Shown here one piece after another: positions 1 through 64,000 of a DNA stretch of 64,000 nucleotides. This stretch comes from Ditibartonella choladocola (GTDB lineage: Bacteria > Pseudomonadota > Alphaproteobacteria > Rhizobiales > Rhizobiaceae): assembly GCF_002007565.1 (NCBI RefSeq), contig NZ_CP015625.1, forward strand, positions 434,001 to 498,000, in the 5' to 3' direction. Numbering within the stretch: position 1 is the stretch's first letter; the number at the start of each line of letters is the position of its first letter. Position numbers and translations under genes: made by a program. A model generated the notes under the pieces. It searched no databases. It worked only from the letters and a program-made list of their open reading frames with translations, and was not told the DNA's origin.

Positions 1-131
1 TCGTCTTTATAAAAATAAAACAGTATAATTATAAAATAATATGGTTTTAAAAATGAATATAATAAAATAAAATGGATGAAATAAAAGTTTTTCACCCATT
101 TTTAAATGTCTGTTATCATATCGGTGCGTGG

Positions 132-1040
132 TTACGCTAAAGAAGAGCGGATATATTCCATGGACGTATTCAATCGTGAAGCGATGTTTTTATCGTTTTG
201 TACGTTCGGTGAGAATATTTCATGTGAAATATCACCTTTATATCCACGTTTCCGAAGCTCTTTAAGTTGCTGGATGTTGCTCATAATATCTTGTGGGTCG
301 ACAACGGTTCGGTCTTCATTGCGAATTGCATCAATAGGCAGGTTTTTATCGTCAACACCCGAAATATGGACAATTGCGGTCATATCGACAAAGTAATCCG
401 GATCCTGTGCCAGAAAATGATGGAATGTATCGTGAACCAGCCGGAAGACATCATTTCCACCGACATCCGATATGGCTTGGAGTGCAGTTTTTTTGCGGCG
501 CAGAGATGATTGTGTAAAACCTAGCGGCTCGATATATCCCATCACATTATGATCGTGAAATATTTTTGCCAATGCGTCGAGTGAACGTCGTAAACCGGCC
601 GCTTTTTCTTCGCTACTTCTCTTGTCATCCGGCTCGACTGACGGGCAGCAAACCACGCCTTTAGCCCCCAATTGTTGTGCTGCGGCAGCAATTGTTATCG
701 CTTTATTCTTTAATTCGTCGTTCCAAATATCCATCGGGTATAAGGCGTTGACTGTTAAAACTTTAATGTTTGCGGATTGACAGGTTTTTGCAACCTGACC
801 GATGTCTTTTGTGTTTTGTATTTCGCTACCGGCTATATCATTTCTAAGCTCGATATTGTCGATACCAAGGGTATGACATAAATCAAGATAATGACCGAGC
901 GATAAATGCGGTGCTGTTATCCGGTTCAAGGCAAATTTCGGTAAAGCTGGCTGGTTGCTTTCGGCGAGGGATTGTTTGATGTAAAATGGATTGGCAATGG
1001 CCATGAGGCCGATAGATTTCAGGATCTGTCTTCTATTCAT
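132..1040 (-). CDS. Exported TIM-barrel sugar isomerase/epimerase-like protein
   Basis: The 302-residue product resembles the AP-endonuclease-2 / xylose isomerase-like TIM-barrel family, which includes IolE-, IolI- and IolH-type sugar isomerases. It opens with MNRRQILKSIG and a hydrophobic stretch, a Tat-like signal, so it may act in the periplasm. Barrel motifs seen are IELRN, GYIEPLGF, LVHDTFHHF, VHISGVDD and HEIFSP, giving the E/D/H metal-site pattern of the family. I chose the ATG at 1040 because GGAGGG lies 7 bases upstream; a start at 1058 lacks a good site. It lies 14 bases after the enolase-superfamily gene and is probably cotranscribed with it. The substrate is not shown by sequence; a keto-inositol or lactone isomerase is an inference from the iolD/iolE context. 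Confidence 0.75.
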   Translation of the reverse strand: MNRRQILKSIGLMAIANPFYIKQSLAESNQPALPKFALNRITAPHLSLGHYLDLCHTLGIDNIELRNDIAGSEIQNTKDIGQVAKTCQSANIKVLTVNALYPMDIWNDELKNKAITIAAAAQQLGAKGVVCCPSVEPDDKRSSEEKAAGLRRSLDALAKIFHDHNVMGYIEPLGFTQSSLRRKKTALQAISDVGGNDVFRLVHDTFHHFLAQDPDYFVDMTAIVHISGVDDKNLPIDAIRNEDRTVVDPQDIMSNIQQLKELRKRGYKGDISHEIFSPNVQNDKNIASRLNTSMEYIRSSLA

Positions 1041-1054
1041 TTTAGGTCCCTCCG

Positions 1055-2254
1055 TCAAAGGTGACTGTTTCGCAAGATTGCATCTTTCCGGCGTTTTACA
1101 TTTTCATGAAGAGATATTCCGAGCCCCGGTTTTTCAGGAGCATGAATGCTTCCGTTTTCAATCGGCGGCAGGCCGGAAACGAGTTCGGGATACCACGATG
1201 CCAGACTTGCTCTGACCACTTCTTGATAAATGGCTGTGGAAGCATGGAGCGCCAGATGAAGACCGGCAACCAGTGTAACCGGACCGGTACAATCATGCGG
1301 TGCAAAGGGTTTGCTATAGATTTCGGCAAGATAGGCTATTTTGCGTCCTTCGGTCAGGCCGCCGCACCACGCGAGATCAGCCATCACAATATCGGTGGCA
1401 TCTGCCGACAGCATTTTTTGAAAACTTGCCGCTCCACCGAGTGTCTCACTACCGCAGACCGGAACGCGCACCCGTTGCCGCAGATCTGCCAATGCTTTGA
1501 AATTGTCCATTTTATTAATCGGGTCTTCGACCCAGAAGATATTGTAATCTTCCAAAGCGCGACAAATCCGCTCGGCTGCATATGAGCTCCACAAACTATG
1601 AAGTTCACACATGACTTCTATGCGATCACCGACCGCTTGCCGAATTTTTCTGAAAGGTTCCAATCCTTGCTTCAGTTCGGGCAAAGTGATGGTATTGCCA
1701 CCTGTCACAGCAAAAATATCAAAAGGCCAAATTTTCATTGCACTATAACCTTCCGATAACAGGCTTTCTGCGAGCGCACCGGCATCTTTTGTAAAAGCTA
1801 TCTGGTCGTCGGATGGACCGGCAGGAATTTCATTGCCACTTACCAAACGTCGGTTTACACCGCGCGAATTGAAGTCATAGCCGGCACAGGTATTATAAAC
1901 GCGTATTTCGTTCCTGCTTTTTCCGCCTATCGCTTCATAAACCGGTATGCCGTGGCGCTTGCCTGCAATATCCCACAGAGCAATATCGACAGCACTGGCC
2001 GCACGGATTTCAGCACCACTGCTGTTAAATCCGAGATAATAGCCCATCAACAAACGTGAAATTTCTTCTATATTTCTGGAATCTTTTCCAAGTATCTGGG
2101 GAGCAACGTGTTCATGAATCAGGGCTTCGACACTTTCAGCATTGCGGAAACTTTCTCCAAGACCGACAATGCCTTCATCGGTTGTGATTTCTACCCATAT
2201 AAGTTTCGGGCGGTCGGCAATCCGGATTGTTTGAATGGACTGAATTTTGGACAT
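1055..2254 (-). CDS. Mandelate racemase/muconate lactonizing family dehydratase (enolase superfamily)
   Basis: The 399-residue protein has the N-terminal capping domain and the C-terminal barrel of sugar-acid dehydratases and cycloisomerases. Visible active-site elements are AMKIWPFD, the metal-ligand strands CELH, VEDP and GSETL, the Asp of IVMADLAWCGG and the His of APHDCTGP. This is the His-Asp dyad pattern of the mandelate racemase subgroup (DgoD, galactarolactone cycloisomerase, RspA-like). These enzymes abstract the proton alpha to a carboxylate and usually eliminate water to give a 2-keto-3-deoxy acid. The start at 2254 has GGGAGAG upstream. It heads a two-gene unit with the exported TIM-barrel protein and diverges from an SDR gene. 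A deoxy-aldarate dehydratase role is inferred from neighbours. Confidence 0.85.
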   Translation of the reverse strand: MSKIQSIQTIRIADRPKLIWVEITTDEGIVGLGESFRNAESVEALIHEHVAPQILGKDSRNIEEISRLLMGYYLGFNSSGAEIRAASAVDIALWDIAGKRHGIPVYEAIGGKSRNEIRVYNTCAGYDFNSRGVNRRLVSGNEIPAGPSDDQIAFTKDAGALAESLLSEGYSAMKIWPFDIFAVTGGNTITLPELKQGLEPFRKIRQAVGDRIEVMCELHSLWSSYAAERICRALEDYNIFWVEDPINKMDNFKALADLRQRVRVPVCGSETLGGAASFQKMLSADATDIVMADLAWCGGLTEGRKIAYLAEIYSKPFAPHDCTGPVTLVAGLHLALHASTAIYQEVVRASLASWYPELVSGLPPIENGSIHAPEKPGLGISLHENVKRRKDAILRNSHL

Positions 2255-2305
2255 AATAACTCTCCCATTGCAGCATGTTGAAACTTATAATCGAAAAAAG
2301 TCAAT

Positions 2306-2343
2306 AATTATTTGTAAAAATGTGTTATATTATACAAATAATT
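2306..2343. promoter_or_regulatory. Inverted repeat in divergent promoter (possible GntR operator)
   Basis: AATTATTTGTA (2306-2316) and its exact complement TACAAATAATT (2333-2343) face each other in the space between the dehydratase and SDR genes. A further TATACAAATT copy lies near 2395. A TTGTAA/TTACAA pair precedes the GntR gene at 7882-7904, so the half-site is shared within the locus. Binding by that regulator is inference. Confidence 0.35.
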
Positions 2344-2467
2344 TTTAAAAAAAGTTGTTATTACAATATGTTAAAAACGGGTATTTTACTAATTTATACA
2401 AATTAACGTTTGAAGCGGAATCGCTTTGTCCGTTGGTGTGAAAAAACAGAATTGAAGGAAGATGTAA

Positions 2468-3256
2468 ATGAAAATTGAACTTAATGGTAAGCGGGCTATC
2501 GTAACCGGATCGACAAAAGGCATCGGTCTGGCGATCGCCAAAGGATTGGCGCTATCGGGCGCAGATGTCATCATTAATGGACGCAGTCGCGAAAGTGTCG
2601 AACATGCATCTGAAGAGTTGAAAAAAGCGACTGGCAAGGCTGTCCAGTCTTTTGTTGGCGATCTCTCTTTGGCGCAGGATTGCACAAAATTGACCGAGAC
2701 TTTTCCATCTGTCGATATATTGGTGAATAATCTTGGAATATTCGGCGAACGCGATTTTTATGACACAGGAGACGACGTTTGGGAGCAGTTTTTTGAAACC
2801 AATATTATGTCGGGTGTTCGCTTATCGCGCAATTTAACCCCGTCCATGATTAAAAAAGGATGGGGCAGGGTCATTTTTATTTCTTCGGAATCGGCCTTCA
2901 ATATACCTTCGGAAATGATTCATTATGGTGTGACAAAAACGGCGCTTTTGGCTTTATCGCGCGGTTTGGCAAAAAGACTGGCAGGAACCGGCGTGACGGT
3001 GAATGCGGTTCTGCCAGGGCCGACATTATCAGATGGTATGATTGAACAGTTGCAGGATGACATCAAGAAGAACGGTAAAACACTGGATCAGGCAGCCCGT
3101 GATTACGTTATGCGCATGCGTCCAAGTTCAATTCTTCAACGTCCAACGACAACAGACGAGGTCGCCAATATGGTCGTCTATATCGCTTCGCAACAGGCCT
3201 CAGGAACGACAGGTGCATCTATACGTGTCGACGGCGGTGTGATTGACTCAATTTGA
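2468..3256 (+). CDS. SDR-family NAD(P)-dependent oxidoreductase
   Basis: This 262-residue classical short-chain dehydrogenase has TGSTKGIG near residue 14 (nucleotide binding) and VNNLG in place of the usual NNAG. The catalytic Ser is in ISSESA and the active-site Tyr and Lys are in HYGVTK. The C-terminal RVDGGV is typical of the family. AAGGAAG lies upstream of the ATG. It diverges from the enolase-superfamily gene and converges on the aldolase gene. In this locus it could oxidise an inositol hydroxyl or the C1 aldehyde of a deoxy-uronate. The fold alone does not say which. Confidence 0.85.
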   Translation: MKIELNGKRAIVTGSTKGIGLAIAKGLALSGADVIINGRSRESVEHASEELKKATGKAVQSFVGDLSLAQDCTKLTETFPSVDILVNNLGIFGERDFYDTGDDVWEQFFETNIMSGVRLSRNLTPSMIKKGWGRVIFISSESAFNIPSEMIHYGVTKTALLALSRGLAKRLAGTGVTVNAVLPGPTLSDGMIEQLQDDIKKNGKTLDQAARDYVMRMRPSSILQRPTTTDEVANMVVYIASQQASGTTGASIRVDGGVIDSI

Positions 3257-3337
3257 TGTTCTATTATTGGAGCCATAATTAACTGCCAGTGCATGACTCA
3301 ATGTTGACAGTTTACCGCATTGTCGGAGTTCAATATT

Positions 3338-3391
3338 TGAAATCGGCAAACGGGGTGAAATCATTGAAATCGGCAAACGGGGTTAAATCAA
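3338..3391. repeat. Tandem 27-bp direct repeat
   Basis: Two 27-base units, 3338-3364 and 3365-3391, differ at only two positions. A third, diverged copy starts at 3392 and forms the terminator hairpin. They sit in the gap between two convergent genes. Function unknown. Confidence 0.7.
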
Positions 3392-3422
3392 TGAAACCGG
3401 CAAAACGGAGTTGCCGGTTTCA
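3392..3422. terminator. Bidirectional hairpin between convergent genes
   Basis: TGAAACCGGCAA at 3392-3403 pairs perfectly with TTGCCGGTTTCA at 3411-3422 around a 7-base loop. It lies between the convergent SDR and aldolase genes. The T-tract is weak on both sides, so termination is likely but not certain. Confidence 0.55.
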
Positions 3423-3455
3423 ATACAAAAATCAATAGGTTAAAACTCGATATAG

Positions 3456-4217
3456 TCAGGTGCGGCAGGCTTTGACAAGTCCGGCTGTTTCGCGAGCAAG
3501 CAGCCAGGTATCGGCACCAACTGCAACAAAATCGGCACCTTCTGCAAAAAACTCGTGTGCAAGGGGAGCACCATATCCGAGCACACCGGCACCCTTTCCG
3601 TTGCTTTTAATGGTTCCCAATGCCTCTTTGATGACGCGTCTTACTTCAGGTGCATTCGCGTTACCCGTATATCCCATTGATGCTGAAAGATCACCGGGGC
3701 CAATGAAAATCGCATCAATGCCTTTAACGGCAGCAATTGCCGGAATATTGGCAATAGCCTGAGGTGTTTCAGCCTGCACAATAACGCAGATTTCTTCTTC
3801 GAGACGTTCGCGATATTGGCTATCTCTGCCATAGTCGGAAGCGCGGATAACTCCGGAAATGCCGCGTATACCGTGTGGCGGATACCTTGTCCATGAGACA
3901 ACCGCCTTAGCCTGTTCGGGTGTATCGATCATGGGAAACATAATGGTTTTAACACCTATATCGAGAAGGCGTTTGGCATATGTCTGTGTGCTTTCGGGCG
4001 GGCGGACAATGACTGCGGTTGCATGTTCGGCCGCTCTTAGCTGATCGGCAACGCCGGCCACCTCATTGGGGGCATGTTCCATGTCGACCAGTACCCAATC
4101 GGCTCCCGAACGGGCACAAATTTCGGCAGATGCGGGTGAACACAGCGAAACCCATAATCCTATGAGCTTCTTTTTGTGCAAATTTGCTTTAAAACTATTT
4201 CCCTGTTGCGTCATCAT
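3456..4217 (-). CDS. HpcH/HpaI-family 4-hydroxy-2-oxo-acid aldolase
   Basis: The 253-residue protein matches class II pyruvate aldolases such as HpaI, GarL and RhmA. Seen are GLWVSLCSP at the N-terminus, WVLVDMEHAPN with the catalytic His, VRPPE, GVKTIMFPMIDT, RGISG, VQAETPQA with the metal-binding Glu, and FIGPGDLSASMG with the metal-binding Asp. The family splits 4-hydroxy-2-oxo acids to pyruvate and an aldehyde. The start ATG overlaps the TAA of iolD (TAATG), so the two are translationally coupled. In this context the substrate could be 4-hydroxy-2-oxoadipate, giving pyruvate and malonate semialdehyde; that assignment is inference. Confidence 0.85.
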   Translation of the reverse strand: MMTQQGNSFKANLHKKKLIGLWVSLCSPASAEICARSGADWVLVDMEHAPNEVAGVADQLRAAEHATAVIVRPPESTQTYAKRLLDIGVKTIMFPMIDTPEQAKAVVSWTRYPPHGIRGISGVIRASDYGRDSQYRERLEEEICVIVQAETPQAIANIPAIAAVKGIDAIFIGPGDLSASMGYTGNANAPEVRRVIKEALGTIKSNGKGAGVLGYGAPLAHEFFAEGADFVAVGADTWLLARETAGLVKACRT

Positions 4218-6064
4218 TATACCCCCTCGCGTTGCATTTTTCTTCCATCAACTTGCTCGGCTCTTGCATCACAAACTTCCTTGCGGTGGCTTATTTCCGG
4301 AACCCCGACATCCCAGAACGAGTCGCCGGGCGTCCATTTGTCAGCAGCAACCGGAACATGAATAAGACAACTTTTATCCTGTTTGCGTGCCCAGTCCAAA
4401 GCATCTTCGAGCTCGCTATAACTGTCAACCCGTCTTGTAGCAGCTCCCATAGCGGCAGCATGGGCAGCAAAGTCGACGCCAAAGGGTTGCTTTACCTTAC
4501 TTTCGGCGATCATGTTATTATAAGGAACATTACCTTTTCCCACCTGTAGGCGGCGGATAACTGCAAAACCTTCATTGTCGCAGACGATAACAATAATCTT
4601 GTGCCCTGTGAGGACGGAAGAATAGATATCCGAATTGGCCATCAGGTAAGAGCCGTCGCCAAGCATGACATAGACTTCACCTTTATTACGTGCCATCGCT
4701 GTTCCCCAACCCGCGCCGATTTCATAGCCCATCGTCGAGGAGCCCATCTCGCTGTCGAAGCCGTAACGTCCCTTGACATGCCAGCCTTTCAGGAGTTCGC
4801 CGACAATTCCGCCTGCGGATGAAACGACGGTGTCAAATTCATCCGATTGGGCATTAACGGCACCGACAACTTGTGCGTAAGTGAGGATTTCACCATTGTC
4901 AGGTTTTTGAAACTGCTCGACTTTTTCATACCATTTTCGAGTGGCATCCTGTCCTCGTTTCAGCCAGTCTTTATCAGCTTTCCAAGAGCCGAGCTTTTCC
5001 GAAATATCGGCTAGTGCTTCTTTAGCATCGCCGACGACGCCTTGTGCCTGATGTTTGACGCTGTCAAAGCGCGTTGTATTGATTGAAACAAATTTCGCGT
5101 CGCGTGGAAAACACGTCCACGAGCCGGTGATGTAGTCTTGCAAACGTGTCCCAATGGCAATAATGCAGTCGGCGTTTGCTGCCATCATATTTCCGGCATC
5201 GGAACCGGATACGCCGATCATTCCCATCAGATTTTGATGACCATGTATCAATGTTCCTTTACCGGCGATTGTTTCTACAACCGGCAAATTGTATTTTTCG
5301 GCGAAGCTTTGCAAGTCCTGTTCGGCTTTTGAATAACGCACACCCCCGCCGGCAATGACAAGCGGACGTTCAGCTTTTTTAAGAGTTTCAACAGCCTGTT
5401 CTATGGATTTTTTGTCGGCGCGCGGGCGGTCTATGTGATGTATTTTTTTGGCAAAAAATGCTTCCGGATAGTCATAAGCCATTTCCTGAACATCCTGACA
5501 TAATCCGATAAATGCCGGTCCCGCAGTGGCCGGATCAAGCATGGTTGATACAGCATGAGGCAGTGAAGAAATAATCTGGGATGGATAGGTTATGCGATCC
5601 CAATAACGTGTGAACGGTTTAAAACCGTCACTCACAGTTGCTGTTGCATCCTGAAAATTTTCGGTTTGTTGTAAAACCGGATCGGGTCGACGGGTTGCAA
5701 AAACATCGCCCGATAACAAAAGAACCGGCAATCTGTTCGAGTAGGCGGCAGCGGCTGCGGTCATCATATTCGACGAGCCTGGTCCAATCGACGAAAGCGC
5801 TATCATAATCTGGCGGCGGCGGTGCTCTTTTGCGTAAGCAATGGCGGCCATCGCCATCGACTGTTCATTCTGTCCACGCCAAACCGGAAGTCTGTCGCGA
5901 TAGGGTTCCAGGGCCTCGCCAAGGCATGTCACATTGCCATGACCGAATATAGCAAAAATACCGGGAAATAGCGGCTTTTCAACGCCATCGTCGTCAATGA
6001 ACTGATTGATAAGGTAGCGAACCAATGCTTGCGCCATTGTCAGGCGTATCGTTTTTTGAGTCAT
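4217..6064 (-). CDS. iolD: 3D-(3,5/4)-trihydroxycyclohexane-1,2-dione hydrolase (IolD)
   Basis: The 615-residue ThDP-dependent enzyme has the IolD hallmarks PGIFAIFGHGNVTCLGEA, a ThDP-activating Glu region at WRGQNEQSMA, and VLLLSGDVFATRRPDPVLQQ. The diphosphate/Mg motif is in MLGDGSYLMANSDIYSS and continues into CDNEGFAVI. IolD opens the cyclic diketone formed by IolE, giving 5-deoxy-D-glucuronate in the cytoplasm. GGGAGGAAAAC precedes the ATG. It overlaps the aldolase gene by one base and follows an SDR by 27 bases. No iolB or iolC (isomerase and kinase for the classical next steps) is found in the window, which is unusual beside iolD. Confidence 0.93.
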   Translation of the reverse strand: MTQKTIRLTMAQALVRYLINQFIDDDGVEKPLFPGIFAIFGHGNVTCLGEALEPYRDRLPVWRGQNEQSMAMAAIAYAKEHRRRQIMIALSSIGPGSSNMMTAAAAAYSNRLPVLLLSGDVFATRRPDPVLQQTENFQDATATVSDGFKPFTRYWDRITYPSQIISSLPHAVSTMLDPATAGPAFIGLCQDVQEMAYDYPEAFFAKKIHHIDRPRADKKSIEQAVETLKKAERPLVIAGGGVRYSKAEQDLQSFAEKYNLPVVETIAGKGTLIHGHQNLMGMIGVSGSDAGNMMAANADCIIAIGTRLQDYITGSWTCFPRDAKFVSINTTRFDSVKHQAQGVVGDAKEALADISEKLGSWKADKDWLKRGQDATRKWYEKVEQFQKPDNGEILTYAQVVGAVNAQSDEFDTVVSSAGGIVGELLKGWHVKGRYGFDSEMGSSTMGYEIGAGWGTAMARNKGEVYVMLGDGSYLMANSDIYSSVLTGHKIIVIVCDNEGFAVIRRLQVGKGNVPYNNMIAESKVKQPFGVDFAAHAAAMGAATRRVDSYSELEDALDWARKQDKSCLIHVPVAADKWTPGDSFWDVGVPEISHRKEVCDARAEQVDGRKMQREGV

Positions 6065-6091
6065 GTTTTCCTCCCGGTCATGGGTTGATGT

Positions 6092-6868
6092 TTATTTTTT
6101 GAGTATGAGATTTTGAACTGTTCTTCCGCCGTCTGCGTAAAGTGATTGTCCGGTCACGTAACTTGAAGCATCATCGAGCAGAAAAGCGATGGAGCTTGCA
6201 ATCTCTTCGGGGTTACCGACACGGCCTAATGGCGTTCGGGAAAGGACTGAATCGAGAGCATCGGGACTTTCTTTAACGAGAGCGTCGAGAAGTGCCGTTC
6301 GTATTGTTCCGGGAGCCATCGCGTTCACGCGAATGCCATATGGAGCAAGCTCGACTGACATAACACGGGTCATTTGTGCAACCGCTCCCTTTGATGTCGC
6401 ATAAGCCGTGTGGGTCGCTGTAGCAATGATCGCATTGACTGACGAAAGCAACACGACAGCATATGTACTATTGTCCTGACGCGGATGCTCTTTCCACAGA
6501 CGCGCGCAGATCTGGGTAAATCTGAAAGAACCCAATACATTAATATCAAGAATGTTTTTGAATTCGTCGTCACTTAATGAAAAGAAATCATGGTGCCGAT
6601 CAACACCTGCGCTGGTTACAAGACCGTCCGGCATTCCGAATTTTTCGACGGCTTGCCCGATGATTGTTTCGATTTGTTTCCGGTCGGTTACATCGCAGGT
6701 TTCAAACGTTATGCGATCAAACTCCGCTTCCGATTGTGAAAAAGACGCTTTTTGCCGATCAATAGCGAGAATTCTTGCACCACGTTTGGCGAGATATTTC
6801 GCGGTCGCTAGTCCAATGCCGCCGGCACCACCTGTAATAATATAGAATTTTCCGTCGAATGACATCAT
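6092..6868 (-). CDS. SDR-family NAD(P)-dependent oxidoreductase
   Basis: This 258-residue classical SDR has ITGGAGGIG at the nucleotide-binding turn, TSAGVD in place of NNAG, the catalytic Ser in VLLSSVNA, and Tyr/Lys in AYATSKGA. RVNAMAPGTIRT and the C-terminal YADGGR are family features. The ATG at 6868 has AAGGA upstream; a second ATG follows at once. It sits between the amidohydrolase gene (8-base gap) and iolD, in one probable operon. By analogy with uronate dehydrogenase/lactonase pairs it could oxidise 5-deoxyglucuronate to a lactone, but this is inferred from context. Confidence 0.85.
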   Translation of the reverse strand: MMSFDGKFYIITGGAGGIGLATAKYLAKRGARILAIDRQKASFSQSEAEFDRITFETCDVTDRKQIETIIGQAVEKFGMPDGLVTSAGVDRHHDFFSLSDDEFKNILDINVLGSFRFTQICARLWKEHPRQDNSTYAVVLLSSVNAIIATATHTAYATSKGAVAQMTRVMSVELAPYGIRVNAMAPGTIRTALLDALVKESPDALDSVLSRTPLGRVGNPEEIASSIAFLLDDASSYVTGQSLYADGGRTVQNLILKK

Positions 6869-6875
6869 AAAGTCC

Positions 6876-7706
6876 TTAAGGTTTTGAAAAGCCGTAGAGG
6901 CGCATTGCGTTTGAATAAAATAACTTTTCTGCCGCTTCCGGTGTGTCGGTAAGCCTCATTGTCAATTCAATGAGGGCCAAATCGTCGGGGGGCGGCTGTA
7001 AATTGGGATGCGGCCAATTGGATGCCCAAACCACCCGATCCGGTATATGGGAAACGAGCGTGCGCGCCAGAACCGTTACATCTTCATAATCGGGAGCGCC
7101 GGTTTTCGACGTTTCATAAAAGCCGGAAATCTTGACCCATCTGTTTTCGTTTTCGAGAAGGCGCAGAAGTGTTTGGAATTCATCCGAATGAACTTTAACG
7201 GGGGGGATAAATTTGCCTACGTGATCGATGACGAGCGGACAGGCAATTTGTGAAATGATGTCCCGATATTGCGGCAGTTTTCTTCCGTCCATTTGCAAAT
7301 GAAGCTGCCAGCCTATATCCGCCAGACGTTTTGATAACTCTACCAGTTCACTCCATTGCAATAACGGGTCAAACAGCATAAAGGCTCTTAAACCGCGAAC
7401 GCCTTTGTTATCGAGATCCTGCCATAATTTTTTAGGCGCATCGGCTTTTGTAACCGCAATAGCGCAAGCGCGCTTCAATCCAAGCGCTTCAACGCCGTGA
7501 AGCATCACCGAATTATCGGTGCCATAGAGCATTGATTGCACAACAGCTACTTTTTCAATATTCAGTTCCGCCATTTTTTGTTGATAGGAATTAACGTCGG
7601 CGACGGGAACTTTAAATGGCGTTGTCGCCGTGTTAGCGACAGTATTATAAAAGTGCATATGTGCATCAAAAAGACGAGGTGGTAAGAATTTGTTATTATC
7701 AAGCAT
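6876..7706 (-). CDS. Amidohydrolase-2 family lactonase/hydrolase
   Basis: The 276-residue protein belongs to the COG3618-type amidohydrolases, which include 2-pyrone-4,6-dicarboxylate hydrolase, fuconolactonase and galactarolactone isomerase. It shows LFDAHMHFYN at the N-terminus, LHLQMDGR, LVIDHVGKF, WVKISGFYE and VVWASNWPHPNLQ with the conserved C-terminal acidic/His loop. The family acts on sugar-acid lactones. TTG at 7709 or ATG at 7706 is possible; neither has a strong ribosome site, and I took the ATG. It is the first gene of the minus-strand unit that runs through the SDR, iolD and the aldolase, and it diverges from the GntR regulator. Confidence 0.82.
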   Translation of the reverse strand: MLDNNKFLPPRLFDAHMHFYNTVANTATTPFKVPVADVNSYQQKMAELNIEKVAVVQSMLYGTDNSVMLHGVEALGLKRACAIAVTKADAPKKLWQDLDNKGVRGLRAFMLFDPLLQWSELVELSKRLADIGWQLHLQMDGRKLPQYRDIISQIACPLVIDHVGKFIPPVKVHSDEFQTLLRLLENENRWVKISGFYETSKTGAPDYEDVTVLARTLVSHIPDRVVWASNWPHPNLQPPPDDLALIELTMRLTDTPEAAEKLFYSNAMRLYGFSKP

Positions 7707-7881
7707 CAAATTTACTGGGAGTTGATGCCATTATCGAACATCTGTATTCCCGCTCCCCATTATGGTTTTACTGAAAGTTTCACCTGAACTATATAAAAGC
7801 CTATCTATAGTTTTAGTCAATATTAATTTTAAAAAAGAAAGGGCTGTTTTTTAATATAATGATTTTACTTATTAAAAATAG

Positions 7882-7904
7882 TTGTAAAAAATTAAAAATT
7901 ACAA
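7882..7904. promoter_or_regulatory. TTGTAA/TTACAA inverted repeat upstream of gntR
   Basis: TTGTAA (7882-7887) and TTACAA (7899-7904) lie in the divergent promoter region, with the longer string ACAAATTATT next to the second half. The half-site resembles the pair at 2306-2343. It may be an operator for the adjacent GntR protein. Confidence 0.3.
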
Positions 7905-7931
7905 ATTATTACTAATTTAGGAGATGGTTTT

Positions 7932-8612
7932 ATGACGACGCCGCTCATTGATGGTGCTCTTGATAAATTAAGAACTTTGTTGCGTGATCCTGCTATCAAG
8001 GTTGGTGACAGATTGCCGCCGGAGACATATTTGTCGCGCCAGATACAGGTTTCACGCCCTGTTTTGCGTAAGGCGCTCGATATATTGAAGGCCGAAGGCG
8101 TACTTGAATCCCGTCGCGGGTCGGGAACGTATCTGCGTGAAAAAGCAACAGAAGAAACGGCCTTTATCGACCCGCCGACGACGATTGCCGATCTCGTTAA
8201 ATGTTTACAATTCAGAATGATTATCGAGGGGGGAGCCGCCCGACAAGCAGCACTTGTTCGCAGCGACGAGGATGTCGAAAAAATACACGCGGCCATGGAG
8301 CTTTATGCAAAGTCCGGTGTTGACGGTGAAGAACAGATGGATCGCGATATCGAATTTCATCGTCTGATTGTCGCAGCCGCACACAACCATTATCTTGATT
8401 TTACATTCAATATGTTGAAGCCGCATATTCTGGTCGCTATGCGTCTGGGACGCCAAATGCGCACCGTTGCTTTCGATTGGAGACATGCTGAAAGAGTGGC
8501 AAAAGAACATGCCGGTATATTTACAGCTATCAAAGACAACGCGCCGGATGAGGCGGAAGCGGCTGTATTGAAACATTTGTCGGCAGGCATAGAACGATTG
8601 ATAGGGAAATAA
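7932..8612 (+). CDS. FadR-type GntR transcriptional regulator
   Basis: The 226-residue protein has an N-terminal winged helix (LPPETYLSRQIQVSRPVLRK, then the wing at ESRRGSGTYL) and a C-terminal all-helical FCD-like ligand domain with DIEFHRLIVAAAHN as the metal-site helix. Such proteins usually repress sugar-acid or organic-acid operons and release on binding a pathway intermediate. AGGAGATG precedes the ATG. It sits between the minus-strand lactonase-SDR-iolD-aldolase operon and the plus-strand transporter-iolE-dehydrogenase genes, so it is the likely local regulator of both. Confidence 0.85.
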   Translation: MTTPLIDGALDKLRTLLRDPAIKVGDRLPPETYLSRQIQVSRPVLRKALDILKAEGVLESRRGSGTYLREKATEETAFIDPPTTIADLVKCLQFRMIIEGGAARQAALVRSDEDVEKIHAAMELYAKSGVDGEEQMDRDIEFHRLIVAAAHNHYLDFTFNMLKPHILVAMRLGRQMRTVAFDWRHAERVAKEHAGIFTAIKDNAPDEAEAAVLKHLSAGIERLIGK

Positions 8613-8847
8613 TTAATTAGTAAAAATTAGTAAATAATAATAGTTAAGATATTGAAAAATATAAGAAAATATATTAATATTGTTCAATATTGACATTTAT
8701 GGAAACTGAACATATCATTCGTCACTGGGTGGAGATCCTTTGACGCAAATAACTTTCAGATGTTTCTGACCGGCCAAATGAAAAGTGCCGTTTTAGAATG
8801 GAGCTGCAAAAAGAGGTCTCTGGTGCTTTACAAATCGGGAGGAAAAT

Positions 8848-9732
8848 ATGGAAGCACTGCTTATTGGCCTGGTGCCTGCTCTGGGATGGGGGCTGCAAGT
8901 CCTCTCTATGCAAAAAGTCGGTGGTATTACCCAAAATAAATTGATGGGTGTTGTCACTGCCACACTTATATTTGCAATTGTCGTCTGGATATTCGGGGAG
9001 CCGATCATTTGGTCCCCAACATTGATTGCAGCAGCCCTGATTAATGGTATTTGCTGGACAGTCGCGCAATTTTTACAGGTTCGCGCTTTCGAGCTCATAG
9101 GCGTATCGAAAGCTTATCCGATTGTGACAGGACTGACATTGGCCTGTAATACTCTGCTTGGCGTCCTTTTCTTCAAAGATTGGATTGCTTCCTGGCAGTT
9201 TATGTGCGGTGTTCCGGCTCTTCTGCTTTTGATTGTCGGCGTTTGGCTTACCACATTCACCGAGAAAAAAGAAGAAGTCCACGGCAATGCCAAGCTTGGC
9301 ATGATATTTGTCTTGCTATCGTCACTGACATATATCGCCTACGCCTCTATCGGAAAGTTTTTTACTGTCGATGGCTGGCAGATGGTCGTTCCACAATCAA
9401 TTGTGATGTTTGTCGCTACATTAATCTTATGTGTTTTGACCATGGGGAAATCTGTTGGCGACAAGGATACCGGTGTTTTCGGTAAAAAGACATTTGCCAA
9501 TTTACTTTCCGGCCTTTTCTTCGCAATAGCCAATTTTACACTTTTGATTTCTATCCAGATGAATGGATTGGCTGTCGGTTGGACGCTGTCTCAAATGGCT
9601 GTGGTTGTTGCAACATTGGGTGCACTTCTGTTTTTGAAGGAAAAAAAGACACGTAAAGAGCTGATCTATGTTTTGTCCGGCGTCGGCTGTGTTGTCATTG
9701 GCGGTTTGATGGTCGGCGCGACCAAAATGTAA
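8848..9732 (+). CDS. GRP/RbsU-GlcU-type sugar uptake permease
   Basis: The 294-residue protein has about ten hydrophobic segments arranged as two halves of a drug/metabolite-transporter fold. The signatures GWGLQVLSMQKVGG, AQFLQVRAFELIGVSKAYPI and NTLLGVLFFKDW match the glucose/ribose uptake (GRP) family rather than the EamA exporters. GGGAGGAAAAT precedes the ATG. It is followed 39 bases later by iolE, so it probably imports the cyclitol or keto-cyclitol used by the locus. The exact substrate is inferred. Confidence 0.8.
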   Translation: MEALLIGLVPALGWGLQVLSMQKVGGITQNKLMGVVTATLIFAIVVWIFGEPIIWSPTLIAAALINGICWTVAQFLQVRAFELIGVSKAYPIVTGLTLACNTLLGVLFFKDWIASWQFMCGVPALLLLIVGVWLTTFTEKKEEVHGNAKLGMIFVLLSSLTYIAYASIGKFFTVDGWQMVVPQSIVMFVATLILCVLTMGKSVGDKDTGVFGKKTFANLLSGLFFAIANFTLLISIQMNGLAVGWTLSQMAVVVATLGALLFLKEKKTRKELIYVLSGVGCVVIGGLMVGATKM

Positions 9733-9771
9733 GCGTTAAATTTTCGTCATCATGGTTGAAGGATTAGAAAA

Positions 9772-10668
9772 ATGAAAGCTCGATTGGCAGCATGCCCTAT
9801 CGCATGGACAAATGACGATCTTCCCGAATTGGGCGGAGATACTCCGGTTGAACAATGTTTGGAAGAAAGCCGCAAAGCTGGCTACAGCGGAACAGAAATG
9901 GGCGGCAAATTCCCGCGCGAAACAAATGTTCTTCGGCAATTATTGGCAAACAATGATCTGGCATTGGCCGCAAGCTGGTATTCCGGCACTTTGCTTGATA
10001 ACAATTTGGAAGCGGAAAAAAAGCAAGCCTTGCCTTTAATGAAGTTGCTACGTGATCTTGATGTAAAGACAATGGTTTATGGTGAAGTTGCCCGCAGCAT
10101 ACAAGGTCAACGTCATGTTCCGTTAAACAAGCGTCCGCAATTGAACGACGATGAAATTCTCGGCTATGCGCAGAAGATGAACGATTTTGCCGATTGGTGT
10201 CTCACAGAAGATATTCAACTTGCCTATCACCACCATCTTGGCGCGGTGATTGAAAGGGAACATGATATTGATCGCTTTCTTGCAGCAACCAAAAAGAGCG
10301 TTGGCTTGTTGTTTGACACCGGACATCTCGTTATGGCGGGCGTTGATCCGTTATCTATACTGAAAAAATACGGCAAACGTGTCGTCCATGTCCATTGCAA
10401 GGATGTTCGTGAAAATATCATGAATGGAATTGATCGGGATCGTTCCTCCTTTCTGGATTGCGTTCTGGAAGGCGTCTTTACCGTGCCCGGTGACGGTATG
10501 ATCGATTTCCAGAAAATTTGTGACGAACTGGCCGCACAACATTATCAAGGCTGGTTCGTTGTTGAAGCCGAACAGGATCCTGAAAAAGCACCTCCGCTGC
10601 AATATGCTACCATGGGTTATAACTATCTGAAAAAATGCTTGAATAATTCGGGCTATATTATAGAGTAG
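9772..10668 (+). CDS. iolE: Inosose dehydratase (IolE)
   Basis: The 298-residue TIM-barrel protein follows rhizobial IolE closely in the parts I can recall: MKARLAACPIAWTNDDLPEL, MVYGEVARSIQGQRHVPL, LAYHHHLGAVIE, FDTGHLVMAG, VHCKDVR, GAFTVPGDG-like VFTVPGDGMIDF and FVVEAEQDP. IolE removes water from scyllo-inosose (2-keto-myo-inositol) to give the diketone that IolD opens. AAGGA precedes the ATG. It is separated from iolD by the GntR and transporter genes and transcribed the other way, and sits upstream of the GMC dehydrogenase complex that could supply its keto substrate. Confidence 0.92.
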   Translation: MKARLAACPIAWTNDDLPELGGDTPVEQCLEESRKAGYSGTEMGGKFPRETNVLRQLLANNDLALAASWYSGTLLDNNLEAEKKQALPLMKLLRDLDVKTMVYGEVARSIQGQRHVPLNKRPQLNDDEILGYAQKMNDFADWCLTEDIQLAYHHHLGAVIEREHDIDRFLAATKKSVGLLFDTGHLVMAGVDPLSILKKYGKRVVHVHCKDVRENIMNGIDRDRSSFLDCVLEGVFTVPGDGMIDFQKICDELAAQHYQGWFVVEAEQDPEKAPPLQYATMGYNYLKKCLNNSGYIIE

Positions 10669-10756
10669 TTTAGAATAGATCTAAATTACGAGACAAGTTC
10701 TATTGACTTAAAAATACGGAAATCGAGAAATACATTGATATTGAAAGCCTAGACTG

Positions 10757-11494
10757 ATGAGACGCCGTGAATTTATTACAATGTTAACGGGATTTATGGT
10801 GGCGGGAACATTTGTCCAGAAAGGTTGTGCGACAATTATAAACAGCACAATGCCCTGGAAGGCCGATGCAACGCCTATGTCGTTTTATCCTGTTATTGAT
10901 GAACATAAACTTGTTTTTTTCACACAATCGGAAGCCGATGTGATGGGTGCAATTGCCGATTGTTTTATTCCGTCGGATGAATTGGGTATTGGCGGGAAAG
11001 AAGCCGGTTGTGTAACCTTTATCGACAATCAATTGGCCGGTGCATTCGGCAAGGGAACAAAACAATATCTGGTTGGCCCGTTTTTGAAAGGCACGCCTGA
11101 ACAAGGCCCGCAATATTCATTTTCTCCGGCTGAACGCTATAAAATCGGTTTGGCTGCACTTGATACATATTGCAAAAATACGGATGGCAAGAGCTTTGAT
11201 AAACTATCGAACGAACGTCAGATAGCCATATTGGAGGCTATGGAAGAAGGAACTTTGCCTTTACCCGACAATGTTCATCCCAAAGCTCTTTTTGAACTCA
11301 TGCTGCAAAACGTCCGTGAAGGTTATCTTTCGGATCCGATATATGGGGGTAACAAAGGAATGGCAAGCTGGAAGATGCTGGGCTTTCCGGGTGCCCGGTA
11401 CGATTTCCGTTTTGCAATGGATCGCAAAGGCGAAAATCTCGGCATCGAGCCTATCAGTCTCGTTATGCGTAGCAATCATAAACAAGGAATCTGA
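10757..11494 (+). CDS. Gluconate 2-dehydrogenase subunit 3 family protein
   Basis: The 245-residue protein starts MRRREFITMLTGF followed by a hydrophobic run, a Tat signal that would carry the folded complex to the periplasm. The rest matches the gluconate 2-dehydrogenase gamma subunit family (ADCFIPSDELGIGGKEAGC, FIDNQL, GFPGARYDFR). This small subunit is needed for export and maturation of the flavoprotein. It ends two bases before the flavoprotein start. The natural substrate of the complex is not set by sequence; given iolE just upstream, an inositol or keto-sugar is plausible. Confidence 0.85.
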   Translation: MRRREFITMLTGFMVAGTFVQKGCATIINSTMPWKADATPMSFYPVIDEHKLVFFTQSEADVMGAIADCFIPSDELGIGGKEAGCVTFIDNQLAGAFGKGTKQYLVGPFLKGTPEQGPQYSFSPAERYKIGLAALDTYCKNTDGKSFDKLSNERQIAILEAMEEGTLPLPDNVHPKALFELMLQNVREGYLSDPIYGGNKGMASWKMLGFPGARYDFRFAMDRKGENLGIEPISLVMRSNHKQGI

Positions 11495-11496
11495 TT

Positions 11497-13272
11497 ATGA
11501 CAAATCATCGTCCTAAAGCCGATGTTGTCATCGTCGGTCTTGGTTGGGCAGGGTCTTTGATTGCCGAAGAACTGACCCGCGCTGGTCTTGATGTTGTTGC
11601 AATCGAACGGGGGCCATGGTTGGAAACCTCGACCGACCATCCGCCTGCTGTCGATGCTGATGAACTACGTTGGGATACACGTCGTGACCTGATTTTACCG
11701 CCGGCCATAGAAACCATCACGGTGCGTAATGATCGCACACAAACAGCCTTGCCTGTGCGTGACTGGAGCACTTTCGACATGGGCTATAATGTCGGTGGTG
11801 CAGGCGCCCATTGGGCAGGAATGGCATGGCGTTTTACGGCCTATGATTTCAAGCCGATGACAACGATTGCCGAGCGTTACGGTAAAGATAAACTGGTTGA
11901 TGGCCTTATCGTACAGGATTGGGGTGTCAGCTACGATGATCTGGAGCCGTTTTACGATCGTTATGAAAAAATTGCCGGTATTTCCGGCAAAGCCGGTAAC
12001 CTTCAGGGTAAAATTATTGAAGGCGGCAATCCGTTTGAAGAACCGCGTCAAAACGAATATCCGTTGCCACCTTTGAAAACAACACGTTTGACGGATATTT
12101 TTACCGAAGCAACGGCAAATATGGGCTATCATCCGTTCATGGTACCGGCAGCCCAGACATCTGCTGCCTATACCAATCCGTTCAACATCCATATGGCACC
12201 ATGTACCTATTGTGGTTATTGCCTCTATTATGGTTGCGGAAACTGGTCAAAGGGAACGCCGAACAATTGTGTTATTCCGGCCTTGATGCAACGCAAGAAT
12301 TTTACAGTTATTGCAGATTCAACCGTTCTTAAAGCCAATCTTGCACCCGACGGCAAAACTGCGACCGGTGTGAGCTATATTGATAAACATACCGGTGAAG
12401 AATGGGAACAACCTGCCGATATTGTAGTGTTCAGCGCATTCCAGTTGCATAATGTGCGCCTGTTGCTGCTTTCAAAAATTGGCAAGCCTTACGATCCGGT
12501 ATCCGGAGAAGGTACGGTCGGTCGCGCTTATTGTTTCCAGACAGTTTCCGGCGCAAGCATTTTCTTCAAGAACGAATATCTCAACCAGTTCGCCGGTTCG
12601 GGTGCCTTGTCTGCCCAGATTGACGATTTCAATGGCGATTGTTTCGATCATTCAAATCTCGATTTTATTGGTGGCGCGGGCATTCTGGTTGTTACCAGAG
12701 GTTCCCGCCCCATCGGAAATACAGACTTTCTCCCGCCCGGTACTCCGCGTTGGGGAAGAGAGTGGAAAAAAGCCTACAAACATGCGTTTCAGAACGCGAC
12801 TGTCGTTTTCGGGCAGGGTACAAGCTATTCCCACAAGGATTACTACCTTGATCTCGACCCCACTTATAAAGACGGCCATGGACAACCATTGTTGAGAATG
12901 ACCTTCAATTATAATGAAAATGATCGCCGTTCTGCCCGATTTATTGAGCAAAAAAGTGTCGAAATCGGTTATGCCATGAAAGCCGAACATGTTGTCGGTA
13001 CAAATTCTGCACGAGCAAATTTCACCGGCTATGACACAGCGAGCGATCACACAATTGGTGGCGCAGTGATGGGTGAAGATCCCAGAACGAGCGTTTTGAA
13101 CCGCTATCAACAAAGCTGGGATGTGCATAACGTATTCGTATCGGGAGCGTCGTCATTTCCCAATAATGCCGGCTATAATCCTACCGCAACAGTCGGTGCA
13201 CTGGCACTGTGGACTGCACGCGCAATTATAGAAAAATATATACCGGCTCCCGGTCCGTTGGTACGTGTTTGA
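11497..13272 (+). CDS. GMC-family flavoprotein dehydrogenase, large subunit
   Basis: The 591-residue protein is a glucose-methanol-choline oxidoreductase of the membrane gluconate/polyol dehydrogenase type. The FAD-binding turn VVIVGLGWAGS is at residues 11-21, GGAGAHWAG is near residue 97, a Cys-rich CTYCGYCLYYGCG lies near residue 230, and the C-terminal GASSFPNNAGYNPT carries the conserved Asn. It lacks its own signal and would travel with the Tat-bearing small subunit. Electrons would pass to the cytochrome c encoded 11 bases downstream and then to ubiquinone. The complex oxidises a sugar or cyclitol on the outer face of the inner membrane; the specific substrate is inferred. Confidence 0.9.
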   Translation: MTNHRPKADVVIVGLGWAGSLIAEELTRAGLDVVAIERGPWLETSTDHPPAVDADELRWDTRRDLILPPAIETITVRNDRTQTALPVRDWSTFDMGYNVGGAGAHWAGMAWRFTAYDFKPMTTIAERYGKDKLVDGLIVQDWGVSYDDLEPFYDRYEKIAGISGKAGNLQGKIIEGGNPFEEPRQNEYPLPPLKTTRLTDIFTEATANMGYHPFMVPAAQTSAAYTNPFNIHMAPCTYCGYCLYYGCGNWSKGTPNNCVIPALMQRKNFTVIADSTVLKANLAPDGKTATGVSYIDKHTGEEWEQPADIVVFSAFQLHNVRLLLLSKIGKPYDPVSGEGTVGRAYCFQTVSGASIFFKNEYLNQFAGSGALSAQIDDFNGDCFDHSNLDFIGGAGILVVTRGSRPIGNTDFLPPGTPRWGREWKKAYKHAFQNATVVFGQGTSYSHKDYYLDLDPTYKDGHGQPLLRMTFNYNENDRRSARFIEQKSVEIGYAMKAEHVVGTNSARANFTGYDTASDHTIGGAVMGEDPRTSVLNRYQQSWDVHNVFVSGASSFPNNAGYNPTATVGALALWTARAIIEKYIPAPGPLVRV

Positions 13273-13283
13273 GGAGGGGGATG

Positions 13284-14594
13284 ATGAAGAGATTTTTTAA
13301 AATTATCCTTGGCCTCGTTGTTCTGGGTGTTATCGTGGCAGTTGGCGGAATTGTAACAATGCCGTCGCGCAATTACGATAGTTCGCAATTTGCTAGTAAA
13401 GGCTCTGACCGGAAAGATGATAGCGAGCTGAAGGCAAGTATTTTACGCGGGCAATATGTTGCCTTGACTGCCGATTGTGTTGCCTGTCACCAAACCAAAG
13501 ATCATAAGGCTGATCTTTCTGGCGGTTTCGGGGTAGAAACGCCCTTCGGTATGCTTTATGCCAGCAATATTACGCCGGATAAAGAAACCGGTATAGGAAA
13601 TTGGACAGAAGCACAATTTGCCGATGCTGTGCGCAATGGCAAGGGGCCGAATGGCCCGCTTTATCCGGCAATGCCTTATACATCCTATGTCAAGATGAGC
13701 GATCAGGATATTCATGATTTGTGGAACTATCTGCAAACTGTAACCCCTGTTCATAATGAGGTTGTCGAAAACCGGTTATCATTTCCCTTCAATATCCGTT
13801 TTCTGATGCTTGGTTGGAAACGGCTGTTCTTTGATGCCTCGGATATAAAGGTTGTGAAAGACCAATCACCGGAATGGAACCGCGGTCGTTATCTCGTTCA
13901 GGGGGCTGCACATTGTTCCATGTGCCATACGCCACGTAATGCTTTTGGTGCCGAAATCAATTCCCGTCGTTACACCGGAGCGACGTTGCAAAACTGGTAT
14001 GCACCATCACTAACCGGTTCCAAAGACGAAGGGTTGGGCAATTGGGATGAAGCTTCATTGGTTCAATATTTGAAAACCGGCAGCAACCATGTAACTGTTG
14101 CATCCGGCCCGATGGCAGAGGCCGTCAAGGCATCCTTCCAGTATTTCACCGACGACGATTTGAAAGCCATGGCGATTTATATCAAATCATTGCCGGATCA
14201 CGGTGCAGTGAAACTGCAAGCTTTATCGGCCGATAACCCGCAAATGGTCAATGGCAAACGCATCTTTAACGACAATTGCACTGCCTGTCATGTATCCAAT
14301 GGAACAGGTGTCGCCGATATGATTCCGGCTTTCAAAGGCAATAACGGGATTAAAGGTGGAAGTAGTGAAAGCTTGACACGTGTTTTGCTGGTCGGTTCTC
14401 AAGGAGCGATCACACGGTTTAATCCGACGGGTGCGTCAATGCCGGGTTTTGCATGGAAATTTACAAACCGGCAGGCTGCCGATGTGTTGACCTATATCCG
14501 TAATGAGTGGGGCAATGCGGCACCTGCGGTTTCGCCTGACGAAGTTGCCAAAATGCGTGAAACGTTGAAAGCAAGAAAACCGTTAGGGGAATGA
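13284..14594 (+). CDS. Triheme cytochrome c subunit of GMC dehydrogenase
   Basis: The 436-residue protein has an N-terminal hydrophobic anchor (FFKIILGLVVLGVIVAV) and three c-type heme sites, CVACH, CSMCH and CTACH, the pattern of the membrane cytochrome subunit of gluconate and alcohol/polyol dehydrogenases. It passes electrons from the flavoprotein to quinone. I chose the ATG at 13284 because AGGAGG ends 6 bases before it; the longer reading from 13209 overlaps the flavoprotein gene and has no signal. It ends the transporter-iolE-dehydrogenase run. Confidence 0.9.
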   Translation: MKRFFKIILGLVVLGVIVAVGGIVTMPSRNYDSSQFASKGSDRKDDSELKASILRGQYVALTADCVACHQTKDHKADLSGGFGVETPFGMLYASNITPDKETGIGNWTEAQFADAVRNGKGPNGPLYPAMPYTSYVKMSDQDIHDLWNYLQTVTPVHNEVVENRLSFPFNIRFLMLGWKRLFFDASDIKVVKDQSPEWNRGRYLVQGAAHCSMCHTPRNAFGAEINSRRYTGATLQNWYAPSLTGSKDEGLGNWDEASLVQYLKTGSNHVTVASGPMAEAVKASFQYFTDDDLKAMAIYIKSLPDHGAVKLQALSADNPQMVNGKRIFNDNCTACHVSNGTGVADMIPAFKGNNGIKGGSSESLTRVLLVGSQGAITRFNPTGASMPGFAWKFTNRQAADVLTYIRNEWGNAAPAVSPDEVAKMRETLKARKPLGE

Positions 14595-14652
14595 TACTCG
14601 ACACGTCGGGCTTTGAGCCAAGGTCGCTCTCGATATTGGTAAAACTTTAAAA

Positions 14653-14684
14653 AATCCGGGGTATTCTTCATAATACCCCGGATT
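14653..14684. terminator. Bidirectional intrinsic terminator
   Basis: AATCCGGGGTATT (14653-14665) pairs perfectly with AATACCCCGGATT (14672-14684) around a 6-base loop, between the convergent cytochrome c and mmsA genes. The minus-strand side is followed by TTTTAAAGTTTT. Confidence 0.8.
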
Positions 14685-14692
14685 GTTCAGCT

Positions 14693-16189
14693 TTATTTCA
14701 TAGTCGGCATCGAGAATTCGGCGCCGCTGCGAATACCTGAGGGCCAACGCGACGTGACCGTCTTGGTGCGTGTGAAGAAGCGGAACGCATCCGGTCCATG
14801 TTGGTTCAAATCACCAAAAATGGAAGCTTTCCAGCCACCGAAAGTATAATAGGCAACCGGTGTCGGTATCGGCACATTGACGCCGACCATGCCAACTTCT
14901 ACGCGACTGACAAAATCCCGCGCTGCATCACCGTCACGCGTGAAAATAGTCACGCCATTGCCGAATAAATGTGTGGTTGGCAAAGCGAGAGCTTCTTCAT
15001 AATTCTTGGCACGAATAACGCCAAGAACCGGCCCGAAGATTTCTTCTTTATATATCTGCATTTCATTGGTGACATTATCAAACAGGCAGGGGCCGACATA
15101 AAAGCCGTTTTCATAGCCCGGAAGTTTGAAGTTGCGCCCGTCGACGACCAGTTTTGCACCTTCTTTGACACCGATATCGACATAATTGAGGATACGCTGT
15201 TGGGCTTCTCTTGTTACAACCGGACCATAATCGGCTGAAGGATCGAGCGAATTGCCAACCTTCAAGGCTTTGACACGGGGAATAAGCTTTTCCATTAACC
15301 GGTTGGCTGTATCTTCTCCGATGGGAACTGCGACCGAGATCGCCATGCAACGTTCACCGGCAGAACCATAACCGGCTCCGATCAATGCATCTACAACCTG
15401 ATCGAGATCGGCATCCGGCATAATCAACATGTGATTTTTGGCGCCGCCCAGAGCTTGTACCCGCTTGCCATTTGCGGCCGCCCGTTCGTAAATATATCGG
15501 GCTATAGGCGTCGAGCCTACAAAACTTACAGCTTTAATATCGGGATTATCCAGAATTGCGTTAACTGCGTCTTTGTCGCCGTTAACAACGTTAAATATTC
15601 CGGCAGGGCCACCGGCTTCGATAAACAATTCTGCCAATCTGAGCGGCACACCCGGATCGCGTTCGGACGGTTTGAGAATGAAAGCGTTGCCGCAAGCAAT
15701 TGCAGGTCCGGCCATCCAAAGCGGAATCATAGCCGGAAAATTGAAAGGGGTAATACCGGCGACGACGCCCAAAGGTTGGCGGATCGAATAAGTGTCAATG
15801 CCGGGGCCGGCACCTTCAGTAAATTCTCCCTTTGTCAAATGGGGCACACCAAGGCTTAATTCCACAACTTCCAGACCGCGCTGTATATCTCCGGCAGCAT
15901 CGGAAACTGTTTTGCCATGCTCTTTGGCGAGAAGTTCCGAAAGCGGTTTCATTTCCTCCTCGACAAGTGTTAAAAATTTGCGCAACACACGCGATCGGCG
16001 TTGCGGGTTGACAGCCGCCCAGGCAGGTTGTGCCGCTGCTGCAATCTTCACCACTTCGTCGATTTCAGCTTTCGTTGCCAAATCGACTTTGGCTTGAACC
16101 GAACCATCCATAGGCAGAAAAACGTCGGACTGGCGCCCGCTTTTACCTTTGACAGATTTACCGTTTATAAAATGACCATATTCTTGCAT
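14693..16189 (-). CDS. mmsA: CoA-acylating (methyl)malonate-semialdehyde dehydrogenase
   Basis: The 498-residue ALDH-fold enzyme matches MmsA/IolA: GHFINGKSV at the N-terminus, TPFNFPAMIPLWM, VSFVGSTPIARYIY, and the catalytic Cys in GSAGERCMA. It converts malonate semialdehyde to acetyl-CoA, CO2 and NADH, or methylmalonate semialdehyde to propionyl-CoA. I chose ATG at 16189 because GGAGGA sits just upstream; the TTG at 16201 would place that site inside the coding region. It is the last enzyme of inositol catabolism and also serves valine and beta-alanine degradation. It stands beside the iolD/iolE locus under a divergent LysR gene. Confidence 0.92.
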   Translation of the reverse strand: MQEYGHFINGKSVKGKSGRQSDVFLPMDGSVQAKVDLATKAEIDEVVKIAAAAQPAWAAVNPQRRSRVLRKFLTLVEEEMKPLSELLAKEHGKTVSDAAGDIQRGLEVVELSLGVPHLTKGEFTEGAGPGIDTYSIRQPLGVVAGITPFNFPAMIPLWMAGPAIACGNAFILKPSERDPGVPLRLAELFIEAGGPAGIFNVVNGDKDAVNAILDNPDIKAVSFVGSTPIARYIYERAAANGKRVQALGGAKNHMLIMPDADLDQVVDALIGAGYGSAGERCMAISVAVPIGEDTANRLMEKLIPRVKALKVGNSLDPSADYGPVVTREAQQRILNYVDIGVKEGAKLVVDGRNFKLPGYENGFYVGPCLFDNVTNEMQIYKEEIFGPVLGVIRAKNYEEALALPTTHLFGNGVTIFTRDGDAARDFVSRVEVGMVGVNVPIPTPVAYYTFGGWKASIFGDLNQHGPDAFRFFTRTKTVTSRWPSGIRSGAEFSMPTMK

Positions 16190-16214
16190 TACTTCCTCCA
16201 ATGAAGTTATGACT

Positions 16215-16247
16215 CCATTGTTACGTGTTATTATACAAAAACAATGG
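16215..16247. promoter_or_regulatory. Inverted repeat in mmsA/lysR promoter
   Basis: CCATTGTT (16215-16222) and AACAATGG (16240-16247) form a perfect 8-base inverted repeat between the divergent genes. This is a reasonable binding site for the LysR protein encoded at 16284. Confidence 0.4.
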
Positions 16248-16283
16248 TGGATAATTCTTATCTGTTGTGCAAAATTATGTATT

Positions 16284-17165
16284 ATGAACTGGGATGATCT
16301 AAAAATATTTTTGGCGGTCGCACGGAAAGGGCAACTTCTTTCTGCGGCAAAACTTTTGTCTGTTAATCATACAACAGTTGCCCGCAGGCTCACGGCGTTG
16401 GAAGATGAACTCAAAACGCAATTGGTAGTAAGACGTACCACCGGTTGTGACCTGACGGCTTCCGGCGAAGAATTGCTGGTGCGTGCCGAAAAGATAGAAG
16501 CCGAATTGTTACTTGCGCAAGAACAGCTTGGCGGCAAAAATATCAATCTTGCCGGTCATGTACGTATTGCAGCGCCTGATGGTTTCGGGGTTTCTTTTCT
16601 TGCTCCCCGTTTAAATGATATTTTATTGCGTTATCCCGATCTTGTCTTGCAATTGGTGCCTATGCCACGATCCTTTTCTTTATCGCAGCGCGAGGCCGAC
16701 ATCGCCATAACAGTTGAAAGACCAAGACACGGGCGGCTTATTGCCCGCAAACTTGTCGATTATCGGCTGGGTCTCTATGCCCATCGTAATTATATCAAGG
16801 AATATGGCCTTCCTGAACGCATTGAAGAACTTAAGGCGCACCATCTCATAAGCTATGTTGAAGATTTGGTGGCTTCCCAGGCACTTGCCTATAATGATGA
16901 AATCAGTCGTGATTTTACATCCAATTTCCAGATTTCGAGCACATTGGGGCAATTGGAAGCAGCCAGAAGTGGCGCCGGTATTGCGGTGTTACACTCCTAT
17001 ATAGCGCAAAATTATAATGATTTGATACCCGTATTGCCAGACCACAAGATCGAGCGTGCCTATTGGCTATCCTACCACGAGTCTGCACGCAATATTCGTC
17101 GGGTGAGCGAGGTTGCATCAATGATTGCGGTCATTGTGCAAAAAAACCGTTCTCTTTTCGAGTAA
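16284..17165 (+). CDS. LysR-family transcriptional regulator
   Basis: The 293-residue protein begins MNWDDLKIFLAVARKGQLL, the usual LysR start, with the helix-turn-helix around SAAKLLSVNHTTVARRLTAL and a C-terminal effector domain. The longer reading from 16209 adds an unlikely hydrophobic leader, so ATG 16284 is preferred. It diverges from mmsA and is probably its regulator. Confidence 0.85.
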   Translation: MNWDDLKIFLAVARKGQLLSAAKLLSVNHTTVARRLTALEDELKTQLVVRRTTGCDLTASGEELLVRAEKIEAELLLAQEQLGGKNINLAGHVRIAAPDGFGVSFLAPRLNDILLRYPDLVLQLVPMPRSFSLSQREADIAITVERPRHGRLIARKLVDYRLGLYAHRNYIKEYGLPERIEELKAHHLISYVEDLVASQALAYNDEISRDFTSNFQISSTLGQLEAARSGAGIAVLHSYIAQNYNDLIPVLPDHKIERAYWLSYHESARNIRRVSEVASMIAVIVQKNRSLFE

Positions 17166-17279
17166 TAACAATTTCATCTTGGTAGTTTCTTCCACAGTCG
17201 ATGTGCAAAAAACAATATTGAATGTGATCTATTTACCGGTTCAATATAAAATAATAATAATAAAAGGGAACATATACAG

Positions 17280-20200
17280 ATGGGCATTCGTAAACTTCTG
17301 GTTGCCAATCGTTCAGAGATTGCAATTCGCGTTTTTCGCGCAGCCAACGAGCTGAATATCAAGACGGTTGCTGTTTTTGCCGAACAGGACAAGCTTGCAC
17401 TGCATCGCTTCAAAGCGGATGAAAGTTATCTGATTGGCAGGGGAGCCCATCTCGACCACGAAATGGGACCGATCGAAAGCTATCTATCAATTGACGAAAT
17501 CATCCGTGTCGCCAAATTGTCGGGAGCCGATGCAATCCATCCGGGTTACGGGCTTTTGTCGGAAAGTCCCGAATTTGCCGATGCATGTGCTGCAAACGGA
17601 ATTATTTTTATCGGCCCGACGAGTGAAACGATGCGCCGTCTGGGCAACAAGGTTGCGGCACGCAATCTTGCTGTCGAAATCGGAGTTCCGGTTGTTCCTG
17701 CTACCGATCCGCTACCGGATGATCTCGACGAGATAAAGAGTCTCGCCGAGAAAATAGGCTATCCGTTAATGCTGAAAGCTTCCTGGGGCGGGGGCGGTCG
17801 CGGCATGCGTACCATTCGCAAAGCCGACGATTTGGCGAAAGAAGTGTTGGAAGCAAAACGCGAGGCCAAGGCGGCTTTCGGCAAGGATGAAGTTTACCTT
17901 GAAAAATTGGTTGAACATGCCCGTCATGTCGAGGTGCAAATTCTTGGAGATACTCACGGCAATGCAGTGCACTTGTTCGAGCGGGATTGTTCTATCCAAC
18001 GCCGTAACCAGAAAGTAGTGGAACGCGCGCCCGCGCCCTATTTGAATGACGATGAACGCAGCGAACTTGCTTCCTATGGTTTGAAGATTGCAAACGCGAC
18101 AAAATATATCGGTGCCGGCACTGTCGAATTCTTGATGGATGTCGATAGCGGCAAATTCTACTTTATCGAAGTTAATCCCCGTATTCAGGTTGAACATACG
18201 GTCACGGAAGAAATAACCGGTATTGACGTGGTCAAAGCGCAAATCCGTATTGCGGAAGGCGCTGCTATCGGTACACCACAATCGGGTATTCCGAAGCAGG
18301 AAGACATTCGCATACGTGGCCATGCGCTCCAGTGTCGCATTACCACCGAAGATCCGGAACAGAATTTTATTCCCGATTATGGTCGGATTACCGCCTATCG
18401 TGGTGCAACAGGTTTCGGAATCCGTCTTGATGGTGGCACTGCCTATTCAGGGGCGGTGATTACCCGCTTTTATGACCCGTTGCTTGAAAAGGTTACAGCA
18501 TGGGCTCCGACAACGGATGAAGTTATTGCCCGTATGCATAGAGCACTTCGCGAATTCCGGATTCGGGGTGTTGCTACCAATCTGACTTTTTTGGAAGCAA
18601 TCATCAGCCACCCGAAATTTGCTGCCAACGACTATACTACCCGATTTATTGATACCACGCCGGAATTGTTCAATTTTGTAAAACGTCAGGATAGAGCAAC
18701 AAAGCTGCTGACCTATATTGCCGATGTCACGGTGAATGGTCATCCTGAAGTAAAAGGGCGTTCAAAGCCGTCCGAACATTTGGCTCGTCCTGTCGTACCC
18801 GTCACCGATAACCAGAATATCAGGAGCGGCACCAAGAACCGGCTAGACGAGTTGGGAGCGCAGAAATTTGCCGAATGGATACGCAAACAGGATCGTGTAC
18901 TTGTTACCGATACAACAATGCGGGACGGGCATCAATCATTACTGGCAACGCGTATGCGTACCCATGATATTGTCACGATTGCCGGAACATATGCAAAAGC
19001 TCTGCCCGATCTCTTCTCGGTCGAATGCTGGGGTGGCGCCACTTTCGATGTTGCAATGCGCTTTTTGACCGAAGACCCGTGGGAACGTTTGCAAAAAATA
19101 CGTGAATCCATTCCCAACATTTTGACACAGATGTTGTTACGGGGTGCCAATGGCGTTGGTTATAAGAGCTATCCTGATAATGTCGTCAAATATTTCATCC
19201 GTCAGGCTGCCAAAAACGGCATTGATATTTTTCGCGTTTTTGACAGTCTCAATTGGGTGGAAAACATGCGCGTGTCGATGGACAGCGTGCTTGAGGAAGG
19301 AAAACTTTGCGAGGCCGCCATTTGTTATACAGGCGATATTCTGGATAGTGCCCGTCCGAAATATGATTTGAAATATTATTTGAAACTTGCACGTGAAGTG
19401 GAAAATGCTGGCGCCCACATCATAGCCATTAAAGATATGGCAGGTTTGATGAAGCCGCGTGCAGCACGTGTTTTGTTTAAAGCATTGCGTGAATCTACCG
19501 ATCTGCCGATCCACTTTCATACCCATGACACATCCGGCATTGCAGCGGCATCTGTACTGGCTGCTGTGGAAAGCGGTGTCGATATTGTTGATGCTGCGAT
19601 GGATGCGTTTTCCGGAAATACGTCTCAACCCTGTCTCGGATCAATCGTCGAAGCATTGAAAGGAACCGACCGTGATACCGGATTGGATAGCAAGTGGATA
19701 CGCCGCATTTCGTTCTATTGGGAAGCGGTACGTCAACAATATGCGGCTTTTGAAAGTGATTTGAAAGGCCCTGCCTCTGAAGTATATTTGCACGAAATGC
19801 CGGGCGGGCAATTTACCAATCTCAAAGAGCAGGCACGTTCATTGGGATTGGAAAGCCGTTGGCATGAAGTGGCGCAGGCCTATGCCGATGTTAACCGGAT
19901 GTTCGGCGATATTGTCAAAGTGACCCCTTCTTCCAAGGTTGTTGGCGATATGGCCTTGATGATGGTGAGCCAAAATCTGTCGGTTGCAGATGTCGAAAAT
20001 CCGGATAAAGACATCGCGTTTCCGGATTCGGTTGTCTCGATGATGAAAGGTGATCTGGGACAACCGGAAGGCGGGTGGCCGGTTGCTTTACAGAAAAAGA
20101 TACTCAAAGACATAAAACCTTTTACAGTTCGGCCCGGTTCTTTGCTTAAAGCCGCAAATCTTGAACAAGAAAGAAAGATCGCAACCGAAAAAGCAGGACG

Positions 20201-20738
20201 TGATATTGACGATGCGGAATTTGCGTCTTTTTTGATGTATCCAAAAGTCTTCACGGATTATGTGGTGGCCAAAAATCTCTATGGTCCGGTAAGCTCGCTT
20301 CCGACGCCGGTTTATTTTTATGGCCTGCCTTTGGAAAATGAAATACTGGTCGAAATCGAAAACGGCAAATCGTTAATCATCCATTATCTGGGGCGTAGCG
20401 AACCGGATGAAAAAGGTATGGTTACGTTATTCTTCGAGTTGAACGGCCAACCACGCCGCATCCATGTGCATTATCGTGCTCATGGTTCGTCCAACAATAT
20501 TCGTCTGAAAGCGGAAGCCGGAAACGCTTTCCAGATCGGTTCTCCGATGCCGGGTATGATCTCTTCCGTTGCGGTTCATGTCGGCGATAAAGTAAAGACA
20601 GGCGATGTTTTGGTGTCAATCGAGGCCATGAAGATGGAAACAGTCCTTCATGCCGATAAAAATGCTACGGTAAAAGAAGTTCTGGTCAAACAGGGCGACC
20701 AGATTGATGCCAAAGATCTGCTTGTCGTTTTGGAATAA
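17280..20738 (+). CDS. pyc: Pyruvate carboxylase
   Basis: The 1152-residue single-chain enzyme has a biotin carboxylase domain at about residues 1-455 (KLLVANRSEIAIRVFRAA, the ATP-grasp glycine loop KASWGGGGRGMR, EVNPRIQVEHTVTE), a carboxyltransferase domain from about 545 (DTTMRDGHQSLLATRMR, HFHTHDTSG), and a C-terminal biotinyl domain with the biotinylated Lys in EAMKMET at about residue 1118. Length and order match alpha4-type bacterial pyruvate carboxylase. It makes oxaloacetate from pyruvate in the cytoplasm, refilling the TCA cycle. It appears monocistronic. If the neighbouring locus yields pyruvate and acetyl-CoA, this enzyme would balance them, but adjacency may be chance. Confidence 0.97.
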   Translation: MGIRKLLVANRSEIAIRVFRAANELNIKTVAVFAEQDKLALHRFKADESYLIGRGAHLDHEMGPIESYLSIDEIIRVAKLSGADAIHPGYGLLSESPEFADACAANGIIFIGPTSETMRRLGNKVAARNLAVEIGVPVVPATDPLPDDLDEIKSLAEKIGYPLMLKASWGGGGRGMRTIRKADDLAKEVLEAKREAKAAFGKDEVYLEKLVEHARHVEVQILGDTHGNAVHLFERDCSIQRRNQKVVERAPAPYLNDDERSELASYGLKIANATKYIGAGTVEFLMDVDSGKFYFIEVNPRIQVEHTVTEEITGIDVVKAQIRIAEGAAIGTPQSGIPKQEDIRIRGHALQCRITTEDPEQNFIPDYGRITAYRGATGFGIRLDGGTAYSGAVITRFYDPLLEKVTAWAPTTDEVIARMHRALREFRIRGVATNLTFLEAIISHPKFAANDYTTRFIDTTPELFNFVKRQDRATKLLTYIADVTVNGHPEVKGRSKPSEHLARPVVPVTDNQNIRSGTKNRLDELGAQKFAEWIRKQDRVLVTDTTMRDGHQSLLATRMRTHDIVTIAGTYAKALPDLFSVECWGGATFDVAMRFLTEDPWERLQKIRESIPNILTQMLLRGANGVGYKSYPDNVVKYFIRQAAKNGIDIFRVFDSLNWVENMRVSMDSVLEEGKLCEAAICYTGDILDSARPKYDLKYYLKLAREVENAGAHIIAIKDMAGLMKPRAARVLFKALRESTDLPIHFHTHDTSGIAAASVLAAVESGVDIVDAAMDAFSGNTSQPCLGSIVEALKGTDRDTGLDSKWIRRISFYWEAVRQQYAAFESDLKGPASEVYLHEMPGGQFTNLKEQARSLGLESRWHEVAQAYADVNRMFGDIVKVTPSSKVVGDMALMMVSQNLSVADVENPDKDIAFPDSVVSMMKGDLGQPEGGWPVALQKKILKDIKPFTVRPGSLLKAANLEQERKIATEKAGRDIDDAEFASFLMYPKVFTDYVVAKNLYGPVSSLPTPVYFYGLPLENEILVEIENGKSLIIHYLGRSEPDEKGMVTLFFELNGQPRRIHVHYRAHGSSNNIRLKAEAGNAFQIGSPMPGMISSVAVHVGDKVKTGDVLVSIEAMKMETVLHADKNATVKEVLVKQGDQIDAKDLLVVLE

Positions 20739-20767
20739 ATATTAACTGTTATTTTCTTAACAATCCC

Positions 20768-20810
20768 GTTCCGGCGCGGCAGTATTATTCTCGTTTGCTT
20801 GCGCCGGAAC
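20768..20810. repeat. Inverted repeat downstream of pyc
   Basis: GTTCCGGCGC (20768-20777) and GCGCCGGAAC (20801-20810) form a 10-base stem with a 23-base loop. No T-run follows, so it may be a weak terminator or an RNA-stability hairpin. Confidence 0.4.
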
Positions 20811-21333
20811 CGGTTACAAGTCGGATAAAGTCGTCTCGGCTTTCCGGCTCGGTTCCATTCTTTATCAATGATAAAGACAGTCAAGCGACGAACCGTTTTC
20901 CTCGCGATTGAGATTACATTTGTAAAATTTTTAATTCGAGCTTTGTGCTCGCATATCTATGTTCCGCATAATGTCAACGCATTATACCCTTGCATTCGGG
21001 AGAAATGTCCAAGCAGAGGAAAAGCTTTAGACACCGGTAAGGGGGAGTGAGCCTGTTGCAAGTAGATACACTATATGCATGTCCAATCAGAACCGGTTTT
21101 ACAGCACTATATATAGATACAGGAATATCTTTAACTTTGTATTTTGTTTGGAACAAACAGCACAGTAAAGTTCGGTTGGTGTATGACATTGACCGATCTA
21201 CGGCACAATTCCGGCAGATTTTATATAAAGAACTCTTCTTCCTATTTTACATAAAATTATTCTTCAGTTTAAGAGATGAATTGCGCGGAAAATATGAAGG
21301 AATAATGTGTACGGAACTAGAGGTGTTGTCGGA
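20811..21333. other. Gene-poor stretch
   Basis: Short open frames at 20868-21050 and 21047-21337 have no recognisable domain. The latter reads LYACPIRTGFTALYIDTG and ends in low-complexity hydrophobic codons. I regard both as unlikely genes. The stretch lies next to an insertion-sequence remnant. Confidence 0.4.
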
Positions 21334-21865
21334 TTAACTCTCGTTCGTCTCTAAAAGTGAAGAGTGGGGACATTTTATGCAAGCATCATATGTACCACTC
21401 ATGAAGAGCGCCGTTCGTTTTTCCTCGTAAGTTTGTCGGCTGATAAGATACCTTTCGTGATGAAAATAATACAAAAGCGGTGCTTCTATATCGACAAAAT
21501 CCTCTAGACTTATGAGGTTTTTAAACTCTTGAAACGCTCCTTATTGTTGTCGGACGGATAGGCAAGAATTCTTACATCAATTATTTAATCAACGCTCTGT
21601 ATTTTGCGATAAGCTATTCCCAGATCTTTAAGACAGCATGATAAGTGCGAAGCTTATCTGTAACAAAATTCATCGGCAAGCCTTGATTTTTCCGCGATTT
21701 CCCAATGAATTACTTGGCAGATTTCTTGTGACATTTTTTTTAAAACGTAATATTCAAGAATTTTACCATTATGATGGACTGCTCTCCATAAATCGTGTTT
21801 TTCACCATTTGTTTTGACGAAGACATTCATCAATCTCCCTTCGCCAATTCGTGCATTTATGTCTT
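21334..21865 (-). pseudogene. Degraded IS6-type transposase
   Basis: Read on the minus strand in three shifting frames, this stretch keeps the DDE-transposase core: VFVKTNGEKHDLWRAVHHNG near 21820, then FVTDKLRTYHAVLK in another frame, then DLGIAYRKIQSVD, and ERYLISRQTYEEKRTALF near the end. These match the rve/DDE domain of IS6-type elements in order. At least two frameshifts and in-frame stops break it, and the N-terminal third is missing. It cannot be active. It marks the left edge of the 21-33 kb region as a site of past insertion. Confidence 0.8.
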
Positions 21866-21905
21866 CGTTTTATTGGTATAGAGCTTGCTATTATTTTGCC
21901 AAAGC

Positions 21906-22010
21906 ATGCAAACCGATAACGAACCGTTTCGGGTTAAATATCAATGCGGCGATCACACTGGACACCTTCAACTTGACGAAAGATGGGTAAAAATCGCCCG
22001 TAATATATAA
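21906..22010 (+). CDS. Small ORF, unknown
   Basis: A 34-residue frame begins MQTDNEPFRVKYQCGDHTG and ends LQLDERWVKIARNI. Its TAA overlaps the ATG of the next frame by one base, as coupled genes often do. There is no clear ribosome site. It could be the tail of a broken gene. I do not recognise the family. Confidence 0.25.
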   Translation: MQTDNEPFRVKYQCGDHTGHLQLDERWVKIARNI

Positions 22011-22255
22011 TGGCTAAACTGATAATTTCGTTTGAAGGTTTAAATTATTTGAATGGATTTGCTTTACGAATAACGCAAAATTATTCCGTCATTGTTGAAA
22101 CATAAATTCAATCTGATAATGCCTTTGGATGCATTCCTGAATATGTTAATGTCGTTCTGGATCAAGGCGACACTTTTTATGGGATGATCCCGACGCATAA
22201 TGACCGTTCGTTTATAGAATTCGGGCTAGAATGGGAGCAATCAGGGATTCAATAA
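22010..22255 (+). pseudogene. Small gene broken by an in-frame stop, unknown
   Basis: One continuous frame runs from ATG 22010 (MAKLIISFEGLNYLNGFALR) to the stop at 22253-22255 (ending FIEFGLEWEQSGIQ), with a single TAA at 22103-22105 inside. Without that stop it would encode 81 residues. This looks like a small gene or toxin/antitoxin-like accessory protein lost by one point mutation. No family assignment is safe. Confidence 0.4.
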
Positions 22256-22397
22256 ACATCTAATCTTGCTTTTATTGTTTTAATCGATTGAAAATCAGCA
22301 AGATTATCTGCATATTTTATGTTTCTTATTTCTTCAAGACATCTCACAATGACAGTTATGAATGATTTGTAATGACATGTAGCGGAGGAATTTAATA

Positions 22398-23843
22398 GTG
22401 GTTTTGACTGTTGAAGACTTATGCCAAATGACGGAACCTGCAATTATTCCGGTAGCCGGGAAGACCCGTTTAAAAAACAAAATAAACTGGGTTATTGCAA
22501 CAGATCATCCTAATCCTAAACAATGGATAAGAGGAGGCGAATTTAATCTTATTTGTGGCTGTAATTTGAAAGACAATCCTGTTGAATTGGTAAGTTACAT
22601 AGATAGATTATATTCTTGTGGTATATCAGGCATTGGGTTTGGTATTGGTTTAAAATTCGATAAAATTCCGCAAATCATTATTGAGCGTGCGAATGCACTA
22701 CAGCTTCCAGTTTGTGAAGTGCCTTATGAATTAAGCTTTTCTCGTATTTCACAAATAGCGGCTGAAAATATAATTAATGAACAACTGAAAAAAAATAAAC
22801 GGCTTTTAGAAAGCCGCGTAATTGAAGATGCTATTGATGGTCGTTTGACTATTTATGATATTGCAATGCGTATTTCATCAACATTGGTTTGCGATACGAG
22901 ATTTATTAGCCATGACGATACTATTATAGCACAGGTTTTATGTGGGCAAGGTCTCATAAAGGCAAACTATATTAACGAAATATTGGATAGACGTGATGTT
23001 TTTTCCTGTACGCCAACGGTAAAACTCGAAATTATACGTCAAGTTGATAGTCTTTCTGCAACGGAAACAGCTTTTATTTCAAAAATGCTTTTAGCGGCAC
23101 GTATTATTTTAACACGTCAGGATGCTGTTGCACGTGAACGAGCGCAGTTATCAATTGATTTGTTGTCGGAAATTTATGCAGGTCAAAATAAACCGAAAGA
23201 TTTAATGCGTAAATTTGCCATTTTAGGTTTTTCTTTGAATGCAAAATATCGCATTATTGTCATTCGTTCTTCTTCCGGTATTTTGGATGAAACTTTTCAA
23301 ATATTACGCAAGACGCTACCACAACATATGCTCATCGGCTTTGAAAATGATAACGGGGTTGTTCTTATTCCCGAAGAAACAAAAGACAATAAAGTCAATT
23401 TTTTGCTGAGTACATTGTGTACACGTTTGCCGGATGTAACGATCGGAGTAAGTTCCCCCTGTGAAATTAAAGATTTATCTGCCGCGGTCAATCAAGCAAA
23501 AGCACTATCAAAAATTAAAGAACCGGGCTTAAAATATCCGGATAATATGAATATTGAAAGTTTACTTAAGTCATTGGATCCGGTTATTTTACAAAATTAT
23601 GTTACTACACTGTTTACGAAGAAGTTAACGCGAGAATTGAGAGAAACGATTGAAATATTATTAGATTGTGGCTTCAACATTAAACAGGCGGCTGAAAAAT
23701 TGGGGGTTCATCGCCATACGATACGTATCCGTATAGATCGTTTTTGCGATGTTACCGGTGTTGATATCAAAATAGCTGAAAATAGAAATAAAATTTGGTT
23801 TTTATTGAAATTAGCAAAAACGTTGGATGACAGTGCAAATTGA
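22398..23843 (+). CDS. PucR-family transcriptional regulator
   Basis: The 481-residue protein has the PucR N-terminal domain at about residues 5-125 (LTVEDLCQM, WVIATDHPNPKQWIRGGEF, LPVCEVPYELSFSRI), a central linker/sensor region, and the C-terminal PucR helix-turn-helix (CGFNIKQAAEKLGVHRHTIR). PucR proteins activate purine, amine or GABA-type nitrogen catabolism. It starts with GTG, with GGAGG 9 bases upstream. It precedes a GabT-like aminotransferase and the nitrogen-compound genes after it and probably controls them. Codon use is AT-rich compared with pyc. Confidence 0.85.
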   Translation: MVLTVEDLCQMTEPAIIPVAGKTRLKNKINWVIATDHPNPKQWIRGGEFNLICGCNLKDNPVELVSYIDRLYSCGISGIGFGIGLKFDKIPQIIIERANALQLPVCEVPYELSFSRISQIAAENIINEQLKKNKRLLESRVIEDAIDGRLTIYDIAMRISSTLVCDTRFISHDDTIIAQVLCGQGLIKANYINEILDRRDVFSCTPTVKLEIIRQVDSLSATETAFISKMLLAARIILTRQDAVARERAQLSIDLLSEIYAGQNKPKDLMRKFAILGFSLNAKYRIIVIRSSSGILDETFQILRKTLPQHMLIGFENDNGVVLIPEETKDNKVNFLLSTLCTRLPDVTIGVSSPCEIKDLSAAVNQAKALSKIKEPGLKYPDNMNIESLLKSLDPVILQNYVTTLFTKKLTRELRETIEILLDCGFNIKQAAEKLGVHRHTIRIRIDRFCDVTGVDIKIAENRNKIWFLLKLAKTLDDSAN

Positions 23844-24011
23844 ACGACAGTGCAAGGTTTTGTTTGTTCAGGATTTTAATGCTGGTAACATGTTAAATGT
23901 TTTAGAAATTGTACGGCATGTATAATAAATAATTCTTCTATATACGGTTTGGATATAGCATACTGATAATTCTTTATTAAACTCTTCCAAAAAAATGGTG
24001 GGGTTTAAAAT

Positions 24012-25292
24012 ATGAAAAATAAAAAATTGGAAAAACGCCGTTCTGCTGCTGTTGCCAGAGGCGTGGGGGTTTCAACGCCATTATTTGCCGTAAGAGCAGA
24101 AAATTCAGAACTTTGGGATGAGGATGGACGCCGTTATATTGATTTTGCGTCAGGTATAGCCGTTGTTAATACCGGTCATCGTCATCCACGCGTTATTGCT
24201 GCTGTTAAACAGCAACTTGATCGCTTTACGCATACTTGTCATCAGGTTGTTCCTTATGAAAATTATGTCGAGTTAGCAGAAAAGTTAAACCAATTAACGC
24301 CAGGTGATTTCGATAAAAAGACAGTATTCGTAACGACTGGTGCCGAGGCAGTTGAAAATGCCATTAAAATCGCGCGTGCTCATACCGGTCGTGATGGTGT
24401 TATAGCTTTTTCCGGTGGTTTTCATGGCCGCACTTTTATGGGGATGGCGTTAACCGGAAAAGTTTCACCTTATAAAATCGGTTTTGGTTCAATGCCCGGT
24501 GATGTGTATCATGTACCTTATCCTAATGAAGTTCATCAGATTACACCGGAAGATAGTATTAACGCAGTGCGTACTTTATTACGCGCAGATATTGATCCCA
24601 AAAGAATTGCAGCCATTATTCTGGAACCTGTTCAGGGTGAAGGCGGCTTTTATCCAGCTTCACCAGAACTTATGCGTAAAATTCGTGAAATTTGCGATGA
24701 ATACGATATTGTTATGATTGCAGATGAAGTTCAGACGGGTTTTGCCCGTACTGGTAAGCTGTTTGCGATGGAGCATTATGACGTAACGCCTGATTTAATC
24801 ACAATGGCAAAAAGCTTGGCAGGTGGTTTTCCTCTTGCGGCTGTAACGGGTCGTGCTGAAATGATGGATGCACCGGTTGTTGGTGGTCTTGGGGGAACCT
24901 ATGGAGGAAGCCCTATAGGTGTTGCCGCTGCTCTTGCTGTTTTAGATGTCATTGAAGACGAAAAATTGTGTCAAAAAGCAGAAATGCTTGGATCCCGCTT
25001 GCATCAAAGATTGGCATCATTGCAACACGAAATTCCTGAGATCAGGGATATTCGTGGTCCAGGCTTTATGAAGGCTGTTGAATTTTTCGATAAGAACAGA
25101 AAACCTTCACCAATATTTACCACTATGGTGCGTGATATTGCTCTGGAAAAAGGATTGATCCTGCTTATTTGCGGTGTCTATAGCAACGTCATCCGTTTTC
25201 TTGCACCAATCACTATTGAAGATCATATCTTCAATGAAGCTCAAGATATTCTCGACGTTTCAATTCGTGAAGCGAAAAGAAGAATTGGGTAG
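24012..25292 (+). CDS. gabT: 4-aminobutyrate-type class III aminotransferase
   Basis: The 426-residue PLP enzyme matches GabT/PuuE: GHRHPRVIAAV, VTTGAEAVENAIKIAR, FHGRTFMGMALTGK, ILEPVQGEGGF, IADEVQTGFARTG and the PLP-lysine loop MAKSLAGGFPLAAV. It transfers the amino group of GABA (or a close omega-amino acid) to 2-oxoglutarate, giving succinate semialdehyde. It follows the PucR gene and precedes a transporter and ureohydrolase. The gabD gene that would take the product onward is broken at 30548-32028. Confidence 0.88.
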   Translation: MKNKKLEKRRSAAVARGVGVSTPLFAVRAENSELWDEDGRRYIDFASGIAVVNTGHRHPRVIAAVKQQLDRFTHTCHQVVPYENYVELAEKLNQLTPGDFDKKTVFVTTGAEAVENAIKIARAHTGRDGVIAFSGGFHGRTFMGMALTGKVSPYKIGFGSMPGDVYHVPYPNEVHQITPEDSINAVRTLLRADIDPKRIAAIILEPVQGEGGFYPASPELMRKIREICDEYDIVMIADEVQTGFARTGKLFAMEHYDVTPDLITMAKSLAGGFPLAAVTGRAEMMDAPVVGGLGGTYGGSPIGVAAALAVLDVIEDEKLCQKAEMLGSRLHQRLASLQHEIPEIRDIRGPGFMKAVEFFDKNRKPSPIFTTMVRDIALEKGLILLICGVYSNVIRFLAPITIEDHIFNEAQDILDVSIREAKRRIG

Positions 25293-25518
25293 GAATAGCT
25301 AATTATCAGGATTTTCTACCTAAGTTTCTAGTAATTCAAAATAAAAATAATTTCGTTTAATAAAAAACGATCATTCTGACTGGGGAGCAAGATGGAAAAA
25401 ATGGGAATTATAATAGCGTTTTACTTATGATTGCTCCTTTTGATGAATGAGGTCTAACCGTCTGTAAAGTATATAACGATTATAACAACTTTGCAGGTTG
25501 AGCCATCAGGAGGGAAAT

Positions 25519-26820
25519 ATGGCCAAACAACAACCCGTTAGAGCTGCGCTGGCAGCATTCATTGGAACTGCTATTGAATGGTATGATTTTTATATTTACG
25601 GAACCGCTGCAGCTCTTGTTTTCGGTGAAATTTTTTTCGCTTCACAGAGTGAATTTGTTGGCACTCTTGCGGCATTGGGAACATTTGCTGTCGGTTTTGT
25701 TGCTCGCCCCTTCGGGGCTGTTATTTTTGGCCATCTTGGTGATAAAATAGGGCGCAAAAAAAGTCTCGTCATTACTTTGTTGATAATGGGCGGTGTTACC
25801 GTTCTTATCGGTTTACTTCCTACTTATAGATCTATTGGTATGGCGGCAGCTCTTCTATTGGTTATACTGCGTTTTGTGCAAGGCATTGCCGTAGGTGGCG
25901 AGTGGGGTGGAGCTGTTTTAATCGCTGCAGAACATGCGCCCGCAAAATGGCGGACATTTTTGGCAGCCGCTCCACAATATGGAAGCCCTATCGGACTCAT
26001 ATTGGCTTCATTAGCATTTGGTTTTGTTTCCGATTTACCGAAAGAGCAACTTCTGTCTTGGGGATGGCGTATTCCGTTTTTATTAAGCGGTGTTCTACTC
26101 TTGATTGCTTTTATCGTTCGTGCCGGCGTGAACGAAAGCCCCGAAATGGTCAATGAGCTTGAAAAAAATAAAACAATAGATGTTGCTCCGATAAGAGAAG
26201 TATTTGCCACAAAAAAATTGACATTAGTATATGGTATTGGTGCTTGCATATTAGGTGTTGCCGGGTTTTATTTTATAACGACATTTATGATCAATTATAC
26301 GACCACTTATTTAGGCATAGAGAAAAAGACTATCCTCAATATTGTGGCGTGGGTTGGCGTTGTTGAAATTACGAGCGCCCTGATCGGCTCTTATTTGGCA
26401 ATTCGATTTAGTGAACGGTCTCTGTTACTTTTTATGACAGGACTTGGTGTTATTTGGGCCGCACCGATGATGTTACTTGTGGTGACAGGTGATATTACCA
26501 ATATTACAATCGCTATTCTTTTTGCAACCGGAGTTTTAGGTGCATATTATTCGGTTATTGCGCCTTATTTACCCAATGCTTTTCCGGTTCGTATGCGTTA
26601 TACAGGTATTTCCTTAAGTTATCAGCTTTGCGGCGCTATTTTTGGTGGTGCAACACCTATGATTGGTGTGTGGTTAGCAAGTATTTACGGAACGAACTGG
26701 CTTCCATTGGCCATATTATTTGGAATGTTATGTTTACTAACATTTATTTGTGTCTGGTTTCTACCAACCGAACATAAAACGATTTTTAATACAATAGATG
26801 AAGATCGTACATTCAAGTAA
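25519..26820 (+). CDS. MHS-family (MFS) metabolite:proton symporter
   Basis: The 433-residue, 12-segment transporter begins with the MHS signature GTAIEWYDFYIYGTAAAL and has the MFS loop GHLGDKIGRKKSL and RFVQGIAVGGEWGGAVLIA. Relatives carry dicarboxylates, shikimate, betaines and related compounds. I use ATG 25519 with CAGGAGGG upstream rather than TTG 25498. It stands within the GABA/ureohydrolase genes and probably imports the compound they degrade. Confidence 0.85.
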   Translation: MAKQQPVRAALAAFIGTAIEWYDFYIYGTAAALVFGEIFFASQSEFVGTLAALGTFAVGFVARPFGAVIFGHLGDKIGRKKSLVITLLIMGGVTVLIGLLPTYRSIGMAAALLLVILRFVQGIAVGGEWGGAVLIAAEHAPAKWRTFLAAAPQYGSPIGLILASLAFGFVSDLPKEQLLSWGWRIPFLLSGVLLLIAFIVRAGVNESPEMVNELEKNKTIDVAPIREVFATKKLTLVYGIGACILGVAGFYFITTFMINYTTTYLGIEKKTILNIVAWVGVVEITSALIGSYLAIRFSERSLLLFMTGLGVIWAAPMMLLVVTGDITNITIAILFATGVLGAYYSVIAPYLPNAFPVRMRYTGISLSYQLCGAIFGGATPMIGVWLASIYGTNWLPLAILFGMLCLLTFICVWFLPTEHKTIFNTIDEDRTFK

Positions 26821-26867
26821 GAATGTTTAAGAAAGTGAAATATAAATTTATAGGGAGCTTGGATAAA

Positions 26868-28115
26868 ATGGATACTTCAAACAAAAATACAAACTATAAT
26901 AATGTTACTATTGATGAAGATCGGTTGTGGAAGTCTCTTATGGATATGGCGCTTATTGGTGCTACATCCAAAGGAGGATGCAATAGGATTGCTTTTTCAA
27001 AGCAGGATGACGAGGCTCGTTCGCTTTATCGCAAATGGTGTGAAAGCTTGGGCTTAAAAGTGTCATTTGATGCTTTCGGTAATATGTTTGCTTATAGAGC
27101 TGGTAAGGAAAACTTACCACCAGTCGTCATTGGCAGCCATTTGGATACACAGCCAACAGGCGGAAAATTTGACGGTATATTGGGAGTTTTAGGGGGGCTT
27201 GAGGTTGTACGAACCTTGGTAAATGCGGATATACAAACGAAACACCCTATCATTATTGCAAACTGGACAAATGAGGAAGGCGTTGTTATGCGCCAAATGC
27301 TCGGTTCAGCTGTTTTTGCGGGCGCTCTTGATCTAAAGACGGCTTTATTACTTGATGACGGACATGGAAATACTGCTCAAGACCTTCTTTCCAGAATGAA
27401 AAATGGAATTGGCAATCAACCGCTAGGTTTTCCCATACATAGCTATCTTGAGTTACATATAGAGCAAGGACCAATTCTTGAAGACAATCAAAAACAGATA
27501 GGTATAGTAACCGGTGGTTTTGGATTTCGTCGTTATCAGTTGGATTTTACCGGTGAAGATGCACATGCCGGCTCCACTCCCATGGCAAAACGTAAAGATG
27601 CAATGCTTGTTGCAGCCAAATCCATCATAGTTGCCGATGAAACTGTAAAAAAGGATGATAATGCTCGTGCAACATCAAGCATATTAACGGTACATAATGG
27701 TTCACCAGTGACCGTTGCAGCAAATGTTTCACTTATTCTGGATATTCGTTTTCCAAATGAAGAAGGGCTGCAAAAACTTGAAGATGATATTTTTCAGCAA
27801 ATTGCGACAATTGCCAAACAAAATGGCGTAGCATTTGATTGGAAATATATCGTTCGTTCTCAAACCGTGCATTTTGATGAAAATATTATCAATGTGGTTA
27901 CAGACGCAGCAAAAACATTGGGATATAGTTCTATGCGCGTTGTAAGTGGTGCAGGACACGATGCTTTCAATTTAGCACGTAAATATCCTACGGGAATGAT
28001 CTTTGCGCCTTCAGTGAACGGGCTGAGCCATAATGAGGCGGAATATACGAAGAAAGAGGACTGTGCGGCGGCAGCAAATGTTCTCTTACGCAGTGTATTG
28101 CAATTGGCACAATAA
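26868..28115 (+). CDS. Zn-dependent N-carbamoyl-amino-acid/allantoate amidohydrolase-type hydrolase
   Basis: The 415-residue M20-like protein matches the HyuC/AmaB/allantoate amidohydrolase/ureidopropionase family: GSHLDTQPTGGKFDGILGVL (first metal His/Asp), TNEEG, ELHIEQGPILE, and GAGHDAFNLAR near the C-terminus. The family removes carbamoyl groups from ureido compounds, releasing ammonia, CO2 and an amino acid. ATG 26868 follows AGGGAG; an earlier ATG at 26823 is less likely. It lies between the transporter and the ureohydrolase, supporting a ureido or guanidino substrate. Confidence 0.82.
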   Translation: MDTSNKNTNYNNVTIDEDRLWKSLMDMALIGATSKGGCNRIAFSKQDDEARSLYRKWCESLGLKVSFDAFGNMFAYRAGKENLPPVVIGSHLDTQPTGGKFDGILGVLGGLEVVRTLVNADIQTKHPIIIANWTNEEGVVMRQMLGSAVFAGALDLKTALLLDDGHGNTAQDLLSRMKNGIGNQPLGFPIHSYLELHIEQGPILEDNQKQIGIVTGGFGFRRYQLDFTGEDAHAGSTPMAKRKDAMLVAAKSIIVADETVKKDDNARATSSILTVHNGSPVTVAANVSLILDIRFPNEEGLQKLEDDIFQQIATIAKQNGVAFDWKYIVRSQTVHFDENIINVVTDAAKTLGYSSMRVVSGAGHDAFNLARKYPTGMIFAPSVNGLSHNEAEYTKKEDCAAAANVLLRSVLQLAQ

Positions 28116-28170
28116 GCCGATCTTTTAATTTTAGCCAAGCAAAATCAAATTCAAAGAAAAGGTCCAGTAA

Positions 28171-29208
28171 ATGAAATTAAAACAATTACAAGACCGCTTT
28201 GGTGGCAGCAATGAAATGGAAATATATGATGATCATTTTAGAGCTGTAGCTACGGGTGTTATTAATGAATACGGCACGCGTCAAGCACCTTTTGTAGGTA
28301 TGCCAACATTATTGTCTGCACCATCACGTCAAGTCGATTGGAGCAATCCACAAATAAAGGATCTTGATGTTGCCTTACTTGGCGTGCCGATGGATCTGGC
28401 TATATCAAATCGCAATGGTTGCCGCTTTGGACCACGTGCATTACGTTCCATTGAAAGGATAGGCCCTTACAATCATGTTTTACGACTGGCGCCAGCTATG
28501 CTACTTAATATTGCAGATGTTGGAGATGTTCCATTTCGTAGCCGATACGATCTAGAGGGCTGTCATATTGATATTGAACATATTATTACAAAACTGGTTG
28601 ATGCCGGCGTAAAGCCTTTATCAGTAGGTGGAGACCATTCTATTAGCCTGCCAGTCTTACGCGCTCTCGGTCGTAAAACACCATTGGCTATGATCCATAT
28701 TGATGCACATTGCGATACGGGTGGCCCTTACGATAATTGTCGTTTTCATCATGGCGGCCCTTTTCGCCATGCTGTTCTTGAAGGTGTTCTCAATCCTGAA
28801 AAAACAATTCAAATTGGTATTCGTGGTGCTTCCGAATATCTTTGGGAGTTTTCATATCAGTCCGGAATGACTGTTATCCACGCAGAAGAAATTCAAAAAA
28901 ACGGTATTGAACCGGTTATTGCACAAGTCCGTCAACTTATTGGAGATGACGAAGTGTATTTATCTTTCGATATTGACAGTTTGGATCCGGCTTTTGCACC
29001 CGGTACAGGAACTCCGGAAATTGGTGGCTTAACAACACGAGAAGCACAAATGCTGCTGCGCGGTTTCAAGGGGATGAATATTATTGGTGGTGATGTGGTC
29101 GAGGTATCACCTGCCTATGATGCTACTACAAATACAGCACAAGCTGGCGCACAAATGCTGTTTGAAATTTTAAGCCTGATGGCTTTCCGAAAAAGTGAGG
29201 AGAAATAA
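28171..29208 (+). CDS. Agmatinase/guanidino-acid ureohydrolase
   Basis: The 345-residue enzyme belongs to the ureohydrolase (arginase/agmatinase) family. Binuclear Mn ligands are visible in VGGDHS, HIDAHCDTG and SFDIDSLDPAFAPGTGTPE. It cleaves a guanidino group to urea and an amine. Members act on agmatine, guanidinobutyrate or guanidinopropionate. With gabT and gabD-like genes nearby, 4-guanidinobutyrate giving GABA and urea is the best guess. Its TAA overlaps the ATG of the next gene by one base. Confidence 0.85.
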   Translation: MKLKQLQDRFGGSNEMEIYDDHFRAVATGVINEYGTRQAPFVGMPTLLSAPSRQVDWSNPQIKDLDVALLGVPMDLAISNRNGCRFGPRALRSIERIGPYNHVLRLAPAMLLNIADVGDVPFRSRYDLEGCHIDIEHIITKLVDAGVKPLSVGGDHSISLPVLRALGRKTPLAMIHIDAHCDTGGPYDNCRFHHGGPFRHAVLEGVLNPEKTIQIGIRGASEYLWEFSYQSGMTVIHAEEIQKNGIEPVIAQVRQLIGDDEVYLSFDIDSLDPAFAPGTGTPEIGGLTTREAQMLLRGFKGMNIIGGDVVEVSPAYDATTNTAQAGAQMLFEILSLMAFRKSEEK

Positions 29209-30509
29209 TGCTAAACAAAGCGTCATCCATAACTGCCGAGGATATTAAAAGATCTGTTGATGAATTGTTTGATGAACAGGTTAAATTTCTTCAGGAATTA
29301 GTGCGTTTTCCTTCAATCCGCGGGAATGAAAAAGAAGTTCAGAACTTCATGGCAAAGGCGATGGGGGAGTTAAACCTTTCTGTTGACCGATGGACAATCA
29401 ACATTGATGATATTCGCTCCCACAAAGGATTTTCGCCCGTTACGGTTTCTTACGAAAATACGACAAATGTTGTCGGCACTTATGAGCCCAAGAACCCGCC
29501 AAAAGGTAAATCCCTTATATTGAATGGTCACGTTGATGTTGTACCAACGGGAGATGAAAAACGTTGGCGCTTTGGTCCATTTAACCCGATAATTGAAGAT
29601 GGTTGGATGTATGGACGCGGTGCCGGTGACATGAAAGCGGGCGTCTCGGCCAATGTATTCGCATTAAAAGCACTACAAAAATTAGGCGTAATGCCTGCTG
29701 CGCGCTTACATCTGGAGTCAGTCGTAGAAGAGGAATCTACAGGAAATGGCGCATTGGCGTGTCTCGTTCGCGGCTATACAGCAGATGCAGGAATTATTCC
29801 GGAGCCATTGGAACCTAAGCTGATGCGCGCACAAACAGGGCCGATTTGGATAAGAGTTGAGGTTGATGGAGCACCCGGACACGCTTCCGGAGATTTTGGT
29901 AGCGGCGCTGATGCAATCCATAATGCGATAGAACTTATCCAATCCCTTGACGTTCTAGAAGAGCGTTGGAATGCACGAAAAAAAGATTACCCACCATTTG
30001 ATCGTCACCCCCATCCGATCAACTTTAATGTCGGTCGCATAGAAGGTGGTGAATGGGCGTCAAGTATGTCAGCAGGCTGTTGGTTTGAAGTCCGTATTGC
30101 TGTTTATCCAGGGCAAGATATAGAAAAAGCATGCCATGAATTTGAAGAATATATAAACGAACAAGCGAGTAAAAATCCTTTTTTTAGAGAGCATCCTCCA
30201 CGGATAATCTATACGGGGTTTATGGCTGAAGGATATTTATTGGAAAATGCTGATGAGCAAGAGAAAATCCTTGCCAATTCACATTTGGATGTGTGGAAAA
30301 ATACGTTGGAAGAAAATCTTTTTGCTGCGACAACCGATGCCCGTTTTACAGGGCTTTACGGTAATTGCCCGACATTGGTCTATGGACCATTTTGTAAAAA
30401 TCCTCATGGTTTTGACGAATGTGTCGATTTGGATTCTGTCCGGAAGGTTACTCAGGTTATCGCTTTATTTATTGCGGAATGGTGTGGACTTGAAGATGTC
30501 GCAAAATAG
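29208..30509 (+). CDS. M20-family ArgE/DapE-type deacylase
   Basis: The 433-residue metallopeptidase-fold protein has LNGHVDVVPTG, GRGAGDMKAGVSAN, VVEEESTGNGAL and TDARFTGLYGNCPTLVYGP, the zinc-site order of ArgE/DapE. It would hydrolyse an N-acyl or N-formyl amino acid. It is translationally coupled to the ureohydrolase. The exact substrate is unknown. Confidence 0.82.
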   Translation: MLNKASSITAEDIKRSVDELFDEQVKFLQELVRFPSIRGNEKEVQNFMAKAMGELNLSVDRWTINIDDIRSHKGFSPVTVSYENTTNVVGTYEPKNPPKGKSLILNGHVDVVPTGDEKRWRFGPFNPIIEDGWMYGRGAGDMKAGVSANVFALKALQKLGVMPAARLHLESVVEEESTGNGALACLVRGYTADAGIIPEPLEPKLMRAQTGPIWIRVEVDGAPGHASGDFGSGADAIHNAIELIQSLDVLEERWNARKKDYPPFDRHPHPINFNVGRIEGGEWASSMSAGCWFEVRIAVYPGQDIEKACHEFEEYINEQASKNPFFREHPPRIIYTGFMAEGYLLENADEQEKILANSHLDVWKNTLEENLFAATTDARFTGLYGNCPTLVYGPFCKNPHGFDECVDLDSVRKVTQVIALFIAEWCGLEDVAK

Positions 30510-30547
30510 CCATTCGGTTTAATAATACTATTAAATATAAAACTATT

Positions 30548-32028
30548 TTGAAAAATAATACGAACAGGGAACAAGCGTTAAAAGATGAATTATTGTTAAA
30601 ACAGGCTGCCTATATCGGCGGAAAATGGATTGATGCAAATTCTGATAACGGGGTAGAAGTGACCAACCCCGCGACAGGCTAAATTATTGGTTATGTACCG
30701 AATTGTAGTGCTCAAATGGTCGAGACCGCAATCGAAGTTGCCCAAAAGGCACAAAAGGGTTGGGCGGAAAGAACAGTAAAAGAACGTTCGCTTATTTTAC
30801 GCCGATGGTTCCGGCTGATAATTGAAAACCGCGAGGATATTGGTCAAATCTTGACACTTGAACAAGGCAAACCATTGGCCGAAGCCATTGGTGAAATTGA
30901 TTATGGTGCAAGTTTTATTGATTGGGTTGCTGAAAAAGCGCGCCGCGTTAATGGCGAAACCATTCCAGGACATCAGCGTGACAAGCGTATTCTTGTGATG
31001 AAACAACCCATAGGTGTTGTCGCAGCTATTGCGCCCTGGAATTTTCCTAATGCCATGATTATCCGTAAAGCTGGTTCTGCTTTTACTTATGGTTGTGCTA
31101 TGGTTCTGAAACCGGCAATGCAAACGCCTTTTTCTGCTATCGCATTCGCAATTCTTGGTGAGCGGGCTGAAATTACCCGCAGGTCTGTTTAGTGTCATCA
31201 CCGGCTCTGCAACAGAGATTGGTAGAGTGATGACACAAAGCCCGATTGTTCGTGAAATTAACATTCACAGGCTCCTCTGAAGTCGGCATGAAACTTTATG
31301 CGCAAAGTGCACCAACCATTAAAAAACTCGGTTTGGAACTCGGTAGTAATGCACCATTTATCGTTTTTGATGACGCAGATATTGATGCCGCGGTGACAGG
31401 GGCCATTATTGCAAAATTTCGCAATAATGGGCAAACTTGCGTATGTGCTAACCGCATCAATGTTCAGGACGGCGTTTATGATACTTTTGCATCGAAACTT
31501 AAAGCTGCTGTTGAAAGCTTGAAAGTTGGTAATGGTATGGATGATGGTGTTGTCCTCGAACCATTGATTGATGAAGCAGCTTTGGAAAAGGTTGAAGAGC
31601 ATGTTGCAGATGCTGTGTCAAAAGGTGGTCATGTTCTTTCAGGTAGCAAGCGACATGCTCTGGGCGGTACATTTTTTGAGCCAACGATCGTTACGGATGT
31701 GACAAAGGAAACGGTTGTTGCGCGGGAAGAAACTTTTGGTCCTATTGCACCATTGTTTCGTTTTAGCGATGAAACAGATATTATCAAACAAGCGAATGAT
31801 ACCGAATTTGGTCTCGCTTCCTATTTTTATGCCAAGGATATGGCACGTGTTTTCCGTGTCGCTGAAGCACTTGAATATGGCATGGTTGGCGTTAATACAG
31901 GGCTTATTTCAACGGCTGAAGCAGCATTTGGCGATGTAAAACAGTCAGGTCTTGGGCGTGAAGGTTCACATTTCGGTATTGATGATTTTGTCGAGCTTAA
32001 ATATATCTGCTTGGGTGAAATAAAATAA
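30548..32028 (+). pseudogene. gabD: Broken succinate-semialdehyde dehydrogenase (gabD)
   Basis: The sequence reads as an ALDH of the GabD type across three frames. AAYIGGKWIDAN leads into NPATG, then a TAA at 30680-30682 interrupts IIGYVPN. The frame continues through APWNFPNAMIIRKAGSAF, shifts near 31160 (LPAGLFSVITGSATEIG), and shifts again near 31250 (VKLTFTGSSEVG). The catalytic Cys region NNGQTCVCANR and the C-terminal GREGSHFGIDDFVELK remain. One nonsense and two frameshift lesions rule out a working full-length enzyme. It follows gabT and the ureohydrolase and would have made succinate. The original start is unclear; a TTG at 30548 is possible. Confidence 0.88.
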
Positions 32029-32264
32029 ATGTCATCATTGTTAATGAGTTAGAAAATCTTTTCTACCCATTAACAGAATTTGATTGCATAAATGGAAACC
32101 AGACTATTTTTCTATCTCGCACTTCTATTGAAGTTGCGTGTTCCATTTTGTATTCCTCGGATGGGTTCTTGAATATTCGGGCTTGACGAGCTTTGATGTT
32201 TTCGTGATGGATGTATTCGTGTGCTTGATTAAGTCTGAACGTTTAATCGGGTTGGAACGCTCTA
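32029..32264. other. Gene-poor stretch with a small remnant frame
   Basis: On the minus strand a frame at 32063-32242 contains RQARIFKNPSEEYKMEHA but has no start site or recognised family. It directly follows the methyltransferase remnant and may come from the same lost element. Confidence 0.3.
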
Positions 32265-32545
32265 TCAAAATGGTTTGATCTTTTCACAGGCTCCATAACA
32301 TTCAAGAATAATGTCGCAATCATGAGGATTATATTCGGCAAAATAAGCTCATCCTCCTGCCTTTTCAGCAGCAATCAAGATTGAACCGGAACCACCAAAC
32401 AGATCGACAACAATATCATAGCGGTTTGATTGAGCTTTGTTCGCATCAGCTATTATCCCGACGGTTTTGGCTATCGGATGAGGGTCGAGTTCTTTATGAT
32501 TGGCATTTCGATAAAAACAGCTCTTCATGTATGAGATAAAGTCAT
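32265..32545 (-). pseudogene. Remnant of N6 DNA methyltransferase
   Basis: The minus strand retains the C-terminal part of a DNA adenine methyltransferase: HPIAKTVGIIADANKAQ, then the AdoMet-binding motif VVDLFGGSGSILIAAEKAGG, a TGA at 32349-32351, then AYFAEYNPHDCDIIL. The motif order matches the ParB/phage-linked methylases. The N-terminal half is absent and an in-frame stop is present. It is a relic of a phage or mobile element near tRNA-Ser(UGA). Confidence 0.72.
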
Positions 32546-32915
32546 ATCAAGCAATAAAGGCCGCCATAGCTCGTGCGAGATTCAAACAGACCGTTTGAAT
32601 TATCAGGCGCGTAAAATGTCTGTCGTCACAAAATTAAATCACGAAATCTACACAGCAATAGAAAAATCAATGTTGGAAACCGAACCGGTTTACGCAATCG
32701 TGAAAAATAAATTTGCTGTTCATTTCCTGTATTTTTGTATTGCCCATAAAAATACCAATCCACACCGCAAAAATTGTAGACGAAGACAGAACGCAGAAAA
32801 ATGCCAAACAATAACAGGAAATAAATCTCTTGAGAAAAAGACAGAATCTAACGCTTTGAAATCGTGCTTTATTTATATGGAATAAAAGGAACATCATACG
32901 ATCATGATGTCTTAA
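32546..32915. other. Gene-poor stretch downstream of tRNA-Ser
   Basis: A 96-codon frame at 32595-32885 has no recognisable domain or good ribosome site and is rich in Lys/Asn codons. I see no credible gene here. Confidence 0.3.
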
Positions 32916-33005
32916 TGGCGGAGGGGGTGGGATTCGAACCCACGGTACAGTCGCCTGCACGCCGGTTTTCAAGACCGGTGCCTTAAACCGCTCGGCCACC
33001 CCTCC
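32916..33005 (-). tRNA. tRNA-Ser (UGA)
   Basis: The minus strand gives a 90-base class II tRNA with acceptor GGAGGGG, D-arm GTGGCCGAGCGG, anticodon loop CTTGAAA (anticodon UGA), a long variable arm, T-arm GGGTTCGAATCCC and an encoded CCA. Mobile-element remnants lie just beyond its 3' end. Confidence 0.95.
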
Positions 33006-33078
33006 AAAAAGGATGCGCAAGTCTTTACAAGGTTCTGGCTAAAGGTCAATCATTTATTTGAATTTTTTTGAGCCAAAT

Positions 33079-34536
33079 TTAATTTGCCTTCGTGCCTTTA
33101 TAAATGTTCACTTTGAGATCGCGCACTTTTTTGCGCAAAGTATTGCGATTAAGCCCCAACAGTTCTGCTGCCTTGATCTGGTTTCCCTTTGTCGCCGTAA
33201 GACAGGCAAGAATAAGTGGATACTCGACCTCTTCCAATACGCGGTGGTAAAGTCCGGCAGGGGGCAGCTCATTGCCGAAAGAAGCAAAATATTTTTGCAT
33301 ATTCATTTCGACTGCTTCGCCAATCGTTATATTGTCACTGACCGAAACCGGATTGTCTGCCCCGTGAAGACCGGTTTCATTTTTCAACTCGGTCTCGATA
33401 ACGTCGACCGCAATTTCTTCCTGCGGATAAAGTGCGGCAAGTCTGCGTACAAGATTTTCCAATTCCCTGACATTGCCCGGCCAGGAATAACGGCGCAACA
33501 AATCAAGCCCCTCATTGCTGATATGTTTTGAAGGCAACCCGTTGTCGGAGGCCAATTTGAAGAAATGGCGCACAAGGTCGGGAATATCGTCGGCTCTTTC
33601 ACGCAAAGCGGGAATGCGTAGCGGCACCACATTGAGCCGATAAAACAAATCTTCTCTGAAATGTCCTTGATTGATAAGCTGGTGTAAATTCTTATTGGTT
33701 GCAGCAACGATTCTGACATCTGTTTTGATCGGCGTCCGCCCGCCAACTGTCATATATTCGCCTTGTTGCAAAACGCGTAGCAAACGTGTTTGTGCATCCA
33801 TCGGCATGTCGCCAATTTCGTCGAGAAACAACGTTCCGCCGTTGGCCTGCTCGAAGCGCCCGCTCGAACGCATATTGGCACCGGTAAACGCACCTTTCTC
33901 ATGCCCGAAAAGTTCCGATTCAATGAGATCCTTCGGAATTGCTGCCATATTGATTGCGACAAAGGGGCCTTTTCTGCGTCTGCCATATTCGTGAAGTGCA
34001 CGGGCAACCAGTTCTTTTCCTGTTCCGGATTCCCCTGTAATCATCACAGTCAGGTCTGTCTGCATCATGCGGGCAAGAATGCGATAGATTTCCTGCATTG
34101 CAGCGGAACGGCCAACGAGCGGCATTGCATCGGCGGTTTCATCGGATTTGGGCTTTTCGTTTTCGGAGCGCGGCTCCACCATGGCTCTTCCGACAATATT
34201 GATAAGCTCCGAAAGATCGAACGGCTTGGGCAAATAATCATATGCACCCGCTTCCGAGGCTTTGATCGCCGTCATAAATGTATTCTGGGCACTCATGACA
34301 ATGACAGGAATTTCCGGACGTGCCTTTTTAATGCGAGGCAAAAGGTCAAATGCGTTTTCATCCGGCATAACAACATCGGTAATGACGAGATCGCCATCGC
34401 CATTGGCAATCCATCTCCACAGCATTGCAGCATTCGGTGCGACGCGCACTTCATAACCGGCACGCGAGAGTGCCTGATTGAGAACGGTGCGGATCGCTGC
34501 ATCGTCATCTGCAACAAGTATCATCCCTTTTGTCAT
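33079..34536 (-). CDS. ntrC: Nitrogen regulator NtrC (sigma-54 activator)
   Basis: The 485-residue protein has a receiver domain ([10 protein letters not shown], phospho-acceptor Asp54 in [15 protein letters not shown]), a central AAA+ domain with Walker A GESGTGKE, the sigma-54 loop GAFTGA and Walker [12 protein letters not shown], and a C-terminal Fis-type helix-turn-helix ([20 protein letters not shown]). It activates nitrogen-assimilation promoters under nitrogen limitation. I use ATG 34536, which overlaps the ntrB stop by four bases, rather than the upstream start that adds 31 unrelated residues. Confidence 0.96.
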
Positions 34537-35663
34537 TCGGTTTCTCCGCTGTGCTTGTGTTCTGTTTCTTCCGGCCGCCACATAGGTAAAAGAACACGAA
34601 ATATCGTACGCCCCGGTTGTGAATCGCATTCGACCACCCCGCCATGGTCATTTACAAGCTTGGCAACCAGTGCAAGTCCAAGGCCGGATCCGTTCGGTTT
34701 GCTGGTAATAAACGGATCAAACAAGTTTTCCTGAATGTCTTTGGGAACACCCGCTCCATTGTCTTCCACACAGAATTCCATCGGCAAAGTGACTTTGTCA
34801 TGCCGCCCTTGAACAGAAAGTTTGATACCGGGCCGATAGGAGGAGGTAAGCGTAATTGTCGGGTTCTTTACACTTTCCAGAGCTTCTGTCGCATTTTTAA
34901 CGAGATTGAGGAAAATCTGGATAAGCTGGTCACGATTGGCAAAGACCGGTGGCAGCGAGGGATCATATTTTTCGACAAATTTTATATTCTTTGCAAAACC
35001 GTTTTGCGCCAGTCTTTTGACATGATCGAGAACAGTATGAATATTGATCGGAAAACGTTCGATTGGCCGTTCATCGGAAAACACTTCCATACGATCAACC
35101 AGAGCAACAATACGATCTGTTTCATCGGTAATCAGACGTGTCAACTGGCGGTCGTCATCGCCAACCACACTTTCAAGCAACTGGGCAGCCCCGCGTATTC
35201 CCGAAAGCGGATTTTTTATTTCATGGGCAAGCATCGAGGCAAGGCCGGTAACCGAGCGGGCAGCTCCCCGATGGGTCATTTGCCGGTCGAGCTTTTCGGC
35301 CATAGATTTTTCCTGAAACAGCACAACAACGCTACCCGGTATCTCCGAGAGCGGCTGGACAAAAATATCGACAAGCTTGTCATAACCCAGTTTTGGTGAT
35401 GATAAATCGACATGATATTCATTAACCGGTTTGGGTTTTTCCCTCACCTGATTGATAAGCGAGAGCAGGGGGCTGCCGAAGGGCAAGAATGTTTCGAGCT
35501 TGTTTCGCGCCAATACAGAAGAACTCGCTTTAAAAAATTGTTCGGCATAGGCATTGGCATAGGCGATGCTATTGTCCTTATCGACGAGTATAACCGGATG
35601 ACGAACAGCATCAAGTACAAGACCCGCCAGATTTTGCTCCGGATTTTTGGTTTTTTGTTGCAT
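34533..35663 (-). CDS. ntrB: Nitrogen sensor kinase NtrB
   Basis: The roughly 376-residue cytoplasmic histidine kinase has an N-terminal PAS domain ([20 protein letters not shown]), the His box [20 protein letters not shown], an N box KNATEAL, and G boxes DNGAGVPKD and [11 protein letters not shown]. With GlnB/GlnK it phosphorylates or dephosphorylates NtrC. ATG 35663 lies just after the dusB stop; a TTG at 35669 would overlap it by four bases and is also possible. Order dusB-ntrB-ntrC is typical of Hyphomicrobiales. Confidence 0.95.
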
Positions 35664-35665
35664 TG

Positions 35666-36652
35666 TCAAGCTGCCCTTTTCGGATGAACCGAATCTCTTG
35701 AAAATATCGAATTTATTAATGTAAGAACACGTTCCGGACTGCGTGAAGTCATCAGTTCCTGCCGCTCTTCGTTGCTATAAACTCCTTTGGCATGTTTGTT
35801 CAAATACCAGTCGATATGTTTTCGAGCGTGACGGAGACCGGTATTTTCACCATAATAATCAAGCATCGCCTGATAATGGTCGCAAACATAATCACCGAGA
35901 TTTGCTGAAAAAGGATGGCCTGCAATTTCACCGGAGAGCCACGGCGCACCGTAACTTGCCCGCCCGATCATGACAGCATCGGCACCGGAGCGGCGCAGGC
36001 ATTCTTCAGCCTCTTCAAGATTGCCAATATCGCCATTTGCTACCATGGGAATTGAAATGACATCACGAACTTTTTTCAAAGCATCCCAGTCGGCTTGACC
36101 GTTATAAAACTGCATTCTGGTGCGGCCATGCACTGTAATCATGGCAATACCGGCCGCTTCGGCCATTTGTGCGAGTTCCGGCGCATTGATTGTTGTTTCA
36201 TCCCAACCAAGCCGCATTTTGAGTGAAACAGGTATTCTGGCTACTTTTAAAACGGCCTCTATCAATGACATGGCAAGTTTCAAGTCGCGCATGAGTGCCG
36301 CACCCGAATATCCACCAATGACCTTTTTGGCCGGACATCCCATGTTAATATCTATCATATCGGCATGATTATCCTGAACGATTTCAGCCGCTCTTGCCAT
36401 CCATTCGGGGGCGCGACCGGCAAGCTGTACCACATGCTGGGGAAGGCCTTTGCCATTCACACGCATTTGGCTTTCAACCGCACCGGAACATAATTCCGCA
36501 CTCGCCACCATTTCCGAAACCACCATGCCAGCACCGGCGAGCCAACTTCTTTGCCGGAACGGTAGATCACTTACCCCCGACATAGGGGCAAGAAAAACAC
36601 GGTTTCTGAATTCCAGATTGCCAACTTTAAGAGGAGTGGAAAGAATGGACAA
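35666..36652 (-). CDS. dusB: tRNA-dihydrouridine synthase B (NifR3)
   Basis: The 328-residue FMN enzyme matches Dus family members: [34 protein letters not shown] with the catalytic Cys, [25 protein letters not shown], and [12 protein letters not shown]. It reduces uridines in the tRNA D-loop. The start appears to be TTG at 36652, since no ATG or GTG lies in frame before the conserved core. It leads the ntrBC operon, as nifR3 does in rhizobia and relatives. Confidence 0.93.
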
Positions 36653-36919
36653 TCACGAGTGCCTTTTTGTTGTGCAATTTTAAAAACGCCTAATCTTTTA
36701 TCATTTTATTCACAAAAGGCAATGCAATGTCTAGGATTATGCATTCAAAATCGGTTCTATGCGCAAAAAATAAAGAGATCGGGAAGTGGCCTGTTAAAAA
36801 TAAATTGAAATGCGCATTTGAATTGAACAATGTAAGATGAAGCGAGACTATTGAAAGAAACGAAAAACTGTATCAATTTCGGGCTATAAAACAGCAATAT
36901 TTTTGAAGGGATAGAGATT

Positions 36920-37522
36920 ATGAAATTGTATTTTGCCCCCGGTGCCTGTTCACTCTCTCCACATATCGTAGCGCTGGAAGCAGGTATACCAATTACGCTT
37001 GAAAAGGTTGATTTGGCAAAAAAGGTCACATCAAGTGGCAAAGATTACCTGACTGTCACACAAAAAGGCTATGTTCCGGCTCTTGAACTTGATGACGGTC
37101 GCGTCATTACCGAGGGGCCGGCTATTGTGCAATATCTTGCTGATCTCAAGCCTGAAAAGAATTTGGCTGAAAAGCCGGGCACTTTCGAGCGGGCAAAAGT
37201 GCAGGAATGGTTGAATTACATTGCAACCGAGCTTCATAAAGGTTTCGGGCCGCTTTTCCACCCGACCTCGGAAGAAGAGAAAAAAGCTGCGAAAACAAAA
37301 CTTATCCAGAGGCTTGTCTACGCAGAAAAAAAGCTTGAAAATTCCGAGTTTGTAGCCGGTGACCATTTCACGGTTGCTGATGCCTATCTTTTCACAATTT
37401 TGACATGGTGCAAATTTGTCGGGATCGATCTTCTCGATATGCCTGCTTTGTCTTCTTATATGGAAAAAATCAATGGCCGCGACAGCGTAAAAAAAGCTTT
37501 TGCGGATGAAAAAGCTGCTTGA
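36920..37522 (+). CDS. Beta-class glutathione S-transferase
   Basis: The 200-residue protein has the thioredoxin-fold N-domain with LYFAPGACSLSPH, placing Cys10 where beta-class bacterial GSTs have it, and GYVPALELDDGRVITEGPAI around the cis-Pro and gamma-Glu site. The C-domain has GDHFTVADAYLFTIL. Such enzymes conjugate or bind glutathione in detoxification. It is monocistronic and ends at a strong terminator. Confidence 0.93.
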   Translation: MKLYFAPGACSLSPHIVALEAGIPITLEKVDLAKKVTSSGKDYLTVTQKGYVPALELDDGRVITEGPAIVQYLADLKPEKNLAEKPGTFERAKVQEWLNYIATELHKGFGPLFHPTSEEEKKAAKTKLIQRLVYAEKKLENSEFVAGDHFTVADAYLFTILTWCKFVGIDLLDMPALSSYMEKINGRDSVKKAFADEKAA

Positions 37523-37600
37523 GTATATCAGAATCAATATGCGGAAATCACTGCATATTAGAATTCGGGTTGAGCTAGCCGGTTTCATTTTCAAGGGGAA

Positions 37601-37645
37601 GAAAGCCTGCTTTTGACGAGAGGTCGAAGCAGGCTTTCTGTTTTT
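37601..37645 (+). terminator. Intrinsic terminator of GST gene
   Basis: GAAAGCCTGCTT (37601-37612) pairs perfectly with AAGCAGGCTTTC (37627-37638), followed by TGTTTTT. It lies 79 bases after the GST stop codon. Confidence 0.92.
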
Positions 37646-37944
37646 CAATGGGGATTTTTTTATAACCATTGTTTTGCAAATTTTGTGAAGTGCTAAAATG
37701 CCTGAAGCTTGATAACGGTAGCGATTTGACTTCAAAAAATAGCAATCATCTTGATAATTGAATAAAGTGTCATCGAATTGAATTGATAAGACTTTTACCC
37801 TGTCAGCTTATTCCATTGCATCTTCAAATTCTTGCCGGTTCGCGTCATAAAGGTGGAAGCCATCCGAGATCAAACGACTTTTTCTTGTATGAAATGAAGT
37901 TTCCTCTTGAACTCGGAGTCTTTCCCGTTATATTGCGCCTCGCT

Positions 37945-38034
37945 GGAGAGGTGGCCGAGTGGTTGAAGGCGCACGCCTGGAACGCGTGTATACGGGCAAC
38001 CGTATCAAGGGTTCGAATCCCTTTCTCTCCGCCA
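37945..38034 (+). tRNA. tRNA-Ser (GGA)
   Basis: A 90-base class II tRNA begins GGAGAGGTGGCCGAGTGG, has anticodon loop CTGGAAC (anticodon GGA), a long variable arm, T-arm GGGTTCGAATCCC and an encoded CCA. Its 3' end is partly repeated about 205 bases downstream, suggesting past integration. Confidence 0.95.
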
Positions 38035-38230
38035 TTGCAATCAAAAAATATATATAAAACAACAATATCAGCTACTTTAATATTTTCCCGTCCCCCATTT
38101 CATCCCCCAATACAACTTGGAAGGGACAGTATCATGATAGGCCGTAAAGGACTATAACTCATTGATAATATTAAAAAATTCTTTATGGCACGGCTTGGGA
38201 CGTGCTGAAACAATAGCGAAGGGGACTTTT

Positions 38231-38241
38231 TCTCCGCCATT
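38231..38241 (+). repeat. Partial copy of tRNA-Ser 3' end (possible att scar)
   Basis: TCTCCGCCATT at 38231-38241 repeats 38026-38036 at the tRNA-Ser(GGA) 3' end. The match extends to 16 bases with one mismatch (CTTT then C or T). This is the arrangement left by tRNA-targeting integrases. Confidence 0.45.
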
Positions 38242-38847
38242 TTTAAAAGAAACTATTTTGATTCATTGGATTAATCAATTTTATCAGTTTTTCCAAAACT
38301 CTTCCTACATAAATTTTTAATGTATATTTTCGATATTTGATACAATCTGTCGCGCGAAAATATCATTATAAATGCAGGCGGTGTGACAGCTATAAAATAG
38401 TGGTCAATCACAATCGAATGACATCACTCATTTAAAGAACAGATTTACTTTTTAATTCTTTGCTTAAAGACATTTGTCCTTGGAACGGGTGCTGTAACTG
38501 CCTCTCCGATATTTCACATCAAGTTGGAAAATCGACAATGTGTTTCCAGATCTTTATCTCGATGCTACTAACATTTTGATTAACTCATATTGTCTGGTAT
38601 CCGAAACGTCTGTGTGGTGATCGTTGGAATGTCGGTCATAAAACGCAATATAGCTCGTCTTTAGGGCTAACCCGCCCAATTCGGCTTAACCACTTCGTTG
38701 CGCTTTCGATAGCCGATAGTCGCCATTTCTTACTTCTATTTTTGTTTTAAGTGAATGTGAAACAACTTGAAGTGAGCTTGTTAGGTCAATTGAAGTGGCC
38801 AGCTTGACAGTTCAGTTAATAACCGGTTTACCGGGCAGCAAAAATAA
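38242..38847. other. Non-coding stretch
   Basis: No open frame over 60 codons and no recognisable domain is present. A minus-strand frame near 38730 starts MATIGYRKRNEVV, loosely like the start of some phage integrases, but it stops after 19 codons. The stretch may be the remains of the element inserted at tRNA-Ser(GGA). Confidence 0.35.
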
Positions 38848-38872
38848 AAATGGCGGCAAGGCCGCCATTTTT
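38848..38872. terminator. Intrinsic terminator
   Basis: TGGCGGC (38851-38857) pairs with GCCGCCA (38861-38867) around AAG, with A-runs on the left and TTTTTT on the right, so it can act on both strands. It lies 26 bases past the permease stop on the minus strand. Confidence 0.85.
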
Positions 38873-38897
38873 TAAACATCGCATCAAACCGGCTTTT

Positions 38898-40298
38898 TCA
38901 AGTAACAATCTGAAATAATATCGCAAACATCACGATATTCGCGATAACAATTGCCCAACCCCCGTAGAGCATATATTTAAGTGATGTCGAACGGGCTAAT
39001 CCCATTTGTCCGAACATATCGGACGACGGAAAAGGACCAAACCAGTCAACCTGCGAACTGGCCAGTAGAACCGCAGTTAAACCTTCCGGGGTAACACCTT
39101 GTGCCAAAAGAATAGGTCCGAAGATTTTTTTGGTAAAGGTCATCTGGGCTACGGCAGCTCCCGGTACGTGGCCGATAATGTTGAACAGGAAAACAAAGAA
39201 GCACAACCAGGCGGCCGAGAAGCCTTGTAGATATGGCGTTACATCGTTGAGCAAAGCTTGATAAGCACTAAGTTTGTCAACCAATACCAGTACCGGATTA
39301 TAAAGCCAATAAAGCAGGAACATCCAGACGAGACGACCACACCCTTTGTACATCGCATCCAGAATGTTTATGGGAGATAAACCACCTGAGAGACCGGTCA
39401 AAGTTGCAACCGTCAACATAACAAAAATCGCAAAACTGAAACCGGCTTGTACAATCACTCCTATGAAAGCCATTACAACAATGGTCAAGAAAAACACCAG
39501 TGCTGAACGCTTTCCTCTTTTTTCGTCGCCCACGTCGGTCTTATTTTTATCGACGATTTCTTCATCATATTTTATCTTGCCGACAGTCCATTGTTGAATT
39601 TTGTTAGACATAAACCAGCCAGCCAATAATGTAACAAGGCTCATTGGTAAGCCGGCGTGAATGAGAAATTGTGGATAGGACAAGCCGCCTAATTCCAGAA
39701 TTGTGACTGTGCTCGGCGTAAATGGACCAATAAATAGACCGATTGATCCCGCAGTCATCAACAACAATGCCACAGTCGGGGGTGTCAATCCGACTGCAGC
39801 CGCTACGGGGATAATGACCGCAACGATGATCGCGTTCCCGCCTGCCATAGTGCCTAACGAGCCACAAATTACAATGGATGAAATAATAATTCCGAGTTTG
39901 ACGCGTCTTTGGCTCGAAAGTCCAATTTTATTGACGATAAAATTGACCAGTTGCTTTGCCGCACCTGTGCGGGTTGCTACCTCTCCGACACCAGCTCCCA
40001 ACATAATAATCAAGCCGACCGTAGCGATAAAAGAACCGGTGGATGCTGCTAAGAGCTTGCCTAATTCCACAGGTGTGGTCGACGTCATTATGACGCCAAG
40101 AATGATCGCAACAACCACAGATAAAACGATATCCAATCCGCAAATGGATAGAATTGCCAAGGCAAAAATTGGCGTCAAACCGATGATGCCGATTTCACCG
40201 CTAGGCAGCGTTCGCGTATATAGTGCCAATAATAGCGATACGAACATCACAAAACCAAGCACCAAATTGCGATTGCTAAAATGTAATTTCACCGCCAT
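38898..40298 (-). CDS. Ion-transporter-superfamily permease
   Basis: The 466-residue protein has about 11-12 hydrophobic segments. The repeat-like stretches GSLGTMAGGNAIIVAVIIP and GLFIGPFTPSTVTILELGG, and the late GHVPGAAVAQMTF and SSQVDWFGPFPSSDMFGQMG, resemble the two helical hairpins of ion-transporter-superfamily carriers (GntP, CitM, NhaC-like). A carboxylate or Na+-coupled substrate is likely but unidentified. It diverges from a LysR regulator next to an amino-acid dehydrogenase, which may control it. Confidence 0.75.
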   Translation of the reverse strand: MAVKLHFSNRNLVLGFVMFVSLLLALYTRTLPSGEIGIIGLTPIFALAILSICGLDIVLSVVVAIILGVIMTSTTPVELGKLLAASTGSFIATVGLIIMLGAGVGEVATRTGAAKQLVNFIVNKIGLSSQRRVKLGIIISSIVICGSLGTMAGGNAIIVAVIIPVAAAVGLTPPTVALLLMTAGSIGLFIGPFTPSTVTILELGGLSYPQFLIHAGLPMSLVTLLAGWFMSNKIQQWTVGKIKYDEEIVDKNKTDVGDEKRGKRSALVFFLTIVVMAFIGVIVQAGFSFAIFVMLTVATLTGLSGGLSPINILDAMYKGCGRLVWMFLLYWLYNPVLVLVDKLSAYQALLNDVTPYLQGFSAAWLCFFVFLFNIIGHVPGAAVAQMTFTKKIFGPILLAQGVTPEGLTAVLLASSQVDWFGPFPSSDMFGQMGLARSTSLKYMLYGGWAIVIANIVMFAILFQIVT

Positions 40299-40388
40299 TT
40301 ATAACCCTCCCAAGTGTTTTATTGTATTTTCCGTGCAATCTACTTTACAATGATCGAATCCGGAGAATGATTTTTTTTCCAGTACCTA

Positions 40389-40401
40389 TAACCAAAGGTT
40401 A
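40389..40401 (+). promoter_or_regulatory. T-N11-A palindrome (LysR operator candidate)
   Basis: TAACCAAAGGTTA is a perfect T-N11-A dyad of the LysR type, located 17 bases before the LysR start and in the space shared with the divergent permease gene. Confidence 0.45.
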
Positions 40402-40417
40402 ATGGCGGGAGAGGTAA

Positions 40418-41314
40418 ATGGGACTTAGTCTGAAACATTTGGAAGTTTTCTATGCTGTAATGACGTGCGGAACGCTCAATGGCGCGGCATCAATTTTATG
40501 TGTGTCCCAACCTGCTGTTAGTAAATCATTGAAATTGGCAGAATATAAATTGGGTTTTTCCCTTTTTAAACGTGTAAAAGGCAAACTGACGCCTACGCAG
40601 GAAGCACATATATTATTTGAACAAATAAAATCGATTTATGTCGATCTAAACAATTTACAAAGTCTTGCAAGAAACTTGGCCAATAATCCTGAAGGCAGAA
40701 TAACCATTGGCTGCTTGCCCAGTTTGGCTCTTTGTGCAATTCCGCAAGTTACAGCTCGATTTATAAAAGAAAACCCGCGTGTATTTATCACTGTCGGTAC
40801 GCAACATAGCGATGAATTACAGCAACAATTAAATAATAGACTATTGGATTTGGCCATTACCTTCGGTTTGAAAAACGATAGCGGATTGATTTCGACGCCG
40901 ATTGCAGAAATACCATTGGTATATATTGACAGTCTACCTCATCGTAACCCCATAAACATTCATCAGATTGATGAAGATCGCTGGATACATCCTAATGCAT
41001 ATTCTTTTACTACGGCGATCGGTCGATCACGAATATTCAAGAAAACAGTCGTTGATGTTCAAACTTATTACATGGCTGCCGAATTTGTAAAACAGGGCGT
41101 TGGTTCGTCAATTATCGACCTGTTCACAGCTTTTTTCATGCTGCCTGACCACATGATATTTCCAATAGAACCAAAACTTTCCGCAAAGATTTATCTCATC
41201 CAACACCGTGATTTGACAGTTTCAAAACCGACACAAAAATATATTTCCATGTTGCAACACCATTTGGCGACGCAGGTTAAACAACTTAACGAAAGGTTAT
41301 ATATGACAAAATAA
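40418..41314 (+). CDS. LysR-family transcriptional regulator
   Basis: The 298-residue protein has a LysR N-terminus (LSLKHLEVFYAVMTCGTLNG, then AASILCVSQPAVSKSLKLAE) and effector domain, of the OccR/NocR-like branch that often governs amino-acid or opine use. It lies between the permease gene and the DadA/RidA genes and may control both. Confidence 0.87.
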   Translation: MGLSLKHLEVFYAVMTCGTLNGAASILCVSQPAVSKSLKLAEYKLGFSLFKRVKGKLTPTQEAHILFEQIKSIYVDLNNLQSLARNLANNPEGRITIGCLPSLALCAIPQVTARFIKENPRVFITVGTQHSDELQQQLNNRLLDLAITFGLKNDSGLISTPIAEIPLVYIDSLPHRNPINIHQIDEDRWIHPNAYSFTTAIGRSRIFKKTVVDVQTYYMAAEFVKQGVGSSIIDLFTAFFMLPDHMIFPIEPKLSAKIYLIQHRDLTVSKPTQKYISMLQHHLATQVKQLNERLYMTK

Positions 41315-41354
41315 AACTCAATTGTTGTTTTCTTCTTTATCCTTTTTACTCATT

Positions 41355-41420
41355 CTTATTGAAAGAAATGGGCGCGCTTATTGAAAGAAATGGGCGAGCT
41401 TATTGAAGGAAATGGGCGGG
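41355..41420 (+). repeat. Three tandem 22-bp repeats upstream of dadA-like gene
   Basis: Units start at 41355, 41377 and 41399, each beginning CTTATTGAA and ending GGGCG plus two bases. The first two differ at one base, the third at a few. The last unit runs into the ribosome-binding region of the downstream gene, so copy number could affect its translation. Confidence 0.8.
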
Positions 41421-41429
41421 AGAGGAAAA

Positions 41430-42674
41430 GTGGAAAGACATGTCGTTGTCATTGGCGGTGGCGTTATCGGATTAACGACGGCCTATGCTTTGATTAAACA
41501 AGGGCAAAAAGTTACGTTAGTCGAACGAATGGACGATGTGGGATTGGTTACAAGCTTTGCCAATGGCGGGCAGTTAAGCTATCGCTACGTATCGCCTCTT
41601 GCTGACGCCGGAGTACCCATGCATGTTTTCAAGTGGATAGGTAAGCCACGGTCGCCACTTAATCTGAAGTTACGTTTTTCATTGGATCAGTGGAAATGGT
41701 TGTTTCAATTTCTATTGGCATGCAATGCCAAAACCAATAAAATCAATGGCGCTCATATTCTCAGATTATCCTTATTCAGCCAAAAAATTGTTACGCAATG
41801 GCGCGAGAGTGGCGAATTGGGTAATTTTGATTGGGTTAAGACCGGAAAACTGGTGATATATCGTGATTTGAACGATTTTAACAAAGCCAAAGCAGGTATT
41901 AATAAAGAATTTCAGAAGGCTTTGACCGCTAAAGAAAGTGTAGAACTTGAACCTTCACTCGGATTTATCGAAAACAAGTTGGCCGGTTCTATTTTTTCTC
42001 CCGGTGACGAAACCGCAGATTGTTATAAATTTTGTTGTGTTTTATTAGAGGCACTCAAAAAACATCCGAATTTTACTCTTAAAACATCAACCCATATAGA
42101 TCATATTATTACACAAAAAGACCGTATTACGGGCGTCGAGACAAATTCCGGTTCTGTCACCGGAGATGATTATGTTATCTGTACGGGTAACAGCAGCAAA
42201 CACATTTTGGCGCGTATTGGTATTTCTGTGCCGATATATCCGTTAAAAGGCTACAGTCTTACGCTTCCTTATCCCGAAAAACCACACATTGTACCAGCTA
42301 TAAGTCTTACAGATTATAGCAATAAAATTCTTTACGCAAAACTTGGTGATCGTCTCAGGTTGGCTTGCATGGTCGATATCGGTTATGAAGATGCCGGAAT
42401 CCGCCAATCACGTATTAATGCCATAAAGGAAATAGCGCGGGAAACTTTCAATGAGTTCACAACAATCGATAAAGCTGAAGAATGGACGGGATTGCGTCCG
42501 TCGACGCCAAAGGGCCCACCCATATTGGGCAAGTCGAAATATCAGAATCTCTGGCTGAATGTTGGTCACGGAAGCCTCGGATTTACGCTTTCGGCGGGAA
42601 GTGCAACTGTCCTTTCTCATCTCATAACTCATCAATCTTCACCAATCGATTTGAATGGCTTGGAACTGGAATAA
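41430..42674 (+). CDS. DadA-like FAD-dependent D-amino-acid dehydrogenase
   Basis: The 414-residue DAO-family flavoprotein has VVVIGGGVIGLTTAYALIKQ at its N-terminus, SFANGGQLSY, and a C-terminal EEWTGLRPSTPKGPPILG and NVGHGSLGFTLS, as in DadA. It oxidatively deaminates a D-amino acid at the membrane, yielding a 2-keto acid and an imine. GTG 41430 is chosen because GGGAGAGG precedes it; ATG 41412 lies inside the third tandem repeat with poor spacing. RidA follows 4 bases later and would hydrolyse the imine. Confidence 0.87.
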   Translation: MERHVVVIGGGVIGLTTAYALIKQGQKVTLVERMDDVGLVTSFANGGQLSYRYVSPLADAGVPMHVFKWIGKPRSPLNLKLRFSLDQWKWLFQFLLACNAKTNKINGAHILRLSLFSQKIVTQWRESGELGNFDWVKTGKLVIYRDLNDFNKAKAGINKEFQKALTAKESVELEPSLGFIENKLAGSIFSPGDETADCYKFCCVLLEALKKHPNFTLKTSTHIDHIITQKDRITGVETNSGSVTGDDYVICTGNSSKHILARIGISVPIYPLKGYSLTLPYPEKPHIVPAISLTDYSNKILYAKLGDRLRLACMVDIGYEDAGIRQSRINAIKEIARETFNEFTTIDKAEEWTGLRPSTPKGPPILGKSKYQNLWLNVGHGSLGFTLSAGSATVLSHLITHQSSPIDLNGLELE

Positions 42675-42678
42675 TATC

Positions 42679-43032
42679 ATGACGATTGATCGTATTGACA
42701 CAAATAAACGGCTTTCTGCTGCTGTTTCATGCGGCAACTTTGTATTTTTGTCGGGGCAGGTTCCCACGACACTTGACGGTGATTTTGTAACCCAGGCAAG
42801 AGAGGTATTGCAAAAAATAGATCATCTGCTTGATGAAGCTGGAAGTGATAAAGCTCATATTCTATCAGCGCAGATCTGGATCAAGAATATCGCAAAAGAT
42901 TTTGGCGCGTTTAATGAAGTTTGGGAAGCATGGTTGCCTGAAAATTGTGCGCCGGCGCGTGCCGCCGTGGAAGCAAATATGGCTCGTCCGAATGTTTTGG
43001 TGGAAGTAGCGGCAATAGCTGTGAAGCGGTAA
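42679..43032 (+). CDS. ridA: RidA-family enamine/imine deaminase
   Basis: The 117-residue protein has the RidA fold features SCGNFVFLSGQVPTT, KAHILSAQIWIKNI and CAPARAAVEANMARPNVLVE with the conserved Arg. It hydrolyses reactive 2-imino acids to keto acids. ATG 42679 is four bases after the dehydrogenase stop; the earlier ATG at 42655 overlaps that gene. Confidence 0.88.
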   Translation: MTIDRIDTNKRLSAAVSCGNFVFLSGQVPTTLDGDFVTQAREVLQKIDHLLDEAGSDKAHILSAQIWIKNIAKDFGAFNEVWEAWLPENCAPARAAVEANMARPNVLVEVAAIAVKR

Positions 43033-43090
43033 AATCAAGCTGCGTTAAAAACTATTTTTACTTCCATGAAAATGTTTTTACGGGTGCATA

Positions 43091-43160
43091 AAAACCGGGT
43101 TGTTACTCTTTGCAATGGATGGACTGTCCGCAGAGTGTATCATCCGGTTTTTGTTTTTTT
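43091..43160 (+). terminator. Probable terminator after ridA
   Basis: AAAACCGG near 43091 pairs with CCGGTTTTT near 43144, with GTTTTTTTG following. The loop is long (about 45 bases), so this is a moderate call. Confidence 0.45.
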
Positions 43161-43343
43161 GCAATTTTCATTATAATGATATACTAATTTGTAATTTTTA
43201 TTTTATTATGGAATAATTATTATATAATAAATAAATTAAATCTAAATTTATTAATATAATTTATTTATAAAATTATTATAATATATTATAGATAGTATAT
43301 ATTTCTATTTTTTTATATTAAAAAATAATTTTTACAAATTGAT

Positions 43344-43390
43344 AAGTCCCGAACGTAAGTATCATATTAAAAATTCGGGACTTTGTTTTT
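43344..43390 (+). terminator. Hairpin with T-run
   Basis: AAGTCCCGAA (43344-43353) pairs with TTCGGGACTT (43374-43383), followed by TGTTTTT. It lies in the AT-rich gap between ridA and the convergent MFS gene. The 43161-43343 stretch before it is almost pure A/T with no gene. Confidence 0.7.
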
Positions 43391-43456
43391 ACCAGCGGGT
43401 TTTCAATTTGATGAAAGGGCGATTTTTTATTTTTAATTTTCACGGAAAATTTTCAG

Positions 43457-44695
43457 TCAGAACAGAAAAAACATTCCGACACAAACAAGTGTCATAACCC
43501 CCCAGACACCTGTCCATGATGTTGCGTTTAGTATCCACGGTATAATTGTCGGGGTTGCGAACAATATAAAGAAGGTTGCAGTGTTTGCCATTGCCATTGC
43601 GGTTGCAACGCTTTTAGGGCCTGCCATTGTTGCCAATTCGGTCATTCCGACGCCCTGCCAAGATAATATGAAGACACCGGCAACGAGTACTGCGGCAACC
43701 AAAGCCCACGATAGATGCGTCGAGGGAGTCTCTCCATAGAAGAAGGTAAGCAACGTAAGAACAAAAAACGCTATAGCACTTAATATTGTTACCGCTTTTA
43801 AAAAGCCTGCGCGATTGTTTTTCTTATCGGTATAATAGCCACCGGAAATACGTGTGAAACCGGCACTTATCTGGATAAAGAACAGTATCGCGCTGATATA
43901 TTCGATATTGATATGTGCGAAGTCGTGTAAGAAAAGCATTGTAAAAGTCATCAGTGCAAACTGTGGTGCGCACAAAAGGCCTATTGCGACAACAATACGC
44001 CATATAGCGAACTGTTTGAAAACATGGGTAGCGGATTCGGTTTTTTGGGCTGTCCCGTTTGTTTCGGTGCTTTTTCCCTGATCTATATCAACAACCCAAA
44101 GATAAGTTAAAAAGGCAAAGAGAATGCAAAACAAGGCCGAGATATAAAGTGACCAGACAAAACCCATTTTATATGAAACGAGAGGGAAAAAGACTGCTCC
44201 CAAGGCATAGCCGAGCGGAACAGCAGTCTGTCTGACACCCATCGCAAATCCACGTTCGTCTTTGTCGAACCATTGCATAATAGCTCGTCCACTCGAACCA
44301 TTCAGGCTGCCGCCTGAAAGGCCGATAATGAGTAGCCCGATGAATAATGTTACAGGAGCATAAACAATCGGAACGACATTTATTATGATAGCTGTCAGGA
44401 TGAGGACAAATGCCGTGGTCGTCAAACCGGTTATAAGAATGGGCCGGTCGCCCAGCCGGTCGGTGAGCATTCCCCAAGGAACTTCACCAAAAGCTATGCC
44501 TATTCCGACAATTCCCATAAGCATCCCCAATACCGGTGTGGAAATTTGATAATCATCCCGCAAAAGGAGAGCTGCGGCCGGAACACCACCAATCACAAAT
44601 GTAAAACATGTATTCGCCAACGCACATGTAAACAGTACTTTCCACTTGTGCCCGCTTGAACGAACCCTGTCGTTGATGAAAATTTTGTCACTCAT
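43457..44695 (-). CDS. Major facilitator superfamily transporter
   Basis: The 412-residue protein has 12 hydrophobic segments and the MFS loop GMLTDRLGDRPIL after segment 2, with GSSGRAIMQWF and GFAMGVRQTAVPLGYALGAV in the middle, like the anion/nitrate-type or exuporter-like MFS groups. The substrate is unknown. GCGGAG precedes the ATG. It diverges from a LysR gene that probably regulates it. Confidence 0.82.
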   Translation of the reverse strand: MSDKIFINDRVRSSGHKWKVLFTCALANTCFTFVIGGVPAAALLLRDDYQISTPVLGMLMGIVGIGIAFGEVPWGMLTDRLGDRPILITGLTTTAFVLILTAIIINVVPIVYAPVTLFIGLLIIGLSGGSLNGSSGRAIMQWFDKDERGFAMGVRQTAVPLGYALGAVFFPLVSYKMGFVWSLYISALFCILFAFLTYLWVVDIDQGKSTETNGTAQKTESATHVFKQFAIWRIVVAIGLLCAPQFALMTFTMLFLHDFAHINIEYISAILFFIQISAGFTRISGGYYTDKKNNRAGFLKAVTILSAIAFFVLTLLTFFYGETPSTHLSWALVAAVLVAGVFILSWQGVGMTELATMAGPKSVATAMAMANTATFFILFATPTIIPWILNATSWTGVWGVMTLVCVGMFFLF

Positions 44696-44773
44696 TATTC
44701 AGCTCCGCTTTTTCAGTTGAGAAATGCGTAGCACTGGATTAATTATAAATATAACAGGAATATTTTATAAAAT

Positions 44774-44792
44774 AATTCGGTTTTTCCGAATT
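44774..44792 (+). promoter_or_regulatory. Palindrome in MFS/lysR promoter
   Basis: AATTCGGTTTTTCCGAATT is a 19-base dyad with a 5-base centre and a T-N11-A core, just upstream of the LysR start and opposite the MFS gene. It is a likely LysR binding site. Confidence 0.5.
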
Positions 44793-44807
44793 TTAAAAGG
44801 TGCGTAT

Positions 44808-45671
44808 ATGCAAAATCTGGATCCCGATCTTTTAACGACCTTCATTACAATTTTGGAAACCGGAAGTTTTCTGAAAGCATCCGAACGCCTCTACCGTTCC
44901 CAGTCGGCATTGACAGAGCAAATGCAAAAGCTTGAACTTGTTTGTGGCTGTCAATTACTCGAAAGAGGAAAAAAAGGAACACGACCGACAATTGATGGCG
45001 AAAAGTTGCAAAAACATGCGCTTGCTATTTTGAAACTTAACCGTTTGGCGCTTGCCGATATGCATAATGTCGCAGCAACCGAAAACATCTCGATTTCTAT
45101 TACAGATTACCTCATGCCTGAAAAAGTGGCAGAGGCTTTGGAGATGTTGACAGCAGATCGTCCGAAAATACAATTGAGCCTTACATTCAAAAGCGGCTCA
45201 AATACGCTTATTCACGAAAACAATCTTGACGGTTTCGATATAATAATCCTGACACATCTTATCGGTACGCCGTTACCCTCCTATTCCAATAGGGTTATTA
45301 TAAAACGCGAGCGGTTATATTGGGCGGGTGCAGCAAAGAAGAGGTTTTCAACCGGTAGGGTCTTGCCGCTGATTGGTATGAAAAAGGGCTGTGTCATACA
45401 AAAGGCAGCCCTTCAACTTCTCTCGGATAGTTCGGTTCCTTTTGGATTGACGCATACAGCCTCGAATGTTGCAAGTTTACAATTGGCGGTCAAAGCCGGT
45501 TTGGGCATTGGGTGTCTTAACGAAAATTCGATGGATGACAGTCTAAAAGATTATACACATTTCTATAATCTCCCGACTTTGCCGGATATTGAATATCTGC
45601 TTTTATATAAGCCGGAAAAATCGGATATTGCCGAAGTTTTACGCCGCTCGCTTGATGCGACTTTAAATTAG
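44808..45671 (+). CDS. LysR-family transcriptional regulator
   Basis: The 287-residue protein starts MQNLDPDLLTTFITILETGS, with the recognition region ASERLYRSQSALTEQMQKLE and a LysR effector domain. ATG 44808 has AAGG upstream; the longer reading from 44724 has no homology in its leader. It diverges from the MFS transporter gene. Confidence 0.86.
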   Translation: MQNLDPDLLTTFITILETGSFLKASERLYRSQSALTEQMQKLELVCGCQLLERGKKGTRPTIDGEKLQKHALAILKLNRLALADMHNVAATENISISITDYLMPEKVAEALEMLTADRPKIQLSLTFKSGSNTLIHENNLDGFDIIILTHLIGTPLPSYSNRVIIKRERLYWAGAAKKRFSTGRVLPLIGMKKGCVIQKAALQLLSDSSVPFGLTHTASNVASLQLAVKAGLGIGCLNENSMDDSLKDYTHFYNLPTLPDIEYLLLYKPEKSDIAEVLRRSLDATLN

Positions 45672-45889
45672 AAAATGGAACGTGTTATCAAGGTTTTTGA
45701 ATGAAAACGCCGTCACTTTCCATGAAGCCCTGAGCCTTTTTAATAAGATGGCAATGATGCAAAATCGCATAATGAAGTGCGAGGGGTACAACATATATTT
45801 TTTATCATAAATGGCCAATTTTCGTGGCATTTGCTTAAGGAAAAAGCAGATTATATTGTCGAATAAAACAGTGGTTCAGAAATTCGTAA

Positions 45890-45929
45890 AAAGGAAAGGA
45901 TGTTCCATGTTATCAACATCCTTTCCTTT
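45890..45929. terminator. Long perfect hairpin
   Basis: AAAGGAAAGGATGTT (45890-45904) pairs over 15 bases with AACATCCTTTCCTTT (45915-45929), followed by ATTGT. It lies 219 bases after the LysR stop and just before a small ORF. It is probably a terminator. Confidence 0.65.
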
Positions 45930-45944
45930 ATTGTAATCTAATTA

Positions 45945-46250
45945 ATGAACTCAATTCAGGGGTCGGCTTTGTTCAAATTGAGGGGTTTTGTTTCTGTCGC
46001 TCAAAAATATGAAACGACGAGGCCAAAAAAAGTAACAACCGCAGCAGCAGTTGGCGATGGTTCGCGGCTTATACGCAGTTCTATGCTTGGCTTTTTCCTT
46101 GCCGATTTTGCATGTGGAATAGATAGCGAGGAATTACGATATTTATTGAAGATGTGCCATCCCGAATGGTGTCCGCCTGAACCGATCAAAACAATTGCCG
46201 CAAATATCCGCATGTCATTGGAAGAATTCAATGCGAAAGGCGAAATATAA
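45945..46250 (+). CDS. Hypothetical protein (doubtful)
   Basis: A 101-residue frame contains MLGFFLADFACGIDSEEL and MCHPEWCPPEPIKT. There is no clear ribosome site and no family I recognise. Two Cys residues flank the HPEW stretch. It could be a small real gene, a remnant, or chance. Confidence 0.3.
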   Translation: MNSIQGSALFKLRGFVSVAQKYETTRPKKVTTAAAVGDGSRLIRSSMLGFFLADFACGIDSEELRYLLKMCHPEWCPPEPIKTIAANIRMSLEEFNAKGEI

Positions 46251-46796
46251 TGTCAGCTTTTCAAGCTCGCTCGACATCATTAAAAATATTCATCAGTGGA
46301 ATGACGCACTTTGTTTCCTGCTGATGAATAAAGGATAAATTCAATGATATTCGCTTATGTTCAACCAAAATTAGGCTGAATGGCGTTGAACCTGTCCGGT
46401 TATGATGGCCGGATATATAAAAGTTCGGGATAATTTTTCCCGCATTGCCAATTTATAGCTCCGCCAGTTGCAATTGCTTGGATGCATATGCATGATATTT
46501 GCAATGCGATTGGACTTGTCTTCGCCGATGCATTTCATCGTTTGGTAGTGAAATCACGCTTTAGCCGCTACTATTTCTAACAATTTAAGAAAATTTGTGT
46601 GTCTCCAATGTGCGATGATTGATTCATAACTATTTGAAAGAAATAGTAAAATATGATGCATAAGGGTCAGAAATGATATTTCAAATATAATTTTTCGATA
46701 AAAATTAGCTAGTAACAGATTTGAATTGCAATAATTCTGATGAAATGTAATTTATTACAAATTCGTTTTTTTAAAAATATTTTACGGGAGGATAAT
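46251..46796. other. Non-coding stretch upstream of lactonase gene
   Basis: No plausible gene is seen. ATTCATCAG (46288-46296) and CTGATGAAT (46321-46329) form an inverted repeat without a T-run. The last 150 bases are AT-rich and probably hold the promoter of the lactonase gene. Confidence 0.4.
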
Positions 46797-47588
46797 ATGA
46801 GCGAAATAAGATTGTATATGCTGCAATCGGGGAGTCTGAAGTGCAAACTGCATAATATAAAAATGAACGAAGGCGCGAATACGGATTATGAAATTCCGGT
46901 TCCTTTTTATCTTATAACCCACCCGAAGGGTAATATTGTCATTGATGGTGGAAATGCCATTGAAGTGGCAACAGATCCGAAGGGCTATTGGGAAGAAATT
47001 TGTAATGTATACTGGCCGGTACTTGATCCTCACGACGGGTGTGTCGATCAATTGAAACGTTTGGGTATTGCTCCCGAATCCGTTCGTTACGTTGTTCAGT
47101 CGCATCTTCATCTGGATCATACCGGAGCAATCGGGCGTTTTCCGCAAGCAACCCATATTGTTCAGCGCCGTGAATATGAATATGCCCATACGCCGGATTG
47201 GTTTGCCCGTGGTGGTTATATAAATAAAGACTTTGATCGTCCCAATTTGAAATGGCAATTTCTCAACGCAGAAGCCGATGATTATTATGATATTTATGGC
47301 GATGGCACGTTGATAAGTGTTTTCACACCCGGTCATTCGCCTGGACACCAGTCTTTTCTGGTTAATTTGCCAAATACCGGATCCGTTATATTAGCTGTGG
47401 ATGCAGCCTATACAACCGACCATTGGAATGAAAAGTCATTGCCCGGCTTTTTAGCTTCTGCAGTAGACAGTGTGCGATCGGTACAAAAATTACGTATGCT
47501 GGCTGATAAAACGGATGCAATGGTTGTAACCGGTCACGATCCTGACGGTTGGAAAACATTCAAAAAAGCACCCGAATATTACGATTAG
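46797..47588 (+). CDS. attM: AttM/BlcC-type lactonase (AHL / gamma-butyrolactone)
   Basis: The 263-residue metallo-beta-lactamase-fold enzyme carries the zinc motif SHLHLDHTGAIGRF and closely follows Agrobacterium AttM/BlcC as I recall it: LYMLQSGSLKCK, NIKMNEGANTDYEIPVPF, VIDGGNAIEVATDP, TPGHSPGHQSFLV, LPGFLASAVDSVRSVQKL and VTGHDPD. These open acyl-homoserine lactones and gamma-butyrolactone. GGGAGG lies before ATG 46797. The blcA/blcB partners of Agrobacterium are not beside it, and the only gabD-type gene in the window is broken. It may serve quorum quenching or butyrolactone hydrolysis. Confidence 0.9.
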   Translation: MSEIRLYMLQSGSLKCKLHNIKMNEGANTDYEIPVPFYLITHPKGNIVIDGGNAIEVATDPKGYWEEICNVYWPVLDPHDGCVDQLKRLGIAPESVRYVVQSHLHLDHTGAIGRFPQATHIVQRREYEYAHTPDWFARGGYINKDFDRPNLKWQFLNAEADDYYDIYGDGTLISVFTPGHSPGHQSFLVNLPNTGSVILAVDAAYTTDHWNEKSLPGFLASAVDSVRSVQKLRMLADKTDAMVVTGHDPDGWKTFKKAPEYYD

Positions 47589-47648
47589 GAGAATTGTGCT
47601 GTAATAGCCAAGGGATAGATGTCGCAAAAATTGCAAACCGAATTTGGT

Positions 47649-47690
47649 AAAGCGCATTGCGAAAGTTGATAAGCAATGCGCTTTTATATT
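47649..47690 (+). terminator. Intrinsic terminator of lactonase gene
   Basis: AAAGCGCATTGC (47649-47660) pairs perfectly with GCAATGCGCTTT (47673-47684), followed by TATATTTT. It lies 60 bases after the stop codon. Confidence 0.88.
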
Positions 47691-48355
47691 TTCAATTGTT
47701 ACGTTTTATGAAACCCGACGTGGAAATTTCAGATTCTCAAATCAACTAAGGAATGATGAAAAGGTTTTTAATTTCATTGTGATATTGATTGGTCATGTCG
47801 ACCTTGGAAATATCAAGTTTGCCACGTTCATTCATGTAAAAGGCAGATTCGCAGTAATTCACTTTACCGGATAAAATAATATGCGCCGATTATATCGCAC
47901 CGGTTCATATCGATAATCGTTTGCTCATCGGGAAATTTCTGCATTGTGTTTTGTCCGGTTTAAAAACGGAGAAGGGATATAGCTATGCTTGCATCAGGAA
48001 GACCGTTCACCGACAAAGGTTTTGGGAAAACGGAGTTGGCAATTTTGTATATTATGAACAGCATGATTAACATAAAAATATATTTTAACAATTTAAAACA
48101 AAAATTATATAAAAATATTATATATTATTATTGATAATGTTATAATTAATTTATTAGTAAAAACAATATAAATACATTATTATAATATTTTACTATGTGC
48201 TGTTTTTAAAGGTCTATTTTTCACGTCCTCTTGCAGCTATAAATCCGAAAACAGGATGTCAAAATCGCTTTTCTGTCCATGGCGATAGATTTTATTTAGA
48301 AAACAAATCTATCGCGACAGTGGCGTTGACATTTTCGTTGTTTTTTATCCACCTT
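47691..48355. other. Gene-poor AT-rich stretch
   Basis: No recognisable coding sequence is present. A 76-codon frame at 47644-47874 overlaps the terminator and looks spurious. The 48050-48190 part is almost pure A/T. Confidence 0.4.
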
Positions 48356-49060
48356 TCAGAGGGGCGATACACCAACCGTCATACCGCCACAGACATAAAG
48401 CGTTTGTCCTGTTACAAAACCGCTCTTATCGGAAAGCATGAAAGAAACAGCTTGAGCGACATCCTCAGGCAAACCGATACGTTTGACGGGAATCGAGTTG
48501 ATAATCGCTTTTGTGCGCGGTGAATCGTCAGGATTTGCCTTCTGGAACAATTCCGTTTTGATGGGGCCGGGGCCGATAGCATTGGATGTAATACCGAATT
48601 TGCCCAGTTCCAAGGCCCAAACTCTTGTCATTCCAATAAGTCCCGCTTTTGTTGCGGCATAGGCCGTGCGCAACTCTTTTCCCAATGCGGCGCGAGATGA
48701 AATGTTGACAATCCGGCCGAAGCCCGCTTCTTTCATGGAGGGAACTAACGCTTGCATACATTGCATGGCACAACGCAAATTAAGCGACAGGACGAGATTC
48801 AAATCGTCCAATGTTTGGGTTTCTGCACTCGCCGGACGGACGATGCCGACATTGTTGACGAGACGTGTGATGGGACCTTGTGCCAGTGCAGTCTTTAAAG
48901 CTTTTTCTGTCTCATCAGGATTGGAAAGGTCGGCAATAATGCCGTCGCCGGTTCTGTCAATAATTACCGGTTCATACCCGTCCTGTATCGAGCGTTGCGC
49001 GATGGCAGCACCAATCCCGTTAGCACCGCCGGTTATGAGAACACGTTGTTTCGTTGTCAT
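48356..49060 (-). CDS. SDR-family oxidoreductase in pca-type operon
   Basis: The 234-residue classical SDR has LITGGANGIGAAIA, VNNVGIV, the catalytic Ser in IVNISSRAAL and Tyr/Lys in AYAATKAGL. CCAGGAAAAA lies before the ATG. It overlaps the 3' end of the cyclase-family gene by 41 bases and ends the pcaI-pcaJ-pcaF-cyclase-SDR run. It may reduce or oxidise a beta-keto or hydroxy intermediate of that pathway. Its substrate is unknown. Confidence 0.82.
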   Translation of the reverse strand: MTTKQRVLITGGANGIGAAIAQRSIQDGYEPVIIDRTGDGIIADLSNPDETEKALKTALAQGPITRLVNNVGIVRPASAETQTLDDLNLVLSLNLRCAMQCMQALVPSMKEAGFGRIVNISSRAALGKELRTAYAATKAGLIGMTRVWALELGKFGITSNAIGPGPIKTELFQKANPDDSPRTKAIINSIPVKRIGLPEDVAQAVSFMLSDKSGFVTGQTLYVCGGMTVGVSPL

Positions 49061-50207
49061 TTGTTTTTCCTGGGTCTTTAATAATCGAATAGCTTGAAGA
49101 AGAAGACATTGCTTGGGTTAAAAAGAGGTCGAACCCTGTTACTGAAAACTCTCCTCGGACAGTGGCAACAGGTGTGAGGAGGGATGCGATTGCACAGGGT
49201 AGATCAAGGAGTGGTGCTGTCAAAAGAAAGCGATGCTTTTTATGGTTGCGCAACCGGTAGGCAAGTGGTGCTAAATTCCATAATTTTCCAATGAGGAGGC
49301 CGATTTTGAACAGGCAATGCTCATGCAACGGAAGAAGTGCGCAGCTATGTTCCCCTTCACGTGCCGGAAATGCTTCCACAGCATAATTATCTGCTGCAAG
49401 TGCCGCAATTTTTGTTTCGCTTAACCATTCCAGAAGCTTTTCATCGCTTCCATCAAGAACAGATGAACTGTTCTCAAGCTTGTCTTTGTCCGGATTGCGC
49501 TTCATTTTTAATACAAGATCGGCAAAGCCGGTATGGAGGCACAAGATGTCGCCCTTTGTCACTTCAATCACGTCTTTATCCAATATTTCCATAATATCGG
49601 AATAGGAAACGAGTTTACGTGCATCTCCGAAATGGGCACGTAAATCCAGCATGACAGCGCGTCCCTGAACGGCTTTGCGTGACATTTTTTCAATGCCCGA
49701 TGCATATGCCGGTGAGGTACTTGCATTGTCGAAACCGGTCGGAATACCGCTATCCTTTATTTGTTCGGGACCGATAATATTTTTTCCGGCCGCAAATCCG
49801 CTATAGTAAAACGGTCGTCTGATACCCTCATCTTGCGTATTGAATAGCGAACCGGTATGCGCCAACCCTTCCCCATGGCTAGTATATTGCAGAAAAAATA
49901 TAACCATATTGTCACTTGGAATGTCGGACTTTACCGGAACAAGCTTATCCATCTCGCAATGATAATTGACGCGGTTTTGACGTAACAATGGCCGCAAAAC
50001 AGGTGGCTGACAATCAGGATCAAGTTTTTCACCTTCCGGATAGCCGAAGGGGGGATTTTGTGAAAAACTTGAACCCTTTTTAACTTCGGCTATACCTTCT
50101 TTCACTTTTTGCGGCAAAAGATAATTAATATAGTCCGGTTGATCGTCAGGACCAAAATCACCCCGGTTGGAACCGTCGGGGCGTTTTTTCCACCTCGATA
50201 TTGGCAT
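49020..50207 (-). CDS. Cyclase-family metal-dependent hydrolase (kynurenine-formamidase-like)
   Basis: The roughly 395-residue protein matches the cyclase family (PF04199 type), which includes formamidases and isatin hydrolase. Motifs are SRWKKRPDGSNRGDFGPDD near the start, FLQYTSHGEGLAHTGSLF, RAVMLDLRAHFG, CLHTGFADLVL, LAADNYAVEAFP and LLPLHEHCLFKIG. ATG 50207 is chosen; the longer reading runs into the thiolase gene. The C-terminus is longer than usual and Ser-rich, and overlaps the SDR gene by 41 bases, so an ancestral stop may have been lost by frameshift. It may open a ring or hydrolyse an amide upstream of the CoA steps. Confidence 0.75.
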   Translation of the reverse strand: MPISRWKKRPDGSNRGDFGPDDQPDYINYLLPQKVKEGIAEVKKGSSFSQNPPFGYPEGEKLDPDCQPPVLRPLLRQNRVNYHCEMDKLVPVKSDIPSDNMVIFFLQYTSHGEGLAHTGSLFNTQDEGIRRPFYYSGFAAGKNIIGPEQIKDSGIPTGFDNASTSPAYASGIEKMSRKAVQGRAVMLDLRAHFGDARKLVSYSDIMEILDKDVIEVTKGDILCLHTGFADLVLKMKRNPDKDKLENSSSVLDGSDEKLLEWLSETKIAALAADNYAVEAFPAREGEHSCALLPLHEHCLFKIGLLIGKLWNLAPLAYRLRNHKKHRFLLTAPLLDLPCAIASLLTPVATVRGEFSVTGFDLFLTQAMSSSSSYSIIKDPGKTNDNETTCSHNRRC

Positions 50208-50301
50208 ATTTATTTCTTTTTTATTTCTCCCGATAACTATAAAACGTTTTGGGTCGAAAGAGACCAACCGGAGTTGCCAGAATTGTTCGTAAAGCTTTTG
50301 G

Positions 50302-51507
50302 TCAGGCGCGTTCAAACGCGACAGCAATTCCTTGTCCGACACCGATACACATAGTCGCCAGTGCATATCTGCCTTGTGTCAGTTTCAATTGCAAAGCAGC
50401 AGTGCCGCCAATACGTGCTCCGGACATACCGAGCGGGTGGCCAAGAGCAATAGCTCCACCATTCGGGTTGACATTTTCGGCGTCGTCTTTGAGTCCGAGA
50501 TCCCGCAATGTTGCAAGCGCCTGACTGGCAAAAGCTTCATTGAGTTCGATAACGTCGAAATCCTGAGGTGTCATGCCAAGATGACGGCACAGTTTTTTCG
50601 TTGCTGCTGCCGGACCAATTCCCATAATACGCGGTTCGACACCGGCGGTAGCACCTGCTACAATACGTGCAATCGGTTCTAGATTATATTTTTTTACAGC
50701 CTTTTCGGATGCGATGATGAGGGCTGCTGCGCCATCATTCACTCCCGATGCATTACCGGCTGTGACTGTAGCACCTTCTCTTTTATTAATGACACGCAAA
50801 CCCGAAAGAGCTTCCATGCTGGTCGAGCGCGGATGTTCGTCTTTATCGACAATAATCGGGTCACCTTTACGCTGTTTTATTGTAACGGGAATGATTTCCT
50901 TGGCGAGGCGGCCGTTCTGTTGGGCTGCGGCAGTCTTCTGCTGGCTGCGCAGTGCGAATTTGTCCTGATCTTCACGTGAAATATTGAAATCAACTGCGAC
51001 ATTGTCGCCTGTTTCCGGCATTGAATCGACGCCATATTGCGCTTTCATCAACGGGTTGACAAAACGCCATCCGATTGTTGTGTCATAAATTTCCGCAGTG
51101 CGCGAAAACGCTTTATCGGCTTTCGGCAAGACAAAAGGCGCCCGCGACATGCTTTCTACACCGCCAGCAATTATGAGTTCGGCTTCTCCCGTTTTGATCG
51201 CACGGGCAGCAGTCTGGATTGCATCAAGCCCGGAACCGCACAGCCGGTTGATTGTCGCTCCGGATATTGAATAGGGCAGTCCGGCCAGAAGCAATGCCAT
51301 TCTTGCCACATTGCGGTTATCTTCACCGGCCTGATTGGCGCAGCCCATCAAAACATCATCAACAGCTTCCCAATCAATGGTCTTGTTACGCTCGACAATT
51401 GCTTTGAGAGGCAAAGCTGCCAGATCGTCGGCGCGAACAGAAGCGAGCGCGCCACCAAAACGGCCGATAGGTGTTCTTACATAGTCACAGATAAAAGCTT
51501 CGGTCAT
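50302..51507 (-). CDS. pcaF: 3-oxoadipyl-CoA thiolase (PcaF type)
   Basis: The 401-residue thiolase has the acyl-binding Cys in NRLCGSGLDAIQTAAR, the His in NPNGGAIALGHPLGMSGAR and the second Cys in ATMCIGVGQGIA. The start FICDYVRTPIGRFGGAL and GVESMSRAPFVLPKA are typical of PcaF. It cleaves 3-oxoadipyl-CoA to succinyl-CoA and acetyl-CoA. The ATG overlaps the pcaJ stop by four bases, with GAGGAGG upstream. The presence of pcaIJ supports this over a general acetyl-CoA acetyltransferase. Confidence 0.88.
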   Translation of the reverse strand: MTEAFICDYVRTPIGRFGGALASVRADDLAALPLKAIVERNKTIDWEAVDDVLMGCANQAGEDNRNVARMALLLAGLPYSISGATINRLCGSGLDAIQTAARAIKTGEAELIIAGGVESMSRAPFVLPKADKAFSRTAEIYDTTIGWRFVNPLMKAQYGVDSMPETGDNVAVDFNISREDQDKFALRSQQKTAAAQQNGRLAKEIIPVTIKQRKGDPIIVDKDEHPRSTSMEALSGLRVINKREGATVTAGNASGVNDGAAALIIASEKAVKKYNLEPIARIVAGATAGVEPRIMGIGPAAATKKLCRHLGMTPQDFDVIELNEAFASQALATLRDLGLKDDAENVNPNGGAIALGHPLGMSGARIGGTAALQLKLTQGRYALATMCIGVGQGIAVAFERA

Positions 51508-52205
51508 TTTTCCTCCTCGATAGCTGGTACAACCAGATCTGTTATGGGGCCATCAATATGAAGTTTGGCGCCGGTTATTGCTTGTAAATCATCAAAACTG
51601 AGCGAAGCCAATTTTTCGCGTAACACAAAATGCCGGTCGACAATGTCGATGACTGCATGGCTCGTATAGACCCGTGTCACGCAATTGAGACCTGTTAGCG
51701 GAAAAGTGCATTTTTCAACGAGTTTCGGATCGCCTTTTTTGGTTATGTGTTCTGTGACAACGCAGACCTTCTTGGCTCCATGAACGAGGTCCATTGCACC
51801 GCCCACAGCAGGAACGCCTTTCGAGCCGACACGCCAATTGGCGAGATCTCCGTTTTCGGCAACCTGATAAGCACCAAGAATTGCCACATCAAGATGGCCG
51901 CCCCGCACCATGGCAAAACTGTCGGCATGATGAAAATAACAACCGCCCGGCTTCAAAGTTACAGCTTTTTTGCCCGCATTAATCAAATCCCAGTCTTCTT
52001 GACCGGGAAGTGGCGGTTCGCCAAAACCCAAAATTCCATTTTCGGTATGAAATATGGCTTCATGACCTTCAGGTTGGAAACGGGCAACCATTTCAGGAAA
52101 ACCGATACCGAGATTGACATAGGCTCCATCTGCAATATCTTGTGCTGCACGCCACGCAATCTGTGCATTGGATAGCTTGATCTTCTCATACATATCCGTG
52201 TTCAT
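51504..52205 (-). CDS. pcaJ: 3-oxoacid CoA-transferase subunit B (PcaJ type)
   Basis: The 233-residue subunit carries the catalytic Glu in HTENGILGFGE and the glycine-rich GGHLDVAILGAYQV, features of CoA-transferase beta subunits. With subunit A it moves CoA from succinyl-CoA to 3-oxoadipate. GGGAG precedes the ATG. It overlaps both pcaI and pcaF by four bases. Confidence 0.9.
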   Translation of the reverse strand: MNTDMYEKIKLSNAQIAWRAAQDIADGAYVNLGIGFPEMVARFQPEGHEAIFHTENGILGFGEPPLPGQEDWDLINAGKKAVTLKPGGCYFHHADSFAMVRGGHLDVAILGAYQVAENGDLANWRVGSKGVPAVGGAMDLVHGAKKVCVVTEHITKKGDPKLVEKCTFPLTGLNCVTRVYTSHAVIDIVDRHFVLREKLASLSFDDLQAITGAKLHIDGPITDLVVPAIEEEK

Positions 52206-52909
52206 TTGTAGACTACTCCCGCGTGAATAAGAACTTCTTCCTGAGCCGGATTTGTTACTTCGACAATATCGTCAACAAAAATTCCCGGTGTAATAATATT
52301 TTCAGGATCAATATCTCCCGCTTCGACCAATTTTGACACCTGCACAATCGTGTGTTCGGCTGCCATGCACATAAGCGGTCCGAAATTGCGCGCAGCCTTG
52401 TGATAGGTCAAATTACCATAGCGATCGCCGATATAGGCTTTAACCAGAGCAAAATCGGCCTTCAACCAACGTTCCTGTACGTAGAAACGACCGTCAAATT
52501 CTGCGACCGGTTTGCCAACCGCAAGTTCAGTGCCGTAGGATGTAGGCGTGTAAAAAGCGGCGATCCCAGCTCCACCGGCGCGTATACGCTCGGCCAGAGT
52601 GCCTTGTGGAACAAGCTCCAATTCAATTTTATGGGCAAGGTACTTTTCAGTGAATGCACGAGGATCACTCGAACGGGGAAAAGAACACACCATCTTCTTC
52701 ACCATCCCCGCATCAATCATTGCGGCGATGCCGACATAGCCATTACCTGCATTGTTATTGATAACAGTAAGGCCGGTTACTTTTCTGTCGATCAGTGCAT
52801 GAATAAGTTCGATAGGTGTACCCGCGCCGCCAAAGCCACCGATCATTAAGGTTGCTCCGTCTTTGATCGGTGCTACCGCTTCTTCGACGCTTGGAATAGA
52901 TTTGTCCAT
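52202..52909 (-). CDS. pcaI: 3-oxoacid CoA-transferase subunit A (PcaI type)
   Basis: The 235-residue alpha subunit has GATLMIGGFGGAGTPIELI, VINNNAGNG and VPQGTLAERIRAGGAGI, as in PcaI/ScoA. ATG 52909 has CGGGAGG upstream; the longer reading from 52933 adds eight residues without support. It is the first gene of the operon and diverges from the IclR regulator. No ring-cleavage pca genes are in the window, so 3-oxoadipate must come from elsewhere or the substrate differs. Confidence 0.9.
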   Translation of the reverse strand: MDKSIPSVEEAVAPIKDGATLMIGGFGGAGTPIELIHALIDRKVTGLTVINNNAGNGYVGIAAMIDAGMVKKMVCSFPRSSDPRAFTEKYLAHKIELELVPQGTLAERIRAGGAGIAAFYTPTSYGTELAVGKPVAEFDGRFYVQERWLKADFALVKAYIGDRYGNLTYHKAARNFGPLMCMAAEHTIVQVSKLVEAGDIDPENIITPGIFVDDIVEVTNPAQEEVLIHAGVVYK

Positions 52910-53150
52910 CTTTAGCCTCCCGAAAGATGACATCAGTATGCTGACTTAAAAAATTTATGGTAGAGAGGGAACAAAACGGGACAAAACACAGAGTAACTGC
53001 CGGCAAACAAATAGATTTAACCTCCAGCAAACAAGATAAATCCCGTTTGCCATTAAACTTCCTGAAAATGCCGATGTCCGAATTCTAGACTCCCACACTA
53101 CCTCCCATGACTCAAGTTAGGTCTTTTTTATTCCTTGCGTCAATATAAAA

Positions 53151-53176
53151 TGTTCAATAATAGATATTTGTTCATA
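53151..53176 (+). promoter_or_regulatory. Direct repeat in pca promoter
   Basis: TGTTCAATAA (53151-53160) and TGTTCATATA (53169-53178) lie 18 bases apart in the space between pcaI and the IclR gene. PcaU/PobR-type IclR proteins bind 10-base direct repeats, so this is a candidate operator. Confidence 0.35.
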
Positions 53177-53198
53177 TAGTGTACAAAAAGGAAAGCAA

Positions 53199-53969
53199 AT
53201 GCATACGCCTGTTAAAACAGATTTTGTTGGCGGATTTGCCAAAGGGTTGAAAGTGATAGAAGCCTTCAATTCGGCTAAGGCACGCCTTTCCATTACCGAT
53301 GTCGCAACGATTACAGGTTTCGACCGCGCCACAAGCCGTCGTTGCCTTCTCACGCTTTGTACACTCGGTTTTGCCAGACATGACGGAAAATATTTTTCAC
53401 TCACAGCCAAAATATTACGACTCGGCTATAGTTATCTGTCATCGGCATCTTTGCCGGTTATCATCCAGCCATTTCTCGACAAGCTTTCAGCAAAAATCGG
53501 TCACAGCTCGTCTTCATCAATTCTTGATATGACAGAAATTGTCTATATTGCGCGTGCTTCGCAAGTAAAAATCATGTCGGTGAATTTGACTGCCGGAAGC
53601 CGTCTACCAGCCTGGTGTTCATCTATGGGGCGGGTATTACTTGCGGGCTTGCCGAAAGACGAGCGCAAAAGAATATTGGACGCAAGCCATATCGAACCGC
53701 GAACAGTAAAAACCTGCACCGACCGCAAAACACTTGAGAAAAAAATAGAAACTGTAGCCGAAAACGGTTTTTGCCTGATAGATCAGGAACTTGAATTAGG
53801 ATTGTGTTCTATCGCTGTGCCTATAAAAATCGCTTCCGGCAAAGTCGTTGCTGCTTTGAATATCGGTGCGCCTGCTGTTGAAAATTGCTTGCATGAAATG
53901 ACAACACATTATCTGCCCGAATTGCAAAAAACAGCTCATGACATTTCCGCACTTATTCCGTTTCGCTGA
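53199..53969 (+). CDS. IclR-family regulator (PcaR/PcaU type)
   Basis: The 256-residue protein has an N-terminal winged helix (GLKVIEAFNSAKARLSITDV, then DRATSRRCLLTLCTLGF) and a C-terminal IclR effector domain (NLTAGSRLPAWCSSMGRVLL, LGLCSIAVPI). The wording of these motifs is that of the PcaR/PcaU/PobR subgroup that controls protocatechuate and 4-hydroxybenzoate pathways. It diverges from pcaIJF and is probably their regulator. AAGGAAAG precedes the ATG. Confidence 0.88.
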   Translation: MHTPVKTDFVGGFAKGLKVIEAFNSAKARLSITDVATITGFDRATSRRCLLTLCTLGFARHDGKYFSLTAKILRLGYSYLSSASLPVIIQPFLDKLSAKIGHSSSSSILDMTEIVYIARASQVKIMSVNLTAGSRLPAWCSSMGRVLLAGLPKDERKRILDASHIEPRTVKTCTDRKTLEKKIETVAENGFCLIDQELELGLCSIAVPIKIASGKVVAALNIGAPAVENCLHEMTTHYLPELQKTAHDISALIPFR

Positions 53970-54268
53970 ATAGTTCGGCGCCGGTTTAGATCATATACAG
54001 ATCATATATCGCATATCTTACGAAGAAATCTTTGTCCCCAAACCGCCCGAAGTTGCACTCTTTTGAACAAAAACCGTAAGCTTATTATTGATCGAATGCC
54101 GGTTTTGCCTGAAAAGAAACGGGAAAAAGGCGCAGCCGATAGGTGGCAAGGCCTGCCTTTTCCGAAAGCTATAAATGCGATTATCACGATATAAATATCG
54201 CTCAAAAATAGCAATCGGGAAAGACATTTTAAAACGAGCAGTTTTCAAAACCCATATTTTTATGAAAA
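53970..54268. other. Convergent intergenic stretch
   Basis: This gap between the IclR and DUF2848 genes shows only short frames on the minus strand without recognised domains, and no clear terminator hairpin. Confidence 0.35.
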
Positions 54269-54955
54269 CTATTCCCAAGCATCAGCCAGGCGTTCGATTT
54301 CATAAGAAACGCGACTGATATTGCCTTTATGATCGGCAAGTTCGACACGCCAATGATGCGAAAACTGGTTGACCGATTTTTTCATTGGTATTGTACCGCT
54401 CATCAATAATGTTCCGGGGCGCGCAAGACCTGCTTCTTCAAGCTTTTTCAGCCATTCGGAAGGGGAGATAAGAAGACCGGCATTGCCGTCCTGAATGAGC
54501 TGTTCTTCCTGGTTGTCTTTTACCCAAGCTTTCAAAGTAAAGTCGGAAAACGAATTTTTGACCTCGCTATAACGCCAGGCAAGATCACCGATAAAATCCG
54601 GTGCGGATTGTTTTGACCAGGCTACACCATGAGCTTCCAATGCGCGATCGGTATGATCGCATGCGGCCATTAACAGATGCTCGTTTTCATTGTTACCGAT
54701 ATAGAGTGCCCATTCGGCTTCACCCGAAGTTTTATCATGCGGAGCCTGATAAAGATGTTCTTGCGAAACGACGTGAGAGCCTAAAGGATAAAGTGTTGGA
54801 AATGTTTTCGGGGCAGGGACACCGAGTGCTGCTAGCTCCTCAATATGGTGACGGACTTCTTCGCTATTACATCCGGCATAACCGGCGTTGAATACCCATT
54901 TCACGTCAACAGCCCTCAAGCCACTGCCAACGACATATACAACCAGACTTCTCAT
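54269..54955 (-). CDS. DUF2848-family protein
   Basis: The 228-residue protein matches the DUF2848 family: AGYAGCNSEEVRHHIEELAA, LGVPAPKTFPTLYPLG, ACDHTDRALEAHGVAWSKQ and PGTLLMSGTIPM. The family resembles fumarylacetoacetate-hydrolase-like folds in some parts but its activity is not established. GGAGGACGG precedes the ATG. It diverges from an MHS transporter and stands in a cluster with a GntR regulator and a nitrilase-family enzyme, so it probably acts on a product of that enzyme. Confidence 0.8.
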   Translation of the reverse strand: MRSLVVYVVGSGLRAVDVKWVFNAGYAGCNSEEVRHHIEELAALGVPAPKTFPTLYPLGSHVVSQEHLYQAPHDKTSGEAEWALYIGNNENEHLLMAACDHTDRALEAHGVAWSKQSAPDFIGDLAWRYSEVKNSFSDFTLKAWVKDNQEEQLIQDGNAGLLISPSEWLKKLEEAGLARPGTLLMSGTIPMKKSVNQFSHHWRVELADHKGNISRVSYEIERLADAWE

Positions 54956-55009
54956 TCCGTCCTCCGTAAAAAAATAGTAGACTTACTATATATCAATGAT
55001 GCATATTTA

Positions 55010-55019
55010 TGGTATACCA
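55010..55019 (+). promoter_or_regulatory. TGGTATACCA palindrome (GntR operator candidate)
   Basis: A perfect 10-base palindrome lies between the DUF2848 and MHS transporter genes, of the form bound by FCD-type GntR proteins. The regulator encoded at 56455-57084 is the likely partner. Confidence 0.45.
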
Positions 55020-55048
55020 AATTCATTCAATAACAAGGGGAACTATTA

Positions 55049-56344
55049 ATGAAAAATTTTTCAAAAGAGACGGAACCACCAATAGAGCGCAAAAGTCTTG
55101 TTAAAGCATTTGCTGCAAGCCTGAGTGGTACTTCTTTGGAATGGTATGACTTCGCAGTTTACGGAGCCTGCGCGGCTTTGGTGTTCGGCCATTTGTTTTT
55201 CCCTGACGGCGATTCACTTGCCGGCACGCTAAAAGCCTTCGGTACTTATGCTGTGGGATATATTTCCCGCCCATTGGGTGGCATATTTTTCGGGCGTCTT
55301 GGCGATATTGTCGGGCGCAAAAAAGTATTGGTATGGACGCTCTTGTTAATCGGCATCGCCACCTTCATCATTGGACTTTTGCCGACATTCGCCTCTGTCG
55401 GTTACCTTGCTCCGATTCTTCTTGTTTTGTTGCGTTTTGCTCAAGGTGTCGGTGTTGGCGGTGAATGGGGAGGTGCTGTTCTTCTCTCCAGCGAATTCAG
55501 CAAACCTGAACAAAGAGGTTTTTGGGCATCTGCGGCGCAAGTAGGCCCCCCTTTAGGTAATCTGATGGCAAACGGCGTTCTTGCTATTTTGGCTTTTTTC
55601 CTCACTACCGCCCAATTCAACGATTGGGGCTGGAGAATAGCTTTTCTGCTTTCTGCTCTTCTCGTCGTATTCGGTCTATGGGTTCGCTTTTCACTTGAAG
55701 AGACCCCTGTCTTCAAAAAACTTGAAGAAAAGAATGAACGCTCGAATGCGCCGGTGTCGGAAGTATTCAAATATGAGAGCAGAGCCCTTTTTGGCGGCAT
55801 TCTTGCGCGCATCGGGCCTGATGTTCTTTATGCCTGCTTTACGGTTTTTGTACTCGCTTATGCCACACAATATCTGGGAATGCCGCGCTCTGATGCCATC
55901 GCATCTGTCACAATTGCTTCGGGTATTCAGGTGTTGTTCATCCCCTTTAGTGGCTGGCTATCGGATAGAATAGAACGGCGTGTCATTTATGCTGTCGGTG
56001 CGGTTCTTGCGACGATCTGGACATTTGTGTTTTTCTATATGATGGAAGAACCGACCTTTGTTCGCCTCTTCATCGGCGTGACAGGTGCTCTCATTTGCCA
56101 TTCTTTAATGTATGGCCCGCAGGCTGCATTGATTGCAGAGCAATTTTCTGCACGTCTTCGCTATACGGGGAGTTCACTTGCCTATACATTTGCAGGGATT
56201 GTCGGTGGTGCCATCGCGCCTTTATTGCTCGCATGGTTTATATCATTCGATAAAAGCGGTTTTGCCATCTGCCTTTATATAGGCATTGCATGCGTATTGA
56301 CCTTGATCGGGCTAGCCATGACAAGAAAATCGCACGAATCCTGA
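55049..56344 (+). CDS. MHS-family (MFS) metabolite:proton symporter
   Basis: The 431-residue transporter has SGTSLEWYDFAVYGACAAL, the loop GRLGDIVGRKKVL and RFAQGVGVGGEWGGAVLL, the MHS subgroup marks. It probably imports the small acid or amide degraded by the DUF2848/nitrilase cluster. It differs clearly from the paralogue at 25519. Confidence 0.86.
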   Translation: MKNFSKETEPPIERKSLVKAFAASLSGTSLEWYDFAVYGACAALVFGHLFFPDGDSLAGTLKAFGTYAVGYISRPLGGIFFGRLGDIVGRKKVLVWTLLLIGIATFIIGLLPTFASVGYLAPILLVLLRFAQGVGVGGEWGGAVLLSSEFSKPEQRGFWASAAQVGPPLGNLMANGVLAILAFFLTTAQFNDWGWRIAFLLSALLVVFGLWVRFSLEETPVFKKLEEKNERSNAPVSEVFKYESRALFGGILARIGPDVLYACFTVFVLAYATQYLGMPRSDAIASVTIASGIQVLFIPFSGWLSDRIERRVIYAVGAVLATIWTFVFFYMMEEPTFVRLFIGVTGALICHSLMYGPQAALIAEQFSARLRYTGSSLAYTFAGIVGGAIAPLLLAWFISFDKSGFAICLYIGIACVLTLIGLAMTRKSHES

Positions 56345-56454
56345 CAAATAGGTTGAAACAGCACCGGAAGCCAAAACGGCACTGGTCGTTTCAGCCTATT
56401 CACCTTTTCGATAAATATGATGGGGGTTATCAGGCAAAAAACGATAAAGCTCTA

Positions 56455-57084
56455 TCAAACGAGATATTGGCGTGTCTGCTCAAGATGTTCGAGAATGGCT
56501 TTCTTGGCTTTCCTGACATCTTTGGCGACAAGTGCATCAACGATGCGTTGATGTTCTTTCAGGACTTCAGTTCTTCTTTTCGCAGTTTTGCGGATGGCTC
56601 TTACACCAAAGGTTACATAACGGGCACGTAGCAACTCGTACATCTGGTTTAACACCATGTTACCGGTTGCTTCAATCAATGCACAATGAAAGGCACGATC
56701 ATGTTCGATAAAGTCGATATAAGGGTCATCCGGTGCCATAAGTTTTTGAAATTCCAATTCCTTCATCATGGCAGGCGTCGGGTCGATATTTTGCGAGATA
56801 CAATATTCTGCACTCCAGCATTCGACAACGCCACGCACCTGAAACAGGTCATTGACTTGCTGCATATTCGGTGGTGCGACAAACGCACCGCGATTGGGCT
56901 TCAGATCAATCAGATCTTCACTGGCAAGCATCATGAAAGCTTCTCTCACAGGCGTGCGGGAAATCCCCAAACTATCGGCAATTTCTCTTTCGTTCAGAAA
57001 AGTTCCGATAAAACAGGGATTGGTCAAAATAGTATTGCGTATATGCGAATATGCGCGTTCGCGACCTGACGATTTCTTGTTCAT
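56455..57084 (-). CDS. FCD-type GntR transcriptional regulator
   Basis: The 209-residue protein has a GntR winged helix (GTFLNEREIADSLGISRTPV, then REAFMMLASEDLIDLKPNRG) and an FCD ligand domain with FIEHDRAFHCALIEATGN carrying the metal-site Asp and His. It diverges from the nitrilase-family gene and converges on the MHS gene, and probably controls the whole 54-58 kb cluster. Confidence 0.86.
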   Translation of the reverse strand: MNKKSSGRERAYSHIRNTILTNPCFIGTFLNEREIADSLGISRTPVREAFMMLASEDLIDLKPNRGAFVAPPNMQQVNDLFQVRGVVECWSAEYCISQNIDPTPAMMKELEFQKLMAPDDPYIDFIEHDRAFHCALIEATGNMVLNQMYELLRARYVTFGVRAIRKTAKRRTEVLKEHQRIVDALVAKDVRKAKKAILEHLEQTRQYLV

Positions 57085-57161
57085 AATGCTACATTATTTA
57101 TTTCTACCAAACGAATATATGAAATTACAATATTGATAAGTATAGTATAGGGAGAATTTTA

Positions 57162-57935
57162 ATGGGTGAAAACATAAAAATAGGATTGGCACAAATAAGA
57201 AGTGGTATCGACAAACAAAAAAATAACGCCGAAATTATTGGAATGATCGAACAGGCGGCCACTCGCAAAGTCGACATACTGGTTTTCCCCGAAGCAGCCC
57301 AGGTTTCTTTTGAAGCGGCTTTGAAGGATGAGGCAGAACCGCTTGAGGGCCCTTTTGCAACATTGATCCGCTCTTATGCCGCTAAATATGATATGATGAT
57401 TGTTGCAGGCATGTTTGAACCGGCAAATGACGGACGCATACGCAATAAGTTGATCATTACCGGAAAAAACACCGAAGCCACTTATCAGAAAGTCCATTTA
57501 TATGACGCATTCGGCTCACGTGAATCGGACCTCGTTGAAGCGGGAAGTGATTACCTTGTTCTCGATACAGTATTCGGCAAGATCGGTTTTGCGATTTGTT
57601 ATGATTTGCGGTTTGCCGAGCAATTTACGGCAATGGGAAGAAAAGGTGCAAAATTGATTATCGTTCCGGCCTCCTGGGGAGATGGTCCTGGAAAAGCCGG
57701 GCAGTGGGATTTGTTGGTTCGCGCCCGCGCTGCCGATTCTGAAGCCTGGCTTGTTGCCTGCGATCAGGCTTGGCAACCGCCAAAAGGAACAGCACCGCTG
57801 GGTATCGGACTAAGTTCTATTGTCGACCCGACAGGAAATGTGCGGGCACGTTTGGCGAGCGAAGCCGAGCTTTTGGTCTTCGACATCGATTTGGGAAATG
57901 TGGAAGCTATTCGCGCCCGTATTCCGATATTATGA
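57162..57935 (+). CDS. Nitrilase-family carbon-nitrogen hydrolase
   Basis: The 257-residue protein has the nitrilase catalytic triad in order: Glu in DILVFPEAA, Lys in TYQKVHLYDAFG and Cys in GFAICYDLRF. The length and DAFG stretch suit the omega-amidase / Nit-type amidases rather than true nitrilases. It would hydrolyse a small amide to acid and ammonia. GGGAG precedes the ATG. It is part of the DUF2848/MHS/GntR cluster. Confidence 0.87.
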   Translation: MGENIKIGLAQIRSGIDKQKNNAEIIGMIEQAATRKVDILVFPEAAQVSFEAALKDEAEPLEGPFATLIRSYAAKYDMMIVAGMFEPANDGRIRNKLIITGKNTEATYQKVHLYDAFGSRESDLVEAGSDYLVLDTVFGKIGFAICYDLRFAEQFTAMGRKGAKLIIVPASWGDGPGKAGQWDLLVRARAADSEAWLVACDQAWQPPKGTAPLGIGLSSIVDPTGNVRARLASEAELLVFDIDLGNVEAIRARIPIL

Positions 57936-58022
57936 TAACCCGATATTCGGGTAACAAAAAATTATTCTGAAAAGATATTAAAGTGTTGCGCCACTTTCTC
58001 CAGAAGAGGTTCCGCAAAACAC

Positions 58023-58063
58023 AAAATCGGGCAATGGTGAACTCCCGTCATGCCCGATTTTTC
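58023..58063. terminator. Bidirectional terminator
   Basis: AAAATCGGGCA (58023-58033) pairs with TGCCCGATTTT (58051-58061), with T's on the plus side and a TTTTGT tail on the minus side. It lies between the convergent nitrilase and thiY-like genes. Confidence 0.82.
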
Positions 58064-58072
58064 ATTGGATTT

Positions 58073-59011
58073 TCATTTCAATTCGGTCGCAAAACTGTCA
58101 AGCGGATATTCTTTTTTGACAATGCCTTTTTTATAAAGATAGGCGCCGTAAGAAATATATCTTTCTCTGTCGAGGTGGAGCGGATTTTCGCTGAATAAGG
58201 GAACCGTTTCCATCCATATCTTTTTATTAAGATCTGTATCGAGTTCCTTATATTTTTTTGCAAAATTGTCCCATGTTTCCTGTGGGTGAGCCTTCAAATA
58301 TTGCTGGCCTTCATGAACAGCTTCAAGGAATTTTTTATAAGCCTCGTGTTTTTTGAGGTCATTTTTGGCAACAAAAATCAGTTCGTCATAAGGGGGAATG
58401 CCATAGTCCTCAACCTTCATAATAACAGGCTCAATTCCCTGTTCACGTAATTCATTGCCTTCCACATTACGATAACCGCCAATGACAGCATCAACCTGTT
58501 TTGACATCAGCCCACTTACAAGGTTGAAATTGACGTTTACAAGCTCGACATCCTTTATCGTGAGCCCCTGATTTTCCAACATGGTTCCCAAGATCACCGG
58601 TTCAATACTGCTCACAGAAAAACCGACTTTTTTGCCTTTGAGATCGGCCGGTGTTTTGATTCCGCTATCGGGGAGCGCCAAAACAGTATTGAGCGGCGTT
58701 TCAATGAGTGTTCCTATACGTGTCAGAGGCAATTCTTCATCTTGAAAAATGTAGAGTTGCTGTTGATAAGATAAAGCAATATCGGCTTTGTCGGATGCAA
58801 CCAGACGCGGTCCGATATTGGGGTCGGAGGGGGTGACGATTTCGACATCAAGTCCGCGTTTTTCAAAACTGCCAATCTGTTCGGCAACAATTAAAGGTGC
58901 ATGATCGGGATTAAGATACCAGTCAAGAACAACTGTAAGTTTATCATTTGCTTTTGAGCCGAAAACGCCGAGAAAAATGATGATGATGGAGAATAATATT
59001 TTTTTTAACAC
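58073..59011 (-). CDS. thiY: ThiY-like ABC substrate-binding protein (thiamine pyrimidine)
   Basis: The 312-residue protein has an N-terminal signal peptide (KKILFSIIIIFLGVFGSKA) and the NMT1/ThiY fold: LDWYLNPDHAPLIVAEQIG, IALSYQQQ, GKKVGFSVSSIEP and VIGGYRNVEGNELREQG. ThiY binds formylaminopyrimidine or related HMP precursors in the periplasm. The start is GTG 59011 with GGAGG six bases upstream; the longer frame lacks support. It follows the permease gene by 31 bases in a three-gene operon. Confidence 0.83.
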   Translation of the reverse strand: MLKKILFSIIIIFLGVFGSKANDKLTVVLDWYLNPDHAPLIVAEQIGSFEKRGLDVEIVTPSDPNIGPRLVASDKADIALSYQQQLYIFQDEELPLTRIGTLIETPLNTVLALPDSGIKTPADLKGKKVGFSVSSIEPVILGTMLENQGLTIKDVELVNVNFNLVSGLMSKQVDAVIGGYRNVEGNELREQGIEPVIMKVEDYGIPPYDELIFVAKNDLKKHEAYKKFLEAVHEGQQYLKAHPQETWDNFAKKYKELDTDLNKKIWMETVPLFSENPLHLDRERYISYGAYLYKKGIVKKEYPLDSFATELK

Positions 59012-59042
59012 GTTTCCTCCGGAAATATAAAGAAAAGAAAAA

Positions 59043-59819
59043 TCAATTTTGTTGCGATTTTTTATCCCAGTAGATAACATATTTCAATATGATGTCGGTG
59101 ATATACCATAAAATCATTGCGATAATGGAAAGTATAAATATTGCGGCAAAGCATGTCGGCGTCTGCATGCGGGCATTGGCGTTCAACATAATATAGCCGA
59201 GCCCGCCGGATGACCCCACCCATTCACCGATAATCGCACCAATCGGAGCAATGGCGGCGGCGACACGCACACCGGAACCAAGCGCGGGCAGCGCTGCCAC
59301 AAGCCTGATATGGACAAGTTGCGACAAGGGAGATGCTCCCATGGTTCTTGCAAGATCAAGGTAACCCGCATTTGTGCGTCGCAAACCGTCAAAAAAGGCT
59401 GTTGTAACAGGAAAAAATATAACCAATATTGCGGCGATAATTTTCGAGAGGATTCCGTAGCCGAACCATAGAACCAGAATGGGGGCAAGGGCGAAAACCG
59501 GTATTGACTGGCTTACAATCAGAACCGGCATCAACCATTTTTGCAATGTTTTGGAAAACATTAAAAGAAGTGCCAGAGCAGCACCGGACAAAATTCCCGA
59601 TACAAAGCCGATGACAATTTCGACAATTGTAATCAAAGAATTTTCCAGAAGGTATTGGCGTCCGTTCCAAAGTGATTGTGCGACAACAAGGGGGGAAGGC
59701 AATATGTATTTTTTGAGGTCAAAAATAATGGCAATTGCCCACCATAAAGCGAGAATGCCGAAGAAAACCACAAGACCGTGAAGGAAAAATGCAAGTTTTT
59801 TATTGAAGCGGTTCTGCAA
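59043..59819 (-). CDS. thiX: ABC transporter permease (ThiX-like)
   Basis: The 258-residue protein has about six membrane segments and the binding-protein-dependent permease motif near ARTMGASPLSQLVHIRLVAA. It begins with TTG at 59819, with AAGGGG upstream inside the end of the ATPase gene, so translation is coupled. Together with ThiY and ThiZ it forms an inner-membrane importer for a thiamine pyrimidine precursor; taurine/sulfonate permeases are related, so the substrate call rests on ThiY. Confidence 0.82.
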   Translation of the reverse strand: MQNRFNKKLAFFLHGLVVFFGILALWWAIAIIFDLKKYILPSPLVVAQSLWNGRQYLLENSLITIVEIVIGFVSGILSGAALALLLMFSKTLQKWLMPVLIVSQSIPVFALAPILVLWFGYGILSKIIAAILVIFFPVTTAFFDGLRRTNAGYLDLARTMGASPLSQLVHIRLVAALPALGSGVRVAAAIAPIGAIIGEWVGSSGGLGYIMLNANARMQTPTCFAAIFILSIIAMILWYITDIILKYVIYWDKKSQQN

Positions 59820-59820
59820 A

Positions 59821-60555
59821 CTATATCCCCTTTAAAAAATGCATCAATTCGGTTTCACTTTTTATGCGATTTTTGTCATCATAATTTCGCGGTGCTTCAC
59901 CTTCAACAATGATAGCGGGCAGGAAAATTGCCGGCTGACCTTTCAGAACCAGTATACGCTGACATAATCGTGCGGCTTCCGATGGATCATGGGTAACAAG
60001 CAATACAGTTTTAGTTTTAAGAAGATCGTATGCAAGTTCCTGTATGGTGGCGCGGGTAACCGCGTCAAGTGCCGAAAAAGGTTCGTCCATCAATACAACG
60101 GGCTTGTCTTCATATAATGTACGGGCAATAGCCACCCTTTGGCGCATACCACCCGATAAAGTTTCGGGAAGCTGCTCTTTGACCGACAAAAGACCGACCT
60201 TTTCCAGTAATTCTTCGGCTTTTTTGTAATCTTTCTTCTCATGGCGCAATCTTGCTCCAAGGCAGACATTCTCTATTACCTTGAGCCAGGGAAATAGCAA
60301 ATCCTGTTGCGCCATATAGGTTATACGACCATGAAGACTGTCACCGTCGGAACCTGAGATTTGTCCGCTATCGGGGGTAACCAGCCCCGCAATGATTTTA
60401 AGAAGCGTGGTTTTGCCAATTCCGCTTTGTCCCAAAAGCCCGACAAATTCACCGGCAGGAATATCAAAATCGAGCGATTGAAAAACCGGTTTTCCTTCAT
60501 AATTTAGAGAAATGTTTCGACCTTTGATACCCAATAAGGGAGAAGAACTTGTCAT
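59821..60555 (-). CDS. thiZ: ABC transporter ATPase (ThiZ-like)
   Basis: The 244-residue ATPase has Walker A GLLGQSGIGKTTLLK, the Q-loop TYMAQQDLLFPW, signature LSGGMRQRVAIARTL, Walker B VVLMDEPFSALD and the switch His in LLVTHDPSEA. It powers the ThiXYZ-type importer. It is the first gene of the operon. Confidence 0.88.
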   Translation of the reverse strand: MTSSSPLLGIKGRNISLNYEGKPVFQSLDFDIPAGEFVGLLGQSGIGKTTLLKIIAGLVTPDSGQISGSDGDSLHGRITYMAQQDLLFPWLKVIENVCLGARLRHEKKDYKKAEELLEKVGLLSVKEQLPETLSGGMRQRVAIARTLYEDKPVVLMDEPFSALDAVTRATIQELAYDLLKTKTVLLVTHDPSEAARLCQRILVLKGQPAIFLPAIIVEGEAPRNYDDKNRIKSETELMHFLKGI

Positions 60556-60870
60556 TGATGAATGATCCTGAAATGAAGCTGTTCCGGCATTATCGAAATT
60601 CGGGTAAAAAGCAATTCTTTGTTATTACCGGCAAAGCAGTTTGAAACAAAAAGACCGTTTCTTCTCCGTGAGATGAGGTGGTTACAGGGCGACAAAGAAC
60701 ATGACCTGTTAAGTTACGCTAATCAAGCTAATTTTTTACCACAAATCAATAAGAAATCACCCTTAAAAACAATTTCAGGTTGTCTCGAACTGCAAGAAAA
60801 TGACCGGTTGACGACAAAATGGAATGAGGCTCGTCAAATAAAATAGGCCATTATCTTCAGTTTGGGAAAA

Positions 60871-61770
60871 TTATTCGGGATCATGCCGCTTCAAGGCTTC
60901 AATGAATAACTGGAAAGCAACCGGATGATGACGGCGATTGGGATAATAGAGATAATACCCCGGAAACGGTAAACAATATTTTTCAAGAACGCGGATGAGC
61001 CTTCCCTGTCTCATAAATTCCTCGACTTCCCGTTCAGGAATATAAGCAAGTCCGAAACCGTCAAGGACAGCTTCCACAATGTGCGGATAGGTGTTGAAAA
61101 TGAGCTGTCCTTTCGGGCGTATATTCACTGCTCCGTTTTCGTCATCAAGCTCCCACGGATAAAGTCCGCCAGATGTCGGAACCCGCAAATTGATGCAATT
61201 CTGCTCCATCAGATCGTGCAAGTTTGCCGGTTTTTTATGTGTTTCAAAATAACTCGGCGCCCCGACAATTGCCATACGCATAGGCGCACCGATCGGAATG
61301 GCAATCATGTCTTTGGCGAGATGTTCGCCTATACGGATACCTGCATCAAAACGTTCTTCGATAATATCGGTAAGACCGTAATTGATATTGATCTCCACTT
61401 CAATTTTCGGATATTTCCGTAAAAAAGGCCGCAATTTCGGTCGCAAAATATAGGAAGCGGGATAATCGACCGTAGTGATGCGGATTTTTCCTTTCGGCTC
61501 TTCGGCTGCATTGGTGATAAGATCAAGCTTCTCGTCCATCGTCTCGATGAGCGGTGAAAGCTCTTCTATCAGCCGCTCGCCTGCCGTTGTTGTGGAAACA
61601 TTGCGCGTTGTCCGTGTGAGAAGACGAATTCCCAAACGTTCTTCAAGACCGCGCATGGCATGGCTTAACGCCGATTGCGAGACACCCAGTTTGCTTGCCG
61701 CACGGGTAAAACTTTTTTCTCGTGCGACCACGAAAAAAGACATGAGATCATGGATGTTTTCTCTTAGCAT
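60871..61770 (-). CDS. LysR-family transcriptional regulator
   Basis: The 299-residue protein starts MLRENIHDLMSFFVVAREKS and has the recognition region ASKLGVSQSALSHAMRGLEE and an effector domain with TTVDYPASYILRPKL. ATG 61770 gives the usual LysR length; ATGs at 61827 and 61809 are also in frame and no site is decisive. It diverges from the Tat-signal/CMD operon at 62092 and may regulate it. Confidence 0.84.
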   Translation of the reverse strand: MLRENIHDLMSFFVVAREKSFTRAASKLGVSQSALSHAMRGLEERLGIRLLTRTTRNVSTTTAGERLIEELSPLIETMDEKLDLITNAAEEPKGKIRITTVDYPASYILRPKLRPFLRKYPKIEVEININYGLTDIIEERFDAGIRIGEHLAKDMIAIPIGAPMRMAIVGAPSYFETHKKPANLHDLMEQNCINLRVPTSGGLYPWELDDENGAVNIRPKGQLIFNTYPHIVEAVLDGFGLAYIPEREVEEFMRQGRLIRVLEKYCLPFPGYYLYYPNRRHHPVAFQLFIEALKRHDPE

Positions 61771-62091
61771 TTTTTTGAGACAAAATCCGTTATTGGTAAT
61801 TACCTTCATTATATCATGTTTATTCATGAATTGAATTCATAGAGACATGCAGAAATATCCTCTTAATTTATGCACATCATGGCTTTTAAATAGCAGGATG
61901 AAATGAGGCGACAGTTCGTCCGACAAGCTTTGAACGATTGTCATTGAGTCCGTCATTCGGGCATCATTCAAGCCGGTCATTCGGGTTTCGCTAAAAACGC
62001 CGGAAGTGTTTTAAGGGTTCGTTGCGGTGAACCGGCAAGAACCGGATTGACGGGGTGATAAATCCATTATGCCGGTTGGGGAGATTTGCAA

Positions 62092-62277
62092 ATGTGTGAA
62101 GCGTGTGGAAATTCTAATCACAAAACCCAAGAAACATTGCCGCGACGCAAATTTTTGAAAGAAAGCGGCACGTCTGTTCTTGCCGCCGGTGCAATAATGG
62201 GGACAAGCGAACGGGTAATAGCCGAGGATGTGCGCTACCGGTTTGTTGTCAACTTTGCATCGGGTAAATCGGCATGA
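62092..62277 (+). CDS. Small Tat-signal protein with N-terminal Cys pair
   Basis: The 61-residue product begins MCEACGN, followed by a twin-arginine signal LPRRKFLKESGTSVLAAGAI and a short mature tail EDVRYRFVVNFASGKSA. GGGGAG precedes ATG 62092. Its TGA overlaps the ATG of the next gene (ATGA), so the two are coupled. It may be the truncated front of a longer exported enzyme, or a genuine short exported peptide. I do not recognise a family. Confidence 0.5.
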   Translation: MCEACGNSNHKTQETLPRRKFLKESGTSVLAAGAIMGTSERVIAEDVRYRFVVNFASGKSA

Positions 62278-63011
62278 AACCGGCGCTCAAACTTCATCGA
62301 CGACGATTTCTAAAGGCGAGTTTAATTTCCGCCGGTACGCTAACTTATTTTTCACAAAACGTTTTTGCAAAATTACAGGAAAAAACAATGTTGACACTTG
62401 AACAAAAAAGACTTGTTCCCGTTGCTGCTTTTGCGGCCGAAGGAAATATTGATGGATTAAGAAATGCTTTGGCACAAGCACTTGATGACAAGGTTGCGAT
62501 CAACGCAATCAAGGAAGTTCTGGTTCAGACTTATGCATATGCGGGGTTTCCAAGAAGTCTGAATGCACTTTCCGCATTGATGGATGTAGTCAATAAAAGA
62601 CGTGAAGCGGGTAAAAAAGATGAACAGGGTAAAGATGCCTCACCCTTTCACACAGATAAAACGATGGTGGAGGTCGGTACAGAAATCCAGACAAAACTGG
62701 TTGGCCAACCGGTGACAGGCCCGCTTTTTGAATTTGCTCCCGCAATTGACCAATTTTTGAAAAGTCACCTTTTTGGCGATATTTTTGTGCGTGACAATCT
62801 TGATTATGAAACAAGAGAAGTTGCTACAATTGCTATGCTTGCGGCACTTCAAGGCGCGCAGTCGCAATTGAAATCACATTATCAGATGGGTACAAATACC
62901 GGCCTTGAAAAACAGGATTTGAAGGAAATTGTTACCATTCTCGAAACGGAGGTCGGTCCGGAAGTTGGAAAACGTGCAAGCGAAGTGCTTGATAGCTTTC
63001 TGAATGGTTGA
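62274..63011 (+). CDS. Tat-exported carboxymuconolactone-decarboxylase-family protein
   Basis: The 245-residue protein has a Tat signal (LHRRRFLKASLISAGTLTYF) and a CMD/AhpD-like helical domain (AINAIKEVLVQTYAYAGFPR, DYETREVATIAMLAALQGA, LKSHYQMGTNTGLEKQDLKE). The AhpD CxxC redox pair is absent. Periplasmic members of this family are common but poorly defined; they may act on lactones or peroxides. It is coupled to the upstream small Tat protein and followed by a DUF2255 gene. Confidence 0.82.
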   Translation: MKPALKLHRRRFLKASLISAGTLTYFSQNVFAKLQEKTMLTLEQKRLVPVAAFAAEGNIDGLRNALAQALDDKVAINAIKEVLVQTYAYAGFPRSLNALSALMDVVNKRREAGKKDEQGKDASPFHTDKTMVEVGTEIQTKLVGQPVTGPLFEFAPAIDQFLKSHLFGDIFVRDNLDYETREVATIAMLAALQGAQSQLKSHYQMGTNTGLEKQDLKEIVTILETEVGPEVGKRASEVLDSFLNG

Positions 63012-63047
63012 ACTTTTTGGTAATCGTGTTTTTCAAGAGGCTGAATG

Positions 63048-63422
63048 ATGAGTGAATGGACAAAGAGCGAGCTTGCGGCGATTGATGCAGCCGATGATCT
63101 CAAAATGGCTCCCTATCATGAGGATTTAGAAACAACGGGCACGCCTGTGTGGATATGGGAAGTGGTTGTTGATGGCGGCCTTTATGTGCGTGCCTATAGC
63201 GGAACGTCTTCGCGCTGGTATCAGGCTGCAATCAAACAAAAAAGCGGAAAAATTATCGTGTCCGGAAAGGTGGAATCTGTTCATTATGAAGCTGTCAAAG
63301 ATCCGGCGGTTCTTGATAGAATTGATGAGGCTTATCACAAAAAATATGATCCAAGTCCCTATGTCGGACCAATGGTGGGCGAGAGAGCGAAAGCAGCAAC
63401 AATCAAAATCATAAAAGCCTGA
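63048..63422 (+). CDS. DUF2255-family protein
   Basis: The 124-residue protein matches DUF2255: WTKSELAAIDAADDLKMAPY, PVWIWEVVVDGGLYVRAYSG and RWYQAAIKQKSGKI. It resembles small FMN-binding split-barrel proteins in layout. ATG 63048 is preferred, with AGAGG seven bases upstream. It closes the operon of the Tat small protein and CMD protein. Confidence 0.8.
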   Translation: MSEWTKSELAAIDAADDLKMAPYHEDLETTGTPVWIWEVVVDGGLYVRAYSGTSSRWYQAAIKQKSGKIIVSGKVESVHYEAVKDPAVLDRIDEAYHKKYDPSPYVGPMVGERAKAATIKIIKA

Positions 63423-63476
63423 TGGCTCATTGTTGGTTATCGTTTTTCAAAACAGCAATATGAAAGTTTTACATAA

Positions 63477-63506
63477 AAGGCCGACAGTTAGGGAGCTGTC
63501 GGCCTT
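63477..63506. terminator. Hairpin between convergent genes
   Basis: AAGGCCGACAG (63477-63487) pairs with CTGTCGGCCTT (63496-63506) around an 8-base loop, with a TTTTATG tail on the minus strand. It probably terminates both the DUF2255 operon and the hydrolase gene. Confidence 0.8.
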
Positions 63507-63599
63507 CTCATAAAGATACTGTTTTAAAAAGCACGCACAGACTTGATTTGAAAATATCAAAGCCGGTTGCGCTTTTTCACTTTTTTACTGGCAAGTGAC

Positions 63600-64000
63600 C
63601 TAGAATTCGAGTTTGTCACCTTCAAGCGGAATAATAACCGATTGGCCAATACCTGCTTTATCGACATAAGAGCGAAGTTCTTTCCGGCTTAAAACAGCAT
63701 GGTTGCAGGCTTCCATATGGATAGCAACAAGCTTTGATTGCGGGGCGATTTTATGGGCGTGAACAACATCCTCCTTGCCCATAATAATTGAACCGAAGCC
63801 TTGAAGCTGTGCGTCACCTGCATGAAGAACAACAACTTCCGGCTTATATTGTTTTAAATTGTTCTCGACAGCATCGATCCATATTGTATCGCCTGCAAAA
63901 TAAAGTGTTTGTTCATTCGGTGCTTGAAAAATAAAGCCGGTGGCATGGCCTAAGACTTCGCCAACCTCTCGGTTTTTGAAAGCTTCATTGCTTCCGTGCT
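63600..64000 (-). CDS. Metallo-beta-lactamase-fold hydrolase (partial, runs off window)
   Basis: The minus-strand frame is open from the window end to the TAG at 63600. It reads GHATGFIFQAPNEQTLYFAG, then DTIWIDAVENN, VVLHAGDAQLQGFGS and VAIHMEACNHAVLSRKELR. This is the C-terminal part of a small MBL-fold hydrolase of the UlaG/YtnP-like kind, with HAGD and the late His/Glu/His pattern. The 5' part lies beyond 64000. An ATG at 63782 is internal and not the true start. Confidence 0.78.
   Translation of the reverse strand, partial: HGSNEAFKNREVGEVLGHATGFIFQAPNEQTLYFAGDTIWIDAVENNLKQYKPEVVVLHAGDAQLQGFGSIIMGKEDVVHAHKIAPQSKLVAIHMEACNHAVLSRKELRSYVDKAGIGQSVIIPLEGDKLEF

What the first reader, a model, noticed from the sequence alone, without database searches (positions are those of the whole stretch)
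132..16189. Candidate kinase-free oxidative inositol pathway
iolE and iolD are present, but iolB, iolC and iolJ are not in the window. Instead there are two SDRs, a COG3618-type lactonase, an enolase-superfamily dehydratase, an HpcH/HpaI aldolase and mmsA. The chemistry closes on paper. IolD gives 5-deoxyglucuronate; an SDR would oxidise it to a deoxy-aldaro-lactone; the lactonase opens it; the dehydratase gives 4-hydroxy-2-oxoadipate; the aldolase splits this to pyruvate and malonate semialdehyde; MmsA makes acetyl-CoA. This would bypass the phosphorylated classical route.
Basis: partly seen in the sequence, partly recalled or inferred. Interest (0 to 1): 0.88.

Follow-up and report, generated by a model that had tools for sequence, protein, structure and literature searches.

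The report
Kinase-free inositol breakdown gene cluster
A bacterium that looks like a Bartonella carries genes that appear to break down the plant sugar-alcohol inositol without the usual phosphorylation step, turning it into pyruvate and acetyl-CoA; related gene sets occur in unrelated bacteria, but the enzymes have not been tested here.

Summary
Window 132-16201 encodes IolE and IolD (both over NCBIfam cut-offs), two SDRs, a lactone enzyme of the amidohydrolase superfamily, an enolase-superfamily acid-sugar enzyme, a HpaI-family aldolase and MmsA. The one-contig, 100%-complete genome has no IolB, no IolC over cut-off and no DUF2090 aldolase. The cassette recurs. Pseudomonas sp. BP8 has all seven homologues within about 20 kb, in the same core order, and also lacks IolB, IolC over cut-off and DUF2090. 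A Rhodobacteraceae MAG has a third copy. In Brucella pseudogrignonensis the SDR, lactone enzyme, enolase-type enzyme and aldolase stand beside IolB instead of IolD. I support a kinase-free route to pyruvate plus malonate semialdehyde. One step needs revision: the "lactonase" is closest in structure to A. tumefaciens ATU3138 and has Asn where the hydrolase LigI has Asp248, so hydrolysis is not shown. No activity was measured. Eight searches of an open-access library listed no description of this route.

The parts
132..1058 (-). Xylose-isomerase-like TIM barrel (AP_endonuc_2); the N-terminus after an internal ATG (about 1040) reads MNRRQILKSIGLMAIA, Tat-signal-like by eye, so possibly a periplasmic inosose isomerase or epimerase (inferred)
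   Evidence: PF01261 72 bits, no NCBIfam hit at 0.001; sequence
1055..2254 (-). Enolase-superfamily (MR/MLE) acid-sugar dehydratase or lactone cycloisomerase; proposed to form 4-hydroxy-2-oxoadipate
   Evidence: PF13378 188 bits; best NCBIfam D-gluconate/galactonate dehydratase 192 bits, far under its cut-off 750; nearest solved chains 3dip, 4dx3, 2pod, named only enolase or MR/MLE enzyme; 64% identical to the BP8 homologue, 42-43% to those of L068 and L070
2468..3256 (+). SDR1, short-chain dehydrogenase of unassigned step (possible inositol-isomer dehydrogenase; inferred)
   Evidence: PF13561, PF00106; no ORF of L068-L070 had SDR1 as its best-scoring window gene
3456..4217 (-). HpcH/HpaI-family pyruvate aldolase; proposed to split 4-hydroxy-2-oxoadipate into pyruvate and malonate semialdehyde
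   Evidence: PF03328; best TIGR02311 HpaI 275 bits, under its cut-off 368.8; homologues 64-66% identical in the three relatives
4217..6064 (-). IolD, trihydroxycyclohexane-1,2-dione acylhydrolase; makes 5-deoxyglucuronate
   Evidence: TIGR04377 796 bits, cut-off 715; 65% identical to IolD of BP8 and of the MAG
6092..6868 (-). SDR2; proposed to oxidise C1 of 5-deoxyglucuronate (furanose) to the 1,4-lactone; YxxxK motif and an Asp at the end of the second strand suggest NAD (read by eye)
   Evidence: PF13561; 59-63% identical in all three relatives, next to the lactone enzyme each time
6876..7709 (-). 'LacA', amidohydrolase-superfamily lactone enzyme of the ATU3138/LigI group; handles the lactone made by SDR2 (hydrolysis or isomerisation open)
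7932..8612 (+). GntR/FCD regulator, likely of the cassette
   Evidence: PF00392 + PF07729; homologues 39% and 42% at the cassette in L068 and L070, 34% beside the enolase-type gene in L133
8848..9732 (+). RhaT/RbsU-type sugar transporter, candidate carrier of inositol or inosose (inferred)
   Evidence: PF06800 252 bits
9772..10668 (+). IolE, 2-inosose dehydratase
   Evidence: TIGR04379 402 bits, cut-off 290
10757..11494 (+). Gluconate_2-dh3 subunit of a membrane sugar dehydrogenase; N-terminus MRRREFITML... Tat- and lipoprotein-like by eye
   Evidence: PF13618 101 bits; N-terminus
11497..13272 (+). GMC flavoprotein subunit; candidate inositol-to-inosose dehydrogenase feeding the respiratory chain (inferred)
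   Evidence: PF05199, PF00732
13209..14594 (+). Multi-haem c-type cytochrome subunit (a start near 13281 would avoid the overlap with GMC)
   Evidence: PF00034, 3 stretches
14693..16201 (-). MmsA, CoA-acylating (methyl)malonate semialdehyde dehydrogenase; malonate semialdehyde to acetyl-CoA + CO2
   Evidence: TIGR01722 643 bits, cut-off 448.5; 54% homologue near the BP8 cassette
16209..17165 (+). LysR regulator divergent from mmsA
   Evidence: PF03466, PF00126; a LysR-type gene also stands between MmsA and LacA in BP8, only 25% identical
3392..3422 (-). Terminator-like 12-pair stem just after the LacA-SDR2-IolD-HpaI run (weak: 31 such sites found in 1-17500, mean 21.4 in shuffles)

Best explanation
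The cluster encodes a kinase-free (non-phosphorylating) route for myo-inositol. Inferred start: inositol is oxidised to 2-inosose, probably by the membrane GMC-cytochrome dehydrogenase. IolE and IolD (assigned by family) make 5-deoxyglucuronate. Instead of isomerisation (IolB) and phosphorylation (IolC), SDR2 oxidises C1 to 5-deoxyglucaro-1,4-lactone. The lactone enzyme and the enolase-superfamily enzyme together convert it to 4-hydroxy-2-oxoadipate. The HpaI-family aldolase splits that into pyruvate and malonate semialdehyde, and MmsA makes acetyl-CoA. Lactone hydrolysis followed by dehydration is my first guess for the middle (about 0.45 given the route); a lactone isomerase/cycloisomerase shortcut is second (about 0.3 given the route).
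For: IolD, IolE and MmsA pass curated cut-offs. LacA-SDR2-IolD-HpaI lie in one strand run, 7709 to 3456, with IolD and HpaI sharing a base. No IolB, IolC over cut-off or DUF2090 in the complete genome. Pseudomonas sp. BP8 (one 6.0 Mb contig) has LacA-SDR2-IolD-HpaI-IolE in order, MmsA 54% and, about 15 kb from LacA, an enolase-type enzyme 64% identical to the window's, and no IolB, DUF2090 or IolC over cut-off. The Rhodobacteraceae MAG has GntR|enolase type-LacA-SDR2...IolD-HpaI. Brucella pseudogrignonensis has enolase type-LacA-SDR2-HpaI followed by IolB (285 bits, cut-off 205) and an L-idonate-5-dehydrogenase-like gene, with no IolD in the 20.8 kb read: two different Iol enzymes whose shared metabolite is 5-deoxyglucuronate flank the same cassette. 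Of 36 weaker LacA homologues in the sampled genomes I read the surroundings of 13, and 0 of 13 had IolD nearby. IolD tree: the window protein falls in a clade of 12 of 34 rows, support 100/99, 9 of them labelled as LacA-linked.
Against: No activity, growth or expression data. The aldolase and the enolase-type enzyme pass no NCBIfam cut-off (same for relatives). The aldolase subfamily is not exclusive to this cassette: a 56% homologue on a Sulfitobacter plasmid stands among sugar-acid genes with no IolD in the 18.7 kb read (1 of 14 such plasmid hits read). LacA has Asn at LigI's catalytic Asp position, so the obvious hydrolysis is doubtful, and a simple Gli-type acyl shift lacks its partner hydroxyl because 5-deoxyglucuronate has no O5. 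The MAG carries an IolC (318.5 bits, cut-off 300) with an adjacent DUF2090 match (35.5, cut-off 27) on another contig, so it may also run the classical route. Brucella also has a classical IolB and IolC-DUF2090. For 7 of the 10 tree rows labelled LacA-linked, the link rests on equal contig lengths; the label needs 5 changes on the tree, and the window's branch is long. Only 1 of 71 genomes of the genus has the LacA orthologue.
Confidence: 0.72

Rival explanations
1. The cassette (SDR2, LacA, enolase-type enzyme, HpaI) is an ordinary oxidative uronate or sugar-acid pathway like A. tumefaciens Udh-Gli-Gci, acting on glucuronate or galacturonate and yielding for example pyruvate plus tartronate semialdehyde; IolD and IolE are neighbours serving something else.
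For: LacA is closest to ATU3138 in structure and many relatives are named D-galactarolactone isomerase by JGI; the aldolase also scores with GarL, 229 bits, and a 56% homologue on a Sulfitobacter plasmid sits among sugar-acid genes. An acyl shift from O5 to O4 would make sense on a normal uronate.
Against: IolD sits inside the operon between SDR2 and HpaI in the window and in BP8, and beside HpaI in the MAG; in Brucella the cassette goes with IolB. MmsA stands nearby in the window and in BP8 (a tartronate semialdehyde reductase was not searched for). The aldolase scores best with HpaI (275 against 229 for GarL).
Confidence: 0.15
2. A version of the best explanation with a lactone shortcut: LacA isomerises 5-deoxyglucaro-1,4-lactone to the 6,3-lactone, and the enolase-superfamily enzyme opens that by beta-elimination (as Gci does with galactaro-1,4-lactone), giving 4-hydroxy-2-oxoadipate without free 5-deoxyglucarate. 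Its odds are part of the 0.72 above.
For: Asn231 instead of the LigI base in 13 of 13; nearest structure ATU3138; the Udh-Gli-Gci precedent, in which the lactone is not hydrolysed (PMC6353982, passages). The 6,3-lactone would have the same reactive geometry as galactaro-1,4-lactone (chemical inference).
Against: 1,4 to 6,3 is an exchange of acyl groups, not the simple shift of Gli; LacA has an invariant His137 where ATU3138 has Ala in the alignment, which could be a replacement base for water. The window's enolase-type enzyme is not specially close to 4ggb, recalled as Gci (104.9 bits against 538 for 3dip).
Confidence: 0.22
3. The classical phosphorylated pathway operates with unrecognised, diverged IolB and IolC.
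For: Generic PfkB kinases exist in the genome.
Against: No KduI/IolB domain found in a complete genome; the best PfkB hit scores 99 of 300 bits; no DUF2090 aldolase; the same gaps in BP8.
Confidence: 0.05

Closest known systems
Classical myo-inositol pathway (IolG-E-D-B-C-J/A)
   Same: IolE and IolD steps; malonate semialdehyde to acetyl-CoA by MmsA/IolA
   Different: No IolB, no IolC over cut-off and no DUF2090 in the genome (IolJ not searched); pyruvate instead of dihydroxyacetone phosphate is the proposed C3 product; no NAD-dependent IolG over cut-off
Oxidative uronate pathway Udh-Gli-Gci of Agrobacterium tumefaciens (PMC6353982, passages read)
   Same: Logic: a dehydrogenase makes an aldarolactone, a lactone enzyme handles it, a further enzyme makes a 2-keto-3-deoxy acid; LacA resembles ATU3138 (recalled as Gli), and Gci is recalled as an enolase-superfamily enzyme
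   Different: Substrate is 5-deoxy and comes from IolD; an aldolase follows instead of KdgD (KdgD itself was not searched for); proposed products are pyruvate and malonate semialdehyde rather than 2-oxoglutarate
Inositol degradation with IolC-DUF2090 fusion (PMC9007349, passages read)
   Same: An alternative C3-C3 cleavage enzyme for inositol catabolism proposed from genomes and mutant fitness
   Different: That variant still phosphorylates; here kinase and phosphate are bypassed
HpaI, 4-hydroxy-2-oxoheptanedioate aldolase (TIGR02311)
   Same: Same family, best-scoring model; its natural aldehyde product is an omega-carboxy semialdehyde (recalled)
   Different: Below the equivalog cut-off; proposed substrate is one carbon shorter
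Thermotoga inositol route via 5-keto-L-gluconate and tagaturonate (recalled; only a search listing seen)
   Same: Non-classical bacterial inositol route
   Different: Does not pass through IolE, IolD and 5-deoxyglucuronate as far as I recall

Membership tests
Classical iol pathway | IolE (TIGR04379) | tested here: met
   402 bits, cut-off 290
Classical iol pathway | IolD (TIGR04377) | tested here: met
   796 bits, cut-off 715
Classical iol pathway | IolB (PF04962 / TIGR04378) | tested here: not met
   0 matches in the complete genome
Classical iol pathway | IolC kinase (TIGR04382) | tested here: not met
   best 99 bits against a cut-off of 300
Classical iol pathway | DKGP aldolase as DUF2090 (PF09863) | tested here: not met
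   0 matches in G000
Classical iol pathway | DKGP aldolase as IolJ (class II FBP-aldolase family) | not tested
   no search of the genome with PF01116 was made
LigI-type lactone hydrolase | Catalytic Asp at the LigI Asp248 position | tested here: not met
   Asn231 in 13 of 13 aligned rows, the window protein included; 4dia is titled the D248N mutant of LigI
Galactarolactone isomerase (Gli; ATU3138 recalled as Gli) | Fold closest to ATU3138 among solved structures | tested here: met
Galactarolactone isomerase (Gli; ATU3138 recalled as Gli) | Lactone isomerase activity | not testable with these tools
   needs an enzyme assay
Udh-Gli-Gci uronate pathway | Galactarolactone cycloisomerase (Gci) orthologue | tested here: inconclusive
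   enolase superfamily, but nearest solved chains are 3dip, 4dx3, 2pod; 4ggb (recalled as Gci) scores 104.9 bits
HpaI (TIGR02311) | Score over the curated cut-off 368.8 | tested here: not met
   275 bits; PF03328 superfamily met
MmsA (TIGR01722) | Score over the curated cut-off 448.5 | tested here: met
   643 bits
Inositol 2-dehydrogenase IolG (TIGR04380) | Score over the curated cut-off 355 somewhere in the genome | tested here: not met
   best 130 bits

The most novel reading that the evidence does not exclude
A complete kinase-free inositol pathway, spread between unrelated Proteobacteria, in which 5-deoxyglucuronate is a branch node fed by IolD (from inositol) or by IolB run in reverse (from a 2-deoxy-keto sugar acid, the Brucella form). 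Its lactone is never hydrolysed but isomerised and opened by a cycloisomerase. In the window the first oxidation is periplasmic and respiratory. A second, independent kinase-free IolD branch (aldehyde dehydrogenase plus HpaI-family aldolase plus hydroxyacid dehydrogenase) exists in other Proteobacteria such as Shinella and Pantoea.
Probability: 0.2. Interest if true: 0.85.

Novelty: new variant of a known kind. Interest (0 to 1): 0.7.

Why it matters
A survey of 193,757 genomes counted a cluster as inositol-degrading if at least three of iolB, iolC, iolD and iolE were present (PMC9430895, abstract and two sections read), so a genome of this type, with two of the four, would be missed. If right, the route would show that 5-deoxyglucuronate has a second fate, would give substrates to unassigned enzymes (a HpaI subfamily, an enolase-superfamily group near 3dip, and a Gli-like amidohydrolase), and would let a bacterium use inositol without lower glycolysis.

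Tried and rejected
Rejected: an ordinary classical pathway whose missing genes lie elsewhere (IolJ not searched). Rejected as stated: a LigI-like lactone hydrolase, because of the Asn at the Asp248 position. Considered and left open: a uronate pathway. Little gained: LacA searches in 71 genomes of the genus, 394 of the family, 398 of the genus of G128 (taken to be Pseudomonas) and 394 of the family of G216 (taken to be Rhodobacteraceae) gave no further orthologue (best others 31, 38, 42 and 39% identity). These are samples and no hit of the strength seen in the named BP8, Brucella and MAG genomes turned up, so rarity is only indicated. The plasmid collection held LacA homologues up to 41%, HpaI up to 56% and IolD up to 59%; I read one HpaI and two IolD places. 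A literature search for Bartonella + inositol + honey bee + catabolism gave 0 papers. Searches for 5-deoxyglucarate / 4-hydroxy-2-oxoadipate (38 papers, 20 listed), for names of 5-deoxyglucuronate (20 papers) and for combinations listed nothing whose title or abstract start describes this route; I read listings only, apart from passages or sections of PMC9007349, PMC9430895, PMC6353982, PMC8355322 and PMC8563752. The lactone-isomerase chemistry was worked through by hand: 5-deoxyglucaro-1,4-lactone offers no neighbouring hydroxyl for the simple acyl shift, which weakens a direct Gli analogy. Coordinates of the predicted LacA model were not available for active-site geometry. The tree label 'module' needs 5 changes, not 1 (shuffled mean 8.8, 1 of 500 as low): three rows in the window's IolD clade had no contig match, and one matching row (P0152), which I had picked by eye, lies outside it.

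Full report
What is there. The window lies in a 2.907 Mb single-contig genome rated 100% complete. Its genus gave 71 searched genomes of about 1.4-2.9 Mb. Its pyruvate carboxylase is closest, among named hits, to Bartonella sp. LJL80 (85%); Brucella sp. IR073 and Bartonella tamiae are among those at 81%. From this and the small genomes of the genus I infer a Bartonella; no tool named the genome. One strand run, 7709 down to 3456, holds LacA-SDR2-IolD-HpaI. Further left are the enolase-superfamily enzyme and a TIM barrel. To the right, a divergent GntR regulator is followed by a RhaT/RbsU-type transporter, IolE and a three-gene membrane dehydrogenase (Gluconate_2-dh3, GMC flavoprotein, multi-haem cytochrome c), then MmsA, a LysR gene and pyruvate carboxylase.

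Absence of the classical branch. In this genome PF04962 gave 0 matches while 6 of 14 control genomes rang, TIGR04378 gave 0, DUF2090 gave 0, and IolC was best at 99 bits against a cut-off of 300 (the ORF is shown). IolG was best at 130 of 355 bits, which leaves the membrane dehydrogenase, or SDR1, as the likely first enzyme (inference). IolJ was not searched for.

Recurrence. A profile of LacA and 12 relatives (A1) found three loci in the one-genome-per-species collection (a scan with two peptide patterns, so others may be missed). (a) Pseudomonas sp. BP8: MmsA 54%, a LysR-type gene, LacA 53%, SDR2 63%, IolD 65%, HpaI 66%, IolE (326 bits, cut-off 290; 39% to the window's), a Gfo/Idh dehydrogenase, an SDR and a sugar porter. 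The enolase-type enzyme, 64% identical to the window's, lies about 15 kb from LacA next to a GntR gene; the set spans about 20 kb. This one-contig genome has no IolB, no DUF2090, and IolC at most 160 of 300 bits. (b) A Rhodobacteraceae MAG: GntR 42% divergent from enolase type 43%-LacA 49%-SDR2 59%, then a sugar-binding protein, IolD 65% and HpaI 65%. It has no IolB match but does have an IolC over cut-off (318.5) with an adjacent DUF2090 match (35.5, cut-off 27), so it does not cleanly support a missing classical branch. (c) Brucella pseudogrignonensis: GntR 39% divergent from enolase type 43%-LacA 53%-SDR2 63%-HpaI 64%-IolB-IdnD-like dehydrogenase-symporter, without IolD in the 20.8 kb read; a classical IolB and IolC-DUF2090 sit on another contig.

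Why this points to 5-deoxyglucuronate. IolD produces 5-deoxyglucuronate and IolB isomerises it (established roles; the IolB role is also in the NCBIfam name). A cassette that travels with IolD in some genomes and with IolB in another most simply acts on that shared metabolite. In Brucella the IdnD-like enzyme could make 2-deoxy-5-ketogluconate and IolB could run in reverse (inference).

Specificity of the link. Of 36 weaker LacA homologues found in the sampled genomes (21, 6, 8, 1), I read the surroundings of 13: 0 of 13 showed IolD. In the protein search, the 8 non-self IolD clusters at 64-67% identity include 5 whose longest contig has exactly the length of a LacA homologue's contig, plus P0128, whose contig length (35005) equals that of L070's record, where both genes are seen: 6 of 8; the other two had no match. 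In an IolD tree of 34 rows, the window protein sits in a clade of 12 (100/99), 9 of them labelled LacA-linked. The program warns that the window's branch is long, and the label as a whole needs 5 changes. One sampled locus of the family taken to be Rhodobacteraceae (L034) carries IolD with PfkB and class II aldolase genes and an IolB-like hit, the classical arrangement. Against specificity of the aldolase alone: a 56% homologue on a Sulfitobacter plasmid lies among sugar-acid genes without IolD.

Mechanism. Shown by family only: IolE, IolD, MmsA. Inferred: SDR2 at C1, the lactone step, the enolase-superfamily step, and the aldolase. On paper the carbon skeleton closes: 5-deoxyglucuronate, 5-deoxyglucaro-1,4-lactone, (5-deoxyglucarate), 4-hydroxy-2-oxoadipate, pyruvate + malonate semialdehyde, acetyl-CoA + CO2. 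Compared with the classical route, no ATP is spent and no lower glycolysis is needed.

A second IolD branch. Five sampled loci (L049, L051-L053, L054) have IolD (53-58% to the window's) with a distant HpaI-family aldolase (31-33%), and all but L054 also with an aldehyde dehydrogenase and Gfo/Idh enzymes. The same kit is annotated on plasmids of Shinella sp. WSC3-e and Pantoea sp. At-9b: IolD, aldolase/citrate lyase family protein, succinate-semialdehyde-type dehydrogenase, an NAD(P)-dependent oxidoreductase or hydroxyacid dehydrogenase and a MurR/RpiR regulator, with IolG (Shinella) or IolE (Pantoea), and no iolB or iolC annotated in those 20 kb. Whether these genomes have iolB and iolC elsewhere was not tested. 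It suggests that kinase-free fates of the IolD product may be more common than the rare LacA cassette (inference).

Novelty. The classical pathway does not describe this genome in full. The nearest working analogy is the oxidative uronate pathway. No paper in the open-access library was seen to describe the route in the eight searches listed under Tried and rejected; subscription papers and preprints were not searched. I rate it a new variant of a known kind.

Noticed in passing
L049, L051, L052, L053 (G071, G107, G004, G234), L054 (G043); plasmids L138 (Shinella sp. WSC3-e) and L139 (Pantoea sp. At-9b): A different IolD cluster: IolD with a distant HpaI-family aldolase and, in all but L054, an aldehyde dehydrogenase and Gfo/Idh enzymes; a hydroxyacid dehydrogenase-type gene is seen in L051 and L139 and an NAD(P)-dependent oxidoreductase in L138. 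No IolB hit or annotation in the stretches. Possibly a second kinase-free variant, e.g. via hydroxypyruvate plus malonate semialdehyde.
   Followed up: partly
L068:12458-14295: Brucella pseudogrignonensis has a second IolB and an L-idonate-5-dehydrogenase-like gene in the cassette, suggesting entry from a 2-deoxy sugar acid rather than inositol.
   Followed up: partly
window 132-1058 and 10757-14594: Tat-like N-termini (by eye) on the TIM barrel and on the Gluconate_2-dh3 subunit suggest that oxidation and isomerisation of the substrate occur in the periplasm.
   Followed up: no
window 17280-20738: Pyruvate carboxylase directly beside the cluster, fitting assimilation of pyruvate plus acetyl-CoA; the adjacency may be coincidental.
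   Followed up: no
window 22398-32028: PucR-type regulator, class III aminotransferase, MFS transporter, two M20 peptidase-family genes, arginase family and an aldehyde dehydrogenase: looks like an amine or guanidino-compound catabolic cluster; the aldehyde dehydrogenase ORF (31246-32028) matches only the C-terminal half of the family, so it may be broken or split.
   Followed up: no
window 49020-52205: Putative cyclase, thiolase and CoA-transferase genes in a row on the minus strand.
   Followed up: no
L064:3169-3663: Just left of the window, an ABC-transporter ATPase-like ORF (by eye) that seems truncated (164 aa).
   Followed up: no
L137 (Sulfitobacter faviae plasmid): A 56% homologue of the window's aldolase stands with L-arabinonate dehydratase, altronate dehydratase family, aldehyde dehydrogenase and 2-hydroxyacid dehydrogenase genes, without IolD.
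   Followed up: partly
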